Source of the DNA: a virus
Strand: one strand, 5' to 3'
IMG/VR virus record: IMGVR_UViG_3300043449_001374
Span: 1 to 41,068 of that record
DNA length: 41,068 nucleotides
The position numbers were made by a program, and so were the translations under genes. The notes below the pieces were generated by a model. It ran no database searches. It saw nothing but the letters and a program-made list of their open reading frames with translations, and had not been told where the DNA came from. Positions within the stretch are counted from its first letter, which is position 1. The number at the start of each line of letters is the position of its first letter. Positions 1-41,068 of this stretch are shown piece by piece.

Positions 1-652
1 CTGGAAGTGGACGTGCTCCAGGCCCACGGCGGCTCGGGCGCGCTCCCAGGCGCATGCCCGTGTAGAACGCCACCCGGATGGCGATCTGCGTCTGCCAGTT
101 CGTGCAGGCCCGGCAGGCGCGCAGCATCTCGGCGCGGGTGATGTAGGTGTGCCGCTCGTTGCGCACCACGGGCAACTGCATGCGCGCGGTGGGGTCGCTG
201 GTCGTCAGGCCGTGGCGCTTCCACGCCCACCGGCATGCCGCCTTGAGGACGGCCAGGCGGTTGCGCACGGTGGCCAGGCTGAGGGTGTGGCCCTCGCGCG
301 TCCCGGCGCGGTCTTCGGCGACGGCGGCGGCGACGGCTGGCAGCTCCGACATGGGCTTGCCGGCGTAGGCCCAGGCGATTTCGGCCAGGTGCTGCGCTGT
401 GGCGCGGTAGCTCTTGAGGTGCTGCTTGTCGCGCAGGTACAGCGCGACCGCCTCGTCAATCAGCGGGTCTGTACCTCCGGCTCCCGTAGCGAGTGCGTAG
501 AGCCTGCCTGACTCCTGGCGGTCGAACGCGTCAGCTTGGGCCTGACTCCAGCCAGCCGGAAGCAGTCGAGTAAGCCGGTGCCTGCGACTGCCAATGTAGC
601 GGTCGAACTCAAAGCGCCAGCGCTTGTTGCGGGTGTCCCAGTAGATCGGCAT
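1..652 (-). pseudogene. int: Tyrosine-type phage integrase, cut by the window edge and apparently internally deleted
   Basis: Would catalyse site-specific integration and excision. Reading left from ATG at 652, the protein begins MPIYWDTRNKRWRFEF, then has a core-binding (SAM-like) region and enters the catalytic domain at FYTGMRLG, where Arg201 is the first catalytic arginine. Directly after this (about 43-51) the frame no longer encodes the expected beta-sheet region. Instead another frame reads AWERARAAVGLEHVHF, which resembles the stretch just before the HxLRH box. The sequence GCCTGGGAG at the join fits both sides. I infer an out-of-frame deletion of roughly 90-100 codons, or an assembly collapse. 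The 5' end overlaps the excisionase-like gene by 193 bases. Family assignment is firm; inactivation is an inference because the C terminus lies outside the window. Confidence 0.8.
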
Positions 653-801
653 GACTGGCGGTAGGTGTTGACGTCTGCGGGGTCGAATCGGACGGATCGT
701 GCTGTCGGGCGGTAGGCTGGGAGCCTTCCAGATGCGGCCAGTTCGTAGACGGCTCGCTTGCTTATGCCAAGCAGCATGGCGGCTTCTGCGGCGTCGATCA
801 T
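460..801 (-). CDS. Excisionase-like helix-turn-helix DNA-binding protein
   Basis: A 113-residue protein starting MIDAAEAAMLLG at ATG 801. Residues 3-50 form a MerR/AlpA-type winged helix (LLGISKRAVYELAASG, then RSVRFDPADVNTY) typical of excisionases and directionality factors next to phage integrases. The ATG overlaps the upstream stop as ATGA. The last 63 or so codons run out of frame inside the integrase coding sequence, so this DNA is translated in two frames if both genes are full length. The C-terminal half has no recognisable fold but resembles, from memory, the tails of similar proteins in other beta-proteobacterial prophages. A longer in-frame extension upstream (to 942) is antisense-like and was not used. 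Confidence 0.75.
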   Translation of the reverse strand: MIDAAEAAMLLGISKRAVYELAASGRLPAYRPTARSVRFDPADVNTYRQSCRSTGTPATSAGALSSTATLAVAGTGLLDCFRLAGVRPKLTRSTARSQAGSTHSLREPEVQTR

Positions 802-1142
802 CCCCCGCCCTCCACCGGAGCGGCCTGCTCGCTGGCCTGGCGGATGGCGGCGGCGAACTCGCACGGCTGGATAGGCATGTCGTTCAACGCGGCCCTTGCG
901 GCTCGCCTGCGACACGTCATCTGCTCGATGAGCGAGGCGCACAGCTCCCTCTCATCCGCCCTGGCCTGAGCCGCAGCGGCGGCGAGCTGGGCGGCGTTGT
1001 AGATGAGCAGCTTGGTCGCCGTGCCGCCCTGGCGGGCGACCTCCAGATCCAGCAGCGGTCCATCACCATCGAGCCACAGGCGATCCGGTGTCGATCCGTC
1101 ATAGCTGATGGCATGCGCCACCGGCTCCAGGCGGTCAGCCAT
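798..1142 (-). CDS. Conserved phage protein of unknown function
   Basis: 114 residues starting MADRLEPVAHAISYDG. The middle is Ala- and Gln-rich and probably helical (AAQLAAAAAQAR). The C terminus has a Cys-Arg-Arg-Arg stretch. No enzyme motif is visible. Its stop overlaps the excisionase start (ATGA) and its start overlaps the end of the upstream ASCH-like fragment by eight bases, so it belongs to the leftward early operon. Function is unknown. Confidence 0.65.
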   Translation of the reverse strand: MADRLEPVAHAISYDGSTPDRLWLDGDGPLLDLEVARQGGTATKLLIYNAAQLAAAAAQARADERELCASLIEQMTCRRRAARAALNDMPIQPCEFAAAIRQASEQAAPVEGGG

Positions 1143-1446
1143 GCGACACCTCCACGCGCTTGAACTCCACCACCCACACCCAGGGATTCGCGTCCCATGA
1201 GCCGGGGCCGTTGATGCGCTCCCACAGGTGGCGGTAGCCTTCCTGTGGTGTCATGCCGGCGATCTGCTCCGCGTCGTCGTGTTCGCACCACCAGCCGCCG
1301 ATGAATTCGCTGATGCCCTCGTCTTTCGCATCATCGGCGCTGATGTCCTGCAGCCTCTCGACCCGCACGCCCGTGATCTCCAGCGTGATGCGGCTGGCGG
1401 CCCGCGGCATATGGATGCTGGGCTTCCAGGTGTAGCTCTCCCAGGT
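1135..1446 (-). pseudogene. C-terminal fragment of an ASCH-like phage protein
   Basis: The frame ends SWDANPWVWVVEFKRVEVSHG and contains WKPSIHMPRAAS followed by RITLEITGVRVERLQDIS. These are hallmarks of the C-terminal half of a common phage protein with an ASCH/PUA-like fold, usually 180-220 residues long. The N-terminal half is missing: upstream of about 1446 the DNA belongs, in another frame, to the methyltransferase. An open frame continues to an ATG at 1515 but that extension is only a shadow of the methyltransferase. I infer a deletion that joined two adjacent genes. Any product would be about 100-126 residues and probably non-functional. Confidence 0.6.
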
Positions 1447-2078
1447 CAGCGGCGCCCGGCTGCGATGCGGGCCAGCGTGGCGGGCGAACGGCCCGGGCGG
1501 TGCACCGCTGACCATCGGCCGGCGCCGAAGTCGATCACACGCGCGGCTGGCGTCGGCTCACGCTTGGGCAGCGTCAGCTCGACAGGGTGGCGCGATCGGG
1601 TTGCGACCACGAACAGCCGGCGGCGGTGCTGCGGCACGCCGTGGTCAGCGGCGTCGACCACCATTGGCGACAGCGCGTAGCCCAGCGCGTGCATCGCGGC
1701 ACACCACGCCGGGTACAGCACCCATTCCGCGTACTCGGGGACGTTCTCCACCAGCACCACGGCCGGGCGGTGGACCTCGGCGCAGGTCACAACAGCCCAC
1801 GCGGTGGCCCGCTGCGCGTCGTGATGCGGCTTGTCGGTACCACGGGCCTTGCTGTGTCCCTGGCAGGCCGGCGAGGCCAGCAGGATGTCGTGGGCCGGCG
1901 CGTCACGGAAGTCGGCCTGCTGGAGGTCTTGGCAGGCGTGCCGCGTGTCCGGGTGGTTGGCGGCATGCCACTCCACGGCGGTTGGCCAGTGGTTGGCGGC
2001 CCAGAGGACTTGGCACCCGGCCATCGCGGCGCCAGTGCTGAACCCGCCTGCGCCAGCAAAGAGGTCGATCGCGTTCAT
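1446..2078 (-). CDS. C5-cytosine DNA methyltransferase, C-terminally truncated
   Basis: Dcm-type methyltransferase starting MNAIDLFAGAGGFSTG at ATG 2078, which overlaps the upstream stop (ATGA). Motif I is DLFAGAGG (5-12). Motif IV is SPACQ (69-73) with the catalytic Cys72; family members usually have PPCQ or PACQ. Motif VI is ENV (111-113), and motif VIII is QHRRR near 150. The protein stops at residue 210, just after PATLARIAAGRR, where relatives continue into the target-recognition region and motifs IX-X. The stop codon lies at the junction with the ASCH-like fragment. Such enzymes would protect phage DNA from host restriction; this copy probably lacks activity. A longer start at 2213 is possible but overlaps the previous gene. 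Confidence 0.8.
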   Translation of the reverse strand: MNAIDLFAGAGGFSTGAAMAGCQVLWAANHWPTAVEWHAANHPDTRHACQDLQQADFRDAPAHDILLASPACQGHSKARGTDKPHHDAQRATAWAVVTCAEVHRPAVVLVENVPEYAEWVLYPAWCAAMHALGYALSPMVVDAADHGVPQHRRRLFVVATRSRHPVELTLPKREPTPAARVIDFGAGRWSAVHRPGRSPATLARIAAGRR

Positions 2079-2578
2079 ACGATCACCACCTCCCGATCCG
2101 ACACCACACGCCCGGCGGCGATGGCGGCCAGGCGCTCGCGGGTCTCGTAGACCGCCAGCAGGAAATCCCGCTCCGGCAGCCCCTCCATGGCCTGGGCGTA
2201 GTGCCCGACACATTCGCGCACCGCGCGCAGCCCTTCGCCGTCCATGCGCATGACCTGCGAGGCGTGCCAGCGCTCCCCGGCCCGCGCCATGGCGTAGCAG
2301 GCGGCGTCCCAGGTGGCGTGCACCTCGTCGCGCACCAGGTTGCCGCGCAGGAACAGCGTCTCCACCACGTTAATGGCGTCGCTGAGGTGGCGCCAGTCGT
2401 CCTCGCCAGGGTGCTGGCCGCGGGCGATGGATTCCAGCGCCGAGTGCATGCAGCCCATCAGCAGGTCGCGCTCGCGCTGCGGCAGCGGGTTCTGGTCGTC
2501 AGCATGCACGCCAACCACCAGTTTTGACAGCAGGCGAGACGGCTGGGCCGGGCGTGCCGGGCGGCCTCGCTTACGCAT
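2075..2578 (-). CDS. Conserved phage protein of unknown function
   Basis: 167 residues, starting MRKRGRPARPAQPSRLLSKL with a basic N terminus that may contact nucleic acid. The rest is predicted mainly helical (RDLLMGCMHSALESIARGQ; LSDAINVVETLFLRG). It resembles proteins found next to methyltransferases and recombination genes in Burkholderia-type prophages, but I know no function. Start and stop overlap neighbours in the leftward operon by a few bases. Confidence 0.65.
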   Translation of the reverse strand: MRKRGRPARPAQPSRLLSKLVVGVHADDQNPLPQRERDLLMGCMHSALESIARGQHPGEDDWRHLSDAINVVETLFLRGNLVRDEVHATWDAACYAMARAGERWHASQVMRMDGEGLRAVRECVGHYAQAMEGLPERDFLLAVYETRERLAAIAAGRVVSDREVVIV

Positions 2579-2744
2579 GCTCGGCCTCGATCAGCGCATC
2601 TTCGACAGCCTCGACGCTCAGGCCCAGCTCGCGGGCGGTCTGCTCGATGGCGAGGTCGACAGCTCCAGCGAACTCGACTCCAGGGCCGGTGTTGGCAAGG
2701 GCTGACTGGAACGTGGCGCGCACCTTCTCGCGGGGGGTGATCAT
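2571..2744 (-). CDS. Small phage protein, 57 residues
   Basis: Begins MITPREKVRATFQSAL and ends ALIEAEHA. It is predicted all-helical and acidic towards the C terminus. It was found by reading the gap between the flanking genes. Its ATG overlaps the NinB-like gene's stop (ATGA), and its 3' end overlaps the next gene's start by eight bases, which is strong evidence for a real, coupled gene. Function is unknown. Confidence 0.65.
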   Translation of the reverse strand: MITPREKVRATFQSALANTGPGVEFAGAVDLAIEQTARELGLSVEAVEDALIEAEHA

Positions 2745-3316
2745 GCTTGGCTCTCCTCTGTATTCGGTTGTGTCTTGCGGCGGCGGGCCGGCGCGCGGTA
2801 CCTCACCGCCTCGCGCTCCTCCGCCAGGAAATGGAAGGTCACGCCGAACTCAGCCACCGCGTGCGCGATGACGCGGTCGATGTGCTCGGAGTACTGCTTG
2901 ACGCTCAGGTCTTCGGTGCTGATGCGCACGCGCTGCGGCGTGGCCTTCTTCTGGCCGGGCAACTTGCGCATGACGAAGCGGTCGGGCAGGAACAGGCGGC
3001 GGAAGTACTCCTTCCACACCTCGGCAGTGAAGCGCTCGCCGTTCACACGCACCTGCTCGGCGATCTGCGGGAACACGGCGGCGTGCAGGAACCCGCGCTG
3101 CTTGACGGTGATGTCGTCGGCGTCCTCTCCGAACACCAGCCGCCAGGTGCGCGGGACCATCTCGCCGGTGTCCGGGTCGGTCTTGTCCGGCGCGCCGGCA
3201 ATCCGCTGCTTCGCGTGCTCGTACAGCTGCGTCACGGCGGCGTGCAGCGCCTCGCGGGTGCCGGGGCAGGTGAGCACCAGGTCACGGTCATCCAGCAGCA
3301 AGGCGCGACCGGTCAT
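2741..3316 (-). CDS. NinB-like recombination protein
   Basis: 191 residues. The central part matches the general plan of phage NinB (lambda Orf) proteins: a strand-rich RTWRLVFGED segment, then TVKQRGFLHAAVFPQIAEQ, then EVWKEYFRRLFLP and a basic linker, with a conserved C-terminal helix SVKQYSEHIDRVIAHAVAEFG. Lambda Orf binds single-stranded DNA and helps load the annealing protein at the expense of SSB and RecFOR. Its placement with the YqaJ exonuclease and presumed annealer supports a recombination role. The assignment rests on remembered family pattern, not a search. Confidence 0.55.
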   Translation of the reverse strand: MTGRALLLDDRDLVLTCPGTREALHAAVTQLYEHAKQRIAGAPDKTDPDTGEMVPRTWRLVFGEDADDITVKQRGFLHAAVFPQIAEQVRVNGERFTAEVWKEYFRRLFLPDRFVMRKLPGQKKATPQRVRISTEDLSVKQYSEHIDRVIAHAVAEFGVTFHFLAEEREAVRYRAPARRRKTQPNTEESQA

Positions 3317-3834
3317 ACGTGCCTCCAGTTCTTGCGCAGTCGGGCAGCGCGGATGGTTGAACTGTGCACGCCGAGCAGAGGCGCCAGTTCAAGCGATGAC
3401 TGTCGCGATTCCCGAATCCAGCCCACCAACTCGTCATCAAGCAGTGCGTTGAAGGCCTTCACGCCGCGCTGCGAGCGGCCATGCCGGACCATGTCCTGGC
3501 TGTTGTCCTTCGGGGTTCCGTAGTACAGATTCCCGAGCGCAGGGTTGGCCCGGTTGCCGTCGCGATGCAGGCCCCAGAGCCCGGCCGCAGGACCGACAAA
3601 GGCGGCCAGCACCAGCAAATGGACCGGAGCCTTCCTTTCGCGCCCCTCGCGGCACAGCGACACGTAGACGTAGCCGGTGCTCTTGTCATCAGTGCGCCAA
3701 GTCAACATGCGGGCAGCGACAGGACGCATGCTGGCGCCGACGCGCACAGTGCGTGCCAGTGAACGAACCCGGCCAGCGTCGGAAACCTCGTAGAGCCCTT
3801 CGTAGCCGACGACGGGGCGCCATTGCTCGCTCAT
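3313..3834 (-). CDS. NUMOD4-HNH homing endonuclease with C-terminal HTH
   Basis: 173 residues. A NUMOD4 motif opens the protein (EQWRPVVGYEGLYEVSDAGR, residues 3-22). An HNH nuclease core follows, with VHLLVLAAFVGP and GLHRDGNRANPALGNLYYGT supplying the His and Asn ligands (about 72-107). A helix-turn-helix at the C terminus (ELAPLLGVHSSTIRAARL) would set target specificity. It is inserted between the YbcO-like and NinB-like genes with ATGA overlaps on both sides, so insertion left the operon's coupling intact. Free-standing HNH genes spread by cutting alleles that lack them. This is one of four in the window. Confidence 0.88.
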   Translation of the reverse strand: MSEQWRPVVGYEGLYEVSDAGRVRSLARTVRVGASMRPVAARMLTWRTDDKSTGYVYVSLCREGRERKAPVHLLVLAAFVGPAAGLWGLHRDGNRANPALGNLYYGTPKDNSQDMVRHGRSQRGVKAFNALLDDELVGWIRESRQSSLELAPLLGVHSSTIRAARLRKNWRHV

Positions 3835-4274
3835 CGGGTCACCGCCACCTTCCCCGCCAGCACCAGCTCGGCCAGCGTCAGCACGATGGCGCGGTCGATC
3901 ATGGCGCGCCGCTCATCGCGTGTCATGTCCTTGCCCTGGTCGATGGCCTGATGGCAGGCGCGGCACAAGCCGGCGGTCCAGCAGTCGTGCGCCTTGGTAG
4001 CGCCGCCCTTGCCTTCGTTGCGGTGGGCCGCCTCCACGCCGGGTGCGCCGCAGAGGACGCAGTTCGGCAGGCTGCGCACGGCCGCCAGCCAGTCGCCACC
4101 GCGGTGGGTGACGGCCTTCGGCGCAGGGCGCGGGTCGTTGGCGGCCGCGGCCATGACGGCGCGCGGCTTGGGTGCCACCACTGGCACGGCCGGCAGCCGC
4201 CGCTCGCGCGGAGCGGCCGGCGCCTTCGGCTTCGTGCGCAGCGGGGTGCAGCGCTGGATGGCGGAGCGCTTCAT
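3831..4274 (-). CDS. YbcO-like (DUF1364) HNH-family nuclease
   Basis: 147 residues: a basic, Pro/Ala-rich N terminus of about 55 residues, then a zinc/HNH-like core with CVLCG, a His in VEAAHRNEGKGG, and GLCRACHQAIDQGK. The C-terminal helix RAMIDRAIVLTLAEL is typical of relatives. E. coli YbcO is a metal-dependent nuclease of the lambda Nin-region replacement type, probably acting in recombination or repair of phage DNA. It differs from the HNH homing genes by lacking NUMOD and HTH modules. It is coupled to the homing gene downstream (ATGA). Confidence 0.65.
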   Translation of the reverse strand: MKRSAIQRCTPLRTKPKAPAAPRERRLPAVPVVAPKPRAVMAAAANDPRPAPKAVTHRGGDWLAAVRSLPNCVLCGAPGVEAAHRNEGKGGATKAHDCWTAGLCRACHQAIDQGKDMTRDERRAMIDRAIVLTLAELVLAGKVAVTR

Positions 4275-4277
4275 GGC

Positions 4278-5927
4278 TCAGGCGGCGGCGTGCTGTTCCG
4301 CCACGTCAGCGACGTGCTCGATGAGCGCGCGGCAGATCTCGCCGAACTGCGCCTCGGTGTAGAGCTTCGCGGCCTTCTCAGTGGCGGCCGGCTGGACGCC
4401 CAGGACGTCGGCCACGAACGCGGCGGTCATGGTGAAACCCAGCCGCTCGCAGATCACGCCCAGCTTCAGCGTCGGCGCCACCGGTGCGGCCGGCTCTTGC
4501 CATGGCGGCGCGACCGGCGCGGCGGCCGGCGTGGGGGCTGCAGCGGGCGCAGCCTTCGGCGCCGCGGTCACCTGCAGGGCCTCTTGCGCGATGCGCGCGG
4601 CGGCGGCCTCGCGCTGGCGCTTGTCCTCCTCGGCCTTGGTGTGCGCATCGATCCGCGCGGCCACGGCCAGGCGGAAGTCCTCGACCGGCTTGCCCACCAG
4701 CTGCTGCGGGTCGGCGAACAGGAACGCATGCTCCTGGTGCTCGGCCCGGAACCACGCCAGCTTCTCGCGCCACTCGCGGGCGGCTTGATCGGCGGCGATC
4801 TTGCCTCGGGCCAGGGCGGTGTCCACCGCATCCTGCAACGTCTGCACCGTGCGCTTGCCCTTGGCCGCCGCAGCGAAGTCAGGCGCGGCGACGGTCAGCG
4901 AGAGCGGCGCCAGTTCCACGTTCAGCGCGGCGACGTGCTGGGTGAAGGCGCCACGGGCGGCCAGGATGATCCCGTCCTTGATCTCTGCCTTGCGCTTGTC
5001 CACCAGCCTCGTCAGGTCCAGGCGGGTGGATCGGGCCAGCTGGCGCAGGTCGGCGACCACGCGCTGCATCTCCACCACGTCGGCGATGCTGGCCAGGGCA
5101 GTGGCCTCGGCGGCGTCCAGCATCTCCTCGGCGCGGCCCAGTGCCTTCACCGCTGCGTCAGCCAGGGCGAACTCGGAATCGGTGCTGGGCTTGGCCGGCA
5201 GCCGCTCCACGAAGGCGCGCAGCGCCACGCCGAAGGCAGGGAGGTTCGACTGCACGGCCAGGGCGCCATCCAGGCGGATGGCCACGGCCGGCAGGGTCTC
5301 CACCACCGGCGTCGCCACGGCTTCGGCCGGAGCCGGCGGCACGTAGGCGGCGACGTCGCGGGCGAACTGCTGCCAGCCGGCGATCAGCGCGGCGAACTTC
5401 TCCTCGCTCGACTCGTACCAGCAGGAGACGGTGCGCTCGGGCGTGCCGTCGCTCACGGTGAACCGGCAGCGCGCGGCGCCGCTCACCAGGAGCTCCTGGT
5501 CCAGCTGGACGATGTAGTGCGGCGGCAGGCTGCCGGCCCGCACCGCGGCGGCCAGTTCCTCGTTCCAGAGCTTGCACTCCCAGACGAGATCCTCGGCCAT
5601 CGTCAGGCCGTCCAGGCTGGCCAGCAGGCGCAGGCCGTCGACCTCGACCGTCGCCGTGACGGGGAACAGATCCTCGCCCAGCTCGGCCTCGATCAGCGGC
5701 CGGGCAGCTGCCTCGGCGGCGTGGCCGCGGTCGAACAGCGCCTGCTTGGCGGCGCCGACTTCCTCGGCCGCGCCGGTGGCCTTGCGGCGCAGCAGCTCGG
5801 TGCGGCTGACGTACTTGCTGACGCCCATCATCGCGGGCGCCTCGCTGGCGGTGAAGTAGCCGGCGCGCAGCGCGAGCCAGGCGGGCGTGCCTTGCTGCAC
5901 GTCGTGGATGGTGCGGGCGAGCGTCAT
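4278..5927 (-). CDS. YqaJ-family viral exonuclease with a long C-terminal extension
   Basis: 549 residues. The N-terminal 220 or so are a lambda-exonuclease-like PD-(D/E)XK domain: QGTPAWLALRAGYFTASE (12-29), then FDRGHAAEAAARPLIE, the catalytic LASLDGLTMAEDLVWECK (Asp, then Glu-x-Lys), and YIVQLDQELLVSG. It would resect double-stranded DNA for single-strand annealing. The remaining 330 residues are helical and Ala-rich, partly coiled coil, and resemble the DUF1351-type region some phages encode separately, so this may be a fusion. It starts four bases into the end of the presumed annealing protein gene (ATGA), a usual exonuclease/annealer pairing. Confidence 0.85.
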   Translation of the reverse strand: MTLARTIHDVQQGTPAWLALRAGYFTASEAPAMMGVSKYVSRTELLRRKATGAAEEVGAAKQALFDRGHAAEAAARPLIEAELGEDLFPVTATVEVDGLRLLASLDGLTMAEDLVWECKLWNEELAAAVRAGSLPPHYIVQLDQELLVSGAARCRFTVSDGTPERTVSCWYESSEEKFAALIAGWQQFARDVAAYVPPAPAEAVATPVVETLPAVAIRLDGALAVQSNLPAFGVALRAFVERLPAKPSTDSEFALADAAVKALGRAEEMLDAAEATALASIADVVEMQRVVADLRQLARSTRLDLTRLVDKRKAEIKDGIILAARGAFTQHVAALNVELAPLSLTVAAPDFAAAAKGKRTVQTLQDAVDTALARGKIAADQAAREWREKLAWFRAEHQEHAFLFADPQQLVGKPVEDFRLAVAARIDAHTKAEEDKRQREAAAARIAQEALQVTAAPKAAPAAAPTPAAAPVAPPWQEPAAPVAPTLKLGVICERLGFTMTAAFVADVLGVQPAATEKAAKLYTEAQFGEICRALIEHVADVAEQHAAA

Positions 5928-6973
5928 TCGGCGCTCCCTTCGGTGGCGGAGGGCGCCCAGGTGCGGATCTCGGCCTGCTGCTTGGGCGTGAGCTGGTCCT
6001 TCGTCTGGATGAAGGCGATCAGCGCGTCCGGCGTCTTCTTGCCGGCCTCGACGGTGGCGCGCCAGCCGGCCTTCTTCTTCTCGAAGGCTTCGGCGGTCAT
6101 GGGCTGCGGCCCGGTGGGTGGCGGGTCGCCAGCGCCAGCGACCTTGTTCTCCATCACCGACGCCCAGGTGGCCTCGCCGTCGCGGATGGCGCCGTACAGG
6201 CCCCGGAGCTTCACCATCTCGGCCGGCGAGCAGGCGCCGACGTCGTGGCCCAGGTACTCGGTCAGGTCGACGGCCTTCACGCCGATCTCGGCGAAGGCGT
6301 CAAGGATCTTGCAGCGTTCGGCGTCCGGGTCCTGGGCCGCCTTGTCCAGGCGGACGGCCTTGATGATGTCGATGGCCTCGTCCTGCAGGTAGCCAGGGAT
6401 GAGCCGCAGGCCGAGCGTGCGCATCGCCTTGGAGATGAGCGCGCCGCGCACGTTGAGCAGCTCGTCGCCCTTGGCGGGCACGAGGTACACGTTCCGGCCC
6501 CAGGAGTTCTTTCGGACCGAGATGTAGCTGCCGTCATCGGCCGGGCGCGAGCGCTCGACGTACTTGCTGACCGGGATGCACACGCTCAGCGGGACGTTGC
6601 TCTCCAGGTCGGTCACCTCGATTCGGTGCACCTCCTTGGCCTCGTCCTCGTAGGTCATCTCAGTGTCCACCGAGACGTTCTTCATGCAGCGCAGGGCGAC
6701 TTCCACGAAGCGGATGCCCAGGCCTTCCACGCCGTCGCCGATGGGCTTGACGTAGTACGCGCTCTTGTTGTCCGCGAAGGACGGGCGGCGGCATTCCTTG
6801 AGCAGGTCCTGCCGCACCTGGTCCCAGTTGCGCGGGTTGCGCATGGCCATGATGAAGCGGGCCTCGACCAGGGCCTTCGCCTTGGCCGCCGCGGCGGTGC
6901 TGGCGGTTTCGGCCGCCATGGGGATGTAGCTGGGCGTCTCGGCGACAGCCAGCGAGGTGGTGGGTGCGTTCAT
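5924..6973 (-). CDS. Putative single-strand annealing recombinase partner
   Basis: 349 residues, a family common in beta- and gamma-proteobacterial phages. Characteristic stretches are EARFIMAMRNPRNWDQVRQD, then DGVEGLGIRFVEVALRCMKN, VTDLESNVPLS, and ISKAMRTLGLRLIPG. The C terminus (from about 280) is a Pro-containing linker and a small helical domain. Its position immediately upstream of a YqaJ exonuclease suggests it is the annealing protein of the pair (RecT/Erf/Rad52-like role). I see no motif that proves this, and the family is usually annotated as hypothetical. Confidence 0.6.
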   Translation of the reverse strand: MNAPTTSLAVAETPSYIPMAAETASTAAAAKAKALVEARFIMAMRNPRNWDQVRQDLLKECRRPSFADNKSAYYVKPIGDGVEGLGIRFVEVALRCMKNVSVDTEMTYEDEAKEVHRIEVTDLESNVPLSVCIPVSKYVERSRPADDGSYISVRKNSWGRNVYLVPAKGDELLNVRGALISKAMRTLGLRLIPGYLQDEAIDIIKAVRLDKAAQDPDAERCKILDAFAEIGVKAVDLTEYLGHDVGACSPAEMVKLRGLYGAIRDGEATWASVMENKVAGAGDPPPTGPQPMTAEAFEKKKAGWRATVEAGKKTPDALIAFIQTKDQLTPKQQAEIRTWAPSATEGSAE

Positions 6974-7110
6974 TCGTCGGTGTCCTCGTCGTCGGAAACT
7001 CGGTTGTTCATGTCGTCCTCGAGTTCGCGGAGGAACTCGCGGACCAGCTCCCAGCAGCGCATGCGCAGGGCGTAGTCGGAAGCGGGGAGGGGCAGGGCGG
7101 TGGTGTCCAT
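6970..7110 (-). CDS. Small acidic phage protein, 46 residues
   Basis: Reads MDTTALPLPASDYALRMRCW at the start and ends in an acidic VSDDEDTDE. Its stop overlaps the next gene's ATG (ATGA), as elsewhere in this operon, which supports it being translated. Mostly one amphipathic helix (LVREFLRELEDD). Function is unknown. Confidence 0.6.
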   Translation of the reverse strand: MDTTALPLPASDYALRMRCWELVREFLRELEDDMNNRVSDDEDTDE

Positions 7111-7114
7111 GGCT

Positions 7115-7549
7115 TCAGCCCTTGAACCAGCGCACCAGGCGCATGAACCAGGACAGCCGCGGCTCGTCGGCCGGCTCGTAGACCGCCATCTCGCGGATGG
7201 GGCCGAGCTCGACCACGGGCGGCGCGTCGGCGGGCATGGCGGCGGTGTCGACCCGGTTGCAGCCCTCTGTGCACGGGGCGTCGCCCTGCTTGCAGGACTC
7301 GCCTTTGCAGCTCGGGAGCTCGCCCAGCCAGCGGCGCGCGCACTCGGCGAGCATTTCCGAGCGCTTCTTCTCTTCCGCGATCCAGCGGTCGTGCTCCTCG
7401 GCCAGCTTCTTCAGGTGGCTGTCGAAGAGGCCGTCTCGCATGGAGTCGTCGTAGAGCCGGCGGAAGTCCAGCGGGTCGTGCTTGGCGCCTTGTGCAGCCA
7501 GCAGGTCACGTTCGGCGGCCGTGTGGCCGCGGGCAGCGAGGCGGCTCAT
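7115..7549 (-). CDS. Conserved phage protein with a Cys cluster
   Basis: 144 residues from ATG 7549 (MSRLAARGHTAAERDLL), chosen because this ATG overlaps the upstream stop. A charged helical region (LKKLAEEHDRWIAEEKKRSEM) precedes a Cys-rich segment CKGESCKQGDAPCTEGC, which could bind a metal, and the protein ends in an aromatic/basic WFMRLVRWFKG. No known family recognised. An upstream in-frame ATG at 7594 is possible but lies inside the preceding gene. Confidence 0.6.
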   Translation of the reverse strand: MSRLAARGHTAAERDLLAAQGAKHDPLDFRRLYDDSMRDGLFDSHLKKLAEEHDRWIAEEKKRSEMLAECARRWLGELPSCKGESCKQGDAPCTEGCNRVDTAAMPADAPPVVELGPIREMAVYEPADEPRLSWFMRLVRWFKG

Positions 7550-7686
7550 CGCGGGCTCCCGGTGAATGCACACACGCGGTCGTCCTGCTCGCACGCAGAC
7601 CAGTGAGCCAGGGCCAGAGCCCCAGCGAGACCGATCACAGCCGCCAGCAGCGCGCTGGCGATTCCCTCTCGCTGGCGCCGGCTCAT
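7546..7686 (-). CDS. Small membrane protein, 46 residues
   Basis: Starts MSRRQREG and contains one hydrophobic segment (IASALLAAVIGLAGALALAHW, residues 9-29) after a positively charged N terminus, so it is probably a single-pass inner-membrane protein with the N terminus inside. Two Cys follow the segment. ATGA overlaps at both ends show it is a coupled member of the leftward early operon. Function is unknown; such small early membrane proteins can act in host takeover or superinfection exclusion, but nothing here proves it. Confidence 0.6.
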   Translation of the reverse strand: MSRRQREGIASALLAAVIGLAGALALAHWSACEQDDRVCAFTGSPR

Positions 7687-8066
7687 GACCGCGCCCCGTA
7701 GGTCAGCAGATCGGCGGCGGTGTCCAGCGCGGTGATCGTCGGATCGTCCCGGCGCTGGTCTTGCGTCATTCCCTCGCCCAGCAGCGAGGCCATGCACGAG
7801 CAGATCGCGGCCATTTCGGCGCGGCTCACGCTGTGGACGCCGCGCAGCAGGGTCGGCACGTCTGACGGGGCGATGAACATCATCCCGACCTCCGACGCAG
7901 CCGCCCGGGCCGCTTCAACGTCCTCGTACGCATCGGCGCGCCGGAGGATGCTGATCGCTTCGTCGATGCCTGCGGCCAGGTCGTCCGCTTCGGCGGGGTA
8001 AGTGCCCTCGGTGCGCGGGTCCATTGGGTGGGCCATGAAAACCCCGTAGTCGCTGTCGAATCGCAT
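7683..8066 (-). CDS. First gene of the leftward early operon, unknown function
   Basis: 127 residues starting MRFDSDYGVFMAHPMD, with no recognised motif. It is mostly helical and slightly acidic (AGIDEAISILRRADAYEDVEAARA). A purine-rich GGGGGCAG lies a few bases before the ATG. It is the promoter-proximal gene of the operon driven from about 8098-8126 on this strand, so it should be among the first proteins made after infection or induction. Confidence 0.65.
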   Translation of the reverse strand: MRFDSDYGVFMAHPMDPRTEGTYPAEADDLAAGIDEAISILRRADAYEDVEAARAAASEVGMMFIAPSDVPTLLRGVHSVSRAEMAAICSCMASLLGEGMTQDQRRDDPTITALDTAADLLTYGARS

Positions 8067-8097
8067 CTGCTGCCCCCGTCGTCTGTCGATGGGTCAA

Positions 8098-8126
8098 ACG
8101 ATACCAAACGGTATCCGATGCGTCAA
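8098..8126 (-). promoter_or_regulatory. Leftward early promoter (PL-like)
   Basis: On the minus strand TTGACG (8126-8121) and TATCGT (8103-8098) are separated by exactly 17 bases. The downstream gene starts at 8066. A palindromic operator lies inside the spacer and over the -10, and a second overlaps the -35, the usual design of a repressed lysogen promoter. Confidence 0.6.
8100..8115. promoter_or_regulatory. Repressor operator, left site 1
   Basis: Perfect palindrome GATACC-AAAC-GGTATC covering the spacer and -10 of the leftward promoter. The same 14-base core, read on the other strand, recurs at the right operator (9447-9462). This shared site between two divergent promoters flanking the repressor gene indicates binding by the phage repressor and/or Cro. 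Confidence 0.65.
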
Positions 8127-8140
8127 CACCGAACGGTGTT
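8125..8140. promoter_or_regulatory. Repressor operator, left site 2
   Basis: Palindrome AACACC-GAAC-GGTGTT with the same 6-4-6 design as left site 1 but G-C for A-T at one symmetric position. It overlaps the edge of the leftward -35. Centre-to-centre distance to site 1 is 25 bases. Confidence 0.55.
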
Positions 8141-8233
8141 GTTTTGGTGTTGTTGTCGGTACCCCCCTAAGGTGGGTGGGTGGAAACAGGTCGTCACGCG
8201 CGGCAGAATTGCCGTCGGGAGAAAGGAGAGACT

Positions 8234-8752
8234 ATGAAGAAGACTGTCGCCGCTCTGTTCGTTTGCGCCCTGACCGGGTGCGCGACCACCACAGGCCTGG
8301 CACCGACCGAGACCAAGAGCGGTTTCAGCGGTGCCAGAGTGGTGTCGATCAGCCCGCACGGGAATGCATGCACGACGATGCAATGCACAGCCGTCGGCGC
8401 ACAGTGGGACTCTTCGCGGCCAGATGCCGCGCTGCTGACTATCGACAGCTACGGGACTGAGTACGCGGGGATCACTGGCGCGAAGCTGGCCATCAATGGC
8501 CGAGAGGTCGACCTAAAGCCGAATTCCGGCCTGTCTCGTCTTTCCAACATCGGCACGATGCGAGTGAGCAGCCACGACTTCACTGTCCAGCTCTCGCTGG
8601 TGCGAGAGGTCGCGGCGGCGCAACGCGCCTGGCTGCGCGTCTACACCACCAAGGGCTATGTCGAGCACGCCATCATCGACGGCGTCACCGACAGCAAGGC
8701 GTACCACGCCCTAAAGCGGTTCCTGTCCCAGGTCGACGGCGGGAAGAGCTAG
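8234..8752 (+). CDS. Lipoprotein in the immunity region (candidate lysogenic-conversion gene)
   Basis: 172 residues from ATG 8234, preceded by AAAGGAG. A type II signal peptide is clear: MKKTVAALFVCALTGC with lipobox L-T-G-C, so Cys16 would be lipidated after export. The mature protein is beta-rich and of no family I know (DAALLTIDSYGTEYAGITG; DFTVQLSLVREVA). It lies between the left operators and the repressor gene, convergent with the repressor, the place of rex genes in lambda, so it may be expressed in the lysogen. A role in surface modification or exclusion is inference only. An upstream in-frame ATG at 8180 would bury the signal peptide and was rejected. Confidence 0.75.
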   Translation: MKKTVAALFVCALTGCATTTGLAPTETKSGFSGARVVSISPHGNACTTMQCTAVGAQWDSSRPDAALLTIDSYGTEYAGITGAKLAINGREVDLKPNSGLSRLSNIGTMRVSSHDFTVQLSLVREVAAAQRAWLRVYTTKGYVEHAIIDGVTDSKAYHALKRFLSQVDGGKS

Positions 8753-8764
8753 CCAACGGGCGGT

Positions 8765-9400
8765 CTACCGCAGGCCGCTCCACCGCGCTCTTTGGCCAGT
8801 TACAACGGCGAGCACCGTGAGGCCGTCGCGCCGGCTGTCCAACGGCAGCACTGCCTGGTTGAAGGCATGCGCTTCCCAGTGGTCGGCGCGGCGCAGCTTG
8901 TACTGCCGGATGTAGAGGTTCCCAGCGTCATCGCAGACCAGCACGCCGTCGCCTGACGCCGGCTGAAGTGTGCTGTCAAAGTACACGATGGTTCCCGCCG
9001 GGATGGCCGGGGCCATGCTGTCATCGGGCGCCGCTGTATGGAATTCTGGCGGCAGCCGCTCCCTGTGAGTCATCAGTTCGTCCCACGAAAAACTGGGGAC
9101 TACTGTAAATCCATCCAGGCTCAATGTGTGAGCCTGTAACGTCTGGCCAGCGGCGTCCCTTCGCGCGGCATCACGAGATGGCGTGTCAAGCCATCCGCGC
9201 GGGAGGTCGAGACGCTCTTCGATCTTCCTGGCCAGCTTCTCGCCGAAGGTCTTCTTTGGACTGTTGAGGATCTGAGGCCATAGGGAGTAGGCGCCAGACG
9301 CTTCCCCACCCATCGCAAGGTACAGATCCTTCTGGCCCCAGTTGCGCTCCTTGCACAACCTCTGAAGGTTGCCCCTTCTGATCGCGGCGTCTTCGCTCAT
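8765..9400 (-). CDS. CI-like repressor, HTH plus S24 (LexA-type) peptidase domain
   Basis: 211 residues from ATG 9400, chosen because longer frames (to 9487) run through the operator region. N-terminal XRE-type HTH (about 8-65: NLQRLCKERNWGQKDLYLAMGG). C-terminal peptidase S24 domain with catalytic Ser128 in DDSMAPAIPAG and probable general base Lys168 in YIRQYKLR. Ala84-Gly85 is a candidate self-cleavage bond. It would hold both early promoters shut and be inactivated by RecA during the SOS response. Operators lie on both sides of its gene. A Cro-like gene diverges from it. Confidence 0.88.
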   Translation of the reverse strand: MSEDAAIRRGNLQRLCKERNWGQKDLYLAMGGEASGAYSLWPQILNSPKKTFGEKLARKIEERLDLPRGWLDTPSRDAARRDAAGQTLQAHTLSLDGFTVVPSFSWDELMTHRERLPPEFHTAAPDDSMAPAIPAGTIVYFDSTLQPASGDGVLVCDDAGNLYIRQYKLRRADHWEAHAFNQAVLPLDSRRDGLTVLAVVTGQRARWSGLR

Positions 9401-9402
9401 TT

Positions 9403-9441
9403 CGGTATTGCACCGCCTCTGAGCAACTTGACGGTATTGCA
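9403..9441. repeat. Direct repeat CGGTATTGCA beside the repressor start
   Basis: CGGTATTGCA occurs at 9403-9412 and 9432-9441, 29 bases apart, in the leader of the repressor gene. Each contains the operator half-site GGTAT. The second copy is part of a short palindrome GTAT-TGC-ATAC (9434-9444). These could be weaker regulator sites controlling the repressor's own promoter. Confidence 0.4.
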
Positions 9442-9464
9442 TACAAGATACCGTTTGGTATAGG
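9437..9464 (+). promoter_or_regulatory. Rightward early promoter (PR-like)
   Basis: TTGCAT (9437-9442) and TATAGG (9459-9464) are 16 bases apart on the plus strand, just before the Cro-like gene. The right operator lies in the spacer and over the -10. If this is the promoter, transcription would begin near 9471 and the message would have almost no leader before ATG 9474. Confidence 0.45.
9447..9462. promoter_or_regulatory. Repressor operator, right site
   Basis: GATACCGTTTGGTATA; its core ATACC-GTTT-GGTAT is the exact reverse complement of left site 1. It sits between the divergent repressor and Cro-like genes and overlaps the rightward -10. Confidence 0.65.
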
Positions 9465-9473
9465 ATGGCCGGC

Positions 9474-9740
9474 ATGGACCTAGCCAACTACCTGCGCGAT
9501 GTTCCCGTCCGAGAGCGGGACGTGTTCGCGGCTGCGTGCGGGACGACGCACAACCACATTCGTAACGTGGCGTTCAGCGGCAAGCCATGTGGGATCGAGC
9601 TGGCCGTCCGAATCGAGCAGGAGACCAAGGGCGCCGTGCGCCGCCAGGACCTCCGCCCGAACGACTGGCACCGCATCTGGCCCGAGCTGGTCGGCCGCAA
9701 GGGCGCCCCGAAGGCGCCGGCGCTGAAGAAGGGGGCTTGA
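9474..9740 (+). CDS. Cro-like / YdaS-family regulator
   Basis: 88 residues from ATG 9474 (MDLANYLRDVPVRERDVFA), preceded at 8 bases by AGGA; an ATG at 9465 is also in frame. The helix-turn-helix is at about 17-50 (AAACGTTHNHIRNVAFSGKPCGIELAVRIEQ), and the ending RPNDWHRIWPEL is the signature of YdaS/Cro regulators that define their target by a Trp-rich tail. As first gene of the rightward operon, divergent from the repressor with a shared operator, it probably represses the repressor's promoter and favours lytic growth. Confidence 0.82.
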   Translation: MDLANYLRDVPVRERDVFAAACGTTHNHIRNVAFSGKPCGIELAVRIEQETKGAVRRQDLRPNDWHRIWPELVGRKGAPKAPALKKGA

Positions 9741-9751
9741 GCGATGTCCGC

Positions 9752-9838
9752 TCATAGCAGCACGCCATCGCGCAGCAGCCGCTTCAGCCGCTGCACCAGC
9801 GCGCGCACCTTCCGGCGCGCCCATTCGTTCGAGTCCAT
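9752..9838 (-). CDS. Possible 28-residue antisense small protein
   Basis: Starts MDSNEWARRKVRALVQRLKR and is one strongly basic amphipathic helix. It is preceded by AGGGAGGG five bases before the ATG, a better ribosome site than most genes here. It lies opposite a stretch between the Cro-like and next regulator genes in which the plus-strand frame is Ser/Arg-rich and not protein-like. No family known. The case rests on the ribosome site and the clean amphipathic composition only. Confidence 0.35.
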   Translation of the reverse strand: MDSNEWARRKVRALVQRLKRLLRDGVLL

Positions 9839-9872
9839 CTCGTCCCTCCCTGAATCGCGTTCTCGCTCCCAT

Positions 9873-9889
9873 GCCAAAAAAGTTTTGGC
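9873..9889. repeat. Inverted repeat GCCAAAA-AAG-TTTTGGC
   Basis: A perfect 7-base inverted repeat with a 3-base centre in otherwise GC-rich DNA, 44 bases before the likely start of the second regulator. It could be an operator or a promoter-associated site. It is unlike the repressor operators. Confidence 0.4.
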
Positions 9890-9932
9890 CGGGCGAGCCT
9901 CTCAACGCCACTCAACTGATTTGCGAGGCCTT

Positions 9933-10325
9933 GTGCACCAGCTCGGTTTCCCCTCTGAAGTGACGGCCACGGACCTGGCCCGCGAGAAGTCGCTGGGCGG
10001 GTCGATTGATCTTTGCGCGAAGGCTGCCGGCATCGAGCCGAAGCAGCTGCAGGCCGAGCTCAAGCTGGACAAGGCCCAGTGGTCGCGCTGGGTCAGCGGG
10101 CAAGAGGGTGTCGTGTGGCCGAAGCTCGTTGCGCTCATGGACCGGTGCGGCAACGACGCGCCGCTGCTGTGGATGCTCTTGGCGCGCGGCTATGACCTGT
10201 CCAGCCTCCGCCGACAGGAGACGGAGCTGGAGCGCCGCCTGCGCGTGGCGCTGGAAGAGAACGAACTCCTCAAGCACGACAAGCGCGTGCTGTCCGAGGC
10301 GCTGCGGGGCGGAGTGGCGGCATGA
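9933..10325 (+). CDS. Putative early regulator (CII-like position), HTH protein
   Basis: About 130 residues from GTG 9933, which has GAGG four bases before it. An in-frame ATG at 9744 would add a Ser/Arg-rich segment that looks like antisense sequence, so the later start is preferred. The core SIDLCAKAAGIEPKQLQAEL, then KAQWSRWVSGQEGVVWPKLV, looks like a lambda-repressor-type HTH, and RCGNDAPLLWMLLARGYDL resembles phage regulators of beta-proteobacteria. A C-terminal coiled coil (ELERRLRVALEENELLKHD) suggests oligomers. Position after Cro suggests a CII-like activator, which is inference. Confidence 0.6.
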   Translation: MHQLGFPSEVTATDLAREKSLGGSIDLCAKAAGIEPKQLQAELKLDKAQWSRWVSGQEGVVWPKLVALMDRCGNDAPLLWMLLARGYDLSSLRRQETELERRLRVALEENELLKHDKRVLSEALRGGVAA

Positions 10326-11707
10326 GCGACTACACCGCCTTCGTGGCCCGCAAGCTGGATGCGGTCTGCCCGACCGGCATCACTGGCGAGCTGAGCCTGC
10401 CGGATTCGCTGTTCCCGCACCAGAAGGCTCTGACCGCCTGGGCGCTCAAGCGCGGCCGCGCGGCCATCTTCGCGGACACCGGCCTGGGCAAGATGCGCAT
10501 GGAGCTGGTGTGGGCGGACGTGGTGAGCCGGCATACGGGGCGGCCCGTGATAATCCAAACGCCGCTGACCGTGGCGCAGCAGATCGCCGCGGAGGGCCGG
10601 CGCATCGGCATCCCGGTGACGGTGTGCCGGGACGGCTCGGACGTGGGGCCGGGTGTGAACGTCATCAACTATGACCGGCTCCACAAGATCGACCCATCCG
10701 TTTTCGGCGGCGTGGTGCTGGACGAATCGGGGTGCATCAAGCACGCCGACACGCGCACCTTCAAAGACCTGACCGACGCCTACCGTGGCACGCCTTTCAA
10801 GCTGCCTGCCACGGCGACCCCGGCGCCGAACGACTGGACCGAGCTGGGAACGCATGCCGAGTTCCTTGGCATCTGCACCAAGGCGGAGATGCTGGCCGAG
10901 TACTTCGTGCACGACGGCGGCGACACCTCCGTCTGGCGGTTGAAGGGGCACGCGCGGCAAGTCTTCTGGCGCTGGGTGGCGTCCTGGGGCGCCATGATCC
11001 GCAAGCCGTCGGCGCTGGGGTTCGATGACGGCGCCTACAACCTGCCGCCGCTGCACCTCTACGAGCACCACGTCTCGTTCGAGATGCCGCTGAACGGCAT
11101 GCTCTTCGCGGTGGAGGCCCAGACCCTGAGCGAGCGCCGCGAGGCGCGCCGCCAGTCGATGGAAGACCGCGTGAAGGCGTGCGCCGAGATGGTGAACGGC
11201 ACGCCAGGCGCATGGGTCGTCTGGTGCGACCTGAATGCCGAGGGCGACGCGCTGGAAGCCGCGATCCCCGGCGCCGTGCAGATCGCTGGCGCCGATGCAG
11301 TCGAGGTGAAGGAGCAGCGCCTGCAGGACTTCGCCGAGGGCCGCACCCGCGTGCTGGTGAGCAAGCCCAGCATCTGCGGCTGGGGCCTGAACTGGCAGCA
11401 CTGCAACCACATGGCCTTCGTCGGGGTGACCGACAGCTATGAGGCGTACTACCAGGCCGTGCGGCGCTGTTGGCGCTTCGGCCAGACGAAGGACGTGCAC
11501 GTCCACATCTTCGCCAGCAAGGCCGAGGGCGCCATCGTGGCCAACCTCAAGCGCAAGGAGCGCGAGGCGGGCGAGATGGCAGACGCGCTGGCTGCGGAGA
11601 CGCACGACGCCGTGATGGCGGAGGTGATCGGCGCCCGGCGCGAGTCCAACCAACACAACGCCGGCCGCCGAGTGCAGGTGCCGGCCTTCCTGCGGAGCGC
11701 GGCATGA
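10322..11707 (+). CDS. SNF2/DEAD-type phage helicase
   Basis: 461 residues. Motif I (Walker A) is ADTGLGK near residue 51-57, motif II is VVLDESG near 131-137 (DESG rather than DEAH), motif III is PATATPAPND, and the C-terminal RecA-like lobe ends with QAVRRCWRFGQTKDVHVHIF (motif VI). SNF2-family ATPases of this size usually precede a DNA methyltransferase in phages, as here, although an HNH gene now separates them. Role: DNA-dependent ATPase in replication, recombination or modification. Start overlaps the upstream stop (ATGA). Confidence 0.82.
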   Translation: MSDYTAFVARKLDAVCPTGITGELSLPDSLFPHQKALTAWALKRGRAAIFADTGLGKMRMELVWADVVSRHTGRPVIIQTPLTVAQQIAAEGRRIGIPVTVCRDGSDVGPGVNVINYDRLHKIDPSVFGGVVLDESGCIKHADTRTFKDLTDAYRGTPFKLPATATPAPNDWTELGTHAEFLGICTKAEMLAEYFVHDGGDTSVWRLKGHARQVFWRWVASWGAMIRKPSALGFDDGAYNLPPLHLYEHHVSFEMPLNGMLFAVEAQTLSERREARRQSMEDRVKACAEMVNGTPGAWVVWCDLNAEGDALEAAIPGAVQIAGADAVEVKEQRLQDFAEGRTRVLVSKPSICGWGLNWQHCNHMAFVGVTDSYEAYYQAVRRCWRFGQTKDVHVHIFASKAEGAIVANLKRKEREAGEMADALAAETHDAVMAEVIGARRESNQHNAGRRVQVPAFLRSAA

Positions 11708-12213
11708 CTCACGAAGAGTGGCGGCAATCGCTCGCCCCGAACTATGAGGTCTCAAGCCTCGGTCGTGTGCGTCGCGCCGTCGCGGGGCGCAAGACCTACG
11801 CCGGCCGGGTGATGAAGCAGCAGCTTCTGAGCATCGGCTACCTCAGTGTGAAGCCCACGATCAACGGCAAGAACGTGTCGTTCTACGTCCACGACCTTGT
11901 GGCTGCTGCATTCATCGGCCAGAAGCCAGAAGGCGGAAGAGTCAACCACATCGATGGCGTGAAGACCAACAACGCTCCGCACAACCTTGAGTACGTCTCT
12001 CACGCCGAGAACATGCGCCACGCGGCCGAGTCGGATTTGCTGGTGCGCGGGGAAGACCACCACGCACACAAGCTGACGGAAGACCGCGTGCGCGAACTAC
12101 GCGCCGACCGATCAGGCGGCATGTCCTTCTCAAAGCTGGCCAAGAAGCATGGGGTGTCCATTGCGACCGCCTTCCACATCGCAAAGGGCCATTACTGGAG
12201 CCACGTCGAATGA
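11704..12213 (+). CDS. HNH homing endonuclease with C-terminal HTH
   Basis: 169 residues. An N-terminal NUMOD4-like segment (EEWRQSLAPNYEVSSLGRVRR) leads into an HNH core (VHDLVAAAFIGQKPEGGRVNHIDGVKTNNAPHNLE in two adjacent pieces, about 58-100) and a C-terminal HTH (FSKLAKKHGVSIATAFHIAK). It lies exactly between the helicase and the methyltransferase with ATGA overlaps at both ends, so it is an inserted homing gene that kept translation coupled. Its codons are less GC-rich than the helicase's. Confidence 0.88.
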   Translation: MTHEEWRQSLAPNYEVSSLGRVRRAVAGRKTYAGRVMKQQLLSIGYLSVKPTINGKNVSFYVHDLVAAAFIGQKPEGGRVNHIDGVKTNNAPHNLEYVSHAENMRHAAESDLLVRGEDHHAHKLTEDRVRELRADRSGGMSFSKLAKKHGVSIATAFHIAKGHYWSHVE

Positions 12214-13088
12214 ACTGCATCGATCAGGTCGTCACCGACCAATACGCCGCCTACCACGGAGACGCCGTTGAAGTCCTCCAAGGGCTGCCTGACTCGTCCG
12301 TCGGCTACTCGATCTTCAGCCCTCCATTCCAAAGCCTCTACGTCTACTCCAACAGCCCGCGCGACATGGGAAACGTCCGCACGGACGCGGAGTTCTTCGA
12401 GCACTTCGACTACCTGATAGCTCAGCTGCGCCGCGTAGTGCGCCCGGGCCGCAACGTCTCGTTCCACTGCATGGACCTGCCCAGCAGCAAGGAGCGCGAC
12501 GGCGTGATTGGGCTGAAGGACTTCCCAGGCGACCTGCTGCGCGCCTTCCAGCGTCACGGCTTCGTCTTCCACTCGAAGGTGACGATCTGGAAAGACCCGG
12601 TGACGGCCATGACGCGCACCAAGGCGCTTGGCCTGCTGCACAAGTCGATCCGAGAGCGTTCGGAGATGTGCCGCCAGGGCATCCCCGACTACCTCATCAC
12701 CGTCCGCGCGCCGGGGGAGGTGGACGAGCACGTTACCCACACCACCGAGGAGTTCCCGGTGCACCTGTGGCAGCAGATCGCCAGCCCGGTGTGGATGGAC
12801 ATCAACCCGTCCGACACGCTGCAGTTCCAGAGCGCCCGAGACCACGACGACGAGAAGCACATCTGCCCGCTGCAGCTCGAGGTGATCCGCCGCGGCGTGC
12901 TGCTGTGGTCGAACCCGCGCGACATCGTGCTGAGCCCGTTCATGGGCATCGGTTCGGAGGGCTACGTGTCCCTCCAGATGGGGCGCAAGTTTGTCGGGGT
13001 GGAGCTGAAGAAGAGCTACTTCGACCAGGCGCGCCGCAACCTGGCCGGCGCCATCACCAACCGCGCGCAAGGCTTGTTCGCCGCCTGA
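12210..13088 (+). CDS. DNA (N4-cytosine or N6-adenine) methyltransferase
   Basis: 292 residues with beta-class motif order: motif IV SPPF at about 37-40, early in the protein, and motif I FMGIGSEG near 249-256, with VGVELKKSYFDQARRNL behind it. The SPPF tetrad favours N4-cytosine but N6-adenine enzymes also use it. An insert with EMCRQGIPDYLITVRAPGE lies between. Such solitary phage enzymes protect against host restriction. Start overlaps the HNH gene's stop (ATGA). Confidence 0.85.
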   Translation: MNCIDQVVTDQYAAYHGDAVEVLQGLPDSSVGYSIFSPPFQSLYVYSNSPRDMGNVRTDAEFFEHFDYLIAQLRRVVRPGRNVSFHCMDLPSSKERDGVIGLKDFPGDLLRAFQRHGFVFHSKVTIWKDPVTAMTRTKALGLLHKSIRERSEMCRQGIPDYLITVRAPGEVDEHVTHTTEEFPVHLWQQIASPVWMDINPSDTLQFQSARDHDDEKHICPLQLEVIRRGVLLWSNPRDIVLSPFMGIGSEGYVSLQMGRKFVGVELKKSYFDQARRNLAGAITNRAQGLFAA

Positions 13089-13106
13089 GGCGGCAGGGAG
13101 ACCACC

Positions 13107-13553
13107 ATGGCGGCCCCTTCTTCGCCCAATGACACCGGCAGCGGCGCGCGCCGCAACCGGCCGGCCAGCGCTGGCGGCCAATCAATTCCCGGCAGCCCGA
13201 GTGTCTGCAATCAGTACCGATTGCCGCTAGACGCGCCGCCGCTGGCCCAGGCGCGTGCCGTGGGCGCTTCGGCCGGCGAGATGGCCCGCTGCAGGGCCGA
13301 GCGGGCGGCGCCCGGGTTCACCGAACGAGCCAGCGAGCACATCCTGGCGACTCTACATCGCCTTGGTGAGGCCAGCGGCGAGTACCTCACCGAATCGTGC
13401 ATCGGCGCCGGCATCCGCGCGCCGGACGCTCGCGCCTTCGGCTCCGTCTTCGCCTCCATGTCACGGGCCGGCCTGATCCGGTGCCTGCGCAGCGACCTGC
13501 CGCGGGCAAGGGGCCACGGGACCAGCGGCGGGAAGCTCTGGGGGCTCTCATGA
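13107..13553 (+). CDS. Phage protein of unknown function, possible winged helix
   Basis: 148 residues from ATG 13107, with GGGAG seven bases upstream. The first 60 residues are disordered-looking (Gly, Ser, Pro). The rest resembles a winged-helix fold: ASEHILATLHRLGEASGEYLT, then SVFASMSRAGLIRCLRSDLP and HGTSGGKLWGL as wing and strand. It lies just upstream of replication genes and may help replication or regulate it; the family is not recognised. Confidence 0.6.
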   Translation: MAAPSSPNDTGSGARRNRPASAGGQSIPGSPSVCNQYRLPLDAPPLAQARAVGASAGEMARCRAERAAPGFTERASEHILATLHRLGEASGEYLTESCIGAGIRAPDARAFGSVFASMSRAGLIRCLRSDLPRARGHGTSGGKLWGLS

Positions 13554-13681
13554 CCGAAGCCGAGAAGTGGGCCACCTACACGGCGCACAAGCGCGCGTTC
13601 CTGCGCGCGAACCCGGACGCCACGCCGCCGTCCGAGATTGAGGCCGAGATGCGGCGCATCGCTGACGAGTTGGGGATCTGA
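13550..13681 (+). CDS. Small phage protein, 43 residues
   Basis: MTEAEKWATYTAHKRAFLRA, ending EIEAEMRRIADELGI: two helices. It overlaps the upstream stop (ATGA), and the next gene's ATG follows its stop directly (TGAATG). Position and coupling support it; function unknown. Confidence 0.55.
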   Translation: MTEAEKWATYTAHKRAFLRANPDATPPSEIEAEMRRIADELGI

Positions 13682-14590
13682 ATGCGTGAGTACGGCAAGG
13701 TGTTCAGCCGCATCTGGGAGTCGGCCGACTTCCGGGCGCTGTCTGAGGATGGCCGGTCGCTGGTGCTGTACCTGTTGACCTGCCAGCACGGGACCATTGC
13801 GGGTGTGTTCCGCGTGCCTGACGGCTACGCCTGCGAGGACCTGCAATGGTCTTCGGCAAGGGTTGCGAAAGGGTTCGCGGAACTGTTCGACAAGGGTTTC
13901 GCAACCCGCTGTGAGGCCACGAAGTGGGTGTGGGTGGCGAAGTACCTGGAGTGGAACCCGCCAGAGAACCCGAACCAGCGCAAGGCTGCGGCCAAGGTGG
14001 TCGCGTCGGTCCCCCCGGCGTGCTGCTGGAAGCGAGCGTTCCTCAAGGCTTGCGGGCGGTCCCTGGGCATCGAGTCCGAACCCGACCCGGAACAGTTGCC
14101 GAACCGTTCCGAAACCGTTCCCGAAAGCTTTCGCGAATCAGGAACAGGAACAGGAGTAGGAGAAGTATCGGAAGAAGCTAACGCTTCTTCCTCGTCGCCG
14201 GGCGGCGACCTGGCCGGCGGGCAGACCCAAGGCGACAAGGCCCCTCCGTGCCCCTACGACGCCATCGTCATCGCCTACCACGAGGCGCTGCCGTCCCTGC
14301 CGCGGGTGAAGCTCATGGACGAGAAGCGCCAGAAGGCCATGCGGACCTTCTGGGCCTGGGTGTTCACGAGCCGGCGCAGCGACGGCGAGCGCCGTGCTTC
14401 CACGGCCCAGGCGGCGCTCGCCTGGGCCGAGGCGTACTTCGAGCGCGCCGGGCGGAATGACTTCCTCATGGGCCGGGCGCCCAGCCGCGGGCACGAGAAC
14501 TGGCGGGCGGACTTCGACTTCCTGCTGACCGACCGGGGGCGGAAGCACGTCCTGGAGAAGACCGACCAGTACCTGGAGGCGCAGCAGTGA
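13682..14590 (+). CDS. Replication initiator / helicase-loader-like protein (lambda O-like position)
   Basis: 302 residues. The N-terminal 90 form a winged-helix domain of the phage replisome-organiser type (VFSRIWESADFRALSEDGRS, GVFRVPDGYACEDLQWSSARVA split at the turn). A Ser/Glu/Gly-rich linker (about 145-195) joins a C-terminal helical domain (KRQKAMRTFWAWVFTSRR) that could contact the helicase. It is followed by a DnaB-type helicase with a four-base GTGA overlap, the usual initiator-helicase pairing. The linker DNA contains repeats that may be the origin. Function by context. Confidence 0.65.
   Translation: MREYGKVFSRIWESADFRALSEDGRSLVLYLLTCQHGTIAGVFRVPDGYACEDLQWSSARVAKGFAELFDKGFATRCEATKWVWVAKYLEWNPPENPNQRKAAAKVVASVPPACCWKRAFLKACGRSLGIESEPDPEQLPNRSETVPESFRESGTGTGVGEVSEEANASSSSPGGDLAGGQTQGDKAPPCPYDAIVIAYHEALPSLPRVKLMDEKRQKAMRTFWAWVFTSRRSDGERRASTAQAALAWAEAYFERAGRNDFLMGRAPSRGHENWRADFDFLLTDRGRKHVLEKTDQYLEAQQ
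13860..13907. repeat. Inverted repeat inside the initiator-like gene
   Basis: GGGTTGCGAAA (13860-13870) and its exact reverse complement TTTCGCAACCC (13897-13907) are separated by 26 bases. Both lie in coding sequence for the winged-helix domain. They could be an origin element or a fortuitous repeat. Confidence 0.4.
14102..14133. other. Candidate replication-origin repeats
   Basis: Two near-identical tandem units, AACCGTTCCGAA (14102-14113) and AACCGTTCCCGAA (14113-14125), run into a perfect 12-base palindrome CGAAAGCTTTCG (14122-14133), followed by GGAACA repeats. They lie in the linker-coding part of the initiator-like gene, as the lambda origin lies within gene O. This is suggestive only. 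Confidence 0.35.
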
Positions 14591-15897
14591 CGCCGGCCCA
14601 GACGCAGAAGGCCGAGCAGGCCATCCTCGGCGCGCTGCTGCTGGACGGCGCGGCGCTGGCCAAGGCGCCGAAGCTGCGGGCCGCCCACTTCGCCGACGGC
14701 ATGCACCGGAGGATCTTCACGGCGATCCAGCAGGCCTTCGCCGCCGGCAAGCCGGTGGACGTGCTCACGGTAGCCACCACGAGCGAAGCGGACGCCGGCT
14801 ACGTCTTCGCGCTGGCCGACGGTGTGCCGAGTGCCCGCAACGCGGAGCGGTATGCCGAGATCGTCATCGAGGCAGCCACGCACAGGGCCATCCGCGCCGC
14901 GGCCGCCGACGCGATGGAGATCGCCCAGGGCGAGGAGGGCACCCGAGAGAAGCTGGACGCGATCGCCCAGGCTTTCGCCGGCCTGCAGTCGTCAGCCACC
15001 CGCATGCCGCGCCAGATCGGCGAGATCGCCGCCGCGCGGACCGAGTTCTACGAAGCCCTCGAGGCCGGAACCATGCCCCCCGCCATGGCCACGCACATCC
15101 CCGGCTTGGACCGCATGCTGAACGGCGGGCTCCGCGGCGGCGGGCTGTACGTCCTGGCGGCCCGGCCGTCGGTGGGCAAGACGAGCTTCTCCATGCAGGT
15201 GCTGATGGCCCTGGCCGGCGACGGTCGCCCGGGGCTGATGCTCAGCCAGGAGATGCCGAGCGAGTCGGTGGTGGACCGCGCGGTGGCCAGCGCCGGCCGG
15301 ATCAACGGCGAGGCGCTGCTGAGCGGCCGCATGCGGCCCGACGACTGGAACCGGGCCGTGGAGGCCCTGGAGCGCCTGGCCGGCCTGCCTGTGTGGATCG
15401 ATGACCAGCCGGCGCAGTCGCTGCTGGACATGCGCGCCAAGGCCCGGGCGGTGAAGGGCCTGAAGGCCATCGTCGTGGACTACCTGCAGCTGTGCGAGTC
15501 CAGCCTGAAGCGCGAGAGCCGCACCGCCCAGGTGGGCGAGATCTCCCGCGGCCTGAAGGCGCTGGCCAAGGAGCTGGACGTGGCGGTGATCGCGCTGAGC
15601 CAGCTCAACCGGGAGGTGGAGAAGCGCCCCGGCCGCCGGCCGATCCTGTCGGACCTGCGGGATTCGGGCGAGATCGAGCAGGACGCTGACGCGGTGCTCT
15701 TCCTCTGGCCCATCCGCGACGAGACGGAGTTCGACCCGTGCCGCCGCATCGGCCTCGAGGTGGCGAAGAACCGGGCCGGCCGCAAGGGGACGCTGGTGCT
15801 GCAGTTCGACGGCGGCATCCAGCACTGGGGCGAGAGCACCGAGACCGTCGAGAAACTGACCGAACGGCCCGCGCGCGGCCGCATGACCGAGCTTTGA
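14587..15897 (+). CDS. DnaB-type replicative helicase
   Basis: 436 residues, GTG start overlapping the upstream stop. The N-terminal DnaB domain (EQAILGALLLDGAAL; HFADGMHRRIFTAI) is followed by a RecA-like ATPase: Walker A ARPSVGKTS (about 191-199), Walker B AIVVDYLQL (about 293-301), and the DnaB signature ALSQLNREVEKRPGRRP with SDLRDSGEIEQDAD. It unwinds phage DNA 5' to 3' at the fork. Somewhat shorter than bacterial DnaB (about 470), as usual in phages. Confidence 0.92.
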   Translation: MTPAQTQKAEQAILGALLLDGAALAKAPKLRAAHFADGMHRRIFTAIQQAFAAGKPVDVLTVATTSEADAGYVFALADGVPSARNAERYAEIVIEAATHRAIRAAAADAMEIAQGEEGTREKLDAIAQAFAGLQSSATRMPRQIGEIAAARTEFYEALEAGTMPPAMATHIPGLDRMLNGGLRGGGLYVLAARPSVGKTSFSMQVLMALAGDGRPGLMLSQEMPSESVVDRAVASAGRINGEALLSGRMRPDDWNRAVEALERLAGLPVWIDDQPAQSLLDMRAKARAVKGLKAIVVDYLQLCESSLKRESRTAQVGEISRGLKALAKELDVAVIALSQLNREVEKRPGRRPILSDLRDSGEIEQDADAVLFLWPIRDETEFDPCRRIGLEVAKNRAGRKGTLVLQFDGGIQHWGESTETVEKLTERPARGRMTEL

Positions 15898-15899
15898 CC

Positions 15900-16085
15900 A
15901 TGAGCAGACTCCCACCCGCCCGCCGCACCGACGGCACCCTCTACGAGCCCGCCAAGCGCGACCACATCGGCAACGGCTACCGCCGGGCCTGCGCCAAGTG
16001 CGGCGGTTTCAAGTCCATCAGCCCAGGCTGGAAGAAGGGCGCCCGCGGCATGTGCTGCCCCGCCTGCGTGAAGGGGGCGGCATGA
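15900..16085 (+). CDS. Small zinc-ribbon protein, 61 residues
   Basis: Begins MSRLPPARRTDGTLYEP. Four cysteines in CAKC and CCPAC (about 31-34 and 52-56) suggest a zinc ribbon. It lies between the helicase and the next gene, with an ATGA overlap downstream. Probably nucleic-acid or protein binding; no family recognised. Confidence 0.6.
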   Translation: MSRLPPARRTDGTLYEPAKRDHIGNGYRRACAKCGGFKSISPGWKKGARGMCCPACVKGAA

Positions 16086-16756
16086 AGCGCCACCGCCTCT
16101 GCTGGAAGGGCTACGCCTCGGTGCTGCGCTTCACCCAGCTGGCCCCGCGCACCTACGGCGAGATCGCCGAGCACCTCAGCGCCGGCGTGGCCAACGTCCG
16201 CCGCATCGTCAACCGCATGCACGACCTGCGCCTGGTTCACATCGCCGGCTGGGAGAAGCGGACGCTCAAAGGCTGCTGGCAGGCCTTGTTCGCCTTCGGC
16301 TCCGGCAAGGACTCGCCGTACCCGACCGGCAAGCGCCCGGGCCAAGACCTGCGCACGCCGCCGTCGGAGATGAGCCGGTACCGCCAGCGGCCTGAGATGC
16401 TGGCGTTTGCCCAGATCGTCCGCGCGCTGGCTGTGCCCACGACTCGCAAGGAGCTGATGGATGAGACCGGGGCGACCCTCTCCAACCTGGCCATCCTCAT
16501 CCGCCACTGCAAAGCCATCGGCCTGGTTCGGGTGGCCGCATGGGACACCTCGCGCCCAGGCAAGCCGGCCGAGGCCCTGCAGATCGGCGACACGCCGGAC
16601 GCCAAGCGCCCCAGGCCCATGCCGCGCAGTGAGGTGCAGCGCCGCGCCCGCCTGCGCCGCAAGGAGCGCGATGCGAACTCCGTGCTCATGGCCGCGATCG
16701 TGCTGCCGCGGCTCTCCGCAGCATATGCACCTGAACGGGAGGCGGTGGGTGAGTGA
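16082..16756 (+). CDS. Two-winged-helix phage protein, unknown function
   Basis: 224 residues. Two similar winged-helix units seem present: RTYGEIAEHLSAGVANVRRI with MHDLRLVHIAGWEKR, and TTRKELMDETGATLSNLAIL with CKAIGLVRVAAWDTS. The repeat of a VHIAGWE / VRVAAWD strand after each recognition helix supports duplication. The tail is basic (RRARLRRKERD). Likely a DNA-binding protein of the early operon; role unknown. Confidence 0.6.
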   Translation: MKRHRLCWKGYASVLRFTQLAPRTYGEIAEHLSAGVANVRRIVNRMHDLRLVHIAGWEKRTLKGCWQALFAFGSGKDSPYPTGKRPGQDLRTPPSEMSRYRQRPEMLAFAQIVRALAVPTTRKELMDETGATLSNLAILIRHCKAIGLVRVAAWDTSRPGKPAEALQIGDTPDAKRPRPMPRSEVQRRARLRRKERDANSVLMAAIVLPRLSAAYAPEREAVGE

Positions 16757-16968
16757 ACGTAGACATGACATCACCAGCCAGCATCCGCGCGTGGCTGGAG
16801 GTACACCCGGCTCGGCACTTGCCGCAGCTCCGGGCGCTTTGGCGTCTTCAGCCGCAATTCAGGGATGCGATCCAGGAAGCCGCGTCATCGTTCTCCCCTG
16901 GCCGCCCAGCGCTAACAGGTACTGGCGTCACCCCACCAGCGGGCCGCTCGCCGGGCGCCACCTCCTGA
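16753..16968 (+). CDS. Small protein whose stop codon appears lost, overlapping rusA
   Basis: GTG start at 16753 overlapping the upstream stop (GTGA). Residues 1-45 (ASIRAWLEVHPARHLPQLRALW in two parts) look like a genuine helical protein. From residue 46 the frame runs through the resolvase coding sequence (FSPGRPALTGTG and on) and looks like out-of-frame translation. A G at 16886 in place of C would give both a TGA stop here and a GTG start for rusA, matching the GTGA junctions elsewhere in this operon. Confidence 0.5.
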   Translation: MNVDMTSPASIRAWLEVHPARHLPQLRALWRLQPQFRDAIQEAASSFSPGRPALTGTGVTPPAGRSPGATS

Positions 16969-17270
16969 GCGAGGAGGGCCGGCAGTACCGCCAGGCGGTG
17001 GCCGACCTCGCACGTACCCACAGCTGGCCTCGATTCTCAGCCGGCGCGCTCCTGCGCCTGGACGTCGAGGCCTGGATGCCGGACCGGCGCAGGCGCGACC
17101 TGGACAACACCCTCAAGGCCACCCAGGACGCCATGACCCACGCGGGCATCTGGGACGACGACAGCCAGATCGATGACCTGCGCATCGTCCGCAAGCGGGA
17201 CGCGGCGGGGCGGCTCCAGTTGGGCGGGATGCTCGTCATCCGCCTGGAAGCCGCCGGGGTGGCGGGGTGA
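16884..17270 (+). CDS. rusA: RusA-family Holliday-junction resolvase, start codon apparently mutated
   Basis: About 128 residues from VIVLPWPPSANRYWRHP. Family motifs are clear: PWPPSANRYW at the N terminus and the catalytic acidic residues in RRRDLDN and WDDDSQIDDL. RusA cuts Holliday junctions in phage recombination and replication intermediates. The expected start position reads GTC-ATC instead of GTG-ATC. The nearest in-frame alternatives are TTG at 16839, without a ribosome site, or codons farther upstream, so expression is uncertain. The 3' end overlaps the next gene (GTGA). Confidence 0.8.
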   Translation, partial: VIVLPWPPSANRYWRHPTSGPLAGRHLLSEEGRQYRQAVADLARTHSWPRFSAGALLRLDVEAWMPDRRRRDLDNTLKATQDAMTHAGIWDDDSQIDDLRIVRKRDAAGRLQLGGMLVIRLEAAGVAG

Positions 17271-17779
17271 TCGCCGTGATGCAGATCGACCTGTTCGACC
17301 GAGAGCCAGCGGCTCCAGTGCCTGTGCCACGCCGGCGCTTCGCCGCCCGGGTGGCCGCCTTCGTCCGGTGGGAGCAGCTGGATCTCCTGTCCCCGTCCTG
17401 GCTCAACCGCAGCGACGACGAGCCGGTGGACGATGACCCGTTTGTCATCGCTCCGGTGGTGCATCGCACCGTCCTGGCCTTGGACGCCGAGCCGCCTCAG
17501 ACCACCGGCATCCGCTCGGTGTTCGACATGGCCGCCGCCGTCCTGTCCAAGCCGCCGCGGGCGATTCAGAAGCCCGCAGAGCCCGAGCCTCCGCGCTACG
17601 GCCGCACCCTCCGGGAGGTAGGCGTCACCCGCCACATCGCCATGCGCTACGACGAAACCGCCGAGTGGGCAGAGAAGGAGCGCGCCCGCCGCGCACGGCA
17701 GAAGGTGCCCCGGCCGAGCAAGGCCATCCGCACGCGCAGCCGCAAGCTGCTGGAGATGGTGGGGGGCGGCGATGGCTAG
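17267..17779 (+). CDS. Phage protein of unknown function
   Basis: 170 residues, GTG start at 17267 overlapping the rusA stop; ATG 17279 is also possible. Acidic middle (RSDDEPVDDDP) and a very basic C terminus (WAEKERARRARQKV; RTRSRKLLEM). GRTLREVGVTRHIAMRYDET is a distinctive segment. It ends inside the start of the small terminase-like gene. No family recognised; late-early boundary position could suit an antitermination or regulatory role, which is speculation. Confidence 0.55.
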   Translation: MIAVMQIDLFDREPAAPVPVPRRRFAARVAAFVRWEQLDLLSPSWLNRSDDEPVDDDPFVIAPVVHRTVLALDAEPPQTTGIRSVFDMAAAVLSKPPRAIQKPAEPEPPRYGRTLREVGVTRHIAMRYDETAEWAEKERARRARQKVPRPSKAIRTRSRKLLEMVGGGDG

Positions 17780-18338
17780 ACCCTCCAAGCTCAGCCCGCT
17801 CCAATGGGAGGAAGTCGACCGGCGCGTCCTGGCTGGGGAGGGCGTCCGTGCACTGGCCAAGGAGTTCGGCGTATCGCCCGCCTCCATCAGCCGGCGTGGT
17901 GTTGCGAAACATAGTGAACAGGTGCGCAGTGTTGCGCAACAGCTGGCCACGGCTCAGACGGCGCTGGCCGAACTGCCAACCCCGCACCAGTACGTCGCCA
18001 TCGGGTTGGCGGCCAAGCTGCGCCAGATCAGCGACAACCTGGCCAGCGCCGCTCACTACGGCGCCGCCACCGCGCACCGGCTGACGGCCCTTGCCAATGC
18101 CGAGGTCTCCAAGGTGGACGACGCAGACCCGCTGAGCGGCGACAGCATGGACGCCATGCGGGGCGTGGCGGCCCTCACAAAGCTGGCCAACGATTCCGCC
18201 TCCATCGCGATCAACCTCCTGGCGGCCAACAAGGACACGGTGAAGGCGCTCAACGCCGAAGAGCCGAGGGCCCGGACGATCGACCCGGCGAAGCTGTCCA
18301 GCCAGGCGCTCGAAGAGCTGCTCAAGGCGCGCGGGTGA
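17772..18338 (+). CDS. Small terminase subunit-like protein
   Basis: 188 residues. An N-terminal HTH (EEVDRRVLAGEGVRALAKEF, then GVSPASISRRG) is followed by a long helical region (KLRQISDNLASAAHYGAATAHRL) and a C-terminal segment ending SSQALEELLKARG. This is the usual plan of TerS: DNA recognition, ring-forming helices, and a large-subunit contact. It immediately precedes the large terminase with a GTGA overlap. Confidence 0.7.
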   Translation: MARPSKLSPLQWEEVDRRVLAGEGVRALAKEFGVSPASISRRGVAKHSEQVRSVAQQLATAQTALAELPTPHQYVAIGLAAKLRQISDNLASAAHYGAATAHRLTALANAEVSKVDDADPLSGDSMDAMRGVAALTKLANDSASIAINLLAANKDTVKALNAEEPRARTIDPAKLSSQALEELLKARG

Positions 18339-19747
18339 TCGCGTTCACGGACGAGGACTGGCTCGAAATCGAGCGGGAGGCCTGCCGGCGTAGCCTGTCC
18401 ACCTTCATCCGCCGGGCGTGGCCGGAGCTCGAGCCCGGGCAGCCGTACATCCACGGCTGGCACATGGACGCCATCAGCGAGCACCTGCAGGCGGTCAGCG
18501 CCGGGCAGATCAAGCGGCTGCTGATCAACATCCCGCCCGGCACCATGAAATCCATGTCGGTCGGGATCTTCTGGCCGGCGTGGGAGTGGGGGCCATTGGG
18601 CCGGCCATCCCTGCGCGTCATCGGCGCCAGTCACGAGGAGCGCCTGGCCACGCGCGACAACATGCGGATGCGCCGGCTCATCGCGTCGGAGTGGTACCAG
18701 CAGCTGTGGCCGACTGCCCTGGTGAACGACCAGAACGAGAAGACCTACTTCGAGAACGACTCGACAGGCTGGCGCCAGTCCTGCCCGGTTCGCTCCATGA
18801 CTGGCCGCCGCGGCGATCGCGTGCTGTGGGACGACCCGCACTCTGTGGAGGATGCCCACTCCGAGGCGAAGCTCGAAGAGGCCAACCGCATATTCCGCGA
18901 GACCCTGCCGACCCGCCTGAACAGCCCAGAGCACTCGGCCATCATCGTCGTGATGCAGCGGCTCAGCCAGAAGGACGTGTCCGGGATCATCGTGGACAGC
19001 GACCTCGGCTACGAGCACCTGTGCCTACCCATGGAGTACGAGCCGCAGCGCCGGTGCGTGACCGTGCTTGGCTACCCGGACCGGCGGAGTGAGGAGGGTG
19101 AACTGCTGTTCCCCGAACGCTTCCCGCGCGCCGTGGTGGACAGGGACAAGAAGATCATGGGCGACTACGCCGTGGCCGGCCAGTACCAGCAGCGCCCCGC
19201 GCCACTGGCTGGGGGCCTGTTCAAGCCAGATCACATCGCCATCGTGGACGCCTGCCCGCCCGTGGTGGAGTGGTGCCGTGGCTGGGACTTGGGGGCTTCC
19301 GTGAAGGGCGACCCGACGGCGAGCGCCAAGCTCGGCCGGCTGGCCGATGGGCGGTACGTGGTGGCGCACGTCACGCGCGAGCGCCTGGAGCCGCATGAGC
19401 GCGACGCGCACCTGAAAGCGACAGCAGACTGCGACGGGCGCGGCATGGCGCAGTCGATCCCCCAAGACCCCGGCCAAGCCGGCAAGAGCCAGGTGGCTGC
19501 CTTCGCCCGGATGCTGGCCGGCCATGCGCTGCACTTCAGCCCGGAGACTGGCGACAAGACCACACGCGCGACGCCGTTCGCAAGCCAGGTCAACGTGGGC
19601 AACGTGGTGATGGTGCGAGGGCCGTGGAATCAGGCGTTCGTGGACGAACTGCGCCTGTTCCCCAACGGCAGCCATGACGACCAGGTGGACGCGGCGGCGC
19701 GCGGGTTCAATGGGTTGTTGGCGCCTGAGGTGGGCATCTTCGAGTAG
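18335..19747 (+). CDS. Terminase large subunit
   Basis: 470 residues, GTG start. ATPase domain with Walker A NIPPGTMKS (about 65-73; Met in place of the usual Gly is normal for this subfamily) and Walker B RVLWDDP (about 162-168). The nuclease domain has the RNase H-like WDLGAS (about 316-321) and a C-terminal DDQVDA (about 448-453). It packages DNA into the prohead and cuts it. Just after its stop lies a CTYCNTAGCAT motif and an inserted HNH gene. Confidence 0.92.
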   Translation: MIAFTDEDWLEIEREACRRSLSTFIRRAWPELEPGQPYIHGWHMDAISEHLQAVSAGQIKRLLINIPPGTMKSMSVGIFWPAWEWGPLGRPSLRVIGASHEERLATRDNMRMRRLIASEWYQQLWPTALVNDQNEKTYFENDSTGWRQSCPVRSMTGRRGDRVLWDDPHSVEDAHSEAKLEEANRIFRETLPTRLNSPEHSAIIVVMQRLSQKDVSGIIVDSDLGYEHLCLPMEYEPQRRCVTVLGYPDRRSEEGELLFPERFPRAVVDRDKKIMGDYAVAGQYQQRPAPLAGGLFKPDHIAIVDACPPVVEWCRGWDLGASVKGDPTASAKLGRLADGRYVVAHVTRERLEPHERDAHLKATADCDGRGMAQSIPQDPGQAGKSQVAAFARMLAGHALHFSPETGDKTTRATPFASQVNVGNVVMVRGPWNQAFVDELRLFPNGSHDDQVDAAARGFNGLLAPEVGIFE

Positions 19748-19753
19748 CCATCG

Positions 19754-19764
19754 CTCCCTAGCAT
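19754..19764 (+). promoter_or_regulatory. CTYCNTAGCAT motif, copy 1
   Basis: CTCCCTAGCAT between the terminase stop and the HNH gene; its last base is 8 positions before ATG 19772. One of nine copies confined to 19.7-38.9 kb. TAGCAT could act as a -10-like box; no matching -35 is visible. Confidence 0.5.
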
Positions 19765-19771
19765 CGAGCGA

Positions 19772-20263
19772 ATGAGCGATGCCGATCAACATGCGCTTAC
19801 CGCCAGCGAAGCCGCCGCATTGGTGATCTACGACCAAGCCACTGGCAAGTTCTACCTCCGGAGCGATGGACGTGAGGTCGGCTTTGTGGTGGCTGCGAAG
19901 GGGTACGTCTGCCTGAAGCTTGCGGGCAAGAAGTACAACGCTCACCGTGTCGCATGGTTGCTTGCAACAGGACACTGGCCCGTCGGTGAGATTGACCATA
20001 TCAACCAGGTCAAGACGGACAACAGGCTGATGAACCTGAGGGATGTCCCTCGCGTCGTCAATGCACAGAACCAGACGCGCGCCCACAAGCGGAATGGGAC
20101 GGGGCTTCTCGGTGTGCACTACGACAAGGATCGTGATCTCTTCATCGCCGCGATCTTCTCCGGGGGCAGGAAGCGGTTCCTTGGTAGGCACAAAACGGCA
20201 GAGGCCGCGCACGCGGCCTACGTCTCGGCCAAGAGGCGGATTCACGAAGGGTGCACCATCTGA
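19772..20263 (+). CDS. HNH homing endonuclease with C-terminal AP2-like domain
   Basis: 163 residues. HNH core AHRVAWLLATGHWPVGEIDH plus NQVKTDNRLMNLRDVPRVVN (about 56-95) is of the phage AP2-HNH type, and the C-terminal part (GTGLLGVHYDKDRDLFIAAI; RKRFLGRHKTAEAAHAAY) is an AP2/ERF-like DNA-binding domain. It is inserted between large terminase and portal; its TGA overlaps the portal's ATG. GC content is visibly lower than in the flanking genes. It has no obvious ribosome site but lies 7 bases after motif copy 1. Confidence 0.9.
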   Translation: MSDADQHALTASEAAALVIYDQATGKFYLRSDGREVGFVVAAKGYVCLKLAGKKYNAHRVAWLLATGHWPVGEIDHINQVKTDNRLMNLRDVPRVVNAQNQTRAHKRNGTGLLGVHYDKDRDLFIAAIFSGGRKRFLGRHKTAEAAHAAYVSAKRRIHEGCTI

Positions 20264-21645
20264 TGGACCAGTTCGAAGGCTTCCTCGTGAACGAGGTTGA
20301 CATTGCTCGGGCGCGTGAGGAAATGCTCGCCGGGTTCGGGTCGCTGGACGCCAAGCGCCCAACCGCTTGGCGGGCCTTCGGCTACCCCGACACGGTGACG
20401 TTCGCGCAGCTGCTGGCGGCCTACCGCCGCGGCGGGCCGGGCCATGGCGCCGTGCACCGCCTGCTGGACAAGTGCTGGCAGGAGCGGCCGCGCATCAAGA
20501 CCGCCGGCAGCGAGGATGAGACCCCGTGGGAAACCAAGGTGGCTGGCCTGTTCAAGGAGCGTCGCCTGTGGGCCAAGCTGCGCGACCTCGACCGCCGCAA
20601 CATGGTGGGCCGGTACGCCGCGTTGATCTACCGGGTGGCCGACAACCTGCCGTTGCGTGAGCCGCTGCAGCGCGCCGTGCGCCTGGTGGACGTGGTCCCG
20701 CTGTACGAGGACCAGATCAGGGTCACGGACTGGCACTCCGACGAGGCGGCAGAGAACTACGGCCAGCCGGCCATGTTCCAGTACCGCACGCGACCGGTGC
20801 AGGGCGCCGACACCCAGGGCCGACCGGAGACGTGGATCGACGTGCACCCCAGCCGGGTGCAGATCCTCGCCGAGGGCTCGGTGGGCGACATGTTCGACGG
20901 CGTGCCGCTCCTCGAGGCGGGCTTCAACTCGCTGATCGACCTCGAGAAGATCACCGGCGGCTCCGCGGAGAGCTACCTGAAGAACTCCGCTCGCACGATG
21001 GTGTTCCAGTATGAGAAGGACGCCCAGTTGCAGAGCATCGGCCCGGCAGACGGCCAGTCGGGGAAGACCGTGCGCCAGGTGCACGAAGAGCAGGCCAAGG
21101 CCCTGAACCGCAACATCGACGCCGCGATCGTGATGAAGGGCGGCACGGCGAACACCCTGCAGACGCAGATTGCCGACCCCGAGTCGCCCTGGGGCGTGGC
21201 CGCATGCACCTTCGCCGCCTCGGTGCGCATCCCGTTCACGATCCTGTTCGGCCAGCAGACCGGCCGGCTGGCCAGCGACGAGGACCGGGCCGACTTCGTG
21301 GAGCGGTGCAAGTCGCGCCAGGAAAACGAGCTCACGCCCATGCTCGAGGAGTTCGTGCGGCGCATGCAGGCGGCCGGGGTCATCGAGCCGGGCGAGTTCG
21401 ATGTGGAATGGCCCCCGCTCGATGCGCCCGGTGACGACGACAAGATGGGCCTGCTGGGCAAGGCAACCGCCGCCATGCATCAAGCCTTCACGGCTGGCGT
21501 CCAGGGCCTGTTCGAGCCGAACGAGCTGAGGGCGATTGTTGGATACGAGCCGTTGAAGGAGATCGACTTGTCCGAAGGTGGCGACGACAGCAGCGAGCCT
21601 GGTGGCGAGACGGAAGAAGGTGAGAGCGACCCCTCCATAGCATGA
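20263..21645 (+). CDS. Portal protein (DUF1073-type)
   Basis: 460 residues from ATG 20263, which overlaps the HNH stop as TGATG; a GTG at 20251 is in frame but less likely. The segment ADPESPWGVAACTFAASVRI followed by PFTILFGQQTGRLASDEDRA is diagnostic of the DUF1073 portal family, with QVHEEQAKALNRNID before it. It forms the dodecameric vertex through which DNA enters and to which the tail attaches. The last codons overlap motif copy 2. Acidic tail (SEPGGETEEGESD). Confidence 0.88.
   Translation: MDQFEGFLVNEVDIARAREEMLAGFGSLDAKRPTAWRAFGYPDTVTFAQLLAAYRRGGPGHGAVHRLLDKCWQERPRIKTAGSEDETPWETKVAGLFKERRLWAKLRDLDRRNMVGRYAALIYRVADNLPLREPLQRAVRLVDVVPLYEDQIRVTDWHSDEAAENYGQPAMFQYRTRPVQGADTQGRPETWIDVHPSRVQILAEGSVGDMFDGVPLLEAGFNSLIDLEKITGGSAESYLKNSARTMVFQYEKDAQLQSIGPADGQSGKTVRQVHEEQAKALNRNIDAAIVMKGGTANTLQTQIADPESPWGVAACTFAASVRIPFTILFGQQTGRLASDEDRADFVERCKSRQENELTPMLEEFVRRMQAAGVIEPGEFDVEWPPLDAPGDDDKMGLLGKATAAMHQAFTAGVQGLFEPNELRAIVGYEPLKEIDLSEGGDDSSEPGGETEEGESDPSIA
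21633..21643 (+). promoter_or_regulatory. CTYCNTAGCAT motif, copy 2
   Basis: CTCCATAGCAT at the very 3' end of the portal gene, 80 bases before the second AP2-HNH gene. A degenerate inverted relative (CCTAGC-containing) lies at about 21649-21659. Confidence 0.45.
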
Positions 21646-21722
21646 GGCGTGCGGCTAGGGATGCAACCCGAAGAGCCTTCAGCAAGCCTGCCGCTCCCTC
21701 GTGCTGAATCAAGGGGCTGACC

Positions 21723-22220
21723 TTGAAGACAGAACTCACCGCGCAGCGACTGCGCGAACTCTTCCACTATGACCCGGAGACGGGAGTCTTTACGCGTCTG
21801 GCGACAAGGCGGACAGACCGGGTTGGTGCAAGAGCGGCGACGAGGCACTCAAACGGCTACATCCGGTTCACTGTGGATGCTCGGCATCAGTACGCGCACC
21901 GGCTTGCATGGCTCTATGTACACGGTCGCTGGCCTTCCGGGGACATCGACCACATCAACCACGACAAGCGCGACAACCGGATCGCCAATCTCCGAGATGT
22001 TTCACGCTCCGTGAATGCTCAGAATCAGATTGCCGCAAGGAGCAACAACCGGACATCCGGAGTGCTGGGGGTTTCCTGGAACAAGTCGGCTGGAAAGTGG
22101 GGGGCCTCCATTCAGGTGGAGTCCAGGCTCAGGCACCTCGGCCTCTTCTCCTCAGTCGATGAGGCCCGCGCGGCGTACCTGACCGCAAAGCGTGCGCTCC
22201 ATCCCGGCTGCCCATTGTGA
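21723..22220 (+). CDS. HNH homing endonuclease with C-terminal AP2-like domain
   Basis: 165 residues with a TTG start (21723) six bases after AAGGGG. HNH core YAHRLAWLYVHGRWPSGDID and NHDKRDNRIANLRDVSRSVN, then an AP2-like domain (SGVLGVSWNKSAGKWGASIQ; LFSSVDEARAAYLTAKRALH). Same architecture as the gene at 19772, but the sequences differ enough to be independent arrivals or an old duplication. Inserted between portal and MuF genes; its stop overlaps the MuF GTG start (GTGA). Confidence 0.9.
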   Translation: MKTELTAQRLRELFHYDPETGVFTRLATRRTDRVGARAATRHSNGYIRFTVDARHQYAHRLAWLYVHGRWPSGDIDHINHDKRDNRIANLRDVSRSVNAQNQIAARSNNRTSGVLGVSWNKSAGKWGASIQVESRLRHLGLFSSVDEARAAYLTAKRALHPGCPL

Positions 22221-23950
22221 AGCCGCCGCGCAGCCCGATCCTTCCCGGCCGGCCGACTGACCGCACCGGTACCGGCGCCATCGTGCGCCGGGCGCTGGCT
22301 GCGATCGACAGGCGCTTCTCCGGGCTCCTCCGCGCCGCCCTGGCCATCTTCGACCGCATCCCGGTCTACAGCCTGAACCTGGACCTTGAGCCGCGTGTGC
22401 GTTACGGCCTGACGGCAGAGCAGATGGCCAGCGTGTCAGAGGAACTCGCCCAGGCCATCCAGCGCGCGCTCGATGGAGACCGGGAGCTCGGGCACGTCCT
22501 GTGGTGGGAGCCGTTTGTGGAGGACGCCGCCCAGCTCGGCGCCGCGCAGTCGTTCGCCAACCTGTCGGCGTTGTCTGAGGCCTACGCCGCCGCGCGGAGC
22601 CTGGAGGCGATCTACTTCTCCGAGCCCTACCGGCTGCGTGTGGCCACGGCCAAGTTCCGCGGGGTGGAGTACTGGACCGGCCTGTCATCCGAGCTTCGGC
22701 GAGACCTCGCCACGGTGATCGGACAGGCCATCGCAGACGGCACCAACCCGAAGGCGGCGCGCCGGCTCATCGCCGAGCGGCTGGAGGTGGGCAAGAGCAG
22801 GGCGGCGCTCTACGCCCAGACGGACATCACCAACGTGCTGCGCGAGGCGCGGATGGCCGAGGCAGACGACGCCCGCGAGCGCCTGGGCATTCGCTCCGGC
22901 CTGCTGTGGGCCAGCGCTTTCCTGCCGACCACGCGGCCGCACCACGCCGCGCGCCACGGGCGGGCGTACAGCACAGAGGAGGTGAAGGCCTTCTACGCGG
23001 AGCGCGGGAACCGCTTCCGGTGCTTCCTACCCGGCACTCTTGTCGCTGGTCGCTTCGTCGCTGGCGTCAAGTCGCGTTACAAGGGGGCGGCCATGTGTCT
23101 CGTGACTGCTGGTGGCCGCCAGCTTTCCGTGACCGCGAATCACCCCGTGCTGACCGCCCGCGGGATGGTGCCGGCGGCAGAACTCCGCAAAGGCGATCAG
23201 CTGGTCGCATACCGGGCCAATGTGCAATCGCCCCTTGGGGTACGCGACTTGTATGGTGGCCTGATGGGCGCCGCTGTCGAGGATGTATTCGGTGCGCTTG
23301 TGGAGGCGGGCCATCAATCGACGGCCAGGGTGAGCCCTGTAGACCTCCACGGCGACGCGGCTTTCGTTGAGCCAGATGTCGACGTTGTACAGACCGATCA
23401 GGAACTGGTGTTCGCATTGGATACCGCGGCGGCGCAGCTCCTCGATCAGCTCCAGTTCGTACTTCCCGACGCGTCGGCTTCTGCTCGCGGCGATCTTGAG
23501 GCGCTCTTCGATGGTCTGCGTTCTCGTGCGCGCGGTGGCATTGGCCGAGGAAGCGTTGGCGCGCCGTTCTTCGGGGCTCATCTTCCCCATGCGATTTCGC
23601 TGAGCATCGCTCCTGTCGCGCAGTTGGACACCGGAGGCACCGAACAGGCGACGGAGGGCCGATCGGCTGATCCCGTGCTGTTGGCTGATGGCCAGCATGG
23701 ATTGCCCATTGGTGTAGAGCTCGATGAGGTGGTGGAGGTTGTGCGGTTTGAGTATGCGGGCCATGTGTTCGATCTCCAGGAGCGAAGTGGCCTGATGCTA
23801 GGAAGCAATATCGTGGTGTCTAACTGCCACTGTTCCATCACCGAGGTGCTGCTGGACGAGAAGGGCCGTCCCATCCTGACCGACCGAGCGAAGAAGTCGC
23901 TGGCCGGCGAGCTGGCCGCCTGGCGCAAGGCGCAGAAGGGCGCTCCATAG
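22217..23950 (+). CDS. MuF-like head morphogenesis protein interrupted by an in-frame intein
   Basis: GTG start, 577 residues: N-extein 1-268, intein 269-536, C-extein 537-577, giving a 309-residue mature protein. The exteins are a phage Mu F / SPP1 gp7 minor head protein: ALYAQTDITNVLREARMAEA, then RTRPHH-like PTTRPHHAARHGRAY, and the conserved RFRC-HC box, which the intein splits before the first Cys. MuF proteins sit inside the capsid near the portal and aid head assembly or DNA ejection. An antisense nuclease gene lies inside the intein. The stop TAG falls within motif copy 3. Confidence 0.88.
   Translation: MKPPRSPILPGRPTDRTGTGAIVRRALAAIDRRFSGLLRAALAIFDRIPVYSLNLDLEPRVRYGLTAEQMASVSEELAQAIQRALDGDRELGHVLWWEPFVEDAAQLGAAQSFANLSALSEAYAAARSLEAIYFSEPYRLRVATAKFRGVEYWTGLSSELRRDLATVIGQAIADGTNPKAARRLIAERLEVGKSRAALYAQTDITNVLREARMAEADDARERLGIRSGLLWASAFLPTTRPHHAARHGRAYSTEEVKAFYAERGNRFRCFLPGTLVAGRFVAGVKSRYKGAAMCLVTAGGRQLSVTANHPVLTARGMVPAAELRKGDQLVAYRANVQSPLGVRDLYGGLMGAAVEDVFGALVEAGHQSTARVSPVDLHGDAAFVEPDVDVVQTDQELVFALDTAAAQLLDQLQFVLPDASASARGDLEALFDGLRSRARGGIGRGSVGAPFFGAHLPHAISLSIAPVAQLDTGGTEQATEGRSADPVLLADGQHGLPIGVELDEVVEVVRFEYAGHVFDLQERSGLMLGSNIVVSNCHCSITEVLLDEKGRPILTDRAKKSLAGELAAWRKAQKGAP
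23027..23764 (-). CDS. Antisense homing endonuclease nested within the intein: HTH plus Vsr/EDxHD-like nuclease
   Basis: 245 residues. N terminus: an HTH (LIELYTNGQSMLAISQQHGI, SRSALRRLF). Next is a NUMOD-like basic stretch (MSPEERRANASSANATART). Then comes a Vsr-like nuclease fold: YELELIEELRRRGIQCEHQF, IGLYNVDIWLNESRVAVEV, RLHKRTEYILDSGAHQATI. The C terminus (HGVIRGHGKLAATSS) lies opposite intein blocks A-B. GGAG precedes the ATG by nine bases. The frame is codon-aligned with the intein; its TAG stop is the complement of a CTA leucine at intein position 3. It is wholly inside the intein, so cutting an intein-free MuF allele would copy both. Family likeness is from memory. Confidence 0.75.
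   Translation of the reverse strand: MARILKPHNLHHLIELYTNGQSMLAISQQHGISRSALRRLFGASGVQLRDRSDAQRNRMGKMSPEERRANASSANATARTRTQTIEERLKIAASRSRRVGKYELELIEELRRRGIQCEHQFLIGLYNVDIWLNESRVAVEVYRAHPGRRLMARLHKRTEYILDSGAHQATIQVAYPKGRLHIGPVCDQLIAFAEFCRRHHPAGGQHGVIRGHGKLAATSSHETHGRPLVTRLDASDEATSDKSAG
23795..23805 (-). promoter_or_regulatory. CTYCNTAGCAT motif, inverted copy
   Basis: CTTCCTAGCAT on the minus strand, inside the intein's C-terminal coding sequence and 30 bases upstream of the antisense endonuclease's ATG. It is the only copy on this strand and it faces the only minus-strand homing gene of the late region. Confidence 0.5.
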
Positions 23951-23953
23951 CAT
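23943..23953 (+). promoter_or_regulatory. CTYCNTAGCAT motif, copy 3
   Basis: CTCCATAGCAT overlapping the MuF stop codon, same variant as copy 2. No coding sequence follows on this strand before the terminators at 24028 and 24100. Confidence 0.45.
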
Positions 23954-24027
23954 GGGCAGCGCATCTGGCCATGGTGCACCGCCTGAGCTCCACAGGCATT
24001 GAAGCCCGGCCTCTGGCTCGGCTGCGG

Positions 24028-24050
24028 AAGCCCCTTCGGGGGCTTTCGTC
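24028..24050 (+). terminator. Rho-independent terminator after the MuF gene
   Basis: AAGCCCC-TTCG-GGGGCTT: a 7-base perfect stem with a TTCG tetraloop followed by TCGTC. It would stop rightward transcription coming from the packaging genes. Confidence 0.65.
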
Positions 24051-24060
24051 TTCCTAGCAT
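24050..24060 (+). promoter_or_regulatory. CTYCNTAGCAT motif, copy 4
   Basis: CTTCCTAGCAT immediately after the first terminator stem. No gene starts directly downstream on this strand. Confidence 0.45.
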
Positions 24061-24099
24061 CTTCCTCGCGTCCTCGTCGGATGCGCCTCCGTGCGCTTC

Positions 24100-24138
24100 G
24101 GGGCCGGTAGCCGCAGGGCGCCGGCCCCTTTTCTTCTT
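24100..24138 (+). terminator. Second rho-independent terminator
   Basis: GGGGCCGG (24100-24107), 13-base loop, CCGGCCCC (24121-24128), then TTTTCTTCTT. Perfect 8-base GC stem with a T-tract. The T-tract ends at the stop codon of the convergent membrane-protein gene. Confidence 0.65.
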
Positions 24139-24682
24139 AGCGGGCTTCCCGCTGCGCCTTGACGCATGCCGGTTGCTCATTCGCAAGGCCGGTCGCAAAT
24201 GAGTACCCGAGCACTCCGACGGCGGCGAGTCCGGTAACGGTCGTGACCACGAGGGTAGCGAACCAGGAAGCCTTATCCCAATACGAAACGCTGTCGTGGG
24301 CAGATGCCAGTTTCTCAAGCGCCGCCACGTACGTCTCTCGGCTGCTTGATGTGCTCGGTGCTGTGAGGATGCGCGTCTGTTTGAGTATGCGCATATGGAC
24401 GATGACCATCTTCGATACCTCAAAGAGCACGAAGACCGTCAAGGACGCCAACGCAAGGAGCGCAGCGGCTAGCGTCTGCTTATGAGTCAGGTAATCCTTG
24501 CTGAGCTGCCAGAGACCAAAGAACCCAGCGTAACCCGCAAGGATGAGCATGTTCGTGTAGGCCGTTGCCTTATCAAAGGCTACGGTCAACAGTTTCAGTT
24601 GAGCTTCAGCGACCTTGGCGGCCCGCCGCTCATCTTCTTCCGCGCGTGCTCTTCTGATCAGCTCATGCACGTTCTCTTGCAT
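24137..24682 (-). CDS. Three-helix membrane protein, inserted cargo (moron-like) gene
   Basis: 181 residues from ATG 24682, with GGAGG five bases upstream. A charged N-terminal helix (HELIRRARAEEDERRAAKVA) precedes three hydrophobic segments: about 44-61 (MLILAGYAGFFGLW), 70-93 (TLAAALLALASLTVFVLFEV) and 145-170 (ASWFATLVVTTVTGLAAVGV). It is the only complete non-homing gene on the minus strand in the late region, is less GC-rich than its surroundings, and faces two terminators. This is the signature of a separately expressed cargo gene, possibly exclusion or defence related. Family unknown. Confidence 0.72.
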   Translation of the reverse strand: MQENVHELIRRARAEEDERRAAKVAEAQLKLLTVAFDKATAYTNMLILAGYAGFFGLWQLSKDYLTHKQTLAAALLALASLTVFVLFEVSKMVIVHMRILKQTRILTAPSTSSSRETYVAALEKLASAHDSVSYWDKASWFATLVVTTVTGLAAVGVLGYSFATGLANEQPACVKAQREAR

Positions 24683-24727
24683 CGTCGCCTCCCTGTTAGA
24701 CAACCAAGAATAGTCCACTCGGGCGAC

Positions 24728-24738
24728 CTTCCTAGCAT
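24728..24738 (+). promoter_or_regulatory. CTYCNTAGCAT motif, copy 5
   Basis: CTTCCTAGCAT ending 8 bases before the ATG of the DUF2213 gene. Because two terminators precede it, something in this gap must restart rightward transcription, so this copy is the best promoter candidate. Confidence 0.55.
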
Positions 24739-24746
24739 GCCGCGGC

Positions 24747-26042
24747 ATGAAGCGAACCCGAGTCCACATCCTCTCTGCCGTCAACGCCTCGGCGGTCACC
24801 AAAGACGGCGGCACGTTCACCATCAGCGGCGTGTGCGGCGCGGTGGACGAGATCGTCATGAATGGCGTGCTGTACCCGGGCCAGGAGCTCGCGGACGGCG
24901 TGGCCACCATGGAAGGCAAGCCCGCCCCGGCCGGCCATCCGAAGAACGCGAAGGGCCAGCACATCAGCGCGCTGAACGGCGAGGCCCTGGCCTCCGCCTG
25001 GATCGGCAGCTACTGCCGCAACGCCCGGCACGAGGGCGGCCGCACGCTGGTCGACGTCGTGGTGAACGAGGCCCAGGCCAAGGCCCACCCGGACGGTGCC
25101 AAGCTGGTGGAGCGCCTGGAGGCGGCCGTCAACGGCACCCAGACCGACCCGATCCACGTCAGCACCGGTCTGCTGTGCCGGATGCTGGAGGTCAACGGCG
25201 AGTCGCGCGGGAAGAAGTACAGCCGCGTCGCCACCGGAATCCAGTACGACCACCTGGCCATCCTGCTGAACCAGCGCGGTGCCGGCACGCCTGAGGACGG
25301 CGTGGGCATGTTCCTGAACTCCGAGGGAACCGAGGAGCCGGTGGAGGTGGCCAACCTCGACGCCGAGCCGGCCGACGCGCGCGAACGCAACCGGCTGACC
25401 GCCTGGATCAAGCGTCTGCTGGGCAATTCCGAGCTCAGCTTCTCCGACATCTCCACGCAGTTGCAGAAGGGCCTGCCCGACGGCTGCTGGCTGATGGAGG
25501 TCTACGACCGCTACGCCGTCTGGTGCGGCCGCGACAACCGGCTCTGGCGCCAGGACTACGAGACCGTCGAAGGTGCCTCCGTAGCATGGGCCGGAAGCCC
25601 GATCGAGGTGGCTCGGCGGGTGAGCTACGAACCCGTCACCAACCTGCAAGAAGAGGAACCTGACGCCGTGAAGGAACACATCGTCGCCGCGCTCAACGCC
25701 GCCGGCATCAAGACGGAGGGGCTCGACGACGCTCAGCTCCTCTCCGCGTACAACGCCCTGGTCAACAAGCCGATCGCCGATCAGCTGGCCGCGGTGAACA
25801 GCAAGCTCGCCGAACGCGAGGCCGCTGAGCGCGCCGCCGAAGAGGCCGAGGTCTCGAAGCTGGCCGAGCAGCTGGCCGTGAACTCCTCGCTCACCGTGGA
25901 CGACCTCAAGAAGCTGGGCGCCGCCCGGCTGCGCGAACTGTCGGCCAAGGCGGCGCCCGTGGTGCCCGGCCAGGCCGGCTCGGCGCAGAGCCAGTTCACC
26001 GGCTACTCCATCAACGCCCTGATCGACAAGAAGGAGGCCTGA
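24747..26042 (+). CDS. DUF2213-like prohead protease/scaffold protein
   Basis: 431 residues from ATG 24747. The first 190 or so match the DUF2213 plan found between portal and capsid genes (GGTFTISGVCGAVDEIVMNG; AGHPKNAKGQHISALNGEAL; DPIHVSTGLLCRMLEV; YDHLAILLNQRGAGTPEDGV), which probably acts as a head-maturation protease. A middle DUF2213-unrelated stretch (230-305) is followed by a helical, Glu/Ala-rich C terminus (VNSKLAEREAAERAAEEAEV) like a scaffold. A GTG at 25668 could start a separate scaffold product. No normal ribosome site precedes ATG 24747. Confidence 0.75.
   Translation: MKRTRVHILSAVNASAVTKDGGTFTISGVCGAVDEIVMNGVLYPGQELADGVATMEGKPAPAGHPKNAKGQHISALNGEALASAWIGSYCRNARHEGGRTLVDVVVNEAQAKAHPDGAKLVERLEAAVNGTQTDPIHVSTGLLCRMLEVNGESRGKKYSRVATGIQYDHLAILLNQRGAGTPEDGVGMFLNSEGTEEPVEVANLDAEPADARERNRLTAWIKRLLGNSELSFSDISTQLQKGLPDGCWLMEVYDRYAVWCGRDNRLWRQDYETVEGASVAWAGSPIEVARRVSYEPVTNLQEEEPDAVKEHIVAALNAAGIKTEGLDDAQLLSAYNALVNKPIADQLAAVNSKLAEREAAERAAEEAEVSKLAEQLAVNSSLTVDDLKKLGAARLRELSAKAAPVVPGQAGSAQSQFTGYSINALIDKKEA
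25577..25587 (+). promoter_or_regulatory. CTYCNTAGCAT motif, copy 6
   Basis: CTCCGTAGCAT inside the DUF2213 gene, 80 bases upstream of the possible internal scaffold start GTG 25668. Confidence 0.4.
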
Positions 26043-26043
26043 C

Positions 26044-26493
26044 GTGCCGAACCGCGTGTACCGGGGTCCGATGACCCGCCAACCCGAGGCCGTCTCGGGC
26101 AAGACCGTCGCCGGCACCTACAAGCCGTGCACCTTCGTGACCGAGGGCGCCTCGACGCTGACCCAGGCGACGGCCTTCGGCCCGAACCTGCGCCTGCTGG
26201 CCAACCGCGACTTTTACAGCACCGGCTGGGACAACGCGACCGACCCGCTGGCGACCGACTACGCGAGCGGCGACACCGGCATCGCGTTCAAGCTCGAGCC
26301 GGGCCAGCAGTACCAGGTGGCCGTCGCCGCCGCCACCTACACCTTCGGCCAAGAGCTGACGGTGGGCGCCGCGGGCCGTCTCGCCGCCGCTGCCACCGGG
26401 AACATCGTCATGGCGTTCGCCCGCGGCGCCGGCGCCAAGAGCGCGGGCGACCTGATGGACGTCGAGATCGCCAACCACTACACCAAGCCGTAA
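26044..26493 (+). CDS. Head decoration-like protein
   Basis: 149 residues from GTG 26044, with GGAGG seven bases upstream. Beta-rich and hydrophobic with YQVAVAAATYTFGQELTVGA and GRLAAAATGNIVMAFARGAG, a pattern shared with lambda gpD-position capsid-stabilising proteins (DUF2190-like). It lies directly upstream of the major capsid gene. Expected to coat the expanded capsid. Confidence 0.65.
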   Translation: MPNRVYRGPMTRQPEAVSGKTVAGTYKPCTFVTEGASTLTQATAFGPNLRLLANRDFYSTGWDNATDPLATDYASGDTGIAFKLEPGQQYQVAVAAATYTFGQELTVGAAGRLAAAATGNIVMAFARGAGAKSAGDLMDVEIANHYTKP

Positions 26494-26502
26494 GGAGGGC
26501 CC

Positions 26503-27495
26503 ATGCTCCGCTTCACCCCCGAACAGGAACTGGCGGTCAATCAGGCCCGCGAGCAGTTCTTCCAGACCGAGACTGCCCGCGCTTCGCAGCAGATCCTCAT
26601 CGGCAACGCCGCGCCCATCCCGGTGGACGCCTGGCGCCGCATCGACCAGCGCGGCATCACCATCCAGCGTGACGTGCTGGCGGTGTTCAACCGCTTGGCC
26701 GCGGCCGACCAGACGCCCATCGGCATCGGCGACGTGGTGAACTACTACCCGCAGATCAGCGACTCGGGCGAGGTCAACGTCACCATGGACGGCCGCTCCC
26801 AGGGCCGCGGTGACCAGGCCAACGTCAAGTACGTGGGCACCCCGGTGCCCGTGCTCGACAGCCAGGCCACCTTCGGCTGGCGCCAGATGGCAGTGAACGG
26901 CAAGTCCGCGCTGGGCCTGGACACCGCCACGATCGCCAACCACCAGCGCCGCATCGCCGAGAAGCTGGAGGACATGGCCCTGAACGGCCTGACCACCGTC
27001 GTCGTCGGCGGCGCCACGATCTACGGCCTGCGCAACTTCCCGCAGCGCAACACCGCGACCCACGGCCTGACCCTGGCGAGCGCGACCGGTGCGCAGTGGC
27101 TGACCGCGTTCTCCTCGATGATCAACCAGCTGGTGGGCGACAACGCCTTCGGCCGGGTGACGGTGTTCCTCAACTGGGGCGACTACACCTACGCGAGCCT
27201 GAACGAGTTCGCCGCGGGCTACCCGAAGACCATCCTGGCCCGCCTGCGCGAGATCGAACAGATCGCCGACATCGTGCCGGCCTCCAAGGTGCCGGCGAAC
27301 GAGATCATCGGCATCGCCGGCATCGAGACCGGCGGCTGGGGCACGATCCTGTCGGCCATGCCGATGGTGACGCGCCCGAAGCAGCGCCTGAACCCCGAAG
27401 ACGACTACGTCTTCTCGGTGATGGCCGCCGCCGCGCCGCAGCTCAAGAGCGATTACGACGGCCGCGCGCCGATCGCTCACATCACCGCCTCGTGA
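26503..27495 (+). CDS. Major capsid protein
   Basis: 330 residues starting MLRFTPEQELAVNQAREQFF after TAAGGAGG. It has an HK97-like order: an N-terminal helix, EDMALNGLTTVVVGGATIYG near the spine helix, then beta-rich C-terminal regions (GWGTILSAMPMVTRPKQRLN). Resembles the encapsulin-related phage capsid family often found after a DUF2190-like protein. Size and position between decoration and connector genes fit. It forms the icosahedral shell. Confidence 0.82.
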   Translation: MLRFTPEQELAVNQAREQFFQTETARASQQILIGNAAPIPVDAWRRIDQRGITIQRDVLAVFNRLAAADQTPIGIGDVVNYYPQISDSGEVNVTMDGRSQGRGDQANVKYVGTPVPVLDSQATFGWRQMAVNGKSALGLDTATIANHQRRIAEKLEDMALNGLTTVVVGGATIYGLRNFPQRNTATHGLTLASATGAQWLTAFSSMINQLVGDNAFGRVTVFLNWGDYTYASLNEFAAGYPKTILARLREIEQIADIVPASKVPANEIIGIAGIETGGWGTILSAMPMVTRPKQRLNPEDDYVFSVMAAAAPQLKSDYDGRAPIAHITAS

Positions 27496-27506
27496 CCGGA
27501 GGGCGC

Positions 27507-27698
27507 ATGAAGGTACGCATCAACGTGCTGAAGGCGCCCTGGCCCGAAGGGGCCAAGGTGGGCGACGTGGTGGAGCTTGACCACATCACGCCTGCCTTCC
27601 TGGGCAAGTGCGAGCAGGTGGGTGACGACGAGAAGGCGACGGTCGCCTTCAAGGCCGAAGCCAAGCCGCGCCTGGGCGACAAGCGGGCCGAGCGGTGA
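27507..27698 (+). CDS. Small head-tail region protein, 63 residues
   Basis: Starts MKVRINVLKAPWPEGAKVGD after GGAGGG. A short beta-rich domain with a basic tail (RLGDKRAER). It lies between capsid and connector genes and its stop overlaps the next GTG start. Possibly a capsid accessory or connector component. Confidence 0.55.
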   Translation: MKVRINVLKAPWPEGAKVGDVVELDHITPAFLGKCEQVGDDEKATVAFKAEAKPRLGDKRAER

Positions 27699-28054
27699 TC
27701 ACGCTGCAGCAGGCCACCGAGTACCTCGACCAGGCGCTCGGGGTCTCGCTGCCGTCTTTCCTCGTGCAGGCCGCCGTGGACACGGTGGCCGAGCACGAAT
27801 CCGCGCTGGCAGCCGCCTACGCTGCCGCGCACACGCGCGTGCTGATCCAGACGCTGGCGGTGGCCGTTGTGGCATGCGCCAGCGATCCGCGGCGCCTGCG
27901 CTCCCAATCGGCCCCGTCTGGTGCGGCCCGGTCCTTCGCCGGCGGCGCGGACCTGGACAAGCTGCGCGACCAGCTGGCCAGCCTGGACACCGCCGGCGTG
28001 CTGGCCTCCATCACCGGCGCCGGCAGCACCTACTTCGCGGTCATCGAGGGATGA
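27695..28054 (+). CDS. Head-tail connector-like protein
   Basis: 119 residues, GTG start. N-terminal helical part ITLQQATEYLDQALGVSLPS with AAVDTVAEHESALAAAYAAA resembles the adaptor proteins that sit under the portal (HK97 gp6-type position). The C-terminal SPSGAARSFAGGAD-like region is flexible. Assignment is by position and helical content. Confidence 0.5.
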   Translation: MITLQQATEYLDQALGVSLPSFLVQAAVDTVAEHESALAAAYAAAHTRVLIQTLAVAVVACASDPRRLRSQSAPSGAARSFAGGADLDKLRDQLASLDTAGVLASITGAGSTYFAVIEG

Positions 28055-28395
28055 GCGCCGCGGCGTCGTGGAGCTACACGGCCAAGGCCACGATCTGGCC
28101 TGCCAACGGGCGCGCCAACGACTGGAACGGCGGCCGCGCCTTCGGCCTGCCGGTCGTCATCGCCTGCGACTACGGGGCCACCTCCAAGACCGTTCGCACC
28201 GCCCGGGGAGACGAGTTCGCGGCCAAGCTGGCGATCTACACCGAGCACGCCGGCGCGCGGGTGGGTGACATGGTGGCCATTGGTGAGCACACCAGCTCCC
28301 AGCCGGTCGCCGACGCACGCGAGGTGATGGTCATCGAGCGCCAGGCCGACACCTTCGACCGCAGGGCCGACGACTACACCCTGCTCACCGGCTGA
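28051..28395 (+). CDS. Head-tail joining protein-like
   Basis: 114 residues, ATG overlapping the upstream stop. Beta-barrel-like pattern: SWSYTAKATIWPANG, GRAFGLPVVIACDYGATSKT, GDEFAAKLAIYTEHAGARVG, ADAREVMVIERQADTFDRRA. This resembles head-tail stopper proteins (SPP1 gp16/lambda FII-like), which close the connector after packaging. Position fits. Confidence 0.55.
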   Translation: MSAAASWSYTAKATIWPANGRANDWNGGRAFGLPVVIACDYGATSKTVRTARGDEFAAKLAIYTEHAGARVGDMVAIGEHTSSQPVADAREVMVIERQADTFDRRADDYTLLTG

Positions 28396-28398
28396 CGC

Positions 28399-28755
28399 AT
28401 GGCGCGCAAGGCCGTGCGCATCAAGGACCGGCTGCCGCAGTTCGCGGAGCAGGTGAAGCGGCGCGCCGAGCGGGCCATGACGCGCATCCTCATCACCGGC
28501 GCCGCCCAGGCCTCGGTGATGACGCCGATCGACACGTCAACTCTGCTCAACAGCCAGTACCGCCGGATCTTCCGCAGCGCTGAGGCCGTGCGCGGGGTGG
28601 TTGGCTACTCGGCTGCCTACGCCATGCCGGTGCACGACCCGGACGTGGCGCAGACCTTCCGGCGCTCCACCGCAGAGAAGGAGTTCCTCCGCAAAGGCTT
28701 CGAGGAGTCGCGCGACCTGCTCCGTAGCATCGTCCGAGAGGAAATGAAGCCGTGA
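28399..28755 (+). CDS. HK97 gp10-like tail/head connector protein
   Basis: 118 residues. Helical N terminus (FAEQVKRRAERAMTRILITG), then TPIDTSTLLNSQYRRI and VVGYSAAYAMPVHDP, which is the usual gp10/minor-tail Z signature (T-P-v-d-T-G-x-L and a Y-a-x-x-v-H box). Its 3' end contains motif copy 7 and overlaps the next GTG start. It contributes to joining the tail to the head. Confidence 0.75.
   Translation: MARKAVRIKDRLPQFAEQVKRRAERAMTRILITGAAQASVMTPIDTSTLLNSQYRRIFRSAEAVRGVVGYSAAYAMPVHDPDVAQTFRRSTAEKEFLRKGFEESRDLLRSIVREEMKP
28720..28730 (+). promoter_or_regulatory. CTYCNTAGCAT motif, copy 7
   Basis: CTCCGTAGCAT in the 3' end of the gp10-like gene, 21 bases before the GTG of the next gene. Confidence 0.4.
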
Positions 28756-29117
28756 CCACGTCCAACGCCGTCGCCGAAGCGCTCAAGCCGCTGGCCGAAG
28801 AGGTCGCGGCGAACTGGCGCGTGCAGTTCGGCTGGCTGGCCGACACCCGCGACACGACCGCGCGCTTCGTGCTGATGCGGCCGGTTGGCGGCGGACCGGC
28901 GGTGCATGTGCGCCGGCCCATCGTCTCGGTGGTGTTCGTCGGCGCCGTGGGCGACCGCTCCGACGCGTCGATGCTGGTCTCCGAGGCATTCGCCGAGCGC
29001 GTGCGCCAGGGCGTCACTGGCCTGGCCTTCGCCGAGGTGAGCGAGCCCACCGTCTCCCAAACCGCTGACGGCCGGCCGGTGGCCGAGGTTGCCGTTTCGT
29101 CCATTCTGAGCCTGTAA
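28752..29117 (+). CDS. Tail terminator-like protein
   Basis: 121 residues, GTG start overlapping the upstream stop. An N-terminal helix, an FVLMRPVGGGPA strand pair, RRPIVSVVFVGAVGDRSDAS, then a helix and a final ADGRPVAEVAVSSIL strand match the lambda gpU-like fold plan. These hexamers cap the tail tube and dock to the head. Assigned from position and pattern. Confidence 0.55.
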   Translation: MTTSNAVAEALKPLAEEVAANWRVQFGWLADTRDTTARFVLMRPVGGGPAVHVRRPIVSVVFVGAVGDRSDASMLVSEAFAERVRQGVTGLAFAEVSEPTVSQTADGRPVAEVAVSSILSL

Positions 29118-29129
29118 GGAGGGCCGTCA

Positions 29130-29579
29130 ATGAGTGCATATGTCGGGCGTGACGTGCTGGTGGAATACGCCATCGCCACGGAAACCGCCGCCCAATCCGG
29201 CCTGGTGTTCAGCACCCTGGGCATGATGCGGGACAAGGAGCTGTCCATCTCCTGGGACACCGTGGACACCACGGGCGACAAGTCCCCGAGCCAGACGCGC
29301 CAGTCCCTGGTGACGTTCAAGTCGGTGGAGTTCTCCGGCTCCGGCGTGAGCTACGACGACGCGGTGCACAACCAGCTCGCCTTCGAGCAGCACGTCGTCA
29401 ACCCGCCGTCGGCCACGCAGAACCAGCCGAAGGTCTGGCTGCGCATCACCTACCCGAACAAGGTCTACATCGGCCCGTTCATCGTGTCCGAGTTCTCCAA
29501 CTCCAACGCGTACGACGCCGAGTCCACCTGGTCGATCACCGCCAACAGCAACGGCGCGGTGTCGCTGTCCGCGCTGTAA
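29130..29579 (+). CDS. Major tail tube protein
   Basis: 149 residues after TAAGGAGGGCC. Beta-rich with YVGRDVLVEYAIATET, then LSISWDTVDTTGDKSPSQTR and VEFSGSGVSYDD, ending DAESTWSITANSNGAVSLSAL. The W-D-T-V-D-T-T-x-D pattern is typical of siphovirus tail tube proteins of the TP901-1/lambda V type. It polymerises around the tape measure. Confidence 0.78.
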   Translation: MSAYVGRDVLVEYAIATETAAQSGLVFSTLGMMRDKELSISWDTVDTTGDKSPSQTRQSLVTFKSVEFSGSGVSYDDAVHNQLAFEQHVVNPPSATQNQPKVWLRITYPNKVYIGPFIVSEFSNSNAYDAESTWSITANSNGAVSLSAL

Positions 29580-29588
29580 GGAGCAAGC

Positions 29589-29936
29589 ATGGCTGTCATC
29601 TCTTCCACCTCCATGAAGGGTGTGCTGGGCGCTCAGACGCTCACCGTCACGACCCTCGGCGCCAGCGACACGCTGCCCTACGACCCGAACAAGAAGCAGG
29701 CGCTGCTGCTGCTGAACCAGACGGCCGGCAGCCTGACGGCGACCATCGACGGCGACGGCGGCACCACCGTCCCGGTGGATGGCCTGGGGGCTGTCAACGT
29801 GGCCTCTGGCCTGCAGATCGTCGTCGCCGCGAGCGAGGTCCGCATGGTGATGCTGCCCACGGTCCGCCACTACCTGCAGGGCGTGGTCACCGTCAGCGGC
29901 GCCTCGGGCCTGAAGGCCGTGATTGTGGAGGTCTGA
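29589..29936 (+). CDS. Beta-rich tail-region protein of unknown function
   Basis: 115 residues after AAGGAGC. Sequence is strand-rich and Thr/Gly/Val heavy (LTVTTLGASDTLPYDPNKKQ; LTATIDGDGGTTVPVDGLGA). It sits between the tail tube and the chaperone-like gene and may be a tail-tube decoration or Ig-like accessory. Family not recognised. Confidence 0.55.
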   Translation: MAVISSTSMKGVLGAQTLTVTTLGASDTLPYDPNKKQALLLLNQTAGSLTATIDGDGGTTVPVDGLGAVNVASGLQIVVAASEVRMVMLPTVRHYLQGVVTVSGASGLKAVIVEV

Positions 29937-30511
29937 TGCCCGACGCGCTCATGCCCGAGCTGGGGCATGTCCGCGTCACGGTCGCCGGCCAGGATCACGA
30001 CTTCGTTCCGTCCCTGGCCGCGATCAACAGCCTGGGCTCCGGGGCCGAGATCATCCAGACGGCCGCCGATCTTCACGACCGGCGGCCGTTGTTCTTCCTG
30101 GCCGCCGCGCGGGCTGTGATGCTGGCGTGCTACCGGGGCGACCCGGAGGCTCTGCTGCCGCTGATCGGCTGGCAGGAGGACGGCTGCGACTACCCGGGCG
30201 CCATGCCCCAGGCCGAGCTGCTGGCCGTGGCCCGTCACCTCATCCAACACGGCACGGCCGGCAAGGCCAAGCCGGGCAGCAGCCGCGGCCAGTACACGGC
30301 CGAGTTCAGCGTGGCGCAGCACGTCGCGGCCGCGGTGGCGCACCTCGGCGTGTCGCGCGCTGACGCTCTGGCCATGACGATGACCGAGATGCAGACGCTC
30401 ATCGAGGCGAAGTTCCCCGAGGCGCGCGCCAAGGAGGTGCCGAGCCGCGAGGAGTACCGCAAGCAGCTGGCCGCCATCATGGCCAAGCGAAAGGGCAAGC
30501 GTGTCCACTGA
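29936..30511 (+). CDS. Tail assembly chaperone-position protein (DUF6246-like)
   Basis: 191 residues; ATG overlaps the previous stop as TGATG. Helical, with DFVPSLAAINSLGSGAEIIQ, ARAVMLACYRGDPEALLPLI and a C terminus SREEYRKQLAAIMAKRKGKR. It occupies the place of the gpG/gpGT chaperones immediately before the tape measure. I see no clear slippery heptamer, and it seems a single frame. Its stop overlaps the tape measure's GTG start region. Confidence 0.6.
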   Translation: MPDALMPELGHVRVTVAGQDHDFVPSLAAINSLGSGAEIIQTAADLHDRRPLFFLAAARAVMLACYRGDPEALLPLIGWQEDGCDYPGAMPQAELLAVARHLIQHGTAGKAKPGSSRGQYTAEFSVAQHVAAAVAHLGVSRADALAMTMTEMQTLIEAKFPEARAKEVPSREEYRKQLAAIMAKRKGKRVH

Positions 30512-32888
30512 GCAAGTCGGCGCGATCGAGTACGTCGCCAGCATCGAGCTGCAGCAGTTCGTGCGCGACCAGCGCCGGCTGTCTGCCGGCCTGGGCGAGG
30601 TCGAGAAGGACGGCGGCCGCTTCACGGCAACGCTCACGAAGGTGGCCGCGGCGGTGAACGTGCTGGCCGCTGCCATGGCCGCGGTCAAGGTCGCCCGGAT
30701 GGCGGACGAGTTCCGCACGCTCGAGGCGCGCGTCTCGGTGGTGGCCGGCAACGTCGAAGCCGGCGCGGCCGCCTTCAAGGCCCTGAACGACATCAGCACG
30801 CGCACCCAGACGGCGGTGGCAAGCAATGTCGAGCTCTTCACGCGCCTGAACAGCGCCATCGTTCAGCTGGGCGGCACCCAGGCCGACACGCTGCGGGTGA
30901 CGGAGCTCGTCTCCAAGGCGATCAAGGTCTCAGGCGCCTCGGCCGCTGAGGCTGCATCAGCGCAGGTTCAGTTCGCCCAGGCGCTCGGCTCCGGCAAGCT
31001 GGCCGGCGACGAGCTCAAGTCCCTGCTCGAGTCGTCGCCCTACCTGATGCGCCAGCTGGCCGACTCCATGGGCGTGCCGGTCGGCGCGCTCAAGAAGATG
31101 GGCGAGGAGGGCGAGCTCACTTCGCAGCGCGTGATCGAAGCGCTCGGCAAGGCGGCCGGCCGCATCAGCGCGGACTTCGAGAAGATCCCGCCGACCATTG
31201 AAGGCTCAATGCAGGTGGCCCGGGATGCTGCCTCGCGCGCCGCGGTGGAGTTCGACAAGCTCTCGGGCGGGTCTACGGCACTCACCGGCACCATCAAGGG
31301 CGTGGGCGACGTGCTGGACCGCCTGGCGGTGCAGTTCGCTGTCGCCTCCGGAGCCGGTGACGAGCTCGGCAAGAACGACGCGGTGAGCGCCTGGGCGAAG
31401 GAGACGCGCACCGCGCTGTCCTATGTGGTCGATGCTGCCGACATCGCCTGGCAGACGCTCAGCGTGCTGGGGCGAAACGTTGCCTTCGTGTTCAAGGGCG
31501 TCGGCACTGAGATCGGCGGCATCGGCGCCCAGATTGCGGCCGTCATGCGCGGCGACTTCGCCGGCGCCAAGGCCATCGGCGACGAGATGAAGCGCGACGC
31601 CGAGCAGCGGCGTAAGGAGCTGGACGCGGCCGATGCTGCGACCCTATCCAGGGCTCAGACCATGGGCGCGAAGATGCGCCAGGCCTGGGCCGCCGGGCAG
31701 GCCGACTACAGCAACGAGGGACGCACCGCCGGCCCCAAGGCTGGCGGCCCTCTGCCGACCGGCCCGGCGGACTCTGGCAAGGGGCACAAGTTCGACGCCG
31801 AGGCCTACCTCGCCTCGCTGCGGCAGGCCAGCCTGCAGGGCCTGGCGCTGGTGGACGAGCGCGAGAAGAACCAGCTGGCCACGGCGCAGAAGCACTACGC
31901 GCAGGGCGAGATCAACCTGCAACAGCACGAGGCGGCCAAGACCGAGATCATGCGCGCCGCCGAGGCCGAGCGCAGCAAGATCTACCAGCAGAACCAGGAT
32001 GCCGCACTGGCGGCCGCGGAACAGAAGCGGCGCGACATCGAAGAGGCCGCCAAGGCCCAGGCCGAAGCGGAGAAGGCGGAGGCCGACAAGCGCGGTCAAG
32101 GTCAGGCCATGGCGCAGGACCTCATCATCGGTGAAGACCCGGTGGCGAAGCTGCAGGCTGAGCTCGAGGCGAAAAGCGCGCTGCTCGCGCAGTACGCGGC
32201 GCTGGACCAGGCGAACCTTGAGCTCTATGCCCAGGCGAAGGTGGCGCTGGAGCAGCAGACCGCCGAGAAGATCGCTGCGATCAAGGAGCAGCAGCGGCAG
32301 CAGGAGATGGCGCTCATTGGCGCTCAACTCCAGAACACTGCATACCTGTTCGACTCGATGGCAGGCCTTGCTGCAGCGTTCGGAGGAAAGCAGTCCGGCG
32401 TCTACAAGGCAATGTTCGCAGCCTCAAAGGCGTTTGCTATCGCAGATGCCACCGTGAAGCTCTACGCCGCTGCGACTCAGGCGATGGCCGACCCGTCAGC
32501 GCTGACGCTCCCTCAGAAGCTGGCGAACTATGGGGCCGTGCTGTCGGCCGGCGCCGGCCTGCTCAATCAGATCAAGGGCGCCACCTTCGGCGGCGGCCGC
32601 CAGTACGGCGGCCCCGTGGACGCCGGCACGATGTACCGCGTCAACGAGACGGGCCGGCCCGAGATGTTCACGGCCCGCTCTGGCGAGCAGTACATGCTCC
32701 CCACGAAGAACGGCAAGGTGACGCCCGCCAACAAGGTGGGGCAGGGCGGCCAGGCCGTCGCCCGCGCCAACGACGGCCCCGTGAACATCAATCTCAAGGG
32801 CGTCGCCATGCCCAACGGCATGTTCGCCATCAACCCGGGCGACCTGGCGGACGCGATCCGGCAGGCCCGCCGCGACATGTTCCTCTGA
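30501..32888 (+). CDS. Tail tape measure protein
   Basis: 795 residues, GTG start inside the end of the chaperone-position gene. The tape-measure N-terminal domain is clear (MADEFRTLEARVSVVAGNVE; TAVASNVELFTRLNSAIVQL; LAGDELKSLLESSPYLMRQL). A central amphipathic segment and long Ala/Glu/Lys helices (AAEQKRRDIEEAAKAQAEAE) follow, and the C terminus ends with a conserved RYGG-like GGGRQYGGPVDAGTMYRVNE segment. Length sets tail length; at about 0.15 nm per residue this would give a tail of roughly 120 nm. Confidence 0.92.
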   Translation: MSTEQVGAIEYVASIELQQFVRDQRRLSAGLGEVEKDGGRFTATLTKVAAAVNVLAAAMAAVKVARMADEFRTLEARVSVVAGNVEAGAAAFKALNDISTRTQTAVASNVELFTRLNSAIVQLGGTQADTLRVTELVSKAIKVSGASAAEAASAQVQFAQALGSGKLAGDELKSLLESSPYLMRQLADSMGVPVGALKKMGEEGELTSQRVIEALGKAAGRISADFEKIPPTIEGSMQVARDAASRAAVEFDKLSGGSTALTGTIKGVGDVLDRLAVQFAVASGAGDELGKNDAVSAWAKETRTALSYVVDAADIAWQTLSVLGRNVAFVFKGVGTEIGGIGAQIAAVMRGDFAGAKAIGDEMKRDAEQRRKELDAADAATLSRAQTMGAKMRQAWAAGQADYSNEGRTAGPKAGGPLPTGPADSGKGHKFDAEAYLASLRQASLQGLALVDEREKNQLATAQKHYAQGEINLQQHEAAKTEIMRAAEAERSKIYQQNQDAALAAAEQKRRDIEEAAKAQAEAEKAEADKRGQGQAMAQDLIIGEDPVAKLQAELEAKSALLAQYAALDQANLELYAQAKVALEQQTAEKIAAIKEQQRQQEMALIGAQLQNTAYLFDSMAGLAAAFGGKQSGVYKAMFAASKAFAIADATVKLYAAATQAMADPSALTLPQKLANYGAVLSAGAGLLNQIKGATFGGGRQYGGPVDAGTMYRVNETGRPEMFTARSGEQYMLPTKNGKVTPANKVGQGGQAVARANDGPVNINLKGVAMPNGMFAINPGDLADAIRQARRDMFL

Positions 32889-32892
32889 CGCC

Positions 32893-34032
32893 ATGCAGGT
32901 CTACCCCGATCTCCCGTCCCAGCTGTGGCCCGTGAAGCGTGAGAGCGTGTGGGACGGCCTGCACGTTGAGGCCACGCCCACCGGCCGCGAGTTCCGCTCC
33001 CTGTCGTCCACCTACCCGCGGCGCCGGTACGAGCTGAAGTACGGCGCGCTGGCCCGCGTGGAGGCTGAACGGCTCATCGAGTTCTACGACGCCATGGGCT
33101 CAGGCTTCGGCGCCTTCCTATTCCGGGACCGCGACGACGATCGTGTGACGCTGCAGGAGGTGGCTGTCACGGATGGCGTGAGCACGACTTGGCAGTTGGG
33201 GCGGGCGCCGAACAATGTGCCGAAGAACATGCTCGCCTATTCCGGCTCGATGCAGAGTGGATGGGCGTTGAGCGATGCAACCAGGTCCGTTGTCTATCCT
33301 TCGCGCGACACGCTGGACGCCTGCCAGTTGACCGAGTCGACCAGCAACGCGCAGCACTACCTCAGCCTGCAGGAAATGGCGGTGGTGCCTGGCCAAGAGT
33401 ACACATTCGCGGCAAAGCTCCTGCCGGCCGGGCGATCCAAGATCAGAATGTCTGTGATCGACCACACCGCTGGTGCCACGGTCGGCTATGCAGATGTTGA
33501 CCTCTGTGCCGGTGAGACGAGCCTATCCGGCGTCGCGACAGCCGCCGGCGTGGAATGGTTGGCTGGCGGCATGCGCCTGGGCTGGGTCACGCTGACCCTC
33601 GGAGCAGCAACTTCTTCTGTGCGGGTGCGATTTACTCTGCTCAATGCCAGTGGCATCGGGGCCTACACTGGAGACGGCTCCAGTGGCGCCATCCTGGCAG
33701 ACGCTGAGTTGTACGGTGGCCGATTCGTCGGGCTGGCGCAGCGCACACACAGCAGCGTGGCGCCTCAGTTCCTCGCGCCAATCTTCGACCTGGCCGGCGC
33801 GCCGAGCATCTACCTGTCCGACCCCGCCGGCCTGGTGCTCCAGACATCCGGCTACACGATCAACGCCACGGGGTCGGTTGTGTTCTCCTCGGCGCCAGCG
33901 GCGGGGAAGAAGCTCCTGTGGTCGGGTGGCTTCTACCACCGGGCCCGCTTCGAGGACGGCGGAGACACCGACCAGTTCGCGCGCACGCTCTACCGCTCAG
34001 GCACTGTCCGCATCATCACGGTGAAGCCATAA
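32893..34032 (+). CDS. DUF2460 distal tail protein with an inserted sugar-binding-like domain
   Basis: 379 residues against about 200-215 for plain DUF2460. The family halves are at 1-106 (FRSLSSTYPRRRYELKYGAL; FYDAMGSGFGAFLFRDRDDD) and about 283-379 (IYLSDPAGLVLQTSGYTINA; KKLLWSGGFYHRARFEDGGD). Between them, about 107-282, lies a jelly-roll-like segment (QHYLSLQEMAVVPGQEYTFA; RMSVIDHTAGATVGYADVDL) resembling carbohydrate-binding modules. DUF2460 proteins form the distal tail next to the hub. The insert's codons are less GC-rich, suggesting acquisition for receptor binding. Confidence 0.78.
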   Translation: MQVYPDLPSQLWPVKRESVWDGLHVEATPTGREFRSLSSTYPRRRYELKYGALARVEAERLIEFYDAMGSGFGAFLFRDRDDDRVTLQEVAVTDGVSTTWQLGRAPNNVPKNMLAYSGSMQSGWALSDATRSVVYPSRDTLDACQLTESTSNAQHYLSLQEMAVVPGQEYTFAAKLLPAGRSKIRMSVIDHTAGATVGYADVDLCAGETSLSGVATAAGVEWLAGGMRLGWVTLTLGAATSSVRVRFTLLNASGIGAYTGDGSSGAILADAELYGGRFVGLAQRTHSSVAPQFLAPIFDLAGAPSIYLSDPAGLVLQTSGYTINATGSVVFSSAPAAGKKLLWSGGFYHRARFEDGGDTDQFARTLYRSGTVRIITVKP

Positions 34033-34045
34033 GAGCACACCGACG

Positions 34046-34939
34046 ATGAAGACTCCCATCTGGGAACTGAGCCCAGGCCACCTCGTCTCCTGGCTGCTGG
34101 CCAACAAGGAGGCGAAGCCCATCGACCTGTGGTCGATCACGCTGCAGAACGGCACCGAGCTGCTGTACTCGGGCACCGATGTGGCCGTGACGGTCAACGG
34201 CAAGACCTACGGGCTGGGACCCCACTTCGAGCGCGAGCGCGTGAGCCAGCGCATGGGCGTGTCGGTGGATGCCATGCGCGTCAGCGTGGTGGCCACCGAT
34301 GACCACACGATCAACGGCGTGCCGATCCTGCGCGCGATGGCGCAGGACGCGTTCCGCGGCGCGGAGGTGTCGGTGGCCTGGTGCTTGCTGGACATGGCCA
34401 ACCAGCCGCAGGGCATCGTGGGAGGGTTCTCAGGCACCTTCGGCGACGTCTCTTCGGCCACCCGGTACAAATCGAAGTTCACTGTGCGCTCGAAGCTCAG
34501 TCTGCTGGACACGCAGGTGCCCAGTGAGGTGTATCAGCCTGGGTGCAAGAACCGGCTCTTCTCGGGCCGGTGCGGGGTGTCTGAAGCGGCCTTCACGGTG
34601 GCAGGCACGGTGGCATCGGCCACGGCGGACCGCCGCCAGATCACCAGCACCTCAGCGGCCGTGATCGCCAAGCCGACGGGCTGGGCCGCCCTTGGAACGC
34701 TGCGATTCACCGGCGGCCCGAACAACGGGCAGAGCCGGCCGGTGCGCGTGCACACCCTCTCAGGCGGCATTGCCACGCTGGAGGCCATCTACCCGTTCCC
34801 CTTCATGCCGCTCGCGGGCAACTCGTTCCAGCTGCTGGCAGGCTGCGACAAGACCTACAACACCTGCAGCACGAAGTTCTCCAACGGGGCGCGCCTCCGC
34901 GGCGAGCAGTTCGTGCCGCCGCCGGAGTCAATCGCATGA
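34046..34939 (+). CDS. DUF2163 tail tip protein
   Basis: 297 residues. Typical features: IDLWSITLQNGTELLYSGTD near the N terminus, and conserved cysteines in YQPGCKNRLFSGRCG and LAGCDKTYNTCSTKFSN followed by RGEQFVP. This family (with a C-terminal Cys-containing Phage_BR0599-type region) forms part of the tail tip hub between DUF2460 and NlpC/P60 proteins, exactly as arranged here. The cysteines may bind an iron-sulfur cluster as in lambda gpL; that is family inference. Confidence 0.85.
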   Translation: MKTPIWELSPGHLVSWLLANKEAKPIDLWSITLQNGTELLYSGTDVAVTVNGKTYGLGPHFERERVSQRMGVSVDAMRVSVVATDDHTINGVPILRAMAQDAFRGAEVSVAWCLLDMANQPQGIVGGFSGTFGDVSSATRYKSKFTVRSKLSLLDTQVPSEVYQPGCKNRLFSGRCGVSEAAFTVAGTVASATADRRQITSTSAAVIAKPTGWAALGTLRFTGGPNNGQSRPVRVHTLSGGIATLEAIYPFPFMPLAGNSFQLLAGCDKTYNTCSTKFSNGARLRGEQFVPPPESIA

Positions 34940-35376
34940 GCCGCGAGAGCGTTGTGCAGTGCGCCCTGGGCTGGATGGGCACCCCGTACCGCCACCGGCA
35001 GCGGGTCAAAGGGGTTGGGGTGGACTGCGCCCAGATCCTGGCCGCCGTCTATGAGGAGGCTGGGATCATCGCCCCGATCGACCTGGGCGACTACCCGGTG
35101 CAGTGGCACCTGCATCACGAGCGCGAGCTCTACCTGGAGTGGCTGGCGCACGCGGGCGCCTGGCGCATCGATGGCGACCCGCTTCCCGGCGACATCGGCG
35201 TCTGGAAGTTCGGTCTCACCCACAGCCACGGCGGCATCGTGATCGAGGGCGGGCCCGACCCGCTGGTGCTGCACAGCTTCATCAAGGCGCGGCGCGGGGT
35301 GACCCTCTGCCGCGCGGCTTCCGAGCAGCCGCTGGCCGGTTCCGAGAGCGTTCAGTACTGGAGGATCATCCCGTGA
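34936..35376 (+). CDS. NlpC/P60 tail-associated peptidase
   Basis: 146 residues. Catalytic Cys31 lies in GVGVDCAQ, and the His is in LTHSHGGIVIEGG near residue 98. ALGWMGTPYRHRQRVKGVGV is the family's N-terminal box. It corresponds to the peptidase half of lambda gpK and would open peptidoglycan during DNA entry or act in tip assembly. Overlaps its neighbours at both ends (ATGA, GTGA). Confidence 0.88.
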   Translation: MSRESVVQCALGWMGTPYRHRQRVKGVGVDCAQILAAVYEEAGIIAPIDLGDYPVQWHLHHERELYLEWLAHAGAWRIDGDPLPGDIGVWKFGLTHSHGGIVIEGGPDPLVLHSFIKARRGVTLCRAASEQPLAGSESVQYWRIIP

Positions 35377-38300
35377 GCGGGCAGACCATCCGCAACAGCG
35401 AGACCAAGCTCGAGGCGCTGACCCTGCAATCGTCGGCCCACGGCGTGGTCATCCCGGTGGTTGGTGGCGTGGCGCGAGTCGCTGGCAACCTGATCGACTA
35501 CTTCGACTTCACGGCTCACCCAAAGACCGAGACGGAAGGCGGCAAGGGCGGCGTGGAGACGCAGAACACCACGTACAGCTACACCGTTTCCGTGATCATG
35601 GGGGTCGCGCACGGACGCGTTTATGCGGGTGACGTCTGGAAGGGCAAGTCCTTCTACAACGGCGGCCCGACCGGCACGCAGATCGCGCGCTCCACCAGCA
35701 CGTACGCGGTGCCGGCCTCAGGCGCCATGACCTACACGCTGCCGCAGGCGGCGTTCATAGGCGCGCCGCTGGTGGCCTACTCGGGCGCCGGCAAGGTCCA
35801 GGTCCTGTCCGACGAGGCAGACTACAAGGTGGTCGGCACGACGCTGACCGTGCTGCGCGACGCGTGGCGCGGGAAGACGCTCACCATCGCCTACCAATAC
35901 GCCACGGTCACTCCGGCACACCCTGGCCTGACCACCCTGGGCCTGTCCTTCGCCTACGGCGCCGCGGACCAGACGGCGCCAGCCTGGGTAACCAGCAGCG
36001 ACCCGTCGCGCGCGCGCTCCTACCCATACTTGGCCTACTTGCACGGCCAGGACTACGCCCTTGGCTCGGGCGCGTCGATCGAGAACCACTCGATGGAGGT
36101 GGTTGGGTTCGGTGCCTACCGCCACGGTTCCACGAAGCCGGACTGCAACATCGCAGAGTTCGTGGCCTGGCTGCTCGGCCATGCAGAGATCGGCGCAGGC
36201 CTGCCGGCCGGCGCGCTTGACGTGTCCGACTGGATCGCCTACTGCCAGGCCGCCGGCCTGCTCATGAGCCCGGCGCTCACCACGCAGATGCGCGGCGGCG
36301 ACCTGCTGCAGCGTGCATGCGAGCTGACAAACAGCATCGTGGTGCAGAGCTACAACACCATCAAGGTGCTGCCGCTGTGCGACGTGGAGATCACCGGCAA
36401 CGGCGTGACATACACGCCAAACACCACGCCCGTCTACGACCTCACCGACGACTGGATGATCGGCAATCCGCCGTTCACGCGGACGGTGAGGCAGTCGGAC
36501 GACCGCTACAACCACGTCAAGGTCGAATACAACGATCGGGCCAACTACTACAACAAGAGCATCGCCGAAGCGCAGGACGACGGCGACATCGCGCTCAACG
36601 GCCGACGAACGAAGAGCACCATCACCGCGCCGTGGATCTGCGACGCAAACGTGGCTCGCCTCGTGGCCCAGCTCACCATGCAGCGCGACCTCAACATCGC
36701 CGGCGGTGGCACCTGCCGGCTGCCCTGGGCGTTCTGCCTGCTGGATGTGGGCGACCTGGTGAACGTGGCCGATCCGGTGCTGGGCGACGAGCTCTGGCCT
36801 ATGCGCATCACGCGCATCGATGAGGACCAGGACGGGTTCCTGTCGCTCACGCTGGAGGATTGGCCGCTCGGGACGGCCGCGCCGACGGCGTACACGGTCG
36901 AGGTGCCGGGCGGATACCTGCACAACTACAACGCCGACCCGGGCAACATCGACACGCCGGCCATCTTCGAAGGTCCGGCTGCTCTGGCCGACGGTACCGG
37001 CATCGAGGTGATGGTGGCCGCCCGCGGGCTGAACGCCGACTGGGGTGGCTGCCATGTGTGGGTGAGCTTCGACGGCACGAACTACCAGCGGATGGCCACC
37101 ATCTATGGTGCGTCACGGTACGGACGGCTGAACGGCGCCATCACCGACGTCTCGTCGTCAATGGCGGTGGACGAGCTTGGAGATGCCGAGCTGGCGCCTG
37201 GCTCACTGGACGACGCGCAGAACCTCGTGACGCTGTGTTACCTCGGCGGCACCACGCCGGAGTATGTCGCTTATGAGGGCGCCACGCTGACGGGGCCCGG
37301 CGCCTACACCCTCTCGGGCTTGGTGCGCGCCGCGTACAGCTCGCCGGCCAACGCCAGGGCGGACAACTCGCGCTTCGTGCGCATCGATGACCGTGTGGCG
37401 CGGTCCGGGCCGCTGGACGCCGCACTGGTCGGCAAGCAGATCCGCATCAAGGCCTGCAGCTTCAACCGGTACGGTCGTAACGTCCAGTCCCTGGCGGACG
37501 TAACGGCCTATACCTACACGATCACCGGCACGCCGGCCGGGTTCGACCCAGGCCTGAACGGGAAGGGCGTGGTGCTGAAGGCGTCTGCGCTCACCTTCCT
37601 GTATCCGAAGGCCGGTGGCGTCACGCCGTCGAGCATCACGCTCACGCCTGAGCGGAAGGGCGGGCTGAAGGGCGCTGTGGTGTGGTCGGTCGTCTCTGGC
37701 ACTGCCACGCTCACGGGCACCGGAGACACGCGCACGCTGACGGCCGCCGACCTCACGACCGACTCGGCACGCATCCGCGCATCGGTCACCGACGCCGTGT
37801 CCACCTACTCCGACGACGTCACCATCTCCAAGGTGGTGGACGGCGCCGACGGCGGGGACGCTCCGCTGCTGTCTCTGCAGTGCACCGCCCAGGCCTTCAC
37901 GTACGACAAGGCGGGCAGCCCGCTGCCAACGTCGCAGACCATCACCTTCACGGCCGCGCTTCAGAACCTGAGCGGCACGGCGACATTCACCTGCACACGG
38001 TACGACGCCGCCGGCGCGTCGCTCGGCACCGTGGCCCTCGGAGGCACTGGCAACACCAGGACGCTCACTCACACGCAGTTCGGCACCGCCCACTACGCCG
38101 TGGTCACGGCCACGCTGTCCGGGCTGACGGACACGGAAACCATCGTGCGCCTGCGCGACGGATCTGACGCCATCACCGCGGATCTCACGAACCAGTCGCA
38201 CACGCTGCCGTCTGATGCCCTCGGCAACGTGAGCAGCTATGCCGGCGCGGTCTCCACCCTCGTGATCTACGAGGGGCTCACCGACACGTCGTCGTCCTGG

Positions 38301-38873
38301 ACGTTCAGCCGGACCAACTCCACGGGGGTCACCTCGACGCGATCGGTCAACACTGTGACCGTCACCGCGATGACGTCGGCCGTTGACTCTGGCTACGTTG
38401 ACATCACCGCGACGCGCTCGGGCTACCCATCGGTGACTCGCCGCTTCGTCCTCACCAAGAGCAAGGGAGCGACTGGCCCGGGTCCGGTGGACACGTTCCG
38501 CAGCGTGTCGGCCTTCGGCGTGGCTTCAGGCGGCGGCTCGAAAACGGTCGGGATCCGCTTCGAATCTGACGGCGACATTTCGGTGCGCACCACGACCACT
38601 TCCTACAACGCGCGGTCGACGTGGTACTCGCCTCAGGCGGCCGGCGTTGGGTCCGGCTACTGGGTGAAGGCTGAGCTCATCTCCGGGACGGCGCCTGGCG
38701 TGGGCGGCCTGGACGTGTGGCAGCACCTCGACGCCGACAAGACGTGGGAGCTCACCAGGTCTGGAACAGGCGAGGAGGCGTGCACGCTTCTCATCAGCGT
38801 GGCGGATTCCTCGGCCGGCACCAACATCATCGGCTCCGGCACGTTCTACCTGAGGGCCACCGTGGAGCCGTGA
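35373..38873 (+). CDS. Host-specificity tail tip protein (lambda J-like)
   Basis: 1166 residues from GTG 35373, overlapping the peptidase stop. N-terminal hub region (QSSAHGVVIPVVGGVARVAG; GKGGVETQNTTYSYTVSVIM), a Phage-tail_3-like section at about 250-480 (AYCQAAGLLMSPALTTQMRG; RTVRQSDDRYNHVKVEYNDR), then fibronectin/Ig-like modules from about 735 to 1030 (VVWSVVSGTATLTGTGDTRT; FTCTRYDAAGASLGTVALGG) and a C-terminal domain from about 1040. The C-terminal part probably binds the host receptor. At least two Ig-like units look related. Confidence 0.88.
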   Translation: MSGQTIRNSETKLEALTLQSSAHGVVIPVVGGVARVAGNLIDYFDFTAHPKTETEGGKGGVETQNTTYSYTVSVIMGVAHGRVYAGDVWKGKSFYNGGPTGTQIARSTSTYAVPASGAMTYTLPQAAFIGAPLVAYSGAGKVQVLSDEADYKVVGTTLTVLRDAWRGKTLTIAYQYATVTPAHPGLTTLGLSFAYGAADQTAPAWVTSSDPSRARSYPYLAYLHGQDYALGSGASIENHSMEVVGFGAYRHGSTKPDCNIAEFVAWLLGHAEIGAGLPAGALDVSDWIAYCQAAGLLMSPALTTQMRGGDLLQRACELTNSIVVQSYNTIKVLPLCDVEITGNGVTYTPNTTPVYDLTDDWMIGNPPFTRTVRQSDDRYNHVKVEYNDRANYYNKSIAEAQDDGDIALNGRRTKSTITAPWICDANVARLVAQLTMQRDLNIAGGGTCRLPWAFCLLDVGDLVNVADPVLGDELWPMRITRIDEDQDGFLSLTLEDWPLGTAAPTAYTVEVPGGYLHNYNADPGNIDTPAIFEGPAALADGTGIEVMVAARGLNADWGGCHVWVSFDGTNYQRMATIYGASRYGRLNGAITDVSSSMAVDELGDAELAPGSLDDAQNLVTLCYLGGTTPEYVAYEGATLTGPGAYTLSGLVRAAYSSPANARADNSRFVRIDDRVARSGPLDAALVGKQIRIKACSFNRYGRNVQSLADVTAYTYTITGTPAGFDPGLNGKGVVLKASALTFLYPKAGGVTPSSITLTPERKGGLKGAVVWSVVSGTATLTGTGDTRTLTAADLTTDSARIRASVTDAVSTYSDDVTISKVVDGADGGDAPLLSLQCTAQAFTYDKAGSPLPTSQTITFTAALQNLSGTATFTCTRYDAAGASLGTVALGGTGNTRTLTHTQFGTAHYAVVTATLSGLTDTETIVRLRDGSDAITADLTNQSHTLPSDALGNVSSYAGAVSTLVIYEGLTDTSSSWTFSRTNSTGVTSTRSVNTVTVTAMTSAVDSGYVDITATRSGYPSVTRRFVLTKSKGATGPGPVDTFRSVSAFGVASGGGSKTVGIRFESDGDISVRTTTTSYNARSTWYSPQAAGVGSGYWVKAELISGTAPGVGGLDVWQHLDADKTWELTRSGTGEEACTLLISVADSSAGTNIIGSGTFYLRATVEP

Positions 38874-38878
38874 TGCCG

Positions 38879-38889
38879 CTCCCTAGCAT
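38879..38889 (+). promoter_or_regulatory. CTYCNTAGCAT motif, copy 8
   Basis: CTCCCTAGCAT between the J-like stop and the next ATG (38898), 8 bases apart, the same spacing as copy 5 and nearly that of copy 1. Confidence 0.5.
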
Positions 38890-38897
38890 CCGGCGGC

Positions 38898-39260
38898 ATG
38901 CCCGCCACGATCTACAAAGTCATCATCCCGCAGTACGCGGACTGGGATGACGCGATCACCGTCACCGATGCCACGTCCGGCGAGCCGCTGGACCTGACCG
39001 GCTACACCGCGAAGATTCAAGGACGCGCGGCGTACACCGACACGTCGCCGCTGTTCGAGATCTCCGAGGTGGTCAGTGCCGACGGCTACATCATCCTCGG
39101 CACCGATGGCACGGTGAAGTGGAAGCTGAAGGCCAGCAAGACGGCCACGCTGGCCGCTCCGGCAGAGGTTGTGTGGGATCTGCGGCTGGTGGCGCCAGAC
39201 GGCGCGGTGCTGCGCCCGGTTGAAGGCACGGCCACGGTCAGCCCGGCTGCCACGAGGTGA
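38898..39260 (+). CDS. Small tail-fibre region protein, beta-sandwich-like
   Basis: 120 residues: IYKVIIPQYADWDDAITVTD, then PLDLTGYTAKIQGRAAYTDT and AEVVWDLRLVAPDGAVLRPV. This is the pattern of small phage proteins with a baseplate-upper-protein-like N-terminal beta sandwich, usually encoded beside receptor-binding proteins. It has no ribosome site before ATG 38898 but has the CTYCNTAGCAT motif 8 bases upstream. Confidence 0.6.
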   Translation: MPATIYKVIIPQYADWDDAITVTDATSGEPLDLTGYTAKIQGRAAYTDTSPLFEISEVVSADGYIILGTDGTVKWKLKASKTATLAAPAEVVWDLRLVAPDGAVLRPVEGTATVSPAATR

Positions 39261-39262
39261 GC

Positions 39263-40834
39263 ATGCCCAAGGGCGTATTCATCCAGCAGAACCCGGTCGC
39301 CATCGGCACCGCGCCGGCATGCAAGGTCGGCGCGGACCTGTCTGCCCTCGGCGGCCTGACGGTGCCCATCTTCCGGCCGTTCTCTCAGGGCGAGCCTCCG
39401 CCCGTGTCCGTGCCCGACCTGGCCAGCATCGAGGCCTACCGCAGCACGTCCACCAGCTGGACCGCCGTCCCGTACGGGGCCGCGACTTGGCCGGAGCCGG
39501 GGAAGGGCACGTTCGCGCAGGTGATCGACATCGACGTGCCAAGCGGCACGCCGCCGGAGGGCGGGTGGCCGCTGGTCATCTACTTCCACGCCAACGGGGC
39601 GGATCGCATCGTTGGCTCTGGCGGCACGGTTGGGACCTACGTGAAGACGCCTGCGCTGGCAGCCGGCTACGCGTTTGCCGCAGTCGAGTTTAGGCACCCC
39701 GTCACCAACGTTGACCAGGGAGCGCCGCACATCGACGTGGGCCTGGCGCTGCAGTACCTGCGCTCTCTGCACCAGGCGCTCAGCCTGGACCGGGCCAAGT
39801 TCTTCGGTGTCTGCCGCAGCCGCGGCAACCTGGCCATTTGGCAGTCGCTGCAGGCTGACCGGGCAGACCCCTACGCGGGCACCTACGCCGGCCGGCAGTC
39901 CTCGCGCCTGCAGGGCATCTGGGGCATCAACGCCCAGATCGCCTACTCGACGCAGCGGTTCTGTGAGCTCTACATCGTGCCGGCGGACCACGCCGCAGTG
40001 CTGGCCGCCAACCCGGACGACCCACGCTGGCAAAACGCCATCGACGCGATCCCGACCGTCAACACGCTGCCGCACTTGGTGCTAATGCACGAGGCGGCGT
40101 ACTTCGACCGGCTGGTGACGAAGGCTGAGTTGGACGCCTGGGACGCGCAGCCGAACATGTCGCCGCTCCACTACCCGGATGCCGGCCTCAAGGTGAAGGC
40201 GGCCTACACCGCGCGCGGGGCCGCCGATCGCTGCGCCATCTGGGACGCTGAGACCGACAACACCGAGCAGCACGCCGACATGGTGACGTGGATGCGCTAC
40301 GTGCTGGATGGCATGAGCAGCGTGGAGGCGCTGGCCATGGCGCGCGCGCGGCGTCGCGGCGCGCAGGCCCACTACATGCGCGACGACAAGGCCGGCGCGT
40401 TCGTCAACAGCGACGGCTCGGGCGGCGCGCCCGTGCTGGGCGGCCCGGTGGGCGCGCTGGTGTGCGGGCAGTACGGCCTGGCTAATCGCACCGCAGGGTC
40501 GCCGCTGGGATACGGGATGGGTCAGAACGTGGCCAACAACCGGCCCTTCCTCGCTGCCATGGATAGCGGCCGCTACGGGATGTTGTTTGACTCCACCGAC
40601 CGGATGACTGTGCAGATGCCTAGCGACGGGACGCCGAATGTGGTGATGTGGCACGACGCTGGGGAGGCTACTGCACTCGTCCAGGCCGACACCGGGAAGT
40701 ACACCCTCGGCACTGACACCCTGGCGGGCAAGCGGCTCGCGCTGTCGGTCGGATCTGACGCCGCCATCACCGACAATGACCTCAAGGTCTACAGGTCCTT
40801 CGCCTCTGTCTGGGCCGGTAGGGCCTACCCATGA
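39263..40834 (+). CDS. Tail protein with alpha/beta-hydrolase (esterase-like) domain
   Basis: 523 residues from ATG 39263, with GAGG five bases upstream; GTG 39257 is also in frame. A short N-terminal segment precedes an alpha/beta-hydrolase domain (about 60-350): WPLVIYFHANGAD (oxyanion region), AGYAFAAVEFRHP, and the nucleophile elbow CRSRG with Ser186 (Cys replaces the first Gly of GxSxG), then His337 in EQHADMV. The C terminus (about 390-523) looks like a beta-rich attachment or carbohydrate-binding module. Placed after J, it may deacylate surface polysaccharide during adsorption. Enzyme class is clear; the substrate is unknown. Confidence 0.72.
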   Translation: MPKGVFIQQNPVAIGTAPACKVGADLSALGGLTVPIFRPFSQGEPPPVSVPDLASIEAYRSTSTSWTAVPYGAATWPEPGKGTFAQVIDIDVPSGTPPEGGWPLVIYFHANGADRIVGSGGTVGTYVKTPALAAGYAFAAVEFRHPVTNVDQGAPHIDVGLALQYLRSLHQALSLDRAKFFGVCRSRGNLAIWQSLQADRADPYAGTYAGRQSSRLQGIWGINAQIAYSTQRFCELYIVPADHAAVLAANPDDPRWQNAIDAIPTVNTLPHLVLMHEAAYFDRLVTKAELDAWDAQPNMSPLHYPDAGLKVKAAYTARGAADRCAIWDAETDNTEQHADMVTWMRYVLDGMSSVEALAMARARRRGAQAHYMRDDKAGAFVNSDGSGGAPVLGGPVGALVCGQYGLANRTAGSPLGYGMGQNVANNRPFLAAMDSGRYGMLFDSTDRMTVQMPSDGTPNVVMWHDAGEATALVQADTGKYTLGTDTLAGKRLALSVGSDAAITDNDLKVYRSFASVWAGRAYP

Positions 40835-41068
40835 CCGGCCCTACCGACACCCTGGTGCTCGCCACGAAGCTCCTGGCCGTTTTCGTCGGCGTGGCGCTGG
40901 CTGAGGTGCTGGCGCCGCACATCGTCATCGTGGCCAGCGGACTCATCGGCGCGACCTTCGGGCTGATGGCCTGGCGGCAGTGCACGCGCATCGAGGCCGT
41001 TGGCTACTTGCTGGCATTCACCTCCCTCGCTTGGCTGTTCGCCGGCTCCGCGGCCCAGGCCGCCGCGG
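40831..41068 (+). CDS. Holin-like membrane protein, cut by the window edge
   Basis: At least 79 residues from ATG 40831, overlapping the upstream stop (ATGA). Three hydrophobic segments: LVLATKLLAVFVGVALAEVL, HIVIVASGLIGATFGLMAW and AVGYLLAFTSLAWLFAGSAA. Position after the tail genes and the small three-span topology suggest a class I holin that would be followed by an endolysin outside the window. Not proven. Confidence 0.6.
   Translation, partial: MTGPTDTLVLATKLLAVFVGVALAEVLAPHIVIVASGLIGATFGLMAWRQCTRIEAVGYLLAFTSLAWLFAGSAAQAAA

Follow-up and report, generated by a model that had tools for sequence, protein, structure and literature searches.

An 11-base motif, CTYCNTAGCAT, recurs in this phage, and we conclude that it is very probably the core of a phage-specific late promoter built on a -10 element alone. 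The initial annotation had offered a late promoter giving leaderless or short-leader mRNAs as one option, and comparison with related phages supports that option well, although neither RNA 5' ends nor any other experimental data are available. The motif's occurrence, conservation, spacing classes, codon-level constraint and lineage restriction are directly observed; promoter activity, the exact +1, late timing and the recognising factor are inferred.

Nine motif copies and the genes they adjoin

The window analysed here is an IMG/VR virus record of 41,068 bases, and it therefore carries no attached host DNA. All nine reported copies were recovered at their positions and strands with zero mismatches, and TAGCAT occurs in the whole window only inside the motif (eight times on the plus strand, once on the minus strand). 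Bare chance is excluded as their origin: in 100 dinucleotide shuffles the mean was 0.03 copies, lower than the approximately 0.2 first estimated, and nine were never reached. The reversed pattern has 0 matches in the window, and an Rfam search of positions 19500-30000 gave 0 matches with E<=1.

Three copies lie directly before a start codon, at the distances of 7, 8 and 8 nt originally described, and are of the leaderless type. The first, CTCCCTAGCAT (19754..19764, plus strand), forms TAGCAT-N7-ATG with a free-standing HNH_3 endonuclease gene (19772..20263, plus strand); this is the terminase/portal junction, which in relatives holds the portal promoter and the portal start, and the motif is upstream in 6/8 orthologs of the HNH gene. 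The second, CTTCCTAGCAT (24728..24738, plus strand), forms TAGCAT-N8-ATG with the DUF2213 protease/scaffold gene (phrog_760; 24747..26042, plus strand). The third, CTCCCTAGCAT (38879..38889, plus strand), has the same arrangement with gene 38898, for which the comparison comprised the window itself and no other locus. Two further copies are of the leadered type. Copy CTCCATAGCAT (21633..21643, plus strand), at the 3' end of the portal gene, is followed by a recurring leader (GCGGMTAGGG...AAGCC) and a second HNH_3 endonuclease gene (21723..22220, plus strand), 7 of whose 11 orthologs have the motif upstream with at most one mismatch; three such leaders were folded and no stable fold was found (z 0.07, 1.58, 0.88). 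Copy CTCCGTAGCAT (28720..28730, plus strand), at the 3' end of the neck gene, is separated by 24 nt plus GTG, with AGAGGA between, from the tail-terminator gene at 28752, and the motif (at most one mismatch) is near the start of this gene in 10/19 orthologs.

The earlier statement that every copy shares the strand of the next gene holds except for 23943 and 24050. Copy CTCCATAGCAT (23943..23953, plus strand) overlaps the stop of a Mu-F-like gene, has no evident gene downstream and reads into a terminator-like hairpin. Copy CTTCCTAGCAT (24050..24060, plus strand) lies immediately 3' of this hairpin and faces a minus-strand ORF (24137-24964) from its 3' side, ahead of copy 24728; it is possibly a relic or recombination joint. 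These two of the nine window copies, without an evident gene to serve, count against a promoter reading. Most copies were first described as sitting at gene ends; 25577 and 28720 are inside genes.

The single minus-strand copy, CTTCCTAGCAT (23795..23805), lies in the C-terminal coding region of an intein and points towards an antisense endonuclease-like ORF of 245 aa (23027..23764, minus strand) located inside the portion of the Mu-F-like gene (22217-23950) that encodes the intein. It is followed by GGAG and then by an ATG at 23764, about 30 nt from the motif, and a motif copy is retained in this region of related inteins. We found no prior description of such an antisense intein endonuclease in open-licence PMC text.

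The motif is conserved at orthologous gene boundaries

Lack of conservation at orthologous boundaries in related phages would have refuted the original proposal; we found the motif conserved at the portal, DUF2213 and other boundaries. De novo motif sampling upstream of the portal gene, over 61 loci, yielded CTcCCTAGCATg (32 exact, 56 with at most one mismatch), and the same motif, CTcCCTAGCATg, was obtained upstream of DUF2213 over 55 loci (41 exact, all 55 with at most one mismatch). Sampling upstream of the MCP, decoration, TerL and Mu-F genes did not find it, and at 12 of the other gene boundaries tested it was absent or nearly so. At the portal gene the motif stands 6-9 nt before the ATG in 53/59 listed loci. 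The DUF2213 start is leaderless in 29 of 54 loci and leadered in 24, where the motif lies 24-34 nt from the start and a normal Shine-Dalgarno sequence (SD) is present; one locus is ambiguous. In locus L011 the ATG is at offset 8, which the script had scored as 94.

The copy inside the DUF2213 gene, CTCCGTAGCAT (25577..25587, plus strand), is kept in the same frame in all 51 loci. It is encoded through very rare codons (GTA, CTA and ATA make up 4.2, 2.4 and 0.7% of their families), and GCA (13%) is also mostly used. An in-frame ATG, GTG or TTG with an SD-like 4-mer follows 65-80 nt past the copy in 48/48 loci; in the window a GTG with GAGG/AGGA upstream would start a separate scaffold protein of 124 aa (25668..26042, plus strand). 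This conservation through rare codons, together with the start signals downstream, leads us to infer that the internal copy is a promoter for a separately made scaffold protein, in the absence of transcript data. In lambda C/Nu3, too, the scaffold domain is produced on its own from within the protease gene; the DUF2213 scaffold differs in having its own conserved internal promoter, as predicted here. Conserved amino acids could add to the conservation seen at both the intein and the internal DUF2213 sites.

The motif marks a single phage lineage

The motif marks one phage lineage, and the hosts named for it are Burkholderiales. Similar density across host genomes, which would have argued against the proposal, was not found: in eight genomes (approximately 42 Mb), 52 of 83 exact matches fall in prophage clusters and host chromosomes carry scattered background copies only, so a host-wide motif is rejected. 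In six prophages all 46 copies lie at or after a gene that we call gene B, that is, in the late half. Sites also vary in concert within one phage, with TATCAT in L117 and L127 and a GTYC variant in L025, L026, L027, L032 and L087. The permutations belonging to this analysis and to that of the internal site used 72 loci including near-duplicates, and their p values are consequently too small. None of 50,697 phage records has a portal protein above 60% identity, and open-licence PMC text yielded no prior description of the motif or the lineage.

Anatomy of the proposed promoter

Spacing was measured after exclusion of 8 window sub-loci and 7 duplicate loci, which left 196 sites with enough flank, 188 of them distinct; the counts include related phages, and the events are therefore not independent. 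An ATG begins 6-9 nt past the motif at 91/188 sites (25, 25, 35 and 6 at offsets 6, 7, 8 and 9, against 0, 0, 0, 4, 0 and 0 at offsets 0-5), all 91 without an SD, and the A of the ATG is on this basis the predicted +1. Leaderless genes are reported to carry TANNNT some 12 bp ahead of the start codon (PMC3160421); this signature, without an SD, is present at the portal gene in 53/59 loci and at DUF2213 in 29/54. TAGCAT fits TANNNT, and no conserved -35 was found between -51 and -14 (column information at most ~0.15 bit, 188 sites). A CA start signal was read by eye in 23/24 DUF2213 leaders. Overall it is weak, occurring at offsets 6-9 in 53/97 non-leaderless sites, compared with 16-50 of 97 for windows of the same width farther downstream, and in only 23/55 sites without a recognised SD and start.

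In the mechanism that we propose, TAGCAT would serve as the -10 box without a -35, and CTYC, at about -17 to -14, would replace the usual extended -10 and confer phage specificity. RNA would start 6-9 nt past TAGCAT, usually at an A after C. Where this A belongs to an ATG, as in the window at 19772, 24747 and 38898, the mRNA would be leaderless; in other cases a short leader with an SD is predicted (the antisense start at 23764, 28752 and the internal scaffold start at 25668). Copies would stand at the front of operonic blocks in the head-tail region and drive homing-endonuclease cassettes, and the copy inside the protease gene would allow the scaffold protein to be made separately.

Within this mechanism, unmodified host sigma-70 holoenzyme might read the promoter with no phage factor. 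TAGCAT fits TANNNT and the TATCAT variant is closer still to the sigma-70 consensus, but we consider this unlikely given the near-invariance of 11 bp, the non-TG CTYC at the extended -10 position and the absence of a TTGCC-like -35, the host -35 according to PMC4603805; lineage restriction and concerted site change likewise suggest a phage-specific reader. The specificity beyond the -10 (CTYC, and the G and C of TAGCAT) and the concerted change do imply a factor that reads sequence, and this factor could instead be a phage activator, repressor or antiterminator bound near ordinary promoters. We regard such a regulator site as very improbable: no other conserved promoter element surrounds the sites, a bound regulator would cover a start point only 6-9 nt away, and the motif is non-palindromic.

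The tight spacing to SD-less ATG codons is also what a start-associated sequence (SAS) recruiting ribosomes would produce, and the position resembles that of the SAS of cluster K mycobacteriophages. We rejected such a translation signal, which retains hardly any credibility, since the same DUF2213 element is either leaderless or followed by a short leader with an SD, and since the motif stands 65-80 nt from the scaffold start and about 30 nt from the intein endonuclease start; its TANNNT core also fits a promoter and not a ribosome signal. Finally, nuclease processing of the mRNA by a cut 6-9 nt downstream of the motif, although compatible with a strand-specific motif inside operons and genes and with a fixed 5' end, can be all but set aside, as the TANNNT match and spacing would be coincidence, 11 nt of exact sequence would be required outside the mature RNA, and no nuclease candidate was found.

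Gene B is a candidate for the recognising factor

The factor that reads the proposed promoter is probably phage-encoded. Gene B (17267..17779, plus strand; 170 aa) lies immediately before TerS and has an N-terminal clamp-binding-like motif, QIDLF. Co-occurrence was counted in the 55 of 117 TerL loci that had 2.6 kb of sequence before TerL and ~3.4 kb counted from its start; 29 of these have both gene B and the motif and 26 have neither. Q[LMIF]xLF occurs in 25/46 gene-B proteins compared with 0.095 in shuffles, without binding data, and the C-terminal part is conserved and basic (ETxEWxExExxRRARQxPPKP). Pfam, PHROG and PDB yielded no relative of gene B above threshold, and tblastn at E<=0.1 against 50,697 phage records yielded none either; a fold search gave nothing usable (E>=1.7), and the structure model is of low confidence (mean pLDDT 71.5, pTM 0.30). 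It is a new, previously undescribed small protein family. No gp55-like sigma homologue was found, gene B having neither a sequence nor a fold match. We tentatively name gene B as the leading candidate for the recognising or late-transcription factor, at somewhat less than even chances. Gene A (15998-16756), which by eye resembles a tandem winged-helix protein, was rejected as regulator; it is represented by only 9 ORFs, from fewer distinct loci, and is present in three of six prophages only.

Relation to known systems

Bacterial TA-led leaderless genes share the core and the distance of the phage motif (PMC3160421), but theirs is a general signal of the host whose three central bases carry little information, whereas the phage motif is a near-invariant 11-bp element of one lineage. 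In Burkholderia cenocepacia, leaderless transcripts have been mapped that follow directly on a TA-rich motif, with a -10 of TAnAAT (PMC4603805). The cluster K SAS, like the phage motif, is short and asymmetric, recurs in a single orientation and stands immediately upstream of starts; the likeness first suggested stands for position only, as the SAS GGGATAGGAGCCC contains GGAG while the phage motif has no SD-like core, has a -10 core instead and is also found ahead of longer leaders and within genes. The early and late promoters of phage AR9 share the design of one core motif followed by ~6 nt to the +1, and include internal, antisense and intron-borne promoters; AR9 differs in having its own multisubunit polymerases and leaders of 26-491 nt (PMC5312081).

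T4 late promoters (gp55/gp33/gp45) likewise consist of a -10-like element without a conserved -35, in many late-gene copies (PMC7892883), and in the present lineage the motif co-occurs with a small phage protein that carries a clamp-binding-like motif. The phage motif nevertheless is quite different in sequence, GC-rich and extended upstream by CTYC, many of its starts are leaderless, and the clamp would be the host's. By analogy, the gene B motif raises, without proving, clamp-coupled late transcription as in T4, a mechanism described in a review as unique to T4-related phages (PMC2988020). Joining these inferences, one may imagine a replication-coupled late-transcription system, the second of its kind and independent in origin, in which the N-terminal QLxLF of gene B would bind the host beta sliding clamp and its basic C-terminal part RNA polymerase, activating -10-only CTYCNTAGCAT promoters for leaderless structural mRNAs much as gp33/gp55/gp45 do, with homing endonucleases and the intein-embedded antisense endonuclease tapping the same promoter. 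This combined scheme remains speculative and we think it doubtful.

The motif would provide a readable late-gene code for a whole unannotated lineage of Burkholderiales phages, making it possible to predict promoters, start sites and the heads of operons from sequence. It predicts that the portal, protease and other structural genes of a proteobacterial phage are translated from leaderless mRNAs and that the scaffold protein is expressed separately, and a new protein family, gene B, may couple late transcription to replication.

Distribution of the motif

All nine copies of CTYCNTAGCAT reported in the initial annotation were recovered at the positions claimed, against a chance expectation of 0.03, and every TAGCAT in the whole window lies inside the motif, with none elsewhere. 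The copies span 19754-38889, within the structural half of this 41,068-base viral contig; on its map TerL (18335-19747) and portal (20251-21645; phrog_146) are followed by a Mu-F-like head gene with an intein (22217-23950), DUF2213/phrog_760 (24747-26042), and the decoration (26044), major head (26503), neck (28399), tail terminator (28752) and major tail (29130) genes.

Searches of IMG/VR gave 8 loci by portal query and 80 by TerL query, and a profile search added 51 viral matches as well as 11 loci from prophages of named genomes (Pseudorhodoferax, Comamonas, Rhodoferax, Pseudacidovorax, Roseateles and one Burkholderiaceae MAG). Near relatives were motif-rich, and the majority of distant TerL loci had no motif. 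The expectation that the motif would not recur at similar density across host DNA was also borne out: eight host genomes (~42 Mb) held 83 exact matches (reversed-pattern control, 16 in all), 52 of them inside prophage clusters and 31 elsewhere by our count. Scanning all viral contigs with the pattern CTCCCTAGCATGN{5,7}ATG returned 71 stretches; those outside known contigs either accompanied this late module or were single copies without related late genes, frequently in low-GC DNA and consistent with chance.

Position relative to late genes

Among 188 distinct sites, ATG lay 6, 7, 8 or 9 nt past the end of TAGCAT at 25, 25, 35 and 6 sites (0-4 at offsets 0-5), Shine-Dalgarno (SD)-like 4-mers peaked at offsets 14-17, and no conserved -35 was found. 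A motif sampler without prior knowledge recovered the motif from the upstream regions of portal (61 loci) and DUF2213 (55 loci) and from those of none of five other genes tested. When orthologs of the window's late genes were surveyed at ≤1 mismatch, the motif was present at portal (54/65), DUF2213 (53/60), an internal scaffold start (50/50), the gene at ~28051 (30/43), tail terminator (10/19) and the HNH_3 endonuclease genes HNH1 (6/8) and HNH2 (7/11); it was found at 1 of 64 Mu-F genes and was absent from TerS (0/26), TerL (0/96), decoration (0/51), major head (0/49) and major tail (0/41), with 0-3 in each reverse-strand control. This uneven presence places the motif at the head of particular blocks, not of each gene.

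Promoter or ribosome signal

The DUF2213 start offers a natural experiment, since the same motif precedes leaderless and leadered genes. In 29 loci the ATG follows the motif by 6-8 nt with no SD; in 24 others the motif lies 24-34 nt before the ATG with an SD-like stretch between (the nearest in-frame start being only 13 nt away in some). These leadered loci have an A at offset 6-9, preceded by C in 23 of 24 by our reading, and this is the position that the ATG's A takes when the gene is leaderless. The CA signal was weaker when all sites were pooled (53/97 versus 16-50/97 in control windows). The motif-to-ATG geometry matches that of TANNNT-led leaderless genes in an excerpt of PMC3160421, and an excerpt of PMC4603805 describes leaderless transcripts mapped in a Burkholderia. 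A promoter is thus favored over a ribosome signal and, judged from sequence, the motif is very probably a promoter.

A minus-strand ORF at 24137-24964, with hydrophobic stretches and by eye a probable membrane protein, is flanked by two CTTCCTAGCAT copies (24050 and 24728), an arrangement resembling an insertion between duplicated promoters.

A further copy, inside DUF2213, was present in 51/51 loci in one reading frame throughout, 44 exact to CTYCNTANCAT. Its NTA codon is GTA, CTA or ATA, which within these genes account for 4.2%, 2.4% and 0.7% of the codons in their amino-acid families; the amino acid varies while the silent third base is constant. A start codon lies 65-80 nt past it in 48/48 loci (GTG 37, ATG 10, TTG 1; GTG 25668 in the window), each with an SD-like 4-mer upstream. 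From these sequence features alone we infer a putative internal promoter and a separately made scaffold protein.

Homing endonucleases

Three of the nine window copies serve homing endonucleases: those of HNH1 and HNH2 and the minus-strand copy (23795-23805), which lies within the C-terminal coding part of the Mu-F-like gene's intein and points toward an antisense ORF (23764-23027, minus strand) with GGAG nine nt upstream of its ATG. This endonuclease-like ORF overlaps the middle of the intein in the plus-strand gene; it matched HTH_58 (E 0.00056), and no named nuclease domain was found in it. Related intein and antisense ORF pairs occur in phage loci L010, L016, L025, L026, L032, L109, L132 and L215, and exact motif copies occur in such inteins, absent in L132 and L032. 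A literature search of open-licence PMC text revealed no such arrangement among the matches listed.

HNH2-type genes are preceded, after the motif, by a recurring leader, GCGGMTAGGG...CCCGAARAGCCTT...AAGCCTGCC (window 21651-21722; L012 from 12898; L016 from 11361; L102, L134, L151). Its differing genomic places suggest that the endonuclease cassette is mobile together with promoter and leader. The leader had no Rfam match in the window, and its fold energy was not unusual.

In the HNH1 region (19747-20263), HNH1 occupies the place of the relatives' portal ATG behind the putative promoter, and the portal gene of the window, which has no motif copy of its own, now begins at or close to the HNH1 end. 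A further homing-type ORF containing NUMOD4 (HNH-type; 3313-3834, minus strand) lies in the early region without the motif.

A candidate reader

Motif sites covary within a single phage (TATCAT at every site found in L117 and L127), and this joint variation suggests a trans-acting reader, likely phage-encoded. When ORFs lying upstream of TerL in six prophages were used as seeds for families, the gene B family (17267-17779, adjoining TerS; 58 ORFs, 46 distinct, by iterative search) was present in 6/6 prophages and 57 loci; the sole other 6/6 family (window 4278-5927, minus strand) was in 7 loci. Sufficient flanking sequence was available at 55 TerL loci: gene B and motif were both present in 29 and both absent from 26, and neither occurred alone. 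Loci with TerL at 42-45% were positive and those at 47-58% negative, so gene B and motif track each other rather than TerL, with the caveat that 28 of the 29 also contain the portal module. A minority of loci have a motif copy near the gene B start; the window does not. Gene B had no credible Pfam, PHROG or PDB family match and no match among the phage records searched, and its predicted structure model was poor. Its identification as the reader is tentative and somewhat doubtful.

Q[LMIF]xLF, which resembles the beta-clamp consensus QL[S/D]LF in an excerpt of PMC3716654, occurs within the first 90 residues of 21/46 gene-B proteins versus 17/5669 other ORFs, and ahead of the C-terminal part in 25/46 versus 0.095 in shuffles, with binding not shown; the strict form is missing in 17/41 uncut members, some with near forms. 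Clamp coupling of late transcription, for which there are no binding data, is an unlikely reading. In L117 and L127, two cases only, the gene-B C-terminal tails are also altered relative to the family.

The motif is very probably a variant of phage-specific -10-only late promoters, a known class.

Follow-up and report, generated by a model that had tools for sequence, protein, structure and literature searches.

A phage MuF intein with a putative homing endonuclease gene on its opposite strand

We conclude with high confidence that the MuF gene described here contains a mobile phage intein whose two parts are read independently, its homing endonuclease gene being on the opposite strand; expression of that gene, DNA cleavage and protein splicing are inferred. 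The window analyzed is the complete stretch of 41,068 nucleotides (IMG/VR record IMGVR_UViG_3300043449_001374). As far as sequence evidence can decide, we regard it as settled that the antisense open reading frame is a real, selected nuclease gene. That this nuclease serves homing is very likely, with cleavage, expression and splicing again being inferred.

In the proposed mechanism, the MuF precursor would be translated through the intein, after which blocks A, B, F and G would excise it and join the exteins. In place of an in-frame endonuclease, the minus strand would supply a separate complete gene with its own Shine-Dalgarno site and start codon. The product, a helix-turn-helix (HTH) protein with a nuclease domain of the Vsr/EDxHD type, would cleave the conserved site of MuF alleles that lack an intein, and repair of the break would copy the intein and short flanks into the empty allele.

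The intein and the gene on its opposite strand

The host gene was identified by a match of the joined exteins to Phage_Mu_F (PF04233; E 9.8e-10, compared with 7.1e-7 when the intein is left in), and removal of the intein raised the score from 30.4 to 39.6 bits. The insertion point in the window lies before a conserved CHC motif, and MuF genes that lack an intein can be aligned across it without a break. The intein carries Cys1, block B (TANHPVL), block F (GHVFDLQ) and a terminal VVSN followed by C, so that the features of a HINT intein are present, i.e., a nucleophile at position 1, a TxxH motif in block B, and blocks F and G ending in Asn before Cys, Ser or Thr. Residues C1, T38, N40, H41 and N268 are invariant in an alignment of 48 inteins. 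The Pfam family Intein_splicing was found on the sense strand with an E value of 6e-5, a match that falls short of the curated cut-off. Motif and domain searches revealed no endonuclease on the intein's own strand in the window. All features that a prior sequence-only reading had ascribed to this element, a 268-residue MuF intein with blocks A, B, F and G and without a nuclease in its own frame, were recovered.

The same reading had placed a 245-codon antisense frame (23764-23027) inside the intein, codon-aligned with the sense frame, preceded by a Shine-Dalgarno site and ending opposite a Leu codon at intein position 3. The frame was found exactly as described. It lies wholly within the intein, with sense codon position 1 facing antisense position 3; its TAG stop pairs with the CTA codon that specifies Leu at intein position 3, and the sequence GGAG is present at 23777-23774. 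The coordinates of these features are collected in Table 1.

Table 1. Features of the MuF locus, the intein and the antisense gene (positions in the window).
Feature	Position	Strand	Basis
MuF-like minor head protein gene, intein-interrupted	22217-23950	+	Pfam Phage_Mu_F PF04233
Intein, 268 codons, Cys1 to Asn268, between ...GNRFR and CHCSITEV	23021-23824	+	Splicing motifs; boundary shared in relatives
Intein block B (TANHPVL)	23132-23152	+	T38, N40, H41 and P42 invariant in 48 aligned inteins
Antisense homing endonuclease gene (cleavage inferred), 245 codons plus stop	23027-23764	-	Relatives, selection, model, fold matches
ATG start of putative nuclease, complement of the block F His248 codon CAT	23762-23764	-	Start-type codon in 50/58 representatives
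Putative Shine-Dalgarno GGAG of nuclease, complement of block F Leu-Gln codons	23774-23777	-	Enrichment of Shine-Dalgarno 4-mers
Helix-turn-helix, antisense residues 10-43	23636-23737	-	HTH_58 E 5.6e-4, below Pfam cut-off; helices H10-18, H23-30, H34-43
Helical basic connector, antisense residues 51-100	23465-23614	-	Secondary structure of model; conserved A74, R79, A92, and R49 just ahead
Vsr/EDxHD-type nuclease core, antisense residues 101-198, with E103, N127, D129, E140, H145, R157	23171-23464	-	Conservation, fold matches
C-terminal tail of nuclease, residues 199-245, antisense across intein blocks A and B	23030-23170	-	pLDDT 53-60 after residue 230; sense constraint dominates
Doubly constrained region: antisense VAVEV (137-141), with invariant Glu140, opposite sense DLHGD (108-112)	23342-23356	both	Synonymous codon choice restricted for both proteins

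The His codon of block F is CAT, which reads as ATG on the other strand, in 43 of 49 representatives, as compared to 33% CAT in their exteins (binomial P 3e-15), and the remaining six use CAC, giving an antisense GTG. The Leu codon of the same block is CTC in 35/52 cases versus 26%. A strong Shine-Dalgarno 4-mer is found in 32/50 representatives against a background of 5.5%, an excess that results from the combined choice of CAT for His and CTC for Leu in block F. Judged from these codon counts, the start and the putative Shine-Dalgarno site of the nuclease gene are fixed via synonymous codons of block F. A single promoter-like match was found on the minus strand (23822-23795); it is weak, and 0.3 such matches are expected by chance. 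An open reading frame directly behind MuF on the minus strand (24137-24964) is a possible origin of a transcript entering the antisense gene.

Two free-standing endonuclease genes with HNH_3 and AP2 domains lie on the plus strand at 19772-20263 and 21723-22220, one on either side of the portal gene. When the intein nuclease is counted in, about 4 kb of the head module holds three nucleases of the homing type.

Domains and fold of the antisense protein

An AlphaFold2 model of the antisense protein, built with an alignment of 48 members comprising the window and viral-contig rows, had a mean pLDDT of 91; in it, an HTH is followed by a helical connector and a nuclease core of the alpha/beta type. 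The top six PDB matches obtained with Foldseek include Vsr (1vsr and 1cw0; probability 1.00), the homing endonuclease I-Bth0305I (3r3p; probability 0.97-0.99) and the endonuclease-like structure 3hrl, for which the TM score was 0.79 by target length. The E values were modest (7e-3 for the best match to 4e-2), with probabilities of 0.97-1 for the homologous top matches. Family profiles also matched 3hrl, with E 8e-7 when alignment A2 was used and 8e-6 with alignment A1, and 3r3p with E 2.4e-4 using A1 but not below E=1 using A2. A phmmer search of the PDB with only the antisense protein of the window gave no match, i.e., a family profile was required. At the domain level, Pfam MTES_1575 was found in 11/14 members at E<=0.1, and NUMOD1 in 2/14 (best E 0.012).

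The catalytic residues of EDxHD enzymes are E, D, H and D. Among 48 sequences of the antisense family, N127, D129, E140 and R157 are invariant and E103 is conserved in over 90%, and all five are intact in the window. The histidine of the catalytic motif is not invariant (H145 in 20/58), and D163 occurs in 29/58. By predicted fold the nuclease is of the Vsr/EDxHD kind, with the EDxHD residues partly confirmed. The number of HTH modules differs between members, with one in the window and more in L002, L006, L007, L008 and L114. The C-terminal tail is probably not catalytic. The HTH and Vsr/EDxHD-like core that had been read from the letters alone are thus borne out by model and homology; of the 'NUMOD-like' basic region, a basic helical connector was modeled, and the NUMOD label itself has weak support.

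The sense reading of the same DNA gives a different picture. The AlphaFold model of the intein was good in blocks A, B, F and G and in residues 81-147, and pLDDT dropped below 50 in residues 167-228, which lie opposite the HTH. According to the model, the sense translation of most of the nuclease gene appears to be an unstructured linker.

Selection on the two strands

A single open frame in the window is no evidence for a gene, since the codon usage of this gene gives a chance of 0.22 for an open antisense frame of 245 codons in such GC-rich DNA. This agrees with the caution, already voiced in the sequence-only reading, that open antisense frames by themselves are common in GC-rich DNA. The family gives much stronger evidence. 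Over 58 divergent members, the log10 P values for open antisense frames sum to about -108 when members are treated as independent, which they are not. For two low-GC members, L062 (37% GC) and Vibrio H2 (45% GC), the probabilities were 2e-10 and 3e-9, respectively. In 87 distinct sequences with an identical intein boundary, the sense frame is open in all 87 and the antisense frame is open in all except L079, where a stop occurs after 35 codons. Besides this nonsense copy, L102 and L116, which lack the HTH, are degenerate. All full-length embedded copies examined combine a sense and an antisense frame in register 0.

The aligned register can encode any protein while keeping the host frame open, because only TTA and CTA (Leu) and TCA (Ser) are barred and all have synonyms. 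In the 58 embedded nuclease genes, none of the 2212 Leu and Ser codons (1156 Leu, 1056 Ser) is TTA, CTA or TCA, whereas 248 would be expected from extein usage. A free-standing relative in Acinetobacter phage IME285 (L098) has 12 of these codons, which provides a natural control for the constraint that coding on two strands imposes.

Substitutions were counted in 21 disjoint pairs of relatives. In the N-exteins, changes that alter only the antisense protein outnumber those that alter only the sense protein by 1153:93, and in the linker the ratio is reversed to 116:385. Expressed as only-sense to only-antisense changes, the values are 93:1153 for the N-extein, 125:61 for the nuclease core and 260:55 for the HTH part, with Fisher P values relative to the N-extein of 3e-72 and 4e-157 for the core and HTH part, respectively. 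Substitutions per codon at sense positions 1, 2 and 3 were 0.119, 0.083 and 0.322 in the N-exteins, 0.134, 0.043 and 0.092 in the core, and 0.264, 0.112 and 0.157 in the HTH part. Compared with its own relatives, the window showed only-sense to only-antisense ratios in the HTH part of 24:4 (L001), 17:3 (L002) and 18:3 (L027). Intein blocks A/B and F/G lean towards selection on the sense strand.

A column-wise test with 58 representatives, in which sense constraint means that codon choice is restricted given the antisense residue, located the two kinds of selection. Sense constraint was found in 1/80 columns of the HTH part, 19/78 of the core and 34/55 of block A/B; for antisense constraint the numbers were 60/80, 52/78 and 28/55. 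The DNA is therefore dual-purpose in the nuclease core and not everywhere, and from these alignments only the core looks constrained on both strands. The overlap is tightest where antisense VAVEV, with Glu140, faces sense D-F/L-H-G-D, and both readings are nearly fixed. The proposal that each base serves both splicing and cutting was too strong, as the HTH half is under antisense constraint only and blocks A/B mostly under sense constraint. Related inteins, examined for constraint in both strands as had been suggested, carry hardly any stops on the minus strand, and this strand is under purifying selection. Neither of the conditions named in the sequence-only reading as refuting it, a lack of nuclease homologues or a minus strand with frequent stops and no purifying selection, was therefore fulfilled.

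The sense linker is not wholly passive; that idea was rejected because residues 87-93 and 108-113 show sense constraint. These correspond to the conserved linker motifs IEDVF..L (23279-23299) and DFHGDG (23342-23359), which persist even in copies with a degenerate nuclease (L079, L116).

Distribution, mobility and related systems

With the antisense protein of the window as query, tblastn identified 66 phage records, and the core from Gordonia phage Malisha identified 122. Further relatives were found in 163 viral contig stretches of IMG/VR and at 16 loci in bacterial genomes, including Chloroflexi, Actinobacteria, Firmicutes, Rhizobium and Rubellimicrobium, with others in sampled genomes. Nearly all full-length relatives sit in inteins, most of them at one MuF site. 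Other locations are an intein at a second MuF site (L128), an intein of a phage metallopeptidase (L132; PF18894, E 2.7e-11) and inteins of a lysin-like protein (L134 and L137, assigned by eye only, without a Pfam match), in each of which the relative is antisense. The L132 intein splits a predicted zinc-site motif (DHIL/CH), and since it interrupts this motif, the metallopeptidase is presumably inactive until splicing. The free-standing relative of phage IME285 (L098, 455-1348) is convergent with, and overlaps the end of, an intein-less MuF gene. It has no long open frame opposite, and no antisense remnant of intein block B was seen when looked for in L098. Possible interpretations are an ancestor, an escaped copy or a homing endonuclease gene acting in collaboration. 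The short stand-alone nucleases of the DUF559 type, which are distantly related, have no comparable overlapping frame in this register.

Taken together, these data make it probable that there is a widespread class of inteins with an aligned-register antisense endonuclease gene, present in phages of several bacterial phyla and inserted in MuF (at two sites), a metallopeptidase and a lysin-like gene, in which, within the nuclease core, the catalytic strand VAVEV and the conserved intein motif DFHGDG are two readings of the same base pairs with selection on both proteins. Annotation in public records of the Jerseyvirus type is inconsistent (L009 1411-2220, L101, H66 and H117). In the PK2 record the antisense frame figures as a 'hypothetical protein', the Snoke record annotates the intein and not the antisense gene, and in some Jerseyvirus-type records MuF is named 'NAD+--asparagine ADP-ribosyltransferase'.

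Jerseyvirus MuF proteins with and without the intein share up to 97% identity, with Shelanagig carrying the empty form. At 100-400 bp to the left of the site, Salmonella phage UPWr_S5 (L012) matches the empty allele with 98% identity, but within 100 bp the identity is 61%. These adjacent 100 bp are 95% identical to those of the intein-bearing E. coli phage GZMU_E2010 (L014), of which the intein is 97% identical to that of UPWr_S5 and MuF further out only 73%. This flank pattern is the trace expected of co-conversion during homing, and ordinary homologous recombination could also yield such flanks. In Pseudomonas prophage-like contigs, the exteins diverge far more than the inteins. The element thus shows a feature of homing elements, in that close relatives carry either an occupied or an empty allele and flanks were co-transferred, and the degenerate copies L079, L102 and L116 agree with a decay phase in the homing cycle.

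We weighed three other explanations. That the antisense frame is merely a shadow of GC-rich sense codon usage, with its nuclease likeness due to chance, can draw on the unremarkable probability of about 0.22 for the window alone and on a linker that is conserved in parts on its own. This explanation is barely credible: the linker substitutions reveal selection on the antisense strand, which we count as already refuting it, AT-rich members keep the frame open, start and Shine-Dalgarno site are fixed by codon choice, and the confident antisense model has its counterpart in sense residues 167-228 of very low pLDDT. Moreover, both the free-standing relative and the distant DUF559-like stand-alone nucleases do without a long open opposite frame of this register. 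A formerly active nuclease that is now kept only because splicing needs the sense linker residues is also very improbable. Linker residues 87-93 and 108-113 are indeed partly constrained and confidently modeled, and the copies without HTH (L102, L116) retain that part, but constraint in the HTH part is antisense by 60 to 1 of 80 columns, from which it follows that the nuclease gene is maintained in most lineages, and the window preserves E103, N127, D129, E140 and R157.

A real and conserved nuclease with a role other than intein homing, e.g., in phage competition or exclusion with the intein as a safe harbour, is unlikely, if less so than the previous two. The position of the free-standing L098 gene just behind an intein-less MuF would suit such a role, as would the frequent action of phage homing endonucleases between co-infecting phages. 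Against it stand the confinement of nearly all full-length relatives to inteins, mostly at one MuF site, and the close relatives with empty alleles among which intein and flanks were transferred. The two readings overlap, since cleavage of the empty MuF site would serve both functions, and homing remains the preferred function of the antisense nuclease.

In ordinary inteins with nested homing endonucleases, such as the VMA inteins, the endonuclease domain is in frame and is made as part of the host protein (PMC8966425). The MuF intein resembles these in having its endonuclease between splicing blocks B and F, in an insertion hidden by splicing, which for MuF is inferred, and in the coexistence of empty and occupied alleles; it differs in that the endonuclease is an opposite-strand gene with its own start. 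The EDxHD homing endonuclease I-Bth0305I originates from a group I intron (PMC3943268). The MuF nuclease shares with I-Bth0305I and Vsr a Vsr-like core behind helical DNA-binding modules, as indicated by fold matches, and a phage habitat, whereas its family is antisense in inteins rather than derived from a group I intron and its EDxHD residues are only partly confirmed. The homing endonuclease genes I-DsqI and Dir.S956-2 lie antisense in group I introns of nuclear rDNA, and their independent expression has been shown (PMC9548176). These are likewise encoded opposite to their host element, with expression of the MuF nuclease being inferred, but they reside in an RNA intron of a non-protein gene, with no overlapping frame to be kept open, whereas the MuF intein needs both strands open. 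The DUF559/MTES_1575 stand-alone nucleases, distant relatives of the nuclease core, are short, ordinary single-strand genes that lack an HTH and an intein. A literature search, with subscription papers mostly outside its scope, found no antisense endonuclease within an intein, so priority is uncertain.

The element occurs in well-studied phages of Salmonella, E. coli, Pseudomonas and Gordonia, usually with only the sense strand annotated, and for this reason the mechanism is directly testable. Natural controls are at hand in the free-standing relative, the empty alleles and the degenerate copies. Annotation pipelines should keep antisense open reading frames inside inteins rather than drop them. 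The MuF intein offers a clear case of natural protein coding on both strands, in one register and with selection measurable for each strand. Beside mini-inteins and inteins with in-frame nested endonucleases, it would represent a third build of mobile intein, in which a reversed endonuclease gene carries its own control signals.
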